Shown: positions 1 through 51,548 of the stretch, piece after piece
How positions within the stretch are numbered: position 1 is the first letter of the stretch
Layout of the letters: each line of letters opens with the position of its first letter
NCBI GenBank assembly: GCA_013115135.1
Contig: JABANP010000391.1
Span: 1-51,548 of the forward strand
Origin: Perkinsus olseni
Taxonomy: Eukaryota > Perkinsozoa > Perkinsida > Perkinsidae
Length of the DNA stretch: 51,548 nt
Reading direction: 5' to 3'
Position numbers and translations under genes: made by a program
The notes under the pieces: generated by a model
Databases searched by the model: none
Told to the model about the DNA's origin: nothing
The model's input: only the letters and a program-made list of their open reading frames with translations

Positions 1-401
1 TGGATGGTAAGCCACGAGCGTCAACTTGACGTACTTGAAGTACACCGACACTATCCTTACATCATAGGCGGGAATGGATCGGGCTGCTGCTTTGGTCGCG
101 TCGGAGAGGGGCAGGCTCGACAGCAGCACAGCGGTAGCAGCCGCTAGGGCTTCGGCGATGGAAGGTTTAGCCAACATAACGGTAGTATCCCAACTCATAC
201 AGTTTAAACCCGGCAGTTTTCAAGTCGGGCACTTTTGTTACAGACAACTCCCAACTCGGTCACCAGGATTCGGGCAATACAAGCCCGGCCACTTTTAGGC
301 CAGTTTTCTCATACAACTCTAAACTTGTACAATATAACGGAAATATTTCGTGCACTTCAATCCCATACAGTTCAAACTCAGGCAGTTTCTACTCATCCAC
401 C

Positions 402-458
402 CGATTTTATTGGTTATTGTTTCGCGAACCGTTCGCGAAACAATAACCAATAAAATCG
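402..458. repeat. Perfect odd palindrome, 28-bp arms, 1-base centre
   Basis: Positions 402-429 are the exact reverse complement of 431-458, with a single C at 430 as centre. A second GC-only hairpin follows (458-477, GCGCGCG / CGCGCGC). It sits just inside the left repeat array of the MULE. Two similar one-base-centre palindromes occur at 12313-12347 and 21574-21640. Confidence 0.9.
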
Positions 459-483
459 CGCGCGCTTCGCGCGCGCCCTGACA

Positions 484-565
484 ATCGATCTGTCTCCTGC
501 CGTCCGCCGGGATCGATCCCGCGCCCTCGGGGTTGTTAACCAGCCTGCTTGACGACTGCGCCAAA
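484..565 (-). other. Degenerate tRNA-like sequence with A-box and B-box motifs
   Basis: On the minus strand an A-box-like TGGCGCAGTCG is followed about 40 nt later by a B-box-like GGGATCGATCC. I cannot fold a proper acceptor or D stem and the anticodon stem is poor, so this is not a functional tRNA. It may be a tRNA-derived (SINE-like) fragment or an internal pol III promoter carried by the transposon. It abuts the large palindrome at 402-458. Confidence 0.35.
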
Positions 566-2740
566 ACGACACATACGATTAAGAAATTTTTTGTGCTACC
601 TGATTGACTTCTTCAACCACTGTATGACGCCGGTGAATTATGCATGCCCTCGTCGATACTATTTCGGTATTGTAAATGAGCTTTCCACAGTTACTTGTTC
701 TATAATGTTTCTACCTGCTTCACAGGTGCCCACGCAGCCTCCTAATCACTATCAAGGTAATGTCTCTATCGTTTCCATGCCTACTTTGCTGTCTAGATAC
801 TGCTGCGACTCCCTGCCCTCGCTTTCGCGAAGAAGAAGAAGAAGTCGAGACTCCTGATCCTCCTCACAAACGAGCCCGTCCGAGTCAACCTCAACATGAC
901 CCTCTGTTCGTGATCCCACGATCCCAATTTGATGGGGATAATTCTCAACTGGATTACAACTTCCAACAGCCTCCTCTACCTGGAGGGTCAATGAACAACA
1001 TCGACGACTTTCATCTCAATGACCTAATTCCACCGGATCTCGATGCACCCAATAACCTCATTCAGTGGTCAACTACACAAAGGAACAAGACCATGGCCAT
1101 CATAGCTGGGTATCCATTTTATCGCAAGGGACCCGTCAATAAAGCGAAAACCAAGGTAATAAGGGACTGCTACTACTACTTGTTGAGCATTTCTCACTCA
1201 TGAATAATACTCAGGTCCGCTATGCGTGTAGCACTCCGCACTGCAAGACGACCGTCTATGCCCAAGTTGTGCAGTGTAATGGGCTTCCAGTAGAGATATT
1301 TCCTGATATCACCGAAAATGATGTGCCTGCTCATCATCACTCCCCGCCCCTGACGTAAGCCTACGCCGCGAATTTCGGATTACGCCTTGATCATGCTTAT
1401 CGCAGCAATGCTTACTGGGAGCGGCGATTTCTATCGATGCTGCGCGAGAAGACTACGAACAACTTCATCCGCCCGGCAAAAGACATCTACCGTATGACCA
1501 TCTCTGAAGTTCCAGTCCAAGCAAGAGGAGTTATTCCTTTATATGAAAAGTTTAAAAGTTCGATATACAGATTTAAGAGACTATACGTGCCGTCTGATCC
1601 GCAGACTTTAGCTGAACTTCAGCTACCGCCGAGCATTACTACTGCGAGTAACACAGAAGTTCTACTGTTTGATACCGTCTTTAACGAAAATAGGTTTATT
1701 TGTCTCGGAACTCGTGAGAATCTCAAACTTCTTACCTTAGGTGGTGTCAGAATTTACATTGATGGAACATTTAAATGTTCATCTAGCCTTTTTCGCCAGC
1801 TGTATGGGGTCCATATAAAAAAAATAATTATGGATGTCCAGCTATTCTGTGTTTCCTGCAAGCCAAAACCAGGCAGATTTATGAGGACTTTTGGTATTTA
1901 ATTGATAAGAAATGCCGCGATCTGTTCGGAATGGGTATCAACATTGAGCACGTTATTCTTGATTTCGAGAGCGGCATGATCCGTGCCATACAGGCTCTGA
2001 TGCCGCAGACCACCATAAGTCTTTGCTTATACCATTGGGCAGCAGCTCTCTATCGTAATCTCTGTGATCGTGGGCTGAAAACCGCCCACGCTGCGAATGT
2101 CGCAAATCTGCGTCTCTTTTACGATTGTCTACGCGCTCTCCCATTGGTTCCCTCCGGTCATATGCAATGGGCTATCAGTGCCGTTCGTCGCTTAGGCGCA
2201 ACAGTCGTTAGCTGCCTCTCGGAGCCCAATAAATCTAACTTCATTTCTTTCTTGACGTACTTCGACAAAACTTATGTTGGAGACTCTACGAAATTACCAA
2301 TATTCGATCCCATACTCTGGTGTCATGCTAATTCGCATGAGCGTACTAGTAATCTTTGTGAGGCGTTCCACCACACGCTCAACGCTCTGTGCAATACTTC
2401 GACTCCCACTTTCTATTATGTTTTACATGTCATAGTGGACGAATTTGACGAGTTCGCTAGGATGTTCTCCAGGGTAGAGCAAGGCGATGCCTCTCGTAGA
2501 GTTACCAGCAATAGAAAGACCACTGAGGGTACCTTGGAGAGAGCCTATGCTGCGACATTCCCTGAGTATGGCGGGAAGTCTTGGGCTGAGACCCCAATTC
2601 GACTGGTGGATGAGAAGTACATACAGTACCTCCGAAGTTGTAGCGCCGCTCTTGAAAGGAGCAAAGCCCCTACTAAGATTGCTAAGACTAAGGCTCAACA
2701 AGCTTCTGCCCCGTCCTCTGGTGAAGTATTCACCGTATGA
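549..2740 (+). pseudogene. FLYWCH-domain MULE transposase, one -1 frameshift
   Basis: Probable exons are 549-756, 797-1155, 1215-1354 and 1406-2740, with introns of 40, 59 and 51 bp that are all GT-AG and keep phase. The first exon is the least certain; 760 could instead be a start. In order: acidic, KRAR-containing N-terminus; FLYWCH zinc finger (YPFYRKG...CSTPHCKTT...AHHH); MULE DDE domain with first Asp in YIDGTFK, second in VILDFESG, a C-x-x-x-H element (CLYHW) and a catalytic Glu candidate in NLCEAFHHTLN. The frame changes by -1 at an 8-A run (1817-1824): upstream reads LYGVHIKK and downstream reads YGCPAILCFLQAKTRQIYEDFW in the other frame. The rest is open to the stop at 2740. Either a disabling indel, a sequencing slip in the A run, or slippage at A AAA AAA. 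Function: cut-and-paste transposition of the surrounding element. Confidence 0.8.
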
Positions 2741-3243
2741 CAATAGCCATACTATGAAGTGTGAGCTAATGTGTGAAGTCTTTTTGTTTACGAGAATGCA
2801 CGATGCTGTGACGGTGATACATGTGAAGTTTCAGTGAACTCCACCCAATTTTTGAGTTGGTCGAATTGTTCGTTCAGTAGTGCCTCAGATGATACTGCAC
2901 GAGAGCCATGGCGGGCGACGAATCAGGTGCACCAGTTTCCACTGTCTATATTAGTACCACTTTGTCGGCCGTTTCTGCCCCAATCTCAACTGCCTGGAAT
3001 TAAACTGCCTCAAAATTGTGAAACGCACTCACCTATTGCCCGAATCCGAGACTGCCCGACTTTGAACTGTATGAGTTGGGATACACCCGTCGCTAGCGCG
3101 TCATCTAGTGGTTCAACTGAGGCTATCTCGGAGGTGATTGGTGTTGTGGTCCGGGACCACTGGTCCCCGATCCCAAGATTCATGAAGATATTCTACAAGG
3201 GCTCTTAAATTTCGGTTTTGGTTCACTGCGTTCCCTGAGTTGT
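2741..3243. other. Right terminal region of the MULE and flank, no gene seen
   Basis: Holds the right inverted repeat of the MULE (to 3084) and 160 bp of flank. Short ORFs here do not look coding. One 14-bp templated insertion structure lies at 3146-3167. Confidence 0.6.
3146..3167. repeat. 14-bp inverted-copy insertion, W = GTGGTCCC
   Basis: Perfect 22-bp structure W(1-7), reverse complement of W, W(2-8). Lies 77 bp upstream of the gag-like ORF. Confidence 0.85.
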
Positions 3244-4161
3244 ATGTCGGATGTAGCTAAGGACACCTTGGTATCGAAGTTGATTCTCAAGGACCCCCTC
3301 AAGGGCTTGGGGGATGGTGTGGTATCCTCTTATGTGGCGGGTGTCTGCGAAGAGGCCAAGACGCAGCTTGCGTATGCGGCCAGAAGCTCGTCCGGTGTCG
3401 AGGGCGCGACACCTTCTTTAACCCCAGCGGTAAGGTCGACGTCTCGGTCCAAGGATTACGGTGCGAGTATCAAGGCGGTCAATTCGGAGCTCGGCCCGAT
3501 TCCGGATGAGTGCATGCCTACCCAGCGCATGCTGGAAGCCCTCCGGGGCTCTCCCTGGACATACGTTGAGTTGTCGCGTTTCTTCGTGGAGGACAGCGTC
3601 AATGGTAGGCGTGATGGCACTATCCTCGCTGAAAAGGCCGATGGTACACCCGTGATCATCAAAGCTCCTGAGAAGGAGTCCACTAGCAAGAATATGGTGC
3701 GCCAGTATGGCGCACATTGGACCCTGGCCTATCAGTCGCTGGGCTGGGCCATGCTGATTATTCAGCATGATGCCCAGCAAGGAGAACGCCATAAAGGCGA
3801 TCTCTCCTTAGCTTCTATCGACGCTCACAGAGCTCGAATCTTGAATCTAGCGATTCAATTTAATTGGTTTGCTGCGACGGCGGCAGATAAAGCCGTGCCT
3901 CGCAAAATTGAAGCGAGTGCTTCGTTAGGCATCGCCAGGCTTGGTGATTTTTACTTCAGAGGTGACCTCCTCTCGGAGGTGATACTGTCCGCCCTTGCGG
4001 TCTCTTCTCTGCAGGTGCAGACAAGGCCGGACGCGCCTAAGCGCCCTGGCCCCTCTCCCAAGCAAAGGGGGCAGAAGGGCGTGGCCGGAGGCCCGCGCTA
4101 TGAGCTCAAGCAGGAAGCTCCCTCAGGCCCCCCCCTGCCGAAGCAGCAGAAGTCGGGCTGA
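3244..4161 (+). CDS. Gag-like protein of an unidentified retroelement (305 aa)
   Basis: Uninterrupted ORF with an ATG start. I recognise no catalytic domain. The first 70 residues are Ser/Ala-rich. The middle (about 95-240) is predicted globular and helical (AHRARILNLAIQFNWFAATAADK). The C-terminus (260-305) is strongly basic and Pro/Gly/Gln-rich (KRPGPSPKQRGQKG), as in nucleic-acid-binding tails of retroelement capsid proteins. It is followed after an overlap in another frame by a second ORF of similar style. Retroelement origin is an inference from composition, layout and the repeat-rich setting; a host orphan gene is possible. Confidence 0.45.
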   Translation: MSDVAKDTLVSKLILKDPLKGLGDGVVSSYVAGVCEEAKTQLAYAARSSSGVEGATPSLTPAVRSTSRSKDYGASIKAVNSELGPIPDECMPTQRMLEALRGSPWTYVELSRFFVEDSVNGRRDGTILAEKADGTPVIIKAPEKESTSKNMVRQYGAHWTLAYQSLGWAMLIIQHDAQQGERHKGDLSLASIDAHRARILNLAIQFNWFAATAADKAVPRKIEASASLGIARLGDFYFRGDLLSEVILSALAVSSLQVQTRPDAPKRPGPSPKQRGQKGVAGGPRYELKQEAPSGPPLPKQQKSG

Positions 4162-4297
4162 AGGGGGCAACGAATTGTGTCTGTGTTTAGTTCAGCGTTT
4201 CCGACTGCCGTCTGGCTTTACGTTGAGGGGGAAAGCCCCGAGGCTCCCTGTGGGATATGTTTCTGGCCGCGTAGGTTTATCTCTGTCTGTGCTCACT

Positions 4298-5020
4298 ATG
4301 GCGGTCTATTCCCCGGCGGCGCCAGAGGATCTGCGTTCCTCACTATCCCGGAACGTTCTTTCCCTCTCCTCCTTGCATGATGTAGCGATCTCGGAGCTTG
4401 GCTCCTCTACTTTTAAGTCCGGTTTCGGGCTGGACTTCCCTCCCCCTGGGTCCAGGTATCCTGGGTTGTCCGATACGCAAAAGACGGTTGTAAGAGCTAT
4501 CGACGAGGTTATCGCTGGCGATCGCTTGCTTGATCTGGTCCGCGATGCTGGTGATGTGTTTCCGTTGTCGGAAACAGTTCAAGAAACCTTCGATCAGAGG
4601 TTTTCCAACGCCGCCGTCAACTTACGGTTCTCCTTGTGCAGCTTACTGAGGTGCGAGGATCGTGAAGCGAAGAGCGGTGCCCCGTTCAGAGCACCTCCCT
4701 GGCGCGCCTTGGCACTCCTGGTCGGTGATGAGCAGAGTGATGAATCCATCTATGATATGTTGGACCTTCCTTATCCCGTTGGTAAAGATGTCGACCACTT
4801 GCCGACGATGAGTTTCACTGTGATAGGGATACCCGACAAAGCTGATGTTACGATCTCGACACCTCCTAAAGCATACATCGTCTCACCCGAGCCTGAGGCA
4901 TGTATCTTGAACATTGACTTCGATGAAAGATGGATTTTGGGGTTACCAGCATTTGTCGGTCACTACTACTCCTTCGACTGGACTGGAGCTCGTATAGGTG
5001 TCGCCAAGGTGAAGGAATGA
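4298..5020 (+). pseudogene. Chimeric ORF: unknown N-terminal part fused in frame to the C-terminus of an aspartic protease
   Basis: The reading frame is open from before 4000 to 5020; the first plausible ATG is 4298 (MAVYSPAAPEDL). Residues up to about 160 match nothing I know and probably continue the retroelement-like block at 3244. From 4787 the sequence is nearly identical to the protease copies of this window (KDVDHLPTMSFTV, WILGLPAFVGHYYSF, ends GARIGVAKVKE). The breakpoint at 4786/4787 is sharp. The fragment contains neither catalytic Asp of a pepsin-like enzyme, so it has no proteolytic activity by itself. It is a rearrangement scar marking the left end of the protease array. Confidence 0.75.
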
Positions 5021-5233
5021 TTGGCTGCCAATGATTGTGTGTCTTTACTTCTGTCATTTTTCGAGATCTGCTCCTGAGAGCCTGGTGCGCTCCTCCTTCT
5101 CCTTCTCCTACTACTGGTAATCACGTTCCCCTTAGGGGCGAACTCTGCTTTTAGTTGTCCTTCCCACATCTACTGTGGACACTGCTTCTGTAAACGAGCC
5201 CGTTTTCTTCAATGGTTGAGAACCTTGATGACG

Positions 5234-5253
5234 CTGTAGCCTACAGGCTGTAG
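5234..5253. repeat. 14-bp inverted-copy insertion (21 of 22 matches), site GCTGTAGG
   Basis: CTGTAG is duplicated at distance 14 around its own inverted copy. The paralogous spacer at about 27397 has a single GCTGTAGG without the insert. Confidence 0.8.
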
Positions 5254-5275
5254 GGTTGAGCCTCAACCGTTGAGG
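5254..5275. repeat. 14-bp inverted-copy insertion, W = GGTTGAGG
   Basis: Perfect 22-bp structure directly abutting the previous one. The paralogous spacer at 27397 lacks both inserts. Confidence 0.9.
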
Positions 5276-5430
5276 TCGCTTCTTCGGGAAGCTGATCGTA
5301 CTTTTCGTGCTTATGGACTGATGAGCGGTGGCTCGCCACCCACGGCGTGGGTCGCACGCGGTGCCATTTTTATTTGTATTGCGTCTGTGGTGTGGAAATA
5401 GTATCTTCTAAGTATAGTATCCTCGATACC

Positions 5431-5452
5431 ATCACCAGTGGTGATTCACCAC
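5431..5452. repeat. 14-bp inverted-copy insertion, W = ATCACCAC
   Basis: Perfect 22-bp structure in the spacer downstream of the truncated protease. Confidence 0.85.
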
Positions 5453-6243
5453 TGTCGGAGCTTCTCAATCATTATGATCAGCACTTCGTCATGGATGATC
5501 GCTCGCGGGCATGGGTTGTGCGCCGCTGGCCTATGTGAGTCTGTTTTTTCAATATTCTGTAATACGGAGTCTGTATGTCCGCGTGCCACTGTCACGCACG
5601 CATGTTTTGCCTGGGCCGGGCAATGGCCGCTTATTAGCCGACTCTACTGAAAGAGTTGCTCAAAAAACTCAGACTTTTGACTTTGACTCAGCTTCAGACT
5701 TTTGATCCGTTGTATTCGTTTTTTCAAGTCCCAACTTACACATAGCTCTTTTCTCGAGACCTTGATGGCACTGAGTCTAGTCACGGGGAGCGTACCCGAA
5801 GAACGGTACCTCCAGCTCCCACCAAAACTGAGCACATCGGTGAGCGTCCAACTGAGCCGAGTCCGGCGTCATTGGACTATAAACTCACACGCAAGAGGCT
5901 CCACAGGCTCCTACTTTATGAGAGGCTTCTTCTCAAGCTGCCGTACTGTTATTGCATTGAGACTGATGACGCCCATAACACATGGGCAGGTAGGCCGATG
6001 TTCGGGGTGACGACAGGGTGGTCATGCACAGAATTGCATTCATCGCAAAGCTTCTTACCCACCATATTCTCGCAAATAGATGTCTTCTTGGCTTGGCTGT
6101 AGGCCACCACCTGTGGTGCCAGCGAATGAATAAATTCGACGACACTGTCATCATGACAGTCTTTTCTGGCGAGACGACCTCGTTTTCACCGGGCAGTGTT
6201 AAGGGATGCAGCCGAATTCCTAGCGTCCCTCATCCAGTAGGCC

Positions 6244-6265
6244 GGGCGTTTAACGCCCGGCGTTA
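6244..6265. repeat. 14-bp inverted-copy insertion, W = GGGCGTTA
   Basis: Perfect 22-bp structure, shared with the duplicate at 24720-24741, so older than the block duplication. The more diverged spacer at about 28370 has the empty site (GGGTGTTA). Confidence 0.9.
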
Positions 6266-6355
6266 GCCGAAGCCCGATTTCCATAGTTTTCTTCTCGCTA
6301 CTTCGCGCTCCTCTTGCCAACTGCATCGTTTTCGAACCGGGATATGGTCTTTCTA

Positions 6356-6377
6356 CTCAAGAGTCTTGAGTCAAGAC
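6356..6377. repeat. 14-bp inverted-copy insertion, W = CTCAAGAC
   Basis: Perfect 22-bp structure. The insert is absent from duplicate block B (about 24846) and from the spacer at about 28471, which shows the uninterrupted site. Confidence 0.95.
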
Positions 6378-7089
6378 GTTCGTCCCTGGTCTCACCGTAA
6401 ATGAGTGGGATTGTATTGCTACCGTTGCAACTAACACAGTTATGATGCAGTTTAGTCCCCGATGGCGAGCATTAGGTGGAAGTAGACCAACTTCAAGTTG
6501 GCGACTTGGAGCCTCTTTCCGTCGACCATCCATCTTCACGATGGATGGTCCAACGCTACGGCTGCCTTATGAGTGACCTCAGGTACGATGATGTCCCGGG
6601 ATACCCGATGGTCTGTGGCTGCATCGAAGGATAATGATGTGCTACACCCAAGCATTCGAGATTACTTCGATCGTCCATGTCGACTGTCATCATCCACATG
6701 ATGGATCATCATCAGTCATTGCTGATAATACCGTATTTTGTTGCACTTTCGGTCAAAGTCAATGAGATCATCCTGATTAAACAACAATACCGGCAATAAA
6801 CGGCATCAGACAGGCCCTGCTGAGGTCCCCAACGCGAAGAGAGGTAGCAGATACTTGAACTTTGGCTCAAATCGAGCCTCATGATTCGCTCCCTTCCGCG
6901 CCACGTCCGTTGTCTCCATCGCTGCCCCCACCCTATGAATGTCGTCTCACCAACGTGTCAACACAGTAGATGCTGTTTCCCGACAGCCACATGCTACGCG
7001 CCCTCCTGATCATCGGTTAGTATCTTTCTGTGTGACGAGTGTCACTCAGTTCTTTTGTTTTCCTCTGGTGGTTCTCCCCGAACTAACTA

Positions 7090-9697
7090 ATGATTCCTCC
7101 TCGCCCCGCTAAGGACGGGCCTTCGCATCTGGACGACGTCGCAGACGAAGACGCCTGGCTGAGATCAGTCTTCCGGGAAGAGGAGCTGGAAGCTCCCGGG
7201 CAACAGCGAGGCCCATCGTCGGAGCAGTCCGATGCAGCTCAAGATGTCGACATGGACCCTCAGCAGCGTACAACTGAAGACGCTTCCGACACTGTCATGG
7301 AGAATGTCCGTAGCAGTTGCCAGGGAGGTAAGGGGGCGGTAGAGCCGTCTGGCCAAACGGTGTCTCTCTCGGATAACCCGTGTGAGGACGGGGATCCGAT
7401 CCCTGCTCGTCGCACTGATTGGTATTCGATGTGGGATAAGGATGACCCCACTGAACTCGTTGACGCGGGGCTGGCTAAATTCAAGGGCCTACCTGCGAGT
7501 GCGTACAACTCGTCTGACGTTATGGATCTGTTAGCGGATGCGCTCGATCTATTACCGGATGAGCATCGTGCACGTGGGATTGCTGCGCTACAAGTGGTGA
7601 CTCGTCACCACCTGTACTTGGTCGAGGCTCGGACCAAAGCTAAATCCGCTAGCCCTACTGCTGGTGCCAGAGTTGGACCGGCCCATGAGGCGCCATCCTC
7701 TGTTCTGGCCCCTCCCTGCCCCACGGCTCGTGCAGCTGCTTGCGCTTCCAACGGGGCGCCATCCTCTGTTCTGGTCCCCCCGTTGCCACCCACCCGCCAA
7801 CTGATCCCCTTCCCCCCGCCACCCCCAGGTCAAAACCCCAGAGGACGATCGTGGCCGTCGCGCCTGCAGCTGGCGGCGGCAAGAGACAACGAGTTGCCGG
7901 TGGTACACCGGACCACCCCCGCAGGATCGTAACCCCGGCTCCACCGGTGCCGAAGGCGATAGCGAAAGCCAAGGCAAAGACCCCACCTGGCCCGGTAAGA
8001 GCTGCCTTGGAGAAGGCCAAGAAATCTACCAAGCGCTCTTGCGTGATTGAGCTGAGGTCGGACGACGTCGACGCTCCGGAGATGAACGCCTCGGCATTCA
8101 TGGGCTTTCGTAATCTGATCCTCGGCTTGCTGGGAAGCAGGGTGACCCTGCCAGGGTCGTCGTCAACTCCACCTTTCCACTGAAAGGAGGCATGGGTCTG
8201 GTCCTCAGCGACGACACTCAGGCCAGGGCGTGCGTGGAAGCTCTCAACCGCGCCAAGGGGTACACGGCCAAGGTCAGATCTGGCCTCTGGCCCAGGATAA
8301 TCTTGTTCAACCCTGCTGTGAACCGCGGGGTCACGATTGACCATGTCGATCGTATGATCCGGGGGACTAACCCGGACCTGGTCAAGGATATCGGGGGCAC
8401 CAGCTCATCGTCTTCATCGATGGTGAACCCCCCCGCGGCTGCGCTGGTCAGCACCATCTATTGGCGCGGCCAGCACTTGGTACTATCGGTGAACCCGATC
8501 CTCTACTCTCGACTCTCTAGTCGCGGTGAGGGAAAGGGTCACCTGGTTTTGAACCACCTGCGCACCCGTTGGGCGACTTCCAAGTCCCCCGCGGTGTGCT
8601 TCAGGTGCTGCGGCATAGGACACATCGGTCCAGCTTGCCCTCACAAGCAGGACCCGTCCAAGGTGCGTTGCACTCGCTGTGCAGCCTTCGGTCACGAAAG
8701 GCAGTCCTGCCCTGCCCAAGCAATCACTGGTCCGGTACTGAAATGTGCCAACTGCTTGGACCACAACGCAGCACTCACTGCCAGTGAGTCACTGGTACCG
8801 GGGGTCGCCGCAAGGTTGACCACGAGTGTACCGATAGTGCTTGCGAGAGCCTGGCCGCATTTGCTAAGCGGCAATGGGGTAGCAGAAGTTTGCTGGGACA
8901 AAGAAGTTAGGATCCTCAATGATGAGGTATCCTTACAAACCTTCGAGTCCAACCGGTACCACTCGTGGGTTGACCTCACTCTATTGTACGGAGCCCCCAG
9001 AGATGGCGTTGAGCCTCGATGGGGGGTGGTCGACGACCTTTGCGGGTCAGACCACAGGCTACTCTACGTTGAGTTCGGTGATCAGGAAGCGGTCCCCGCT
9101 CCAAGGCTGGCCCACCGTCTCGTAGACGTAGTCAAGGTTATCGATGGCGCCTCTCGGATTCCCCCGGATACCTCTCTCTCCGGCATCACGGAATCCTTGA
9201 GCGCCCTGGTAAAACGCTTTACGCCCAAAGCCCCGGCCCCATCTGACACCACCTGGTGGACAGGGGAGCTGTCGAGGCTGAAGGCTAAATTAAGAAGGGC
9301 CCAGCGGGCGTTCTTCCGGCACAAAAGGTTGAACGGCCCCGATGCATCATCTACGGTGCACTACCGGGGTGCCCGCGACGCTGCCGGGCGCAAGTTCAAG
9401 GCAGCCGTCAAAGAGGCCAAGAGAGTAGCCGCTCGCAGATTCTTCACTGATCTGCAGCACTACTCTCGCTGTATTAAAAGAGGCTGTCCCCGGATTCCTC
9501 CTGCCGCTATATGCGCGCATGGAGTGAATCAGGCGGACTTCCTCCTGCGGCGGCTCTTCCCTCGTGATCCCGACAGGGACACTGAGGTGGAGGCCCTACG
9601 GTTACGGCAGCGTACCGAGCCGGTGCCGGCGGTTACCTTCTCTGAACTCAGAGAGTCTCAGGCGAGGAGCTGCCCCGGGCGAGGACGACGTCAGTAA
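7090..9697 (+). pseudogene. LINE ORF1 (zinc-knuckle gag-like protein) fused to the endonuclease C-terminus by deletion
   Basis: Reading passes through three frames: 7090 to about 7850, then to 8183, then 8192 to about 9660; the first shift lies in C-rich runs near 7800-7830. The product is Pro/Ala-rich with a basic middle, then two CX2CX4HX4C knuckles (CFRCCGIGHIGPAC and CTRCAAFGHERQSC, about 8600-8715), expected to bind the element's RNA. Right after a third C-x-x-C (CANC) the sequence jumps to the end of an APE-type endonuclease (SWVDLTLLYG ... CGSDHRLLYVEF, around 8960-9075). The first three quarters of that domain, including its metal-binding residues, are missing. A linker to the reverse transcriptase follows. 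The ORF1/endonuclease joint contains a 14-bp templated insertion at 8774. Confidence 0.75.
8774..8795. repeat. 14-bp inverted-copy insertion, W = CTCACTGG
   Basis: Perfect 22-bp structure inside the LINE, at the ORF1/endonuclease fusion. It is the only exact example found within former coding sequence. Confidence 0.85.
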
Positions 9698-10997
9698 TGA
9701 CATAGTCCTCGATACGCTCGAGGTGCTAAAGGACAGCTGGTCCGTCCAGCTTACTGCAGCCCTCGAAGCTGGTGTATTCCCCCAAGAGTGGAAACACTCG
9801 AAGGGGGTGTTTATCCATAAAAGTGGCCGGGATCCAGCTCGCCCCAATGGCTGGCGTCCCATCTGCTTGGTCACTTCTGGTAGCAAGCTGTTCGAGCGAT
9901 TAATTCTCGAACGGCTCGCTTCGTGCCCGCAGATCCGTTACCGCTTGGAGTCTCCAGTGATCCACGGTTTCTGTAAGGGCAAATCGGTCGACACTGCCGC
10001 CCTGCGCATCATTAACGCGTTCAGGGCTGGCAGGAAGAGGAGTAAACGCGCACCAGTAGCTCTCATCCAGCTCGATGTGCAAAATGCGTTTCCCTCGGTC
10101 AAGCACAGCCACATTCTGGCTACCCTGGCTCGATACGACGTGCCACGATATCTTATCGACATCGTCGAGAGCTATCTCGAGGGACAGAGTGTGGCTGCTA
10201 CCTACGGCAGCGATGAGGTCACGGTGGGTTTGGAAAGAGGGGTGCCTCAAGGCAGTGCCTTAGGCCCCTTCCTGTTTTTGCTGAGCACCCTACCACTAGT
10301 CGACGCGTTTTCGGGTATGGAGGAAAAAGGCGTAAGCCTCACCCTCTACGCGGACGACACGACGGTGGTGGTGTCCGCCGGTACTGGCCCGTCGCTGGTT
10401 AAAAGGTGGCGGTCAGCAGAGGCTCTGCTGCTGGCCTGGGCTGCCGATGCTGGAGTGTCCTACGAGCCGGCCAAGAGCCAGGCGCTCCTGCCTAGGACCA
10501 TCGGGGACGATATTTTGTCCCTTGATGGAACACCCGTTGACATCGTCAAGGTTGTCCGGGTGCTTGGTGTTTTGATCGATCGGCGCTTATCGTTCCAACA
10601 CCACATCAAGGTTAAATGTGCCGAAGCCAAAGCCAAGTTAGGCAGGCTGAGGCACCTGGGCTGGGCACGTGCTGGGATCACATGCAAGAAAGTGATCAAA
10701 ACCTATAAGGTTGCGATCGTTCCTGCCCTCAGTCACGCTGTCCCAGCATGGAAGGAGGGGCTGGAGTCAGTCACAGCCAAGTCTGCCCTGCTGCAGGTCT
10801 CGGCTATGGTGGCGAGGATAGCCCTCCAAGCTCCACGGAACAGCTCCAACGCGGCACTCTGCGTCGCGGCTGGTATCTTGCCAGCAGACTTGGAGCTCGG
10901 TAGAATCGCCGCGATTGAATTTCAATCGCGGCCACCAGACTCGCTGCGCTTGGGTGCGTTACGACGCTGGACCGAACTCTCTCGGTCAAGGGCTTGA
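9655..10997 (+). pseudogene. LINE reverse transcriptase domain
   Basis: Continues the previous frame after a shift near 9655 (LRRGAAPGEDDVSNDIV). Recognisable blocks: HSKGVFIHKSGRDPARPNGW, the finger motif LIQLDVQNAFPSVKH with first catalytic Asp, GVPQGSALGPFLF, and LTLYADDTTVVV with the YADD box at 10347-10358. A thumb-like region (ALLPRTIG...VRVLGVLIDRRLSF) follows. All catalytic Asp residues are present, so the domain itself looks intact although it is not connected in frame with RNase H. It would copy the element's RNA by target-primed reverse transcription. Confidence 0.85.
10908..10932. repeat. Odd palindrome with 12-bp arms inside LINE coding sequence
   Basis: Arms 10908-10919 and 10921-10932 are exact reverse complements around a single T. 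The reading frame (AAIEFQSRPP) is open across it. Confidence 0.8.
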
Positions 10998-11995
10998 AGG
11001 TGCATGAGGGTTGCGATGGCGGTGATACAGTGCAGCGCTGGAGGGCTTTGCCCACTCAACCATGGCACCCCTGGGTCTCGACTACCATCGCGGAACGTGA
11101 GGAGGCCAAGAGCTACGCACTCGAGGCTCTCCGAACCAAGAATGCCATTTTCACGGATGGCTCGGTGGTCAAGGACGTCAAGACCGGCGCTGCAATGGTC
11201 GTTTATCGTGAGGGCGGAGAGGTCTACTCCAATTTCTGGAAGCTCTCCCCCTACGCTACTATCACGGATTGCGAACTCCTAGGAGTTCTGGAAGCAGTCC
11301 GCTGGATTGTGTCGACAGCGGGTGACGAGGCCTGGGAGATCTTCACGGACTCTCAGGCGGTACTCAAGATTCTGTCGTCCCGAGCATCCACGGCCCGATG
11401 GGATAAGGCGAGACAGATCTACCTGTCCTTGTCCGAAATCCCTGGTAGGGTATACCTTCGATGGGTACCGGGGCACAGTTCCATCAGTGCCAACGAACGG
11501 GCCGATGAGCTGGCAGCCAAGGGTGCCTCCATGAGAGAAGTCTCTGCGGAGACGGAAATCAGTGTGAGGACTCTTCGGCGGTATCAAGGAGAAGCTGGCC
11601 GTCTGTCACTGCGCAAGTGGTGGTCAGACAAGAGAGCCAGCCTGGGCACTTCTGTCAATGACTTCTTTTACTGCGCTTCACACGCTCGTTTGTGGATCCG
11701 CGGGGAGGTCACGGCAGCTAGCAGTGCCGTTGTATTCGGAAGGGCCCCAACCCCAGCCCATCTCTATAGATGCGGGGTGGTCAACTCGCCAGAGTGTGAC
11801 TGTGGGGCGCCGGTGGGGAACACGCGGCACTACCTCCTCTCCTGTCCGCTCCTGCAGCAGGCTAGGAATAGGGTCAAAGGTGGTGTCCCCTACCATTTAT
11901 ATAAACTAATTGTTGATTTGAAGCGACGCAAGTCCTTCAATCAACTTTGTTCGGCTCTCATGCAGTATCTCGATGCTCGCAGGGGCTTATTGTAG
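10994..11995 (+). pseudogene. LINE RNase H domain and C-terminal Cys/His motif
   Basis: The frame differs from the reverse transcriptase ORF, so a shift near 10970-10990 separates them; translation here starts from no clear ATG. Catalytic pattern of RNase H: IFTDGSVV, CELLGVLEA, IFTDSQAV and ADELAAKGA preceded by VPGHSS. The tail carries HLYRCGVVNSPECDCGAP...TRHYLLSCPL, a Cys/His knuckle found at the end of several RNase H-bearing LINE clades. The stop codon TAG (11993-11995) lies inside the 8-bp target-site duplication of the next inserted element. Confidence 0.85.
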
Positions 11996-11997
11996 TG

Positions 11998-12859
11998 GGG
12001 ATGTTCACGTTTCGTACACCAAATAGTCGTACATTTTCGACTCATGTCTCCAATACTCATACACTTCCTAATCGTACACGAAATACTCGTACACCGAATA
12101 GTCATACACAAAATACTCATACACGAGAGATTCGTACATCTAAAACTCGTATACATGATGCTCGTATACGTAATACCCGTACATGTAACACCCGTACACA
12201 TAATAGTCGTACACTTTCAACTCGTATACCAGCATTTCATACACTTTTATTTCGTACACAACCCCAGTTTCAAGTCGTACACCGTCGTCTCGTACACTCC
12301 GCGAAAATTTTATAGGCAAGTCGCGGAGCTGCTCCGCGACTTGCCTAAAAATTTTCGCGCCGGCTCCGCCAGGCGCTCTCGCGCCCCTTAATGCCACTCT
12401 GCTTCCTCCCTGGTAAGGGAGTCCCTGCACATAGGTTCGAGCCTGAGGTCTTCCGATCGAAAGTCCGCTACTTTAACCACCATATCACTCACACTAACAA
12501 GCTTTTTCTCACAGAGTGGCGCGAACAGTTCGCTCCCTATAGAAAATATAACTTCCTTCGCTCCGTCATTGCACCCAGCGCGCGGTCCAAAAATGCGACG
12601 CAGCAAGCATGGTGTACGAGTCGTCCTCGTGTACGAGTTGTCAGTGTATGAGATTCACGTGTACGAACTTTAAGTGTACGACTTACTACATGAACGAGTA
12701 TTATATGTACGAGTATCATGGGTACGAGGATTACGTGTACGAGTCTCAAGTGTACGAAATGACGATGTATGAATCCGATGAGTAAACGAGTATTCAGTGT
12801 ACGAGCCGTGTACGAAGCGATAGTGTACGGGCTTTCGGTGTACGAATCGTAATACGCCC
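11998..12859. mobile_element. Terminal-repeat-array (foldback/MITE-like) DNA element, copy 1 (862 bp)
   Basis: Flanked on the left by TTGTAGTG (11990-11997), which recurs after copy 2 (13462-13469). Ends are imperfect inverted repeats of about 26 bp: GGG...ACG.TTCGTACACC and its complement. The left 300 bp is an array of CGTACAC words spaced by 8-20 bp. The right 250 bp (12612-12859) is an array of the complementary GTGTACGA words. The core has a one-base-centre palindrome (12313-12347) and about 250 bp of non-coding sequence with a B-box-like GGTTCGAGCCT (about 12433). I see no transposase, so it is non-autonomous. The 8-bp TSD fits hAT- or Mutator-type enzymes. Confidence 0.8.
12313..12347. 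repeat. Odd palindrome in the element core, 17-bp arms extended to about 28 bp with one bulge
   Basis: Arms 12313-12329 and 12331-12347 pair perfectly around T12330. Pairing continues outward to about 12300 and 12359 with one extra base on the left. It is deleted from copy 2. Confidence 0.85.
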
Positions 12860-12864
12860 TAGTG

Positions 12865-13461
12865 GGGATGTTCACGTTTCGTACACCAAATAGTCGTACA
12901 TTTTCGACTCATGTCTCCAATACTCATACACTTCCTAATCGTACACGAAATACTCGTACACCGAATAGTCATACACAAAATACTCATACTTAATGCCACT
13001 CTGCTTCCTCCCTGGTAAGGGAGTCCCTGCACATAGGTTCGAGCCTGAGGTCTTCCGATCGAAAGTCCGCTACTTTAACCACCATATCACTCACACTAAC
13101 AAGCTTTTTCTCACAGAGTGGCGCGAACAGTTCGCTCCCTATAGAAAATATAACTTCCTTCGCTCCGTCATTGCACCCAGCGCGCGGTCCAAAAATGCGA
13201 CGCAGCAAGCATGGTGTACGAGTCGTCCTCGTGTACGAGTTGTCAGTGTATGAGATTCACGTGTACGAACTTTAAGTGTACGACTTACTACATGAACGAG
13301 TATTATATGTACGAGTATCATGGGTACGAGGATTACGTGTACGAGTCTCAAGTGTACGAAATGACGATGTATGAATCCGATGAGTAAACGAGTATTCAGT
13401 GTACGAGCCGTGTACGAAGCGATAGTGTACGGGCTTTCGGTGTACGAATCGTAATACGCCC
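12865..13461. mobile_element. Terminal-repeat-array DNA element, copy 2 (597 bp, internal deletion)
   Basis: Tandem to copy 1 across a 5-bp TAGTG remnant of the target duplication (12860-12864). Its first 124 bp and the core and right arm (from TTAATGCC at about 12989) repeat copy 1 with almost no differences. A 265-bp segment, including the large palindrome and most of the left array, is missing. The near-identity indicates a recent tandem duplication or double insertion. Confidence 0.85.
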
Positions 13462-13698
13462 TTGTAGTGCCGGGCAGGCACAACTTTTTTTGCCTCTGTT
13501 TTGTACGAGGCCCACCATTGAATATTTGCTATCAAAAAAATAAAAACAGCAGCAGCGGGAGGAAGCGTCGGACGACTGGCGACTGGGACGGTGACCGCGA
13601 GGATGGAGGAAGATGCAGAGGAAGTCGGTCGAAGCCTTAGAGCAGGAAGACGTGATGACTAATTCATGTATTGCTCGTTATTAAGGAACGTTTCAATC
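13462..13698. other. Remainder of the LINE 3' UTR
   Basis: Starts at the second TTGTAGTG copy. Contains an A-rich stretch (about 13533-13550) and no gene, and ends at the 15-bp target-site duplication. Confidence 0.6.
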
Positions 13699-13700
13699 TG

Positions 13701-13722
13701 ACGAGTGTCACTCGTCGAGTGA
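13701..13722. repeat. 14-bp inverted-copy insertion, W = ACGAGTGA, later split by the LINE
   Basis: Perfect 22-bp structure at the right LINE junction. Duplicate block B (about 25510) has the empty site. The LINE target duplication (13699-13713) lies partly inside the inserted bases, so the 14-bp insertion came first. Confidence 0.95.
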
Positions 13723-13763
13723 GGAAAAGGTTGACATGTAGCTTCTGGCCAGCGGTTGAAGCC

Positions 13764-14127
13764 TGTTGCTTCTCCGTTGTTGCTCATAGTCAACGCAAGG
13801 CGAGAAGGAGTATGAAGTCTTCTACCTTCTGCTTCTAAGCTTAGTCTCTCGAGGGGAATAAGCTATGCACGCATGCACAAGACGATCGGCGCATGATGAG
13901 TAACACTTTCCCCTCCGAGTAGAGAAGTATGAGATGTTGAGATGAAAAAGGAGAGAAGTAAAGAGTGATGAGGGATTCACCAGTTGTTGCTTCTCCGTTG
14001 TTGCTCATAGTCAACGCAAGGCGAGAAGGCGTATGAAGTCTTCTACCTTCTGCTTCTAAGCTTAGTCTCTCGAGGGGAATAAGCTATGCACGCATGCACA
14101 AGACGATCGGCGCATGATGAGTAAACA
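13764..14127. mobile_element. MITE-like insertion containing two copies of a 140-bp repeat
   Basis: Absent from duplicate block B, where the site GGTTGAAGCCACTG is continuous. Here the insert is flanked by AAGCC (13759-13763 and 14128-14132). Two copies (13764-13904 and about 13984-14125) of a structured repeat begin TTGTTGCTCATAGTCAACG and end GCATGATGAGTAA, with ends that are weak inverted repeats (GTTGCTCAT / ATGAGTAAC). Further copies occur at 31552-31692 (minus) and in a TMTC intron (about 38941-39051). Non-coding. Confidence 0.75.
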
Positions 14128-14132
14128 AAGCC

Positions 14133-14650
14133 ACTGATCTTTGATACAGGGCAAGGCCCGACACCAGTACGGAAGAGAGGACGTCACGACAGCAGCAAGG
14201 GTAACACGAAGGCAAACTTTTCCCAGGTCGAAGACTCGGACGGCCGACGACCGTCTGCTGGACTCGCTGTCAAGCATTAGACGGCTCGAGCATGGTGTTC
14301 TGGCACTAGCCTGCTAGCGTGGGAGGCACAACTGGGACACGGCGTATCCTCGTTTGCGTACTACATATCATTGCCTCCCTTCGCACCGCTTTAAACCTAG
14401 ATGAACTACTCGTTTATCCGCCGGAAAAAGTTCTTGTGCGCGACTCGGACCGTATAGTGCAATATAGTAAAGAGCATCTTTACTGCTCAGTAACCACCAG
14501 TGACTCGTATCGTTATGAGCACTAGCGCTAGCGTGTATGAGCATTCACGCTATACATCACCTTGTCGCCCTAACTCCTCTCGAGTCCCCCTTCTCACCTT
14601 CTTCGAGCGTTGTCTCCAGGTTTGCAGTAGTGACCTCCATTTGAACAGTC
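14133..14650. other. 5' flank of the intact protease gene, duplicated at 25557-26089
   Basis: About 520 bp with no coding signal, nearly identical to the 5' flank of the protease pseudogene at 26090. It presumably holds that family's promoter; no TATA-like or other element could be assigned. The 26090 flank differs by a 14-bp templated insertion at 25968. Confidence 0.6.
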
Positions 14651-15718
14651 ATGAACCTCCCTGTCTCCCTCGTCTGTATCGCAGTGTTCCTCGTGACCTC
14701 CTGTTGTGGTGAGGTGATCAGGATGGAGATATCCACACAGCAAACTAAACCCTGGGCGCCTTGGAGACGCATCGTCGCTCCTTTGAAGGTCGACACTCAA
14801 GATCTCAACGCCGTCATTGATACTGGAAGTCCTTACACTCATTTGGTATGGAAAAAATGGTACGAAAGTTTCCCGCAGAACAAGTGCGATGACTTTTTCT
14901 ACAAGTGCTATGACTGCAACCCATCGCCTGTTGAGCTGAAAGCCGCCAAGAAGATCTCTTTTGTTGACAAAACATCGCTGACTATGTTCCCATTCGCTGG
15001 AGACTTCTACTTCTACGGTGCGACTGCCGAGGACATTGACTTCGGAGTGGTGATGGATGCCTCACACGGCGCCTGGGCAGCCCTCGGCCTCGGGCCCCAG
15101 GCCACCAGCCCGCCGTTTCCGCGCTTTGTTGATCAGCTAGTCGATGCGGAACTCATTGGCAGTCCTGTTTTTGCGGTTTACTTATCTTCTGGAAGCTCCT
15201 CATCAGGCGAGCTTATCATTGGTGGTGACGATCCTAGTAAATATGAGGGTCCTCTGGGGTACATGGATGTTGTCGACAAACAGCTCCATACCAACAAACT
15301 AGAAGCTTTCGCCATCGGAAGCAAGGCGCAAAAAGAGTCTGAGCCAGTTGTCTTTGACACAGGCTCCTCTTTTATAAGCATCCCTAGGCGGCTCCGTTCA
15401 CAAGTCTTAGACCTTCTCAGCACCGCCGGCACGAAGAAGGTGGAGGTTTTTGAACAGGGTGATATCTACGGCGTCGACTGCAAAGATGTCGACTACTTGC
15501 CGACGATGAGTTTCACTGTGAAAGGAAAACCCGGCAAAGCTGATGTTACGATTGCGGTACCTCCTAAAGCATACATCGTTACGCCCGAGCCTGATGTATG
15601 TATCTTGTACCTTGATTTCGATGATATGTGGATTTTGGGTTTACCAGCATTTGTCGGTCACTACTACTCCTTCGACTGGGTTGGAGCTCGTATAGGTGTC
15701 GCCAAGGCGAAGGAATGA
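14651..15718 (+). CDS. Secreted pepsin-like aspartic protease (355 aa), the intact copy
   Basis: Single-exon ORF. Residues 1-20 form a signal peptide (MNLPVSLVCIAVFLVTSCCG), so the product is secreted or enters the endomembrane system. Catalytic motifs are DTGS at 57-60 and DTGSS at 236-240, each Asp in the usual context (VIDTGSPYT, VVFDTGSSFISIP). The C-terminus has WILGLPAFVGHYYSF, the conserved ILG.PFL-type strand of the family. Mature length fits a single A1-family unit with little or no propeptide. At the flap, the Tyr expected of pepsins appears as Phe (ISFVDKT), whereas the diverged copy at 29419 has Tyr. Cys 79, 86 and 89 form a KC..FFYKCYDC cluster. It is the only uninterrupted copy among five and the likely functional one. 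Confidence 0.9.
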   Translation: MNLPVSLVCIAVFLVTSCCGEVIRMEISTQQTKPWAPWRRIVAPLKVDTQDLNAVIDTGSPYTHLVWKKWYESFPQNKCDDFFYKCYDCNPSPVELKAAKKISFVDKTSLTMFPFAGDFYFYGATAEDIDFGVVMDASHGAWAALGLGPQATSPPFPRFVDQLVDAELIGSPVFAVYLSSGSSSSGELIIGGDDPSKYEGPLGYMDVVDKQLHTNKLEAFAIGSKAQKESEPVVFDTGSSFISIPRRLRSQVLDLLSTAGTKKVEVFEQGDIYGVDCKDVDYLPTMSFTVKGKPGKADVTIAVPPKAYIVTPEPDVCILYLDFDDMWILGLPAFVGHYYSFDWVGARIGVAKAKE

Positions 15719-16605
15719 TTGACGGCTTGGGTGAGGGTCTAGAACTCCCCAGTCACCGAAATACTATATATCTTTTCTTCTGTCATGTTTCGAGATCTGC
15801 AACTGAGCGCTTGGCGTGCTGCTCCTACTGGCACTCACGCTCCCTTTGGGGGACCGAACTCTGCCTCTAGTTGCTTCTTCACCTCTACTGTGGACTCTGT
15901 TTTTGTAAACGATCCAGTTTCCTCGAGCGTCACCTTATGCTTGAGAACCACGACAACGCTTTTGGGGTCGACACCGCTCCACTACGAAGCTGATCGTGCT
16001 TGTCGTGGGTGACGCAGCCTCGTACAGGAGGCTGCCACCCATCGATAATCACTCTGCGCATGAAGTCCACTGTCAGAGCATATCAATGAAGACCGTTCAG
16101 TATTGATCATCGTTCATGGGTATAGGCTATTCGACGGTGGCCGATATGAGTCTTTCTTTCAACACTCTATGTGTTTGCGTGGTACTGTGTAACACGTTCG
16201 TTTTGCCCGGGCCGGGCAATGGCCGTTTCACTAGTCAAGTCTCTGGAAGGGGTGTATCGAAGAAGTTCCTATTTTTTCTTCGTTGTACTACTCGCCAGAA
16301 TGACTCGATCATCAGCTGTGTCCCGATTTACACTTCAATGTCACGAGATCAAGCCCAGACAGCACTTTTCTCGACACCTTGATGGCACTGAGTTAAGTTA
16401 CTGTCCTTCAGTCCCGGGCGAGTACCCCCACCACCACGATGAGCCTCCATTACTGAGCCGACGCTGCCGTCATCGGACTATGCAGAAACAAGAGAGGCTC
16501 CACAGCCTCCTACGATGTATGAGGGCCTCATAACGATGTATGAACTGCTCATGAAGATAAATGATGTCAGTGTCAAACTCCAACAAAAGGTAGTGACCCT
16601 TTCGA
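15719..16605. other. Protease-downstream spacer, diverged copy
   Basis: Homologous to the spacers at 5021 and 27153 (GTTTCGAGATCTGC, GGCGTGCTGCTCC, TTTTGCCCGGGCCGGGCAATGG at about 16202). No gene. It ends in a 22-bp direct tandem duplication (about 16586-16629, AAGGTAGTGACCC...) immediately before the hAT remnant. Confidence 0.7.
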
Positions 16606-17409
16606 ATGAAGGTAGTGACCCTTTCGAATGAAGTTTCTCTATTGGTTGGACTGGGAGACAGGGTCCGCGAGCTTAAGCAAGAGTGGCAAATGATTTGTCG
16701 CCGTGCAGGAGAGATCGCTAACGACCTGGAGATAAATGCGGATTTCGACTCTGCCTATATCAGGATGCACAGGCGACTGAGGAGCAGCAGAGAAGCACTG
16801 GATCCGGAGGTCACCTGCAACTTTTTCAAAAGCTCCGTTTTCGAACGTACTTTAGATGTATGTGCAGAACGTTCAGATGAGAGATTTGTGGCTATCCGTT
16901 CTATAGAACAGCGATTCAACGTTCTTTGGCGCTTCGGCACCGTAGGAGTGAGTGAGATTGAGCAGGCCGCGAGAGAACTCGCGGCTCATTATGGCCAGGA
17001 TGGCATTAGTGCCAGAGAGTTGGCGACAGAACTGCAGGTAGCTCAAGAAGGAATCGACGGCGAAGAGATCTCTGTCGATGGATCAACTTGCCCCTTGCGT
17101 CTACTCAACGTGCTCAAGAGAGACGGCCTCTGTGAAGCTTTCTCTCAGCTCACCCTCCTACTGAGACTTTATTTGACGATCCCGGTCGGTGTAGCGTCAG
17201 CAGAACGAGCCTTCAGCAGGATGTCTTTCATCAAGAATAAATTCCGGTCTACAACCAGCAAAGAGAGATTGAATGGGTTGTCCTTGATTGCCATCGAGAA
17301 TGATGTTGCTAATAGTCTGTCATACGGTGATCTCCTGCGAGACTTCGCGGAAAAGAAGGCCAGACGCATACCGATAGGCGTGCAGCTTACTGATCATGCC
17401 GTGGACTGA
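16606..17409 (+). pseudogene. hAT-family transposase, C-terminal remnant (267 aa)
   Basis: Open frame whose last 90 residues are the hAT dimerisation domain: LRLYLTIPVGVASAERAFSRMSFIKNKFRS followed by RLNGLSLIAIENDV. The upstream part (coiled-coil-like, VRELKQEWQMICRRAGE) resembles the region just before that domain in ZMYM1/TTF-type hAT proteins. The DNA-binding zinc finger and the first two catalytic Asp regions are missing, so the gene is 5'-truncated. The ATG is simply the first in frame. It probably derives from an old hAT insertion between two protease units; no terminal repeats were found. Confidence 0.75.
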
Positions 17410-18290
17410 AGTTGATTGTAGCCAGTACGTGCTAAACGCACAGTGCTACTAGTTTTGCATGGACTGCTATGCTTGTGAAACTCAACAGGTATTTGCGTTT
17501 ATCATTCACGGTGGTAGATTTGCACATCATCAGGGGCCCCAGGATCGGCCTACTGTTTCAGGGCCCCGGTGGCCAAAATCAGTGTAGCGGCGCCAGTGGC
17601 GCCGCGCCACTGATTAGGCCTTTGCTTTCGAGCTCCCGGATCGTTATCGCGATAAGACTGATGAATTTCCGGAACGGGAACGGTGCGGCGCTCCTTCCCG
17701 GGTTTCCCCCGGACGTGGGAATTCCCGTGAAGTATGCGCGTCCTAAACGGCGTCCTAATCGATTAGAAAATTTAGTAATTTTTGGGGTTTTTGAGGCTTT
17801 CTGATTCGACACATTTCCACTAGAGTATCACAGTCACTGTGACACAGTGATAGTCGATTCTTCAATTTGACGCTCTCATATGTCTACGAAGTCGGGGATC
17901 GATGAATTATTCATTCGCCAGTTTCTCATTTTTGATCGTCAATTCCATCTTCCCGTTCGTCGTCAATCCCTCCCTCTCGTCTTCGATTTCTGAGTCGGGC
18001 CAAACATCGCTGAGAAAGTAGACTGTGATGAGACCGAAGACTGTCTCATAGATGACCCGCTTCCCTCTCGTGTAGGGATGCGCATCTCTGTTGCTACTGG
18101 TATCTCAGCTGGTGTTCGACGTCCCCGCCGTTACTGGTCGTCAGGTAGGGTCTGTGGCGTGCGCAGGTCTGGCGCCCTGGATATCCTATGGGACGGCTCC
18201 GAAACGGCTGGCTGTGAAACTGTCCGAGTTGATGATGCCGAATTTAAAGTGTTGCGATGAGTTGCATGCTCAGTATTATTCCGTATATAA
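17410..18290. other. Gene-free stretch with hairpins
   Basis: No ORF with coding character. Contains a stem (17578-17616, AATCAGTG...CGGCGCC/GGCGCCG...CACTGATT) and a 14-bp templated insertion at 17828. Short ORFs near 18078-18297 resemble no protein I know. Confidence 0.5.
17828..17849. repeat. 14-bp inverted-copy insertion, W = TCACAGTG
   Basis: Perfect 22-bp structure in gene-free DNA. Confidence 0.85.
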
Positions 18291-18312
18291 TCCGTAGCCA
18301 TCTTGGCTCAAG
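18291..18312 (+). other. Spliced-leader-like sequence (dinoflagellate/perkinsid SL), relict
   Basis: These 22 bases match the trans-spliced leader consensus DCCGTAGCCATTTTGGC..AAG at 21 of 22 positions (C instead of T at position 12). An SL RNA gene should continue with a GT splice donor; here AC follows, so this is not a normal SL gene. A GGGTTTTTGCG stretch 10 bases downstream resembles an Sm site weakly. A relict SL fixed in the genome is what remains when a trans-spliced mRNA is reverse-transcribed and reinserted. I do not recognise the sequence that follows, so the donor mRNA is unknown. Confidence 0.75.
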
Positions 18313-18782
18313 ACCTTAGTTGGGTTTTTGCGTTTCCCCAATTAGGATCTAACACTGGCTCCGACCATGCTTGACTGGCTGTACCAATTTGGATGGTTCA
18401 GGAAGAGTATTACCTTCCATTTTGACCGGAACCCGGTCACCACATGTATACGGTGAACAGATGTGGTGTGATCGAGTCGAATAGTGTATCTGCTTGGCCA
18501 GAAAAGTGGGATGGTTTTGCGTCCTACAGTGAAGCTGCCGGTAACCGAGGAGGCTCGTGAAGTTCACGAGCACTTGTCCGCCTAAAACTTCTAGGGGTGG
18601 GCCACCCCTGGTGGCTCAAAATCCGGTTCTCGAAGAGAGCAGCTTCGATTGCCCGCAGAGGCGTTTTTACTGTATTTTTTCGGGGATTCCCGGGAATCTC
18701 GGGGAATTTCGCCCTGGGAGGGAAGGCCTTGTAGAATTCCCCATTTCCGCCACCCTGCGCCCATTACACATAAGCAGTCAGG
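18313..18782. other. Unassigned sequence after the SL relict
   Basis: No ORF longer than about 100 codons with coding character. Contains odd palindromes at about 18552-18570 (GCTCGTGAA / TTCACGAGC) and 18594 (a near-match to the 14-bp insertion structure, GGGGTGG). Confidence 0.4.
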
Positions 18783-19320
18783 TTGATGTTCGAGACGAGG
18801 ACATGGTCGTCGTGCGCAGGACTCTATTCATCGGAGAGCTACTTACTTCCACATTCTGGATCAACAGTTAGTTCGAGTAGATCAAGTCTTGGTCACCCAG
18901 ATGGAAGGTCGAAAGTAAGAGGCCCCAATGCAATATTCGGAGAGCGTCGAGCCATTGAGCTGCTAGCAGTGCTAGCCTCCTATGAATCGGAGGAAAAGCG
19001 CATGGGGCTTTTCCGTAGGTGAAACATCAGTCGGAGAGTTTCTCCCTGATATCGCCCGACTCGGGCGCACGCGCCTTCTCATGCGTTTGATATCTACTTT
19101 CCCACACCTTTTACCCCTCAGCGTTTGGCGTGCCGCTGCTTCCGGGACTCACGGTTCCCTTGGGGAGCCACAACTCTGCTTCCTTTTGCCTCTCCCACAT
19201 CAATCGTGAATACCCCTCCTGGTAAAAGACCGTTTTTAGTCTCACGTTATGGCTGAGAATGATGACGACGCCACGCTGTAGTCCCAGGCCGAGATCGCTC
19301 CTTTGGGAAGCTGGATTCAT
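18783..19320. repeat. Degenerate, internally rearranged protease-spacer copy
   Basis: 18783-19020 resembles the distal spacer (compare 5996 and 28110, GATGTTCGAGRCGA...GCGCAGGACTC, and the TGCTAGCAGTGCTAGC palindrome). 19107-19320 resembles the proximal spacer (compare 15800 and 5060, GCGTTTGGCGTGC...). The order is reversed relative to intact spacers, so a protease unit has been lost or rearranged here. Confidence 0.6.
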
Positions 19321-19379
19321 TGATTCTTTTCACTATTTTCCAGAGTTTTGTCTCAAGTACCGTTTATCACGATCCAGTA

Positions 19380-21195
19380 GGCGATTTACGGATCCGAATC
19401 ATCATCCATGAATCAGAGCGCACGTGGATCCCATATTTGAGGATCAGAATACTTGTTTATGACTCAGCTGAGGAAGTCGACGGATCAGGTCCTACGGATC
19501 GGAGCATGTTGTCCTTAGAATTTGGCACGGTTAAGCCAAGCGATGCGACTCCGGCTCTCTTGGCTCATTCGTCGCGTATCAAGCGGGGCGGGATAAACAG
19601 CTCGGCAGGTTAAGTGATATGTTCGAGGATCAGACGATCCGTGTTCCACTCTTACCGTGGGCAATTTGAATTATTGTCCAAAGACCCAGGGGGATCAAGG
19701 ATCAGATCAACTTGAGGGTACCGCTAAGGAATGCCGCCGCAACAGGATCGGGCCTCTTTAACACGTTACAAAAGAGTGATTCTGTGGGTGAGACGATTGT
19801 CGGATCATGGCGTCGTACCTTGGGATGATCCGGATCACCTACCTTGATCCACTAAGCCACTGGATCATGGATCACCGAAATATCTCAACGACGCCGAGAA
19901 TTTCTCATGCGAGTGATCCACGGATCACGGATCACGAATTTGTCTCACGGATCAAAGATCGGAATCAAGAATCTGGATCAGGCGTCATCTGGATCACGAA
20001 TCGCGTATCAGGATCGTGGATCAAGATTCCGGCTCATGCATCAAGGTTCAGGATCAGGAATCACGGATCACAATCGTTATTGCGGGATCTGGATCAGACT
20101 TTTCGGATCTTGGTGTGATCTGGGGCCGTACGCGGATCCTGATGCGTGCATCACTACCCCTGAGTATAATCACCCTGTGATCCCGATGCGTGAGTAAAAT
20201 CGGGTAGTGATGCAGAGTACGTGAGTCAGATTAGATTACTCTGAGTAATATGCAAGATTCAAGATGCTGATTCTCGAGTTTTGAGTAAGAGTATTGATTC
20301 ACGATGCTGATACATGATGCTTGATGCGGATCAGCGAGTGATGCTGATTCTTGATGCAGGTAGAGCTCGCGTGAGTAATTACTCAGATGCCTGAGTAGCT
20401 AACCTGCGAGTAGAGTATTTTCCCTGAGTCGAGAGTTTTCACTCTGATTCGTGAGTATTTTACTCTGAGCATTAGACCCCCGTGATGCAAATCACTATTC
20501 TTACTCAGAATCTGACGCAGAATCTGCATTGCAGATGAATAATCACTCCGTGAATCGCGCCAAATTTACACCTAAAAACGCCGAGATTCAGTACCGGGGG
20601 TTTTTCGCCGCGACGCCCATGGGTGATGCTGATTCAAGACCTTGAGTAACGTCTTGCAATCTTTGCAAGATCGCGGCATTAACGAGATTGCGATGCAATC
20701 TTGGGCTCCCTCATCGCGTTGATCAATGGTTGGTGATGCGTGTATTAAATGCTTTAAAAAGGCGGTCGCCTAGCATAGAACCGCCGACCCCTCCATGCAT
20801 CAGGGTAGGTAGCTGATTTCGGTTTATATATCTCGCATCTGGGTCTGAGTATTTCTGAGTGATTCTGATACCAAAATCAGCCGTAAATTGTGATGCTGAG
20901 TGAGTAATCGGATACAAGATGCAAGATTCTTGAGTATGATGCAGAATAATAGCCCGAGATCCATAACTCAGTGAAAAATCTGTGCTTGAGACTCAAGCCT
21001 TGAGTATTGATACTGAATTTTTACTCGGCATCACCCCAAAAATCAGGATCCGGATACGGCCCCTGGTTCACGGAGCCGGATCAATAGTGCTCCCGGATCA
21101 TCGCGCAGATCCGTGGATCAGGAACCGCATACCTACCCTGATCGAGACGTCAGATTTTTTTCTCGAGATCAGCCGTGGATCAGGATACGCATACA
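19380..21195. repeat. Large nested word-array repeat (GGATCA outside, GAGTA/GATGC inside)
   Basis: About 1.8 kb of low-complexity but non-periodic DNA. 19380-20130 is dominated by GGATCA/GATC words. 20135-20540 is dominated by GAGTAA, GATGC and GATTC words. 20545-20820 is a less repetitive core with a TTGCAA-rich hairpin. 20840-21030 returns to GAGTA/GATGC words and 21040-21190 to GGATC words. The outer-inner-core-inner-outer layout resembles the arm arrays of the element at 11998 but with different words. No ORF is convincing. Possibly a non-autonomous transposon or a satellite-like array. Confidence 0.65.
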
Positions 21196-21253
21196 CCATA
21201 GTATGAGTCATACTGACCGCGAGCCCGCAACCAGCACGTAATGAGTTAGTTGA

Positions 21254-21274
21254 GCTCAGGCCCTGAGCCTCAGG
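21254..21274. repeat. 14-bp inverted-copy insertion (21 of 22), site GCTCAGG
   Basis: Exact except the last flanking base (A instead of G). Confidence 0.8.
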
Positions 21275-21402
21275 AGTGAGACTGCGCAGACTCTTGACTG
21301 ACTGCTAAGGTATCTTCTACTCCCATGGGGGTTCTTCTTGTCGTAAACACAAAATTTCGCTAGCGATGGCGGTTGACCACTCGTGGTGACAGGGCCTGTG
21401 TC

Positions 21403-21424
21403 AAGGAAGGCTTCCTTAGGAAGC
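21403..21424. repeat. 14-bp inverted-copy insertion, W = AAGGAAGC
   Basis: Perfect 22-bp structure. Confidence 0.85.
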
Positions 21425-21573
21425 TAGTTGGCTCCTAAGTCGGCGGATCCTGTCGTGTTCTCTGTCCCTTTCGACGGTTAATGGATAACGCCATGGGGGG
21501 CAAATAAAGGAGAGAGTTTGAGTGGTGACATATTTAAAAGATATAACAATGTTAGGAGAGGCTATAGAGTCTA

Positions 21574-21640
21574 TAGAGCTCATACGAACCTAAAATTTCG
21601 TCTATAGTATAGACGAAATTTTAGGTTCGTATGAGCTCTA
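21574..21640. repeat. Perfect odd palindrome, 33-bp arms, 1-base centre
   Basis: Arms 21574-21606 and 21608-21640 are exact reverse complements around G21607. The paralogous block near 22350 has unrelated sequence here, so the palindrome was gained or lost after that duplication. Confidence 0.95.
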
Positions 21641-22567
21641 GAACTCACAAAGGCACAAAGTTGTGCCGGTGACACGAAAACTCCTCTTTAGATTGCGCGT
21701 GCTGTAGGCCCAATTATCCTGGCGACCAGGAAGCGGAGTCTTTCTTCGAAGGTCCTTCAGAGAAAATTTTAGTGGAGGTCTATCCTTGGATAATCCAAGT
21801 TGGATTGCCCCTGTCTCCAGTGCGGCGGGAGCCACAACAACTGTATTGAAGGAGCAGTCATAGTTCGCGGTTCTCGAATGAGGAGTAACTAGCTCTGAAC
21901 TCCAGAGTCTGAAAGCTTCGAATGTATATACCCAGTCGTCGATTGACGGTTGAGGCGGAGAAGCCTGTCTATTGTGCGAGACGATGCACCGCTCGGTGAC
22001 TCGCCGCTGACGATCAGTGCGCATAGAACGTACACAGTAATGGCAGCAGTGACTCACTGAGGGAACGCAGGGACTATTCGCGGCTGACAGGACTTCCGGC
22101 TAAATGGATAACCCTCCTGCGGAAGCAGATTGAGAACGACTTGGGTTTGGTCCATCACTATGATTCTACGGTCACCGTACAGGGGAGAGGGCGCTGCGGC
22201 TGCTGATTGCCGGAATATATTTCCGCTGATTTCCTTGAAGTCAGACGGGTCATCACTAATTACTAATTAGGCCAGTTCGCGATCAAATAGAGAAGATACA
22301 AATCCGTGACACGTCTAAACGATATAACAATTTTAGGAGAGCTCATAGCTGAAATACCCGTACTCGGGTCCATATTAGGTCTTAGAGCTAGACTAGCCTA
22401 GCGCCGCTAGAGGAAAAGTTGTGCCGGTCACACGAAACTGTTTCTTTAGGTTGCGCGTACTGTACTCTATGGTTAGCGTGCTAGCGTGAGAAGCCCAACT
22501 GGGACACGACTCTGTCACACGAGGTTTCCCTTTGTACGCACAACGTATCATTATATCTCTCCGCACC

Positions 22568-22589
22568 GGACAGGACCTGTCCGACAGGT
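22568..22589. repeat. 14-bp inverted-copy insertion, W = GGACAGGT
   Basis: Perfect 22-bp structure, upstream of the protease at 22951. Confidence 0.85.
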
Positions 22590-22753
22590 GTCCCCGTAAA
22601 AGAAACAATCCGAGATGAACGCTATGCGCATGCGTGCTTTACGCTGCGGTTCATTGCCCAATCATCGAGATCATGATTCTCATTGTCTTGTCAATTTATG
22701 CGTCATCCTGTGCCTCCTCGTGTTGCTAAGAAGCCCGCCGGTGTTAATGCTGA

Positions 22754-22863
22754 ATCGCAACTTGTGATTCACAAGGATCTGACAGTGCCAAGTTGGCACT
22801 CGGGTTGGCACTGCCAACCCCAGCGGTTGAACCGCTCACGAGGGTTGGACCAACCCGGTTGGT
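22754..22863. repeat. Run of consecutive one-base-centre hairpins upstream of a protease gene
   Basis: Within 110 bp: CTTGTGA/TCACAAG, AGTGCCAA/TTGGCACT, GGGTTGGCA/TGCCAACCC, AGCGGTT/AACCGCT, and the exact 14-bp insertion structure at 22842-22863 (W = GGGTTGGT). The first and fourth are single-mismatch versions of the same insertion structure read on the other strand. The block ends 87 bp before the ATG. Confidence 0.85.
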
Positions 22864-22950
22864 ATGGTGTTGAGAGTTTCCCCAGTGCCTTGGGTTTCAT
22901 TCGGTCGACTTGGTGCCAGTTTTGCAGTGGTGACCTTCTTTTAAACAGTC

Positions 22951-24168
22951 ATGAACCTCCCTGCCTCCCTCGTCTATATCGCAGTGTTCCTCGTGACTTC
23001 CTGTTGTGGTGAGGTGATCAGGATGAAGATATCTACACAGCAAACTAAACCCTGGGCGCCTTGGAAGCGCATCGTCACTCCTTTGAAGGTCGACACTCAA
23101 GATCTTCACGTCGTCATTGATACTGGGAGTCCGTACACTCAGTTAGTATGGAAAAAATGGTACGAAAGTTCCCCAGATAGGAAGTGCGATGGCTTTTTCT
23201 ACAAGTGCTATGACTGCAACCCATCGCCGGTTGAGCTGAAAGCCGCCAAGAAGATCACTTTTGTCGACAAAACTTCGCTTACCATATTCCCATACGCTGG
23301 GGACTTCTACTTCTACGGTGTGACTGTCGAGGACATCGACTTCGGAGTGGTGATGGATGCCTCAGACGGCCCCTGGGCAGCTCTCGGCCTCGGACCGCAG
23401 GACACCAGTCCGCCGTTTCCGCGCTTTGTTGATCAGCTAGTCGATGCGGAACTCATCGACAGTCCTACTTTTGCGGTTTACTTATCGTCTGGGAGCTCCT
23501 CATCAGGCGAGCTTATCATTGGTGGGGACGATCCTAGTAAATACGACGGTCCTCTGAGGTACATTGATATTACAGACAAACAGCATCACACCAGCAAACT
23601 AGAAGCATTCGCCATCGGAAGTGAGTCGCAAAAAGATCCTGAGCCAGTTGTCTTTGACACAGGCTCCTCTTTTATAAGCATCCCTAGGCGGCTCCGTTCA
23701 CAAGTCTTAGACCTTCTTAGCACCGCCGGCACGAAGAAGGTGGAGGTTTTTGAACAGGGTGATGTCTACGGCGTCGACTGCAAAGATGTCGACCACTTGC
23801 CGACGATGAGTTTCACTGTTATAGGGATACCCGACAAAGCTGATGTTACGATTGCGATACCTCCTAAAGCATACATCGTATCACCCGAGCCTGATGTATG
23901 TATCTTGAACATTGACTTCGATGAAAGATGGATTTTGGGGTTACCAGCATTTGTCGGTCACTACTACTCCTTCGGGGGTTGTGCGCCGCTGGCCAATGTG
24001 AGTCTGTTTTTTCAATACTCCGTAATACGGAGTCCGTATGTCCGCGTGCCACTGTCACGCACGCATGTTTTGCCTGGGCCGGGCAATGGCCGCTTATTAG
24101 CCGACTCTACTGAAAGAGTCGCTCAAAAAACTCAGACTTTTGACTTTGACTCAGCTTCAGACTTTTGA
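22951..24168 (+). pseudogene. Pepsin-like aspartic protease with 3' end replaced by spacer read-through (405 aa)
   Basis: Codons 1-341 match the intact copy closely: signal peptide, VIDTGSPYTQ, VVFDTGSSFIS and WILGLPAFVGHYYSF. After 23973 the sequence jumps to what lies 540 bp further downstream in block A (5513 pairs with 23976). A deletion thus removed the last 14 codons and the proximal spacer. The frame continues for 65 unrelated residues (GGCAPLANVSLFFQ...). Both catalytic Asp are kept, but the missing terminal strand (DWTGARIGVAK) belongs to the fold, so stability is doubtful. It might still be expressed as a variant; I rate loss of function as more likely. Confidence 0.8.
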
Positions 24169-24423
24169 TCCGTTGTATTCGTTTTTTCAAGTCCCAACTT
24201 ACACATAGCTCTTTTCTCGAGACCTTAATGGCACCGAGTTTAGTCACGGGGAGCGTACCCGAAGAACGGTACCTCCAGCTCCCACCAAAACTGAGCACAT
24301 CGGTGAGCGTCCAACTGAGCCGAGTCCGGCGTCATTGGACTATAAACTCACACGCAAGAGGCTCCACAGGCTCCTACTTTATGAGAGGCTTCTTCTCAAG
24401 CTGCCGTACTGTTATTGCATTGA

Positions 24424-24445
24424 GACTGATCATCAGTCACTGATG
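24424..24445. repeat. 14-bp inverted-copy insertion, W = GACTGATG
   Basis: Perfect 22-bp structure; the empty site is present in block A at about 5961. Confidence 0.95.
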
Positions 24446-24719
24446 ACGCCCATAACACATGGGCAGGTAGGCCGATGTTCGGGGTGACGACAGGGTGGTC
24501 ATGCACAGAATTGCATTCATCGCAAGCTTCTTACCCACCATATTCTCGCAAATAGATGTCTTCTTGGCTTGGCTGTAGGCCACCACCTGTGGTGCCAGCG
24601 AATGAATAAATTCGACGACACTGTCATCATGACAGTCTTTTCTGGCGAGACGACCTCGTTTTCACCGGGCAGTGTTAAGGGATGCAGCCGAATTCCTAGC
24701 GTCCCTCATCCAGTAGGCC

Positions 24720-24741
24720 GGGCGTTTAACGCCCGGCGTTA
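24720..24741. repeat. 14-bp inverted-copy insertion, W = GGGCGTTA (duplicate of 6244)
   Basis: Same structure as in block A, inherited through the block duplication. Confidence 0.9.
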
Positions 24742-24789
24742 GCCGAAGCCCGACTTCCATAGTTTTCTTCTCGCTACTTCGCGCTCCTC

Positions 24790-24811
24790 TTGCCAAGTTG
24801 GCAATGCCAAC
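24790..24811. repeat. 14-bp inverted-copy insertion, W = TTGCCAAC
   Basis: Perfect 22-bp structure; block A (about 6314) has the empty site. Confidence 0.95.
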
Positions 24812-25509
24812 TGCATCGTTTACGAACCGGGATATGGTCTTTCTACTCACGACGTTCGTCCCTGGTCTCACCGTAAATGAGTGGGATTGTATTGCTACCG
24901 TTGCAACCAACACAGTTATGATGCAATTTAGTCCCCGATGGCGAGCATTAGGTTGAAGTAGACCAACTTCAAGTTGGCGACTTGGAGCCTCTTTCTGTCG
25001 ACCATCCATCTTCAAGATGGATGGTCGAACGCTCCGGCTGCCTTATGAGTGACCTCAGGTACGATGATGTCCTGGGATACCCGATGGTCTGTGGCTGCAT
25101 CGAAGGATAATGATGTGCTACACCCCAGCATTCGAGATTACTTCGATCGTCCATGTCGACTGTCATCATCCACATGATGGATCATCATCAGTCATTGCGG
25201 ATAATACCGTATTTTGTTGCACTTTCGGTCAAAGTCAATGAGATCATCCTGATTAAACAACAATACCGGCAATAAACGACATCAGACAGGCTCTGCCGAG
25301 GTCCCCAACGCGAAGAGAGGTAGCAGATACTTGAATTTTGGCTCAAATCGAGCCTCATGATTCGCTCCCTTCCGCGCCACGTCCGTTGTCTCCATCGCTG
25401 CCCCCTACCCTATGAATGTCTTCCCACCAACGTGTCAACACAGTAGATGCTGTTTCCCGACAGCCACATGCTACGCGCCCTCCTGATCATCGGTTAGTAT
25501 CTTTCTGTG

Positions 25510-26089
25510 TGACGAGTGAGGAAAAGGTTGACATGTAGCTTCTGGCCAGCGGTTGAAGCCACTGATCTTTGATGCAGGGCAAGGCCGACACCAGTACGGA
25601 AGAGAGGACGTCACGACAGCAGCGAGGGTAACACGAAGGCAAACTTTTCTCAGGTCGAAAACTCGGACGGCCGACGACCGTCTGCTGGACTCGCCGTCAA
25701 GCATTAGACGGCTCGAGCATGGTGTTCTGGCACTAGCCTGCTAGCGTGGGAGGCACAACTGGGACACGGCGTATCCTCGTTTGCGTACTACATATCATTG
25801 CCTCTCTTCGCACCGCTTTTAACCTAGATGAACTACTCGTTCACCCGCCGGAAAAAGTTCTTGTGCGCGACTCGGACCGTATAGTGCAATATAGTAAAGA
25901 GCATCTTTACTGCTCAGTAACCACCAGTGACTCGTATCGTTATGAGCACTAGCGCTAGCGCTATAGCATTCACGGCGTGAATTTCACGCTATACATCACC
26001 TTGTCGCCCTAACTCCTCTCGAGTCCCCCTTCTCACCTTCTTCGAGCGTTGTCTCCAGGTTTGCAGTAGTGACCTCCATTTGAACAGTC
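25510..26089. other. 5' flank of the protease pseudogene at 26090
   Basis: Homologous to 13714-13763 plus 14133-14650. No gene. It preserves the pre-insertion state for the LINE, for the 14-bp insertion at 13701 and for the MITE pair. Confidence 0.7.
25968..25989. repeat. 14-bp inverted-copy insertion, W = ATTCACGC
   Basis: Perfect 22-bp structure about 100 bp upstream of the ATG at 26090. The otherwise identical flank of the intact gene (about 14542) has the empty site. Confidence 0.95.
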
Positions 26090-27152
26090 ATGAACCTCCC
26101 TGTCTCCCTCGTCTGTATCGCAGTGTTCCTCGTGACCTCCTGTTGTGGTGAGGTGATCAGGATGAAGATATCCACACAGCAAACTAAACCCGGGGCGCCG
26201 TGGAAGCGCATCGTCACTCCTTTGAAGGTCGACACTCAAGATCTTTACGTCGTCATTGATACTGGGAGTCCGTACACTCAGTTAGTATGGAAAAAGATGG
26301 TACGAAAGTTCCCCAGATAGGAAGTGCGATGACTTTTTCTACAAGTGCTACGACTGCAACCCATCGCCGGTTGAGCTGAAAGCCGCCAAGAAGATCACTT
26401 TTGTCGACAAAACTTCGCTTACCATATTCCCATACGCTGGGGACTTCTACTTCTACGGTGTGACTGTCGAGGACATCGACTTCGGAGTGGTGATGGATGC
26501 CTCAGACGGCCCCTGGGCAGCTCTCGGCCTCGGACCGCAGGACACCAGCCCGCCGTTTCCGCGCTTTGTTGATCAGCTAGTCGATGCGGAACTCATCGAC
26601 AGTCCTGTTTTTGCGGTTTACTTATCGTCTGGGAGCTCCCCATCAGGCGAGCTTATCATTGGTGGGGACGATCCTAGTAAATATGACGGTCCTCTGAGGT
26701 ACATTGATATTACAGACAAACAGCATCATGCCAGCAAACTAGAAGCATTCGCTATCGGAAGTGAGTCGCAAAAAGATCCTGAGCCAGTTGTCTTCGACAC
26801 AGGCTCCTCTTTTATAAGCTTCCCTGAGCGGCTTCGTTCGCAAGTCATAAGCCTTCTCAGCACCGCCGGCACGAAGAAGGTGGAGGTTATCAAAAAAGGT
26901 GATGCCTACAGCGTCGACTGCAAAGATGTCGAGTACTTGCCGACGATGAGTTTCATTTTGAAAGGAATCGAAGCTGATGTTACGATCGCGATATCTCCTA
27001 AAGCATACATCGTATCACCCGAGCCTGAGGCATGTATCTTATACATTCATTTCGATGATAGGTGGATCTTGGGGTTACCAGCATTTGTCGGTCACTACTA
27101 CTCCTTCGACTGGACTGGAGCTCGCATAGGTGTCGCCAAGGTGAAGGAATGA
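26090..27152 (+). pseudogene. Pepsin-like aspartic protease copy with a one-base insertion
   Basis: Begins like the intact copy (signal peptide, VIDTGSPYTQLVWKK) but one extra G in AAAAAGATGG near 26295 (AAAAAATGG in the copy at 22951) shifts the frame, giving a stop at 26318-26320. From about 26300 to 27152 the rest of the protease is open in the other frame, with VVFDTGSSFISFP and WILGLPAFVGHYYSFDWTGARIG to the normal end. Apart from the single base the gene looks intact, so it is either a young pseudogene or a sequencing error. Resequencing decides. Confidence 0.8.
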
Positions 27153-28330
27153 TTGACGGCTCGAGTGAGGGTCGATAACTTCCCAGTCACCTCCGAGATA
27201 TCATTCATCTTTTCTTCTGTCATGTTTCGAGATCTGCTACTAGGAGCCTGGCGCGCTCCTCCTACTACTGGTAAACACGTTTCCCTTGGGGCGGAGGCAA
27301 ACTGTGCTTATAGTTGCTTTTTCCCACATCTACTGGGGACACTGCTTTTATGAACGAGCTCGTTTTCTCCAGCTTCACGCTATGGTTGAGAACCGTGCCG
27401 ACGCTGTAGGATCGCTCCTTCGGGAAGCTGGTGACCAGCTGCTCGCCGTGCTTGTCGTGAGTATACTTCTTGACTGGTGGGCGTGACTCGTGCCCCGCGC
27501 GTTGCGGTTCTTATTCCTATTGCGTGCGTGGCGTAGAAATAGTATCGTATAAGATACCATCTTCGATATCATCACTTTAGTGATTCAGATTCGTGCGAGA
27601 GGCTACCACGGTGGTAGCCATTTCATGGGTGGTGGTACTACCCATCGGCTAGAAAACTATTTGATGATCTCTTCACAATGTGAAGTTCCCTTCGTGCATC
27701 GAGCCCACTGGTCAGAGCTTACGAATGATCAGCTATTCGTTGTAGATGATCGTTCGTGGGCATAGGCTGTGCGACGATGACCAATATAAGTCTTTTTTCT
27801 GCAACACTCCATGTGTTCGGACGCTGCTGTGGCGCACGCGTGTTTTGCCCGGGCCGGGCGATGGCCGTTGACCAGTCTGTCAAAAAAACTCCTGATTTTC
27901 TGTCCGGTATATTCGCTCAACCTTGCCTGTATTCATTCAAATAGTCCGACCATCGGATTGCTACTCGTCCCCACTTACACGTAGTCAAGTTCGCCTTTTT
28001 CCTGAAATCGTCATGCCACTGAGTTCAGTCCCGGGCGGTTTATTTTCGAGCTCCCGTGCTGTTATCGGGTTGAGACTGATCACGCTCATAATGAATGGGC
28101 GGTTAGGTTGATGTTCGAGGCGACGACAGGGCGGTCATGCGCAGGACTCACTACTTATACAACATTCTGGCAGATACATGTCTTCTTGACATGGCTGCAG
28201 GGCCTACATGTAGGCCAACACCTGTGGTACCAGCAAATGAGTAATCTTGGGTAACGGTCTTCTCTGACCAGGAAGACCTCGGTTTCACCGAGACAGTATT
28301 CAGGAATCCTGGATCAGGAAATCAGCCGAA

Positions 28331-28352
28331 TTCCTAGGCTAGGAATCCTAGC
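28331..28352. repeat. 14-bp inverted-copy insertion, W = TTCCTAGC
   Basis: Perfect 22-bp structure; both block A (about 6217) and block B (about 24697) show the empty site. Confidence 0.95.
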
Positions 28353-28378
28353 GTACCTAATCGAGCGGGCCGGGTGTT

Positions 28379-28400
28379 AGTGGAACTTCCACTGTGGAAG
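28379..28400. repeat. 14-bp inverted-copy insertion, W = AGTGGAAG
   Basis: Perfect 22-bp structure; blocks A and B have a short, diverged empty site (AGCCGAAG). Confidence 0.9.
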
Positions 28401-28869
28401 CATCAGTCGTTTTTCCCTCGCAACTTCCCTTGTCAACTCCATTGCTTTGGGGCCGGGCTGCGGTCTTTCTACTCAAGACGTTCCTCCATGATCTACGGTA
28501 AACCGGCGGGTTTAAGCTGCTACCGATGCAGCTAACACAGTTATGATGCAATTCACTCCCCGATGGCGAGTAGCATTGGGTTGGAGGAGACCAAGATGGA
28601 TGGTCGAAAGAAAGAGCTCCACAGCAATATTCTGAGATCTTTGAACTGTTGACCTGCTAGTAGTACTAGCCTAATATGAACGCATTTCTGCCATGTTCAC
28701 GGAGCGCACCTTCTGAACAACAGAGTGTGAATTCTCTAGGCACAGAAACGCCTTATAAAGCCAAATGATCGACAGTTGCGCGTCTCGCTGTGCGGGGGCG
28801 GCGGCGCTAGTCCAATGAGTGGCTAAGCTTGGAGGGGAGCTCCTGTGACGTCGAATATTGATTTGGCCC

Positions 28870-28890
28870 TACTGGCCCAGTAGTACTGGC
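28870..28890. repeat. 14-bp inverted-copy insertion (21 of 22), site CTACTGG
   Basis: Exact except the last flanking base. Confidence 0.8.
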
Positions 28891-29418
28891 CAAGACGTTC
28901 AGTTCACAGCGATCTTGAAATGGTGACTCGCTCTGGCATTGTCATCACCATGACGAGCCCCCCTTTCTGCCAGCAGGCTGCCGAGTACAGTCAGAGCCGC
29001 TCAATCCGTGTAGGTCGCGTACTGCATAGTCTGCCCAGTGAACCACATGTACTATAGTGACAACTACCTTCATTGCTGCTGCGAACCCACCTTGCTCTTC
29101 GTTCGCCTTTTGCTCGTTATACGTACGTTCGCCCCGGTGAACACGTGCGTTCCTCGTCATGCTATTGAACATACGTTCACCCGTGATCCACAACGAGGTC
29201 AGTTCTCTCCGAACTCCTCTCGAATCCGGTTTACCCTTCTTTGAGCCCCGTCTCAAATAGCCATACTGTACTGAGTTATAGTGCAGTGATAGCAGCTCCT
29301 CGCTGTCGAAGCAAGGGATACCCTTTAACTCGCGCATAGTGGCCCAGTATTAGTGGTTAAAGTCACGTGGTTAGTGGTTGATTCTCGGATAGGTTCTGCC
29401 TTGTTGGACTCTCCTTCA

Positions 29419-30490
29419 ATGGTCTCGAGTACCTCCTTTCTCGCCTGTATTGTATTGTTTGTCGGGTCCTGCGGTGAAAATATAATTAGGATGCCCATAT
29501 CCAGGATTCTAATTACGGGTAAGCCGGCAGAGCTACTTATGGTGACCCCTTTAAAGGTCGACGGTCAAGATATGTACGCCCAGGTGGACACCGGCAGTTC
29601 TCACACTCAGTTGGTGTGGCGGAATTGGTATGAGAGCGTTAGTCCAAAAGGTTGTGGTGATCTCTTCTACAAGTGCTATGATTGCGTTTCAACAGAATGC
29701 CATAAGGGTCCTACCACCACGAGGATCCATTATGTTGATGGGTCCACGTTGACCGTATTCCCACATTTTGGGGACTTCTATTTCGACGGCGCAACTGCCA
29801 TAGCCATGAAGTTCGGCTTGGTCACTGGGGCTTCACGTGGGCCGTGGGCGGCTATTGGCCTCGGGTCGCGAAGCGTCAAGCCACCCTATAAGCGCTTTGT
29901 CGATCAGCTACGATCCCAGCATCTGATCGACAGCGGAGTCTTCTCGCTGTACTTATCGTCTGGAAGAGCCCCCAGCGGTGAGCTCATAATTGGAGGGGAT
30001 GATCCGAGCAAGTATGTGGGTCATCTGGAGTACTTCGGAATCACCGACAAAGGCCGACAAAAAAATACACTGCGGTCATTCAACATTGGGGGCAAGGTGC
30101 ATCGAGAGGTTCAGCCAGTTCTATTGGACACGGGGACTTCTGTCATAAATTTCCCTGAGAGGCTACGAGCAGGAGTCATGAGTCTACTGCAGACCACCGG
30201 GACAACTGAAGTAGATATTGTTAAAGTCGGGAATATCTACATCGTAGATTGTGATGACAAGGACCACTTGCCAACGATGAGATTCATTATGCAAGGGCTA
30301 GTGGGTAAATATGATGTTACGATTGCGGTACCTCCGTGCTGCTTACGTCATCGAGATCCTACCGGGGACATGTCATGTGAGTATCGATTTCGGTGGAGAC
30401 TGGATCATGGGCTTACCCGCATTCCTCGGCAACTATTATTCTGTTGACTACGTTGGTGCAAAAATCGGCGTGGCTAAGGTGAGAAGATGA
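29419..30490 (+). pseudogene. Diverged pepsin-like aspartic protease, frameshifted near its end
   Basis: The first in-frame ATG before the signal peptide is 29419 (MVSSTSFLACIVLFVGSCG). It has VDTGSSHTQ and LLDTGTSVINFP as catalytic motifs and a Tyr flap (IHYVDGST), and is clearly diverged from the other copies. Near 30333 one extra T (CCTCCGTGCTGC) shifts the frame. The expected C-terminus (AAYVIEILPGT...DWIMGLPAFLGNYYS...IGVAKVRR) is intact in the next frame and ends at 30490, whereas the original frame runs to a stop at 30447. As with the 26090 copy, everything else is preserved. Confidence 0.8.
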
Positions 30491-30841
30491 AGTCTTTCCG
30501 ACTGAGCGAGGCTCTAGGGCCATTCGGTCCTGCTTGGCGCCTACTGCATGGCCATTGGGCGACATTCGTCTATTGCCGTGTCATTTTCATGTCTCCTGCC
30601 ACTTTTCATGGTGTGATCTCCCCTGGGGCCAGCACTCGATACTGTGCTGTGGTCTCAGGCGTTTCGCTCGAGCCGAGTCATGGCCGTTGTCCATCAGAAC
30701 GCGTTATCAGTAGCGAAACTGCACGCACCGTTTATTTCTTTCTGTAAATTGCCGGTGAAATCCGTCTTCTTCACGGATCCGTTTTGTACGGCATCATAAT
30801 ATACATACTCGAGGCGTCGTTGGATCAGGCTCAGAGTCTGA

Positions 30842-30863
30842 GCCTTAGTCTAAGGCCCTTAGA
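30842..30863. repeat. 14-bp inverted-copy insertion, W = GCCTTAGA
   Basis: Perfect 22-bp structure, overlapping another odd palindrome (GGCTCAGA/TCTGAGCC) just upstream. Confidence 0.85.
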
Positions 30864-31551
30864 CCGCTCCCCTGAGGAGTTGGTGACACTCTATCTCAGA
30901 GAGGTTTGGCGATTCGTCATCGAACATAGTCCGCTGCCTCGATCTGCTGGCCGTGATTTCGAAACGGCATTTTCAGTATCAGCACGTCTAGTGTCAGCCT
31001 TGGAAGTCGCACTCCATCCGAGCTGCATGGAAAGCTTTCTTCAACAAAATCTTCTGCAACTGTGTGTGGAGTTGGTCATGTTGGACGATTAGGTTGTTAG
31101 TGGCCATAACAAATTTCATTCTGACTCCGCTTGCCAGATACCAGCCCTCGCAGGAGGATACAGCCAAATATTGCACAATTGAGTCCTACTCCTCCGGTCT
31201 GCAAGTATCCATCGTTCGGTCATGGGAGATCCGAGCATTCATCATTGATATAATATCAACTGCGCCATTTTCCTCGGGACCAACCCGGTCGAGAATTTCT
31301 CCAGGAAAGCCATGGGAAAGGCGCTCGTTCCGTCGGTGTGGAGCAATGAACTGGAAGATTAATAGTTGAAGTACTTACCTAGTAAAAACTGGGATTTCCC
31401 CCCGAATTTTAAGCCGCGTATTCCAAGATTATTAGGTACATTTTCCGAGGGGCCCTCCGAGATCTCGGCACCCATTAAGAGTTGTGGCCTGAAACTTGAG
31501 AGAGTTGTATCCCGTAGGGTAACAGGAGGTATCCCTATACGTTTCGTCTCT

Positions 31552-31692
31552 GTTACTCATTATGCGCCGATCGTCTTGTGCATGCGTGCATAGCTGATTC
31601 CCCTCGAGAGACTAAGCTTAGAAGCAGAAAGTAGAAGACTTTACCATCCTTCTCGCCTTGCGTTGACTATGAACAACACCGGAGAAGCAGCA
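31552..31692 (-). repeat. MITE-like 140-bp repeat, copy 3
   Basis: Reverse complement of the repeat at 13764: GTTACTCAT end, CATGCGTGCATAGC, CTCGAGAGACTAAGC, AAGCAG, ending GTTGACTATGAACAAC. About 85-90 percent similar by eye. Confidence 0.75.
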
Positions 31693-32563
31693 GTCTCGTA
31701 ACTCGTCCCAGTTGGAGCTAGCGGCGAGAAAAACCGAGGACAGGATGTTACCGAGGGCAGTGGCGGCACCCCTTCACCAGCCCCTGCATGGAGGAGTGTC
31801 CAAGACGCATAGCCACGAGACTCACGCAGTCTTGAGACTGGAACGACGTCACCAGTGGTTCCGGTCAAAGCGTTCACTAAACAAGATCTACATGGGGACT
31901 TCGTCCAACAGTCCCGCCCTGTAGTCGTCTCTCCTCAGTTCTAACTTCGGAACTCGACATAGGGAGTCGGGAGGCCAAGTAAAGAGGGGCCGCGCGCTGA
32001 CTTGGCGCTAATGCGGGCCGCTAGCAAAAATAGCTAATCTGTCTACTTCATCTACCGCGCACAATGTCACGCTGTCTCCTTCTCAACGATTACACCACAT
32101 GCCCTCATAGCCCATTGAAGGCGGACTATACCGACCAGGGCACTCGATACGGTCACCATTGTCGCTGACAGCTGCTGCTGCCCGACAAGCGCAAAATGCG
32201 CCGACGAATCGCTTGTATGTTGTTGTCATGACGGTTATCGCTGGGCAGTCGAATATTGTTATCTTCTGCTCAATTTGAGCATTACACAACGATCTGTCAG
32301 GTTCGTACCTCAAGGGCAGCTAATGAAAGCTGAGCTCAAGGCGAGTCACTCGCCTGCCCTAGCCTGCTGCTGCACTCAGACGTCCAGTGGTCGATGAGTA
32401 GAAGGGGGAGCAGCCCTTTTCCAACATCCGCACACTAACCTTCCTCACATCTGCCACGGAGACGCCTCAAACAACATCAGCGACACCGGGAAGGTGGCAA
32501 CGTCCAATTGACACTCGTCAGCAACAACTCGTCATTATAAATTGGAAACAACACAGTACGTTT

Positions 32564-34702
32564 TCACCTCTGCCTTTTGGGTGCAGGCTCCTCCTCCGGT
32601 CTGGTGGCCAGGAGGATCTCCTTCGGTACAGCAAACTCGAAGCAGTACATTCTTTTGTTCGGTGCTACATCGCGAACCTCGTTGATGGAAACTGAGGACC
32701 CCACAAATACCCATCTCACCCGGTGACCGTAGCCTACCCAATTTCCTATCAATTTTGAACCCCTCTTTATTCTCCATGGCTCTATCAGCAGCTGCATAGA
32801 GCTCCTCGTTGGGCGGGTCTTCTCGGGCGAAGCAGTGGCAATGGACCTGACCACTCACAGTGGTCACTGCGCGTAGCCGATGATACCCATAAGCTATCAT
32901 CCACACCACATCTGCGAAAACCCACGAACACGTCATGACCGTCTTTGTTGTCTGTTATAATCGAAGGCAGAAAGGAAATGGGGTTCCCCCACTACCGTAC
33001 TAGAGCCCTACAAAGACAGAGCTTGTACCTCGCTCGTCATAAACTGCGATTTTCCAAGCCTTAAAATGGCACACCGCCGGCCCTACCAATAGCCTTCTGA
33101 GCAGCATCCTCATGACCTCGGAATAACCCAACGAAGACGTCAAGGAAGGTGATGGCGATGGAGGGCAGATTCATGTAGAAATGGAAGTCCATCTTCTCGT
33201 TAAATACACCCTTGGCCGCCAGCTTTTTTACCTACACCCAATCTTGCCGAACTGATCACATCACAAAAGCACGACCGGGACCCGTTTGAACGGTGTCGGT
33301 GCCAAACGCTTATACGTGAGGCTTCTTGCCTACTGTCCGAACCAAGGAGGGACTTAACTCACGGAAAACATTTTGGGGAGATGAGGTGTCCATTTTCGGC
33401 CGACCTTACGACGGTAAAATATATCATTCGAAATGAGTCCATCCCTCTGTAAGTATATACCCAATTTTTCAGGGTAAATCCCTGCAAAATTTAACCCGTG
33501 CCCTAGCTCAAAATCTTCGTATGATACCAATCCCGACGACCCCTTCCTAAGCCCAGGTACTACAAATTCCCGGCCGTCTAGCGTGGACACTGTGATTAGT
33601 CCAGGAGGGACTTTATTCAGCTTGACGTTCTCCTTGCACCATCTGGTGGATTCGGGATTGAGGTCATTGGCATAGACACGGCATCCTGAGTGGACCAACG
33701 ATGGCCTCTGCCTCGGAAACCATTGGTGGCGATGCCCTACCTATCTTCTTGGTTGCCATAATAACGAAGGCTCCGATACCACAGCACATGTCCACTACGA
33801 CGGAGCTGGAGGGAGTGAGGTCCTGTAGCAGCCCCTGGCGCATAGTCGATAGTCGGGAGTTCCAGTACCTGTCTACTTGCCGTCAGACTGGGCGGCACCA
33901 CGAGACTACCGCGCCGTTACAGACCCCGCGAGCTTCGATATCTGCACCTCTCTCTGATGACGCATGCCGGTGGTTCGAATGATTCATAGAACGCGTCAAA
34001 TTGCCTCATCTTAATATTCCCAGTAACAACCGCCGAAAAACAGGGGCCCGAAGCTCAGCCAGCGCCGCTCGTTCCGACTACTTCCCGCTATTACACCTTA
34101 GAATAATCCATCCTGAACTGCATGCCGTTCTCCTTAACTGTAGTGACGAAGTCAGTCGGGTCACATCCCTCAGCACAGGCCATCACGTCCAACTCCATCG
34201 TCCGAAACTCGTTCTTCAAATTAGCCACTTTAGTGACCACCAATTTGATGGCAGGGTTCTTGTCGAGCACGACTTGCCCGATGATTTTCTTGTACGGCAG
34301 ATGGGAATCTTTGAGGTTGAAGTGGGCGATGTGCCCGACCGTCTCGAAGGAGCTTGGCACCTCCAGCTCAGCCGGTAAGAGCTTCCTCAGGATCTCCTCA
34401 GTACTCATCTGTTCGTAGCCCCGGACGACCTCGTGAGAAATCACGCCGAAATTTCGAACTTTTTCGGGCAACTTGTCCGGTGTCAAATCTGGCCGGAAGC
34501 AAATTATCTTTTCAGTTTTCGGGTTCTCGAGGTCAGGTTGGACCGGCCGTATTTGAGGTAGCCGCAGCAGGCATTTGGAGACCTCCGGATCCTTCGTCCA
34601 CTTCTGTACGTCCCGGGCGGGCACTCGGATGGCCGGCACGCTGACGTGAGTGGTGAACTCACTTCGGTCGAGTTTGATATCTTCGGCGGTCGAGCTGATC
34701 AT
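32564..34702 (-). CDS. TRM5: tRNA (guanine37-N1)-methyltransferase Trm5, 484 aa, 6 exons
   Basis: Exons (minus): 34702-34095, 33868-33741, 33685-33363, 33231-33073, 32846-32738 and 32691-32564. All introns are GT-AG and the exons total 1455 nt, a multiple of three. The N-terminal part has VPSSFETVGHIAHFNLKDSHLPYKK and VLDKNPAIKLVVTKVANLKNEFRTM, typical of eukaryotic Trm5. The SAM site is VVVDMCCGIGAF followed by CRVYANDLNPES and ENVKLN. MDFHFYMNLPSIAITFLD gives the NLP catalytic motif and VRDVAPNKRMYCFEF the C-terminal strand. It methylates N1 of G37 next to the anticodon, preventing frameshifting. An unusual 70-residue stretch sits between DGREFV and KKLAAKG; it could be an insertion or a retained intron. 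The boundary of exon 4 is my least certain junction. Confidence 0.9.
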
Positions 34703-35252
34703 TGGCGAGTTGGTAGGATACTGAGCATGGGAGAGATGACCATTTTTGACGACTGTGTCGAAAAGAATGGAAGTTCCCGATCCAAGGTTGTCAAGGTTAC
34801 CTTAAAGTCAAAAATGATCAACGAAAAATGGCAAACAATTCGCGCTTCGCTCCGCTACGAAGTGCGCAGGTTTAATCAGCGCTCGCCCATATCTCCCAAG
34901 GTCGGCATCAAGCAGATTCTTTTGTCTCTTTCGTCGGTGTGGCCGCCCACCGACGTAAAAACTCAGACAAAACTCGGCCGTTGTGTTCACACTGAGTCGG
35001 CCTTTAGGAGTCTCTTGACAGCGGTCTGATTGATGAGGGTACACATTCACGGTAAGATTCGAAGTGCGCCTCAATACAGTGCTTTCCTGGGCCTTGACCA
35101 TTTCAACGGGCTGCTGGTATCAGCCGGAATAGTGCCAATTTTCGGTCTGTCTTTGAAGCGGCTGCTGCTACGGCGAAGGGGGGAGGTTCCTCTCCAGTCA
35201 TCACCGTCTTTGAAGTCGATTTTCGATTTTCCGCTTTTTGTAGTAGTCCTTC
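34703..35252. promoter_or_regulatory. Divergent intergenic region between Trm5 and a secreted-protein gene
   Basis: 550 bp between two start codons pointing away from each other, so both promoters should lie here. I see no TATA-like or other motif I could assign. Confidence 0.4.
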
Positions 35253-36290
35253 ATGCTGGCCCTCGGTGAACACCTTTGCCGGTCTGGATCGAAGATTCAA
35301 CTTCTACTCCCCTTCGCGCTTGTCTCAGCCCTTGTGGTGGAGGGTGGGATACGCCACCCTCGTTGCTTGACCGGGCCCTACAACAAAGCACGCTATTACC
35401 TGTTCCCGCATGAGGTCGTCAGGGGACAGGGAAGCCACCCGGAGCCCTCCGGCGGCGGCAAGCTCGTCAACCCTTCCATATCTTACAAGCTTCAAGATGG
35501 GATACGCCATGCTTACTACGACTTCCTTGGCTTTGATGACGATGATGACCACACCATCAACGAAGGGACTGTCACCAGAGTCACCGCGATTCGAGCGGCG
35601 AAGTGGCCCAGGGGAACTCAGGAGTACCTTGTCACGCTCGGAAACGGCACCAACCAGACTTGCTTCTCCGCCGTCTCGTACGTAGAGCGTTCGATGGCTT
35701 CTCTGGGTGAGATCTCTACGAAACTTGTGGATATGGAAAACGACAGAGAAGAGAGAAAAATTATGACGGAATTTGAGGCGATGTGCAGGGAAGGGGTCCT
35801 CACAGAGCTGGCCATGCCCGACCCGAGCCCGCCGGCAACTGATGGCAAATGGTTCGGCAACTCTGAAGATTTGCGCATCTCCCTCGAATACAGGGACGGA
35901 TCTTCGAATCTTGAGGTCACCGAGGTGAATTACGGAGACCTGACTCGAAGACGTGTGGTCGCTGAGCCCGGCGAGGAGGATGATGTGGACGCTGCTTCCT
36001 ATCGTGTCCTCTATGTCAAGATTGGGGATGTGTTCTTGGCTCAAATCGCCGACCTGAGGCGAAGCCGGCTGAACTGGATGGATCTATCATTGATAAGGTA
36101 CACGATATTAGAGCCTGTCTACGACAAGGCGAATCCTCTGCAGAGGGTCAAGGCGGCTGTGGAAGGGTTCGTCCGTGGTGGTGGTCGGTACTCGAAGGCT
36201 ATGAAAGGCTACAGTCGTGTGAAGGACGCTTTCGTGTCGACTGGTAGAGTATACGGGCGCCGAGAGATCAGAGCATGGAGGAGCGTGTGA
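35253..36290 (+). CDS. Predicted secreted protein of unknown function (345 aa)
   Basis: Single open frame from an ATG. The N-terminus has a charged start and a hydrophobic stretch (IQLLLPFALVSALVVEGG, about 15-32), consistent with a signal peptide or anchor. The rest is hydrophilic with an Asp run (FDDDDDH, about 93-99), one N-glycosylation-like NGTNQT and a C-terminus rich in Arg/Lys/Gly (VKAAVEGFVRGGGRYSKAMKGYSRVKDAFVSTGRV). No family recognised. Codon usage and length suggest a real gene; an upstream exon cannot be excluded. Confidence 0.6.
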   Translation: MLALGEHLCRSGSKIQLLLPFALVSALVVEGGIRHPRCLTGPYNKARYYLFPHEVVRGQGSHPEPSGGGKLVNPSISYKLQDGIRHAYYDFLGFDDDDDHTINEGTVTRVTAIRAAKWPRGTQEYLVTLGNGTNQTCFSAVSYVERSMASLGEISTKLVDMENDREERKIMTEFEAMCREGVLTELAMPDPSPPATDGKWFGNSEDLRISLEYRDGSSNLEVTEVNYGDLTRRRVVAEPGEEDDVDAASYRVLYVKIGDVFLAQIADLRRSRLNWMDLSLIRYTILEPVYDKANPLQRVKAAVEGFVRGGGRYSKAMKGYSRVKDAFVSTGRVYGRREIRAWRSV

Positions 36291-36720
36291 CACCACTACA
36301 GCTACCATGGCGGAGCGATGATGTTGTTGTTGATGCTGTGCTGTTGTGACGAGCGTTGCGTTGTGGTTAGTGTTAGACACTCGGGGCCGGACCCGTCTAA
36401 GGTTCAAGATTCGCCTTACAGATCGATGAGGAGAAATGGTTGTGCAGAGCTTGGCATCCACAGGGCATCCGCCTTGGCAACCTCATTACTCGTAGCATCA
36501 CCTTGATAACCTCGCAACGAGCGAGAAGAGCAATTGCCATTATTCATGATCGAGCTGGTGATACCATCATCCAAGAGGGGTTGGTGAATCTATTACGCGA
36601 TGACCAGCGGCCAGGAGAACTCACGTCAAGTCCCCTTCGGAACGGGGTCCATGCCCGCTGTCAGTCAGGAGCATGTGATAGCTTTCTCCTGCCCTCTCCT
36701 GCAGCCTTCGTTGCATCTCG
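36291..36720. other. Intergenic, nothing recognised
   Basis: 430 bp between two plus-strand genes. It presumably holds the promoter of the TMTC gene; no element could be named. Confidence 0.4.
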
Positions 36721-39410
36721 ATGGCCGCCACTACCGAAGCTGACGAGTCGACCGACGTCCTCTACGATCAGCGCTGGGGCACCGACCTGGTCGGGAATAT
36801 GAACTCGCCCGAACTCCACGCCGAAGGGCCGCAAGAGTTCTCCCTTGTCACCCCCGGCGTGTCACCACAGGACTCAGAAGATGAGAAGACAGCGGTGAGG
36901 GTCGATCTTTTCGTCAGCATCATGCTTGCTCGTCTCACGGCTAGAAGATACTACTTGTGTCACGGTCGCAGATCGTGTCTCCGTCCCCATCCACCTCTAC
37001 GGGATGCCCTACAGCATCTACTGAGAGCCATCACCAAACGGCTGTCGCTGATGAGGAAAGCACTGTCCCGTCCTCGGCACCGAACGGAGGGATGTGGGCT
37101 GCCTGTCTCTTAGGTCAGCCGACAGGTTTGCCTACGTGTAGACTAGTCCGTCTCTGATGTGGCTCAGGTCTCATCGCCACCTTGCCGGCCTACATGTGCG
37201 TATCCTACCGCGAGTGGTTCATCGATGAACTGCCTGCTGTTTTGAAGAATGGCATCGCCAACGGGGATAGACCGTGGACTGAGGTCGGCCTTTCGCTCCA
37301 GTGGATATATTGGAAGGGGCAGGAAAAGTGTTCCTTCTCGAATAGGGGTCGTAGGTTTGTGTAATCTAGATAACACAATGCCATGGTATAGGAGAGCTCA
37401 ATCTCAGATCATCGAAACTCAATGAATCATCCACAGTTGAATGATAGATCACTTGAGCCTAGCAGTAGACAATATCTCGAGAAATTGCGTTACGAGCGAC
37501 AACGGCGACGACCACAGTTTAGGCGATGCTTTCCAGTTGCTTACTGTCTGATAAATTCTTCACCAAAAATAACAAACAACTTGGCCGGCCAAATAACCAA
37601 GAATAGCACCGTGATTCTGAGCCAGTAGGACCCCGACTTTGCTGCAGGTATTCACCCATGACTTCTGGGGTAACTACCTCTTCGGGGATCCTCGAGCGAC
37701 ACACAAGTCCTTCCGCCCCGTCACCACGCTCCTCTACCGCCTGGTCATCACCCTCCTAGTGCCCACCTACCCCACAGCCTTCGCCCTCCGCCTCCTCGGC
37801 TGTGCCATCCACAGCCTCACCACCGTCACTGTCGCTCTCCTCTCCCATCGAGTTGTCGGGCTTGTCCCGTTCTGGTCTGCTACGGTAGCGCTGCTATTCG
37901 CAGTACACCCTGTCCACGTTGAGAACATCGTCTACGTCGTCGGCCAGGCCGACTCGCTGGCTTGCCTCCTAGGGAGCCTCGCCCTTCTATCAGTCACCTC
38001 CTCCCTTCCCTTCGCAGTCGTCTTGTCCGTTCTCTCGGCATTTGCGAAGGAGTCGGGCTTCACCTTCCTCCCTCTCATCATCGTCGTGCTGCTCTTGTCT
38101 AACGAGCCACGCAAGTACACCCACTCCATCGTCGTCGCCCTAGCCACTCTGAGTCTGGTTGTCTTCCGATGGCTCCTAGTCGGCGGCAGTCCAGTGAACT
38201 TCGCCTACGCTGATGTCCCCTACCTCTACCTCACAGACGCCCAAGTCCGCGGACTATCGTTCATGCACCTACACTTTATCTACGCCAAGTTGCTCTTGTT
38301 ACCGTGGCACCAGTCGTGGGACTACTCCTACGATGCCATACCGGCTGTGCGATCCCTAGACGACCATCGGCTCCTTGGTCCCCTCGCCCTCTATGCGCTG
38401 CTCACTGCCTCGCTGGCTGTCTTCCTACGGGATCGCTGCCGGACGGGCCTCCTAGGCCTTGGTATTTTGGTCATAACGTTCGTCCCTGCAAGTAACGTAT
38501 TGATAGTCGTTGGTACGGTGATCGGTGAGAGGCTGCTGTACATCCCCTCAGTGGGCGCCATGCTCCTTTTGGTCCGGGCGGGGTCCAAGTTCAGGCCGTG
38601 GGGCTTCCTCATCCTCGTCGCGCTTTCGCTTCTCTACTTGAACCTCTTCGTCGGTCGACTGAGGCTATGGCAGACCCGAGCCCGGCTGTACGAGGCCGAC
38701 GCCCTGGCCTGGGGGAGGAGCTGCAAGACGCTACATCAGTAAGGACCATTCCGCCACGGTCTTGCGGACGGGCCTCTGGTGTTCAGGTATGGTACGGTAC
38801 TCCACTCGAAAGAGGACCTCGAGGGAGCACGGCAGATGTACGAGGCTAGCCTGGGCATCTTCGACGACAATGCGGTGACAGACTACAGCATAGCACAGAT
38901 ACACCTTGACCGTGGCGAGGTAGGGCTCGCCAGGGGCCTGTCGTTGCTCATAGTCAATGCAAGCTGGTAAGGTGGATAAAGTCTTTCCATCTTGTCACTG
39001 GAGTACTAGCTATGCACGCATGCACAAGAGAATCAGCGCGTGATGACTAACATGACCCCCACCTCTTCAGCTGTGGCAAGCCCATACACGGATGGTGAAG
39101 ATCAGCAACGGCCATGGCATCGGGTTCGATGATACATCTCGGTTTGCCTTCCTCGTGGATGCGGGGTACTCTGTTCGTCCTGCTGTGTCTAGCTAGCTCT
39201 GATCACAGATACACCCTTGCGGCCCTGGGTGACTGCTCAGCGGGGATGCCCCTCCTGAGAGAGGGGCTAGGCATAGTACGCCATGTCCCTCACGCACTTA
39301 ACGCCCTGGCCATCTGTTTGGTATGGCAAGATGGTAGATTCGACGAAGGAGTGCAGACCTTAATGGAAGCCATACAGTACGCACCATTCGGACCTGAGTA
39401 TTTTCCTTGA
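36721..39410 (+). CDS. TMTC-type membrane O-mannosyltransferase with TPR repeats, at least 7 exons
   Basis: Exons: 36721-36894, 36972-37125, 37168-37283, 37648-38738, 38787-38919, 39071-39165 and 39209 to at least 39410; all junctions are GT-AG and in phase. A Ser/Thr-rich cytosolic N-terminus (about 100 residues) precedes transmembrane helix 1. An acidic luminal motif FIDELPAVLKN stands where TMTCs have FVFDD. Next come VFTHDFWGNYLFG, HKSFRPVTTLLYRL, HPVHVENIVYVVGQADSLACLLG, AFAKESGFTFLP and the DUF1736-type FAYADVPYLYLTDAQ with SWDYSYDAIPAV. About ten hydrophobic helices are followed by TPR-like helices (YGTVLHSKEDLEGARQMYEASL, ALNALAICLVWQDGRFDEGVQTLMEAI). TMTCs transfer mannose from dolichol-phosphate-mannose to Ser/Thr of secretory proteins in the ER. 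Intron 5 contains a MITE. Further TPR-like coding to about 39925 could not be joined. Confidence 0.8.
38941..39051 (+). repeat. MITE-like repeat inside TMTC intron 5, copy 4
   Basis: CGTTGCTCATAGTCAATGCAAG, then CTAGCTATGCACGCATGCAC and GCGTGATGACTAAC, matching the repeat at 13764 with internal deletions. It makes up most of the 151-bp intron 38920-39070, the longest intron between the TPR exons. Confidence 0.7.
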
Positions 39411-40835
39411 ATTTGAAAAGCCCCTGCCTTACGCCATTCTGGCGGCCGCAGCGTTTGAGGCTGAGCCTAGCCCATGGATTTATTCTCCGCGAGGTACGAT
39501 ACAAACCACCCGGTCCTGTGGTCAAACGCTGCAGCGCTGTCAGTCTGGCAAGGGGACTTAGGTGAGCCTATCGCCTCCCATGGACTGTTGTTGACCGGCG
39601 TGGGGACCGGTCAGGGCGTGCGAGCTGTGAGTAAATCCTAAGCGATCAGGCAACGCCTCAGCTCGTCGGTTAGGTGTAACCCTTCGCAAGTCGCTGAGGG
39701 CTTTGCCCACCGTCTGATGTATTTATCATCCTCCTCAGATGGTGCCGTCTATTCGATATCCCTCGCCGAGAGCTGCTTCTCTAAACGACTAGAAGCAGGC
39801 GGCCACGAGAACAGCACCCACTATTCGGCCTTCCTACACAACTTGAACCTCATCAGGGACTGGCAAGATGGGAATATGCGTACAGAAGATCCGCGACTCG
39901 AGTATTTCTTCACACGAATAACGTGATAATCCGCGACTGAAAACCGGCTTGAGTGCGCATCAATTGGGCCATAATGAGTCACTGCATAGTCGGTCCCACC
40001 TCAATCTGAAGGCCTAGGCTTCCCACCAGCGCAGTGAAGACTTCTCTGAGTGCGCAGCTTCAGTTCAAGCGAACCAGGCAACTTGCTCCAAGAGAGTCTT
40101 TCCTAGAGCAGGGCAAGCACTATATCATTATAATCGTTATCGGTCCTCGCCTCGACTGTGCACGGTCCGCGTGACACGGAGGGTAACGTGAAGGTGGGAG
40201 AGTCGTTAAACCGTTTAACTTGTGCGAGTTTAGCTTAAACTCATCAGTAGAGCCGTCAAGGTTCGGCGCGCCAATGTATATGCATACACGCGAAGTTGGT
40301 CGATCTCTGCGAGTAAGCTATTCTCATAGTTGTCCCTATTCATATATCGGCTTTTCCTGGCCTATCTTGTTCGCCAATCGTGGACTGGTCTTAACTACGA
40401 TAGTTAAACTATCATTAAGGCTCATAAGAAATTCCCCTATCAGAAAGCATGAACTTCATGCGTGCTACCACACGGACTAGCTTTCCCTAAAGCTGCGCGC
40501 CCTTACGGATCGTGAGTCACCATTGCCTTCAACATTATCAATGGCCGTATCTCTCCAGCTGAGGGTCTATAAGCCTCTATCGAGAATCATATCTTCGATC
40601 CGACAACTGCGGTCAGCAACCAAAGCCGTGGCACGTGGGCAGTTCAACCGTCGGAATCGAAGGTGCTTTTCGGACACTCGTGCTTCACTTCGCTCCGCCA
40701 TGTGCACGCGTGCTAGCACGTTTTACTGTGCTGTCACTGGTGCTGCGATGGGTGGTTCCCTGCCCGATTCTCGTTTGAGAGGCTCTGTACTGTAGCCTTC
40801 GGCTAAAGCCGCCTCTCATAGCGGATCCTCTGGAA
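39411..40835. other. Possible further TPR exons of the TMTC gene, then intergenic
   Basis: Two in-frame stretches look coding: a region around 39470-39557 (RYDTNHPVLWSNAAALSVWQGDL) and one around 39717-39926 (ENSTHYSAFLHNLNLIRDWQDGNM, stop at 39924-39926). Both resemble TPR helices. I could not find a consistent set of splice sites joining them, so they are not added to the gene. 39930-40835 shows nothing I recognise. Confidence 0.4.
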
Positions 40836-43515
40836 ATGTCCCTTCCGATCGTCGCATGCCGACCGCACACTCTCATTCCGATCAACGATGAGTCTGTCAC
40901 CTACGTCCACATCAACCGGGACGACGACCAGCCCTCTTCGGTGCCGTGCTCTTTCACGGTCACTGTAGCGTATGAGTCCGCTCTGGTACAACTTTTCAAG
41001 TACTACTCAGCCGACAACAAGGAGGAAGGTCGACGTTATGTTATCACGGAAGGCACTGACCTCCGAGTTCCGGTATCCGCTCGAGAACTACGGAAGTTGG
41101 GAGGGTCCTATCAGGCTACTATTGCCCTCAATCATCAGGGCCTGATATTCGCAGGCTATGAAGGGCTCGGGGCACGCGTCTTCAGTAGACGCGGTAAGGA
41201 CACCAAATGGCGAGGCGTTACGGCTGCCAGAATTATGACCGACATTATGGACGCTCAGTTTTGGACTCTACCGGACGGCAGAACACGGGTGCTGGCGACA
41301 GCAGCTCCGTGGAAAGGTGGCGCCGTTTCGGATGACTCTAAGCGAGAAGGATGGTTCAAAGTGTACGAGTTGGAGCATCACCCCAAGTCCATCGCTGTCC
41401 GCACCATTCTCGAGGTGAAGTTCTCGGGCGAGACTCCGAATGCATTGGCTGGGGTCCCTTCGTGTAGTTCTGCTGTGCCGAGTGGCTGCACGTCACGTCA
41501 AGTGCTGGTCGGTGACACAGTGAGCGTCGCCCTCTCCCTATGCTCCTCTAACCCGGCCGTTTGCTTATACGGTATTTCACACACGGACGATCACCAGTTG
41601 GTTAGCACTGCTTTGATACGGGTGGATACGCCATCACCTATATCGTGCCTGTGCCTGTCCCCCAGGCCTCCAGCACTTGGCGGGCACCGGTGATGGCGGC
41701 TCTATTCACGTGTGGAATCTAGGCCTGATAGAAGTTGCTGTGACTGCCCCGGGCTGGCTCGATGCGCTGCAGGAGAAGGGTCTCGAGTGCGTCACGTGGC
41801 TGAGTTCGACGAAACTGGTGGTCGGCGGCGAAGGTGATTGGCTGGGCCTCTACGAGTTCACGCAACCCAATGTCTTGGATCTTATCTGTCGCTTCAAGCA
41901 TTCCGGCTACTCGTCTGTTACTAGCGGGCTAGCCTATTGCCCCCCCTCTGATGACGTCTTAGCCAAGGACCCAACTGGACGCGAACACGCCGAGGAAGGT
42001 ATGTGGATAGCCGATAGCAGCTTCGGATTGCTCCTATCGGGAGGCGAAGACTTCTACATCACTTCTCATGCACTGGGTTTGCGTCGGAGACATCTATCTG
42101 ATGAAACTGTCTATGTAGCTGAAGAGGAGCATCTCCTTGACTGGTCGAGGCCCCAGCGAAGCGTACTTCTCGGCCCGGGAAATCCAAGCCCTACCACCTC
42201 CGATTCGGGCGCTGGGGATCTCACATCTCGGGGGAGCAAGGTTAGCAAACCGACATCGTCGGCCAACCTGCCTGGCAACCACAAGGGTAGCGTGGACCTA
42301 TTGCATTCCACCAATGACTGCCGTGTGAAGACGGAGGAGCTCTACTGCCAGCCTGCTGTAGTGAGAGTGACGGCAGCGCACGCCCCTCAGGCTTCCAGGA
42401 GCTCCGCACTCAGCGAGCTGTGCGAGACCATTGTGGCAGAGGTTGTTGCCTTTGATGATGAGGACGGTTCTGGCCGGACGGTGGACTCGGTGACCACTGG
42501 CGACTTGTTTCCACCTACGGATCACTGGCCAAACCGGAAAAGGCTCAGGAAGAGTCGCCGTAGCTCTGCCAGCGGGCGTGGTTCGCCCCCGTCCTCATCT
42601 TCCCACGGTGACTCTAACGCTTACCCGATAATCGTACAAGAGAGCCCTGAAGCCGATAATCCGCGCTGTTCCACTGGTGATAGCCGCATGCCGAGGGAGG
42701 GTGCTCGGGGTCTTTTTACTGATGAGAGCGGCGACGAGGGGAGGCGGAAGCGTAAACGTAGTGAGTCGTCAATTACGGGGCGCGTGAGGAGGAGGCGCAG
42801 GCTCAAGCGCGCTGCCGCGGTTGTGGAGATAAGCGACGATTCTTCTGATGGCGGGCAAGAGCCGGGCTTCCCTTCCACGCGGGGCGCTTGCGGTCCTCAG
42901 TTGGGTCCTACTAGATTGACTAGAATACAAGTCGACTCCGATGTTGAACCTCCGCGGCCATTTTCGGATCGTACGGGCCTCGCGGATGAGAGCAGTTCGA
43001 AGGCGAAAGGTGCTGAGGTCACACTGAACGCGATCGAGCTACCTATGCTATCCGCTATAAGGTCGTTGGAGGACCAGGCTCTCAGGGATTGGTTGAAGAC
43101 CAATCAAGAATTACTCGACGACGCCAGGAGATGGCGCAACGTTCATCCCAGCTTCAAAGTGCGGAGTCGCTTTGGTAATCTCCTCCAGTTGTTATCGGAT
43201 GAGGTCAAGCGGCGTGGAACGAGGAGGGGTCAAGATTGGGGTCATTACGCTGAACCAGAGCCTGTATCGTGGCATCAACCAGATCCTGCCTGTGAGGGCG
43301 GAGATGAGGTCACTGGAGCTGCGGGCGATGGTGGTCCACCCTCTCGGATGAGCGAGGACACTGCTCGGCCACTGGATGGTGGTGCCGCTCATCAACGCCC
43401 TGCTAACGATGACTTCGTGTTGCACTCTTCCCCCAGTCAAATGAGACGATCAGATGAAGCTTTGGTAATCATGGGCCTGGTATCGGTTATGCACTGTATG
43501 TGGGTGGTCGATTGA
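40836..43515 (+). CDS. WD40-like protein with a long charged, Ser/Arg-rich tail; one frameshift
   Basis: The frame beginning at ATG 40836 reads through beta-propeller-like blades (YQATIALNHQGLIFAGYEGLGARVFSRR, ISCLCLSP). It then breaks in a C5 run (41659-41663). With four C the sequence would read SPGLQHLAGTGDGGSIHVWNL, a textbook WD40 repeat ending, and the next frame is open to 43515. So a one-base error or indel splits one gene of about 890 codons. After another blade (LECVTWLSSTKLVVGGEGDWLGLYEF) comes a disordered nuclear-type region: basic clusters RKRKRSE and RRRRRLKR, an acidic SIM-like VVEISDDSSD, and a helical segment near residue 460 of the second part (LEDQALRDWLKTNQELLDDARRW). Function unknown; nuclear scaffolding is a guess. 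Confidence 0.65.
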
Positions 43516-44146
43516 TAAGCTTCGTACCATATCGATACTCAACGCCACGGATTCTGCATTCAGGTTGGCGTTCCTACTGCATCGTCGGAGCGATGTCCCG
43601 AGCCTCCACCCAATAGCGAGGACAAAGCGCAAGCCCAGCCGCTGGCCGGCACGCCCCCTCCGATACCGTCCGAATATCTGTGGTACTCCGCGGAACAAGC
43701 GCTCGGTTGGAGCGATGAGAGCAATCATGACCCTTCAGAGAATGCAGGAGACCAGGTGCGTACAGGAGGGCTAACCGTTAGCTGCTGACGTAAGAATGAC
43801 TGAGTCACTCGCCATTTCGGTTTTACTATCGGTAGTTTTCGAGAATAGAGTGGACGTGGTACTTAAGATCGCACGTATGGGGCACAATGAATGAAATCGG
43901 AAAATCATTATGCCATAGTGTTGACCGCTTTTGCATTCTCAATCATCGGTGATGGAAACAATGCCCAATGACTTCAACCTAGGTTTTCATCGTCGGACTT
44001 TGACCGTGAACCCAATGATTCCACGGTGCTCTCATGAAGAGATTCTTCATGGGAATTTTCGTCAGCTTTACAATTCTCAGCGCAGTTGGTAACTGCGTTG
44101 TCTGATCTACTGCAATGCTGACTCGTTCCGCAGCGAGTCATCGGCC

Positions 44147-44223
44147 AAGAAAGAGCCCCACACAGCGGAGTCCACAGAGGTTCACAGCGTGAACCTCTCG
44201 CGTCGACGCGTGGGTGTGGGCTC
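44147..44223. repeat. Nested stem-loop, 77 bp
   Basis: Outer arms GAGCCCCACAC / GTGTGGGCTC, an inner hairpin AGAGGTTCAC-AGC-GTGAACCTCT and a palindromic CGCGTCGACGCG. The right arm with CTCGAACCC looks superficially like a tRNA T-arm, but no tRNA can be folded. Confidence 0.6.
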
Positions 44224-44341
44224 GAACCCATCGGCTCCACATTGCTTCAAAGAATGCATAAGGAGATTTGTTTCGTCGGTCCATCTGGGCGAAAGCTTCT
44301 CTCCGATACGTTTTTCGGACGTCGTCTCCTGAACTCCTATA

Positions 44342-44363
44342 CTGTTATGATAACAGTGTTATC
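44342..44363. repeat. 14-bp inverted-copy insertion, W = CTGTTATC
   Basis: Perfect 22-bp structure, far from the protease array. Confidence 0.85.
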
Positions 44364-44733
44364 CCACCTCGACGTTGTACGTAACGTGCACTTGCGAAGA
44401 TTCGACCGATTCAGCCTATCTTGCCGGGGGATGCATCGTGCCTTATACACGATGGTCTCATTTGAAGTCCACACTCTCAATGAGCCACGCTAGTGCATAG
44501 TTTTCCAATGAGATTTGCGCTGGATATGAGGGTATGGTTCAATCAACATAGCCGTGTACCATCTCTGGTCCGCATCACACAGACTTAACGCCGTAACAGT
44601 TACGGTGTAACCGAAGGCCTGTCATGCTTATGGTATAAGCAAGTAGCAAGAATGTGGCTTGTATTCCCCACATAAACCCCGCACATCAATCATTGTCGAA
44701 CTGCCAGCGTGGTAGGTGTGCACAGTTCGCAAG

Positions 44734-44755
44734 TGAAAGCCGCTTTCAGAAAGCG
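44734..44755. repeat. 14-bp inverted-copy insertion, W = TGAAAGCG
   Basis: Perfect 22-bp structure. A single-mismatch example (CCGTAAC) lies 150 bp upstream near 44590. Confidence 0.85.
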
Positions 44756-45554
44756 CACCGATGTAAACGTTGCACTTGGTGAGGGCTTCTCGCCGTTCTC
44801 GGCTTGGCGAGGGTCCTCAGAGGACCGGAGGTTCTCCGGTGAGTTGATCATTAACCATTGATGCTCGGAGAATACTACCACCAGACGACAGCGCCACGCT
44901 ATAGTATGCAGGGGTTCTGATGCTCGTTGGTAACTCGAATCAAATGCGACCCGCGCTGCTATACCACAGCAGCTGTGAGTTGCGTCGGTCTGATCCCCCT
45001 AAAACCTCCAAGTTGTATATACATTGCGACCATAAGTGGAATGCTTGGTACAAGTCCGTGCCTGTGCTAAGTCTCTAGTTTCGAACTACTGGTTCGAAAC
45101 GTAGCCCGTACCGTACTTTCCCGAATCCCAGTACGGACGCCCAGCTCTAGCCTTCGAGTCGGAGGCTACAGTCCAAGACTCAGACTCCGGTCGGAGGCTC
45201 CGACCTGTTCTGTTGTAGAGTACGCGTATTGGCTAGCGCCATGTAGCTCCCATGTAGCCATGCTTCTTGATTTCGCTGAGAAGTCCTTATCTCATACGAG
45301 AATTCATTGGACGCAGGGTGGATCACCCTGGGTGATCGGCGTCTGAATATTCATCGCTCCGCTCACTCACTAATAGTTCACTCACTCATTCATTCGTCAG
45401 TTCATTCTTTCTGAATCGAAATTTCTTATTCCCTCCTCAGCAGTAGAATCCGCGTGCAACTTTCTCATTCTCGATGATTCGTATCATTTAGGCCTGAACT
45501 TCAGGCCCTGCAACCCATAATCATCGCGTTGGACGCATCATGCTGCTTTAGGTG

Positions 45555-47141
45555 ATGGTACCCGAGCACCCTCAGGAGAATGCCCCTAGCGACTGGTGGA
45601 GTACCCCATGCAGCTGGGAGAAAGAACGGTCATCATCCCCTCACGGAGCGGCGGACAAGGAGGCTCACCAGAACTCTGAGAGTATCAGCAGGCCCCATCG
45701 AAGGGGCGAGGCTGAGCGAATGAGCTCGGAAAGGCACTCTGGACTGCCTGATGAGCGCTCGACGATGACGACGCATGGAGACTCGAAGTTCCCTCGAGGC
45801 AATCAGCGCGATGGTTCCCGGTACAAGCCGGAGACAGCTGCGGCCGAGAGAGCGGTTGACAGCAGAAATGTTGAGGAAGCCGGCGTGACTGCTGAGACGC
45901 CGAGTGCTAAGGTGGAGTCCGAAGCACCACGAAGCACTTCACATCTACCCTTGAGCCGTGGTTCCCGAACTGGAGGAGGCTCAGAGAACCTGGATGGTCA
46001 AGCTGAGGTTGCGCGGGATACTCGCAGGGAAGGGAGATCTTGTCGGAGAAAGCGGAGCAAGCGGCGGAGTAGGAGGTCTGAAGTACGGGGCATTGGTAAA
46101 AGGGACGATCATCTACGGCTACCCATCGGCGGCCGTGGTACGGCAGAAGGAGGCTCTGAGACTATCAACTGGCGATCCAGGTTGCAGCAGCCTCGCGATA
46201 CCGCCATCCCGAGGAGGCCGACGGAGCATCAAGATTGGTTGCCGCCCGTTGGCCGCCCCTCAGCCGTCCCTCGTCGAGTAGCTTCGATATCCGACCATTT
46301 GCGGATTGATGATTATGACCGTGCGCGTGGTGGTGGTGAACCAGAGGGTAGGCCTGCCGTGGTTCTCAGTCCGGCAGGCAGAAGTCGCCGAAGTCGGAGC
46401 CGTGGTTCTATTGCGAGGCGCAGGGCTGCTGACTGTGATCAAGACTTCACCAACGCGGAACAGTCCGAGTCTATTGACGGGAGTCCGATCGGTGACGCTG
46501 AGGGCCTTTGCGATGCCACGGTGGAGCCTAGGGGCCGAGACAAGAGGCGCCGCAGTCGTCGTTGCATATCGGCATCATTTGATAGGCATTTGCAGCGGGA
46601 AGCGACGAAGCCTCTTGAGGGTATCAAAGTGGAGTTACTAACGTCCGAGGAGGCTCGAAGGGGCGCCATTGATCAGCATCGTGAACTGAGGCTCTCGTCT
46701 ACTCTACGGCGGAGGGAGAGTAGCAGTACCGATACCACACCAACCGCTACACCTAGGGTGGTGAAGCTTGGCAGCGCAGGGTACTCAGGGGATGCCAAGA
46801 CGGTCCATCTCAGCCCTAAAAGCTGTGCGACTTCTCGCGGCCGTTCCAAGGGTCGACAAGTCTCCAGTGGTACCTTATCAACCTCGGTTACGCATCGACG
46901 GGCAAGGTCCAGCCGACGGACTCGAAGTGAGGGCGACCGTCGCAGTGGCCACCGTGGAAGGAAGGAAGACCATGCGGCAGGAGCAGCAGTGCGCTCGGGG
47001 AGATCGAGGCGTTCGTCACGTCGGAGGTCGACTAGAGGAAGTCGAGTTGAGTCGTCGCCGGTGACCAGAAGTGGCCGGCCTTCTGGTCACCAGGGACGGA
47101 CATTCTACGATAGTTGGTATTACTATGACTATTCGAATTAA
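45555..47141 (+). CDS. Arg/Ser-rich nuclear-type protein of unknown function (about 528 aa)
   Basis: Single long ORF, ATG at 45555. Composition is dominated by Arg, Ser, Gly and Glu, with clusters such as SCRRKRSKRRSRRSE, GRSRRSRSRGSIARRR and SGRSRRSSRRRSTRGSR. These are RS-like stretches found in splicing-associated and chromatin-associated proteins. No RRM, zinc finger or other fold is visible. The C-terminus is short and aromatic (FYDSWYYYDYSN). The ORF contains a near-perfect 12-bp inverted repeat near 47060 (GGTGACCAGAAG / CTTCTGGTCACC). It may be a splicing cofactor; this is a guess from composition. Confidence 0.6.
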   Translation: MVPEHPQENAPSDWWSTPCSWEKERSSSPHGAADKEAHQNSESISRPHRRGEAERMSSERHSGLPDERSTMTTHGDSKFPRGNQRDGSRYKPETAAAERAVDSRNVEEAGVTAETPSAKVESEAPRSTSHLPLSRGSRTGGGSENLDGQAEVARDTRREGRSCRRKRSKRRSRRSEVRGIGKRDDHLRLPIGGRGTAEGGSETINWRSRLQQPRDTAIPRRPTEHQDWLPPVGRPSAVPRRVASISDHLRIDDYDRARGGGEPEGRPAVVLSPAGRSRRSRSRGSIARRRAADCDQDFTNAEQSESIDGSPIGDAEGLCDATVEPRGRDKRRRSRRCISASFDRHLQREATKPLEGIKVELLTSEEARRGAIDQHRELRLSSTLRRRESSSTDTTPTATPRVVKLGSAGYSGDAKTVHLSPKSCATSRGRSKGRQVSSGTLSTSVTHRRARSSRRTRSEGDRRSGHRGRKEDHAAGAAVRSGRSRRSSRRRSTRGSRVESSPVTRSGRPSGHQGRTFYDSWYYYDYSN

Positions 47142-47651
47142 AGGTTATTACTCAATATCATTGAAGTCGGTCTTTTGGACTGCCGCCCTGACCGCCGCCG
47201 CCGTTTGCTTCAATGCTCGGATGCTGCTGCTGCTGCTGCTGGCGGCGGCGGTGACAGCGGATAACTTAGAGTATTAGTATTTCACACCTGCAGCTTCTCT
47301 TGCGTTTTTCAATTTCTCCGGAACATGTCGATCGACTCACCATCGTGTACTCTCGGAGGAGAGCTCCTCGTGAAGTGGCCTTGGGGTAACGACCTTATCA
47401 CATCATCTTGTGCATGCGTGCAAATCAGTGTCGAGTTCTCCGCTTACCTCCTGCGAGCTCGTAGAGTCTAGACCAACAGAGCTGCAGCTGTTGAGAGTGC
47501 ATGTGTCCAGAAGTATGCCATACCACTCCTTTCTCAACTTCTAGGCCTCTTCTATCCCCTCTTCTGCGTTTGCGTGCAGAATTGCACAACTGTCTGTCCC
47601 CCTTGCGCGTCGTTCTTCTTTCTATCACTAGTGCCAGTGTAGCCCACATCA
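47142..47651. other. Intergenic region with a short trinucleotide microsatellite
   Basis: CTG/CGG triplet runs at about 47221-47250 (GCTGCTGCTGCTGCTGCTGGCGG). The rest should contain the promoter of the helicase gene; no element was assigned. Confidence 0.5.
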
Positions 47652-50072
<2,421 letters not shown>

Positions 50073-50392
50073 GACTCACAGGGGACGCTGCTTTCCTTTC
50101 TCCGTCATTTTGATTATAGTCAAGTGTCGATTGCCATTCAGGTATTGGCGCCCTGGTTTTTGAGACGACAGCTCTCCGGAAAGAGGGCAGTAGTCGAGAA
50201 GGGGTTGCTAATTTGACTTACTAATCTGCTGTGAACCTGAGGTGTGCTTTCGGGAAGTAAAGCTTTCTACGTAGTTCCTCTCAGTGTTGTGTTGTCACAG
50301 TCATGGCGGTTCGTGGATGAATGTGAAGAAGCTCATTAGCGGTCAACTACCGCGGATTGCATAGCCTGCAATTAATGTGCAATTTATCAAAA
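50073..50392. other. Intergenic, nothing recognised
   Basis: 320 bp between the helicase stop and the tRNA gene. No ORF or structure noted. Confidence 0.5.
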
Positions 50393-50463
50393 GTCGCTAC
50401 CCGGATTTGAACCGGGGTTGTCACGGCCACAACGTGACGTCCTAACCACTAGACGATAGCGAC
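50393..50463 (-). tRNA. tRNA-His (anticodon GTG)
   Basis: Minus strand, 71 nt, no intron. Acceptor stem GTCGCTA pairs perfectly with TAGCGAC. D-arm region TCGTCTAGTGGTTAGGA (A box TAGTGGTTAGGA). Anticodon stem TCACG/CGTGA closes the loop TTGTGGC with anticodon GTG. T arm CCCGG-TTCAAAT-CCGGG gives a canonical B box. A TTTT pol III terminator follows directly on the minus strand. Confidence 0.97.
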
Positions 50464-50973
50464 TTCGAGAAATTGGAAATATGGCGCTACTCGCCCAAAG
50501 ATGCTACCCGGTTCTGGCCCCTCGAATGCGATGCTCACGGTTGTGAACCTACATCATTTAATGCCCCCACGGGTTTATTGCGGTGCACCGTATGGTATCC
50601 GGTGGTGCTTTCTTCGGCAGTGCAACTGAGTCTTCAACGCGACTCATCCGAACGTCGACAGAAAAAACAGTTTAACAGTCAATCAAACCTTCATAGCGTC
50701 CAAGACTGCCTCACACAGTTCCGACTTCTCCACGCAATTAGCAATCTGAGAGTAGAGCTCATAGGACGAGGTACAAGCCTGGAAGATTGTCTACCTTAGT
50801 AGGGTCGACATTGAACAGCCGCAAGGCATGCTTCAGTTGTTTAACTGAGAGGCCACTCACAACTTCTGTATCCGTTTCTGAAAGATACAGAATAGCATAT
50901 CAGAAGGCACATCGGCAATATTGGTATTTCATTCAACGTGTGAACTGTGTGGGAATAGGGACCTCGGTCCGAC
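50464..50973. other. Intergenic, nothing convincing
   Basis: Short ORFs only, none resembling a protein I know. Confidence 0.5.
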
Positions 50974-51548
50974 TCACTCTCTTTGCATCCCAAGTTTTGC
51001 TTTTAGTTTGAGCCACAGGGCGATGTCGTCGATCTCGGTCTCTCGGGCTGAGTGCTCCATTCCAGGATACCTGAACACTGGGTGGACGGCCAGCGTGGGG
51101 CTCCGGGCACCTACCAGACGAGGGTGACGTCCTTCGCGCCCGACTCCCGAAGATGGTCGACCGTCTCCTGAGCATACTTCGGGAGGATGACAGGATCGCT
51201 GGTGCCGTGGCATTGGATGACGGGAGTATCAACCAGCTTCGGGTGATAGACGGAATCTGAGGATCGAATAAGGAGAGAAGAGGTAGGGTGGTGAGCTCAC
51301 TCGTCAGGGCGGACGATGCAGCCGCTCATGGAGACCACACCGCCGTAGCCTCCCTGCTGTAGGCCAACCCAATACGACATCGCTCCGCCTTGCGAGAATC
51401 CCGACAACACCTGACAAGATTCCCCCATCCGACCCACACAGTGACAACAGCAGGTACAATATCCTCCTTCTCCAGACCGGACTCTTCCATCTCCTTCTCC
51501 ACCATGGCCTCCACCCGTGCAGCGGACCTCTCTATACCGCCAGCTTTG
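50974..51548 (-). CDS. Acyl-protein thioesterase / lysophospholipase-like alpha-beta hydrolase, 3' part only
   Basis: Runs off the window at its 5' end. Exons (minus): 51548-51458 (partial), 51410-51301, 51256-51115 and 51070-50974. The nucleophile elbow is LSGFSQGGAMSYW (GxSxG). The catalytic Asp is in VIQCHGTSDPVILPKY and the catalytic His in YPGMEHSARE, followed by the final helix IDDIALWLKLK. This is the APT1/LYPLA arrangement; such enzymes remove palmitate from proteins in the cytosol. The junction between exons 51410-51301 and 51256-51115 is off by one base with canonical GT-AG sites (exon ends in phase 2, next needs phase 1), so either the sequence has a one-base error or the splice site differs. 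Confidence 0.85.

What the first reader, a model, noticed from the sequence alone, without database searches (positions are those of the whole stretch)
5234..44755. Recurrent 14-bp self-templated insertions obeying one exact rule (W(1-7), rcW, W(2-8))
At 20 places a perfect 22-bp structure occurs in which an 8-bp site W is replaced by its first seven bases, the full reverse complement of W, and its last seven bases. The net insertion is always 14 bp: a 6-bp direct duplication around an inverted 8-bp copy of the local site. Exact starts (W): 3146 GTGGTCCC, 5254 GGTTGAGG, 5431 ATCACCAC, 6244 and 24720 GGGCGTTA, 6356 CTCAAGAC, 8774 CTCACTGG, 13701 ACGAGTGA, 17828 TCACAGTG, 21403 AAGGAAGC, 22568 GGACAGGT, 22842 GGGTTGGT, 24424 GACTGATG, 24790 TTGCCAAC, 25968 ATTCACGC, 28331 TTCCTAGC, 28379 AGTGGAAG, 30842 GCCTTAGA, 44342 CTGTTATC, 44734 TGAAAGCG. 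Three more (5234, 21254, 28870) fit 21 of 22 bases. The rule fixes 14 bases, so chance expectation is about 51548/4^14, or 0.0002. The W sites share no sequence, so the insert is made from the local site and is not a fixed element. The constant 8/6/14 geometry suggests an enzymatic or replication-fork mechanism: a two-step strand-switch of 8 nt, or a 6-nt staggered cut followed by inverted copying. I know of no described element with this signature.
Basis: partly seen in the sequence, partly recalled or inferred. Interest (0 to 1): 0.97.

Follow-up and report, generated by a model that had tools for sequence, protein, structure and literature searches.

The report
Uniform 14-base scars of jumping genes
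This genome, likely that of a Perkinsus shellfish parasite, is dotted with 14-base insertions that all obey one exact rule; they are likely scars left where hAT "jumping genes" cut themselves out and the cell rejoined the ends in nearly the same way each time, and at one site the predicted scar was found where a related copy still carries the jumping gene.

Summary
The window holds 25 perfect W(1-7)+rcW+W(2-8) structures against 0.0002 expected; no other arm geometry comes close. A 171-kb sample of the same genome holds 36. Paralogs without the insert have W and are 14 bp shorter. W is best read as the 8-bp target-site duplication of hAT transposons: flank hairpins with a 1-nt offset, opened and annealed through their complementary 8-nt tails, give exactly this 22-mer. 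Support: 21 hAT transposase matches, one in the window; hAT MITEs with 8-bp duplications; W shows the hAT preference nTnnnnAn; damaged MITE ends carry half scars whose hidden eighth base is confirmed in empty copies. Scars predicted for 42 MITE ends were sought; at one site, C67 with TSD CACCCAAC, paralogs on C198 (perfect) and C532 (one base deleted) carry the prediction. So these are hAT excision footprints. New is their near-uniform form and abundance. Which hAT family made most of them, and what fixes the 8-nt arm, are unknown.

The parts
3146..3167 (.). scar, W=GTGGTCCC
   Evidence: perfect 22/22
5233..5254 (.). scar with 1 mismatch, adjacent to 5254
   Evidence: reader gave 5234
5254..5275 (.). 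scar, W=GGTTGAGG
   Evidence: perfect
5431..5452 (.). scar, W=ATCACCAC
   Evidence: perfect
6244..6265 (.). scar, W=GGGCGTTA, shared with 24720 through a segmental duplication
   Evidence: perfect; duplicated flanks
6356..6377 (.). scar, W=CTCAAGAC; paralog at 24846 is empty
   Evidence: perfect; empty copy
   Evidence: perfect
8774..8795 (.). scar, W=CTCACTGG, inside the ORF 8192-9697
   Evidence: perfect; ORF position
13701..13722 (.). scar, W=ACGAGTGA
   Evidence: perfect
16518..16532 (+). half scar (W1-7 TATGAGG + rcW GCCTCATA) at the broken left end of a hAT copy; W=TATGAGGC
   Evidence: paralog L063 lacks the hAT copy and reads TATGAGGC
16533..17612 (+). hAT copy with a broken left end (a few filler bases follow the half scar); right end CACTG, followed by 7 bases matching W2-8 with one mismatch (17613-17619)
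   Evidence: absent from paralog L063
16606..17409 (+). ORF with hAT C-terminal dimerisation domain
   Evidence: PF05699, E=2e-07; 81% identity to a P. olseni protein
   Evidence: perfect; empty copy
17828..17849 (.). scar, W=TCACAGTG
   Evidence: perfect
   Evidence: perfect
21254..21275 (.). scar with 1 mismatch
21403..21424 (.). scar, W=AAGGAAGC; empty in paralog L062 (contig C823)
   Evidence: perfect; empty copy
   Evidence: perfect
22568..22589 (.). scar, W=GGACAGGT
   Evidence: perfect
22842..22863 (.). scar, W=GGGTTGGT
   Evidence: perfect
   Evidence: perfect; paralog has 3 mismatches
24424..24445 (.). scar, W=GACTGATG; paralog at 5962 is empty
   Evidence: perfect; empty copy
24720..24741 (.). 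scar, W=GGGCGTTA (duplicate of 6244)
   Evidence: perfect
24790..24811 (.). scar, W=TTGCCAAC; paralog at 6314 is empty
   Evidence: perfect; empty copy
25968..25989 (.). scar, W=ATTCACGC; paralog at 14548 is empty
   Evidence: perfect; empty copy
28331..28352 (.). scar, W=TTCCTAGC
   Evidence: perfect
28379..28400 (.). scar, W=AGTGGAAG
   Evidence: perfect
28869..28890 (.). scar with 1 mismatch
   Evidence: reader gave 28870
30842..30863 (.). scar, W=GCCTTAGA
   Evidence: perfect
44342..44363 (.). scar, W=CTGTTATC
   Evidence: perfect
44734..44755 (.). scar, W=TGAAAGCG
   Evidence: perfect

Best explanation
Each structure is likely the repaired scar left when a hAT DNA transposon, which had duplicated the 8-bp site W on insertion, cut itself out again; at one site paralogs carry the exact predicted scar (one perfect, one with a base deleted) where another copy still holds the transposon. 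Steps: (1) insertion duplicates W (shown for hAT MITEs). (2) The transposase cuts 1 nt outside the element and seals each flank into a hairpin, so the left flank reads w1-w7 then w8'-w1' and the right flank, on the other strand, w8'-w2' then w1-w8 (hAT chemistry known from other hosts; here inferred from the two scar junctions and from half scars at damaged elements, whose hidden w8 was confirmed). (3) Each hairpin is nicked about 8 nt from its tip, near the outer edge of W, giving 3' tails rcW and W (inferred; the nuclease is unknown). (4) The two complementary 8-nt tails anneal, a 7-nt gap is filled on each strand, and ligation gives W(1-7)+rcW+W(2-8) (inferred). The net gain is therefore 14 bp whatever the sequence of W.
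For: The rule follows from hAT geometry alone: 8-bp duplication, 1-nt offset hairpins, and TSD tails that are complementary over 8 nt. hAT transposase: PF05699 in the window at 16606-17409, one of 21 genome matches over the cut-off. MITEs with TIR CAGGGTGGCTGAA: 7 of 15 copies with both ends located have perfect 8-bp duplications, two of the 7 being duplicates of one site. Filled and empty copies differ by exactly 14 bp with the empty site W: 29 of 160 scars that could be compared (166 found, <=1 mismatch) had an empty copy among held sequences; 9 of these 29 are copies in one tandem array. Most direct: predicted scars for 42 MITE ends were sought (20, 22). At the C67 site (TSD CACCCAAC, MITE intact) the paralogs on C198 (22/22) and C532 (one base deleted) read CACCCAA GTTGGGTG ACCCAAC. 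Half scars: an odd palindrome abuts 4 of 6 MITE ends that lost their terminal CA, and 1 of 40 intact ends (Fisher p=0.0004); a fifth damaged copy, L050, fits on reading by hand. The palindrome centre predicts the hidden w8; empty copies show the predicted C for L088 (1 copy), T for L093 (3 of 3) and T for L050 (1 contiguous copy). 105 unique perfect scar sites match T2/A7 80 times of 210 against 52+-6.3 from local 8-mers, 0 of 5000 trials as high; Hermes prefers nTnnnnAn (PMC10368747, passages). Ds footprint palindromes are centred on the complement of the base next to the element (PMC5873905, passages), as here.
Against: Only one site shows element and scar in homologous copies, and its two scar paralogs look like one ancestral event. 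Seven other MITE sites have an empty, pre-insertion homolog, and two had none. The TSDs of this MITE group do not show the T2/A7 preference (20 of 72), so another hAT family may have made most scars, and it was not identified. Perfect scars far outnumber intact MITEs: 36 against 1 convincing MITE in the same sample. hAT footprints elsewhere are often heterogeneous (28 types among 128 clones in Candida, PMC5873905; but 11 of 17 alike in one Arabidopsis study, PMC1978519), so the uniformity needs a host factor that is not identified. The classical plant type (p=1, q=1) is at shuffled level, 5 against 5, while other short forms exceed it, such as (3,0) 12 against 0 and (1,0) 50 against 22, so shorter footprints or ordinary short tandem repeats may coexist. 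At L050, 3 of 4 homologs carry 8 extra bases within the site, and at L049 homologs differ at w1.
Confidence: 0.92

Rival explanations
1. Replication or repair template switching: a polymerase jumps to the other strand for 8 nt and back, with no transposon involved.
For: Such switches make local inverted insertions in general (recalled). The two junctions alone could be written as two jumps.
Against: Switch lengths should vary; only the 8/1 geometry is strongly enriched among the arms and offsets scanned. It does not predict the hAT-like target preference, half scars at damaged hAT ends or a scar at a site occupied by a hAT MITE in a paralog.
Confidence: 0.03
2. A transposase or nuclease cuts W directly, without an element ever being present or after aborted integration, and the ends are repaired through hairpins.
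For: Scars are far more numerous than intact MITEs found; 7 of 8 MITE sites with a homolog show an empty site, not a scar.
Against: The C67 site carries a full MITE with its duplication while its paralogs carry the scar. Half scars flank real elements.
Confidence: 0.08
3. Excision of another superfamily with an 8- or 9-bp duplication, such as the MULE-type element at about 187-3082 of the window.
For: A MULE domain matches below the Pfam cut-off, between 22-bp inverted repeats at 187-208 and 3061-3082; the MULE Muta1 has 8- or 9-bp duplications (PMC5225508, passages).
Against: With duplications present, most Muta1 excisions were precise (PMC5225508). No 9-bp geometry appears here. The element at the scar site has hAT ends.
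Confidence: 0.02
4. Assembly or sequencing artefact.
For: None found; reads were not available.
Against: Scars are shared by paralogs (6244 and 24720), occur in graded states of decay, lie in 14 of 20 sampled stretches and have empty counterparts in the same assembly.
Confidence: 0.01

Closest known systems
Ac/Ds (hAT) excision footprints in yeast, Candida and plants (PMC5873905, PMC1978519, passages read)
   Same: Palindromic P-nucleotides centred on the complement of the base next to the element; hairpin opening followed by microhomology joining.
   Different: In Candida, palindromes are short and outcomes varied (28 types in 128 clones); in one Arabidopsis study 11 of 17 footprints were alike but short. 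Here the recognisable scars nearly all retain the complete 8-nt arm, so the whole duplication is inverted between two 7-bp arms.
Hermes and TcBuster hAT elements (PMC10368747, PMC3499496, passages read)
   Same: 8-bp duplications; nTnnnnAn preference for Hermes; excision insertions complementary to flanking DNA for TcBuster.
   Different: No uniform 14-bp footprint is described in the passages read.
mPing and other Tourist MITEs with TSD-microhomology repair (PMC4561436, passages read)
   Same: Complementary target-site ends dictate a largely uniform repair product.
   Different: mPing is PIF/Harbinger with 3-bp staggered cuts in the duplication and restores the empty site; here hairpins intervene and a scar remains.
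Ds element flanked by a hairpin-derived inverted repeat in Arabidopsis (PMC1978519, passages read)
   Same: Host-derived inverted repeat proposed to form next to the element by hairpin opening, like the half scars at L049, L050, L052, L088 and L093.
   Different: That repeat is 598 bp; here the arms are 6-8 nt and relate to the duplication.

Membership tests
hAT transposon excision footprint | 8-bp target-site duplication of the source element | tested here: met
   Perfect 8-bp TSD in 7 of 15 MITE copies with both ends located and in all 10 sites chosen for the homolog test; scar unit W is 8 bp
hAT transposon excision footprint | hAT transposase in the genome | tested here: met
   21 PF05699 matches over the cut-off, one in the window
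hAT transposon excision footprint | Element ends begin CA(G) | tested here: met
   CAGGGTGGCTGAA ends; hAT TIR consensus CA given in PMC4423477
hAT transposon excision footprint | Hairpin palindrome centred on the complement of the base next to the element (1-nt offset) | tested here: met
   Both scar junctions; hidden w8 confirmed at L088, L093 and L050 by empty copies
hAT transposon excision footprint | Footprint at a site that held the element | tested here: met
   One site: C67 occupied, C198 and C532 scarred; 7 other sites had only empty homologs, 2 had none
hAT transposon excision footprint | Target preference nTnnnnAn (Hermes type) | tested here: inconclusive
   Met for 105 scar sites (80 of 210 against 52 expected); not seen for 36 MITE insertion sites (20 of 72)
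hAT transposon excision footprint | Hairpin intermediate observed biochemically | not testable with these tools
   Needs a bench assay
Template-switch mutation | Variable switch length (recalled) | tested here: not met
   Only the 8/1 geometry is strongly enriched
MULE excision footprint | 8- or 9-bp duplication with mostly precise excision | tested here: not met
   No 9-bp geometry; precise excision reported for Muta1

The most novel reading that the evidence does not exclude
In this lineage hAT excision is repaired by a programmed sticky-end reaction: after the transposase seals the flanks into hairpins, an enzyme, perhaps the transposase itself measuring its 8-bp target stagger, nicks each hairpin at the duplication's outer edge, so that the two 8-nt tails always match and one stereotyped 14-bp scar results. 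The genome thereby keeps a nearly lossless, sequence-independent ledger of thousands of past jumps.
Probability: 0.5. Interest if true: 0.85.

Novelty: new variant of a known kind. Interest (0 to 1): 0.75.

Why it matters
hAT footprints are often heterogeneous and hard to recognise once the element has gone. Here the outcome is so uniform that a simple pattern recovers past excisions from sequence alone, at about 210 perfect scars per Mb in the sample. That makes jump history, target choice and decay directly countable in one genome, and it poses a sharp question: what opens the hairpin 8 nt from its tip? It also warns that short palindromes scattered through such genomes, and frameshifts of 14 bp, can be transposon scars.

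Tried and rejected
Other geometries: arms 4-13 with offsets 0-4 in the window and arms 5-12 with offsets 0-5, at least five bases per arm, in the sample and in the 64 kb of hAT loci gave no second strong class; the (10,3) hits are shadows of (8,1), and single hits such as (12,5) in the hAT loci were not pursued. Classical short hAT footprints (p=1, q=1) were at shuffled level, 5 against 5; other short classes exceeded one shuffle, (0,0) 210 against 68, (1,0) 50 against 22, (0,1) 45 against 15, (3,0) 12 against 0, and were not resolved from ordinary short tandem repeats. Second-order nested scars: none. The first TIR/TSD search gave 11 candidates with 8-bp direct repeats, of which only L024 was convincing; 6- and 7-bp repeats gave 38 and 18, so the rest look like chance. 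A flank search for homologs of MITE sites gave five sites with a copy lacking the MITE, for two of which only one flank was compared, and empty copies of a repeated flank. Predicted scars for the second set of 22 MITE ends gave none; partial matches there (C435, C651, C603) are the empty copies L105, L112 and L113. Searches scored only 40 candidates each, so further pairs may have been missed. Loss of end joining as the cause of uniformity was not supported: a weak Ku match (28 bits) and an SNM1/Pso2-type match exist. In one search pattern matches without MITE-like inner sequence were dropped before the 4-of-6 and 1-of-40 counts. The T2/A7 test uses a recalled hAT motif, later found in PMC10368747; G1 and C8 were added after seeing the counts. 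Close scar pairs were not pursued. A TMTC protein gave only 41% to P. olseni, so kinship was judged from the aspartyl protease. No paper describing this scar was recognised in the listings or in the passages read; most subscription papers are not in that library, and Yu 2004, Huefner 2011 and Lazarow 2012 were seen only as cited. PMC3260210 held none of the terms sought.

Full report
What was checked. The 22-mers W(1-7)+rcW+W(2-8) are exact at all 20 coordinates, and five more perfect ones exist. The rule fixes 14 bases, so 0.0002 are expected; 25 are seen. Among the geometries scanned, only arm 8 with offset 1 is strongly enriched; the two (10,3) hits share 12 of 14 constraints with it, and small excesses occur at loose geometries, such as (5,1) 6 against 0.8. 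Degraded copies follow: 14, 11 and 25 at one, two and three mismatches against means of 0, 0.3 and 1.3 in three Markov shuffles, with some of the last class being shifted shadows of perfect ones. A 50-kb E. coli stretch has none at 0-2 mismatches and two at three.

Whose genome. The window is contig C325 of an unnamed 61.5-Mb assembly in 968 contigs. An aspartyl protease is 94% identical to Perkinsus olseni and 74% to P. marinus; hAT proteins match P. olseni at 68-81%; a TMTC protein reaches only 41%. I call it Perkinsus, closest to P. olseni. In 20 further stretches (171,370 bases, about every fiftieth contig) there are 36 perfect scars in 14 stretches, 12 of them in one. Scaled up this is about 12,900 (Poisson 9,000-17,900), but the scatter is clustered, so the interval is too narrow.

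Filled and empty. 166 scars with at most one mismatch (110 perfect) lie in held sequence; the flanks of 160 could be compared. Paralogous pairs fall mainly into two classes, gap 8 (empty, 126 pairs) and gap 22 (filled, 91 pairs); 13 pairs have gap 6, 7 have -6, 5 have 9, 10, 21 or 23, and longer gaps, as far as the cut output shows, come from one tandem array (L035) and one window pair. 29 scars have an empty copy and 28 a filled one. Nine of the 29 belong to the L035 array at about 80% identity. In the 126 empty pairs the 8 bp equal W in 36, differ by one base in 31, by two in 58 and by four in one. In the window, 24424, 24790 and 6356 are filled where the 18-kb-distant duplicate is empty, while 6244 and 24720 share a scar, so scars formed both before and after that duplication. 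The change is a clean 14-bp difference around W.

The source. An ORF at 16606-17409 carries the hAT dimerisation domain, one of 21 genome matches. The one convincing element with an 8-bp duplication in the window and sample is a 576-bp MITE beginning CAGGGTGGCTG at L024:4319-4894. Twenty stretches with its relatives were fetched: 15 have both ends located, 7 with perfect 8-bp direct repeats (two of them duplicates of one site), the rest damaged, mismatched or palindromic. hAT transposases of other hosts seal the flanks into hairpins, for Kat1 mostly 1 nt from the terminal repeat (PMC4763223, passages). Writing that out with an 8-bp duplication gives a left tail ending rcW and a right tail ending W; they are complementary, and annealing plus gap filling yields precisely W(1-7)+rcW+W(2-8).

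Tests of that idea. (a) Target preference: 105 unique perfect scars have T at position 2 or A at position 7 in 80 of 210 slots against 52+-6.3 for local 8-mers, 0 of 5000 trials as high; adding G1 and C8, chosen after seeing the counts, gives 156 against 105+-8.8. Hermes prefers nTnnnnAn (PMC10368747). Against this, 36 insertion sites of the CAGGG MITEs score 20 of 72, about chance. (b) Half scars: among MITE ends, an odd palindrome abuts 4 of 6 that have lost the terminal CA, and 1 of 40 intact ends (p=0.0004). W1-7 is followed by 7-9 bases of hairpin sequence in L049, L052, L088 and L093; L050 fits on both sides by hand reading. The hidden eighth base is the complement of the palindrome centre; homologous empty sites show the predicted C at L088 (one copy), T at L093 (three of three) and T at L050 (one contiguous copy; three others carry 8 extra bases there). 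At L049 homologs agree at w8, but w1 differs. (c) The window's own hAT copy has TATGAGG+GCCTCATA at its broken left end, and the paralog without it reads TATGAGGC. (d) Predicted scars of 42 MITE ends were built and sought (20, 22). At one site, contig C67 with the MITE in TSD CACCCAAC, two paralogs carry the prediction: C198 reads CACCCAAGTTGGGTGACCCAAC, 22 of 22, and C532 the same with one base deleted. Of ten MITE sites with both flanks, seven have an empty homolog, one the scar, two none found.

How it likely works. Shown: a 14-bp difference at W, hAT elements with 8-bp duplications, half scars with the offset base, one occupied/scar pair. Inferred: that most scars come from hAT excision, that hairpins are opened about 8 nt from the tip, and that tails anneal. 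Fixed opening is suggested because half scars stop at about 6-9 nt and because two rare variants keep whole tails without annealing: L024:871 is W1-7+rcW+rcW+W2-8 and L024:4098 has 8 and 6 nt. If hairpins were opened at random distances, longer remnants would be expected; with so few cases this is a lean, not a proof. Annealing alone could also trim longer tails to 8. Rare (6,0) and (4,0) forms, at L017:535, L024:2248 and L007:1196, fit end trimming.

Place among known things. Ds footprints in Candida, yeast and Arabidopsis show the same junction chemistry (PMC5873905, PMC1978519; passages), with 28 types among 128 Candida clones, yeast palindrome arms up to 20 nt, and 11 of 17 footprints alike in one Arabidopsis study. 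In rice, 8 of 94 excisions of DNA transposons of several superfamilies were perfect and the rest carried deletions or filler (PMC4423477, passages). I recognised no description of a genome in which nearly all recognisable scars have one complete form in the listings and passages I saw. Recognition here depends on the full form, so irregular footprints may be undercounted; the (p,q) scan lowers that worry for longer palindromic types only.

Verdict. Real, striking, and best explained as hAT excision footprints with unusually uniform repair. The element family behind most scars, the hairpin nuclease, and the spread beyond this genome remain open.

Noticed in passing
window 187-3082: MULE-type element: 22-bp terminal inverted repeats (ATCCCAACTCATACAGTTYAAA) around ORFs, one with a sub-threshold MULE domain match; no clear duplication seen by eye.
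   Followed up: partly
window 7090-11995: Retrotransposon-like ORFs; 9564-10997 has a reverse transcriptase and 10994-11995 an RNase H domain. Scars at 8137 and 8774 lie within this region.
   Followed up: no
L118:555/576 and window 5233/5254: Two scars exactly 21 bp apart, so their 8-bp sites overlapped by one base before insertion; eleven neighbouring pairs lie 21-48 bp apart, which hints at local re-insertion.
   Followed up: no
L024:871 and L024:4098: Variant scars with both hairpin tails kept: W1-7+rcW+rcW+W2-8, and an 8+6 form.
   Followed up: partly
L035 (contig C650): A one-mismatch scar (W=CTGGTAGG) is present in nine copies of a tandem repeat.
   Followed up: no
window 14651-30447: Family of aspartyl protease genes and partial copies.
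   Followed up: no
window 13760-13905 and 31551-31696: 146-bp inverted repeats, 92% complementary, 17.6 kb apart.
   Followed up: no
window 12052-13359: 15-bp minisatellites inside a 602-bp direct duplication.
   Followed up: no
window ORFs: Only 2 of 25 perfect scars (8774, 24018) lie in 20 long ORFs that cover 39% of the window, p=0.0005. Two opposite-strand ORFs of the 22 listed were left out; one of them (7655-8344) contains 8137. A deficit is partly expected because a 14-bp gain breaks frames.
   Followed up: partly
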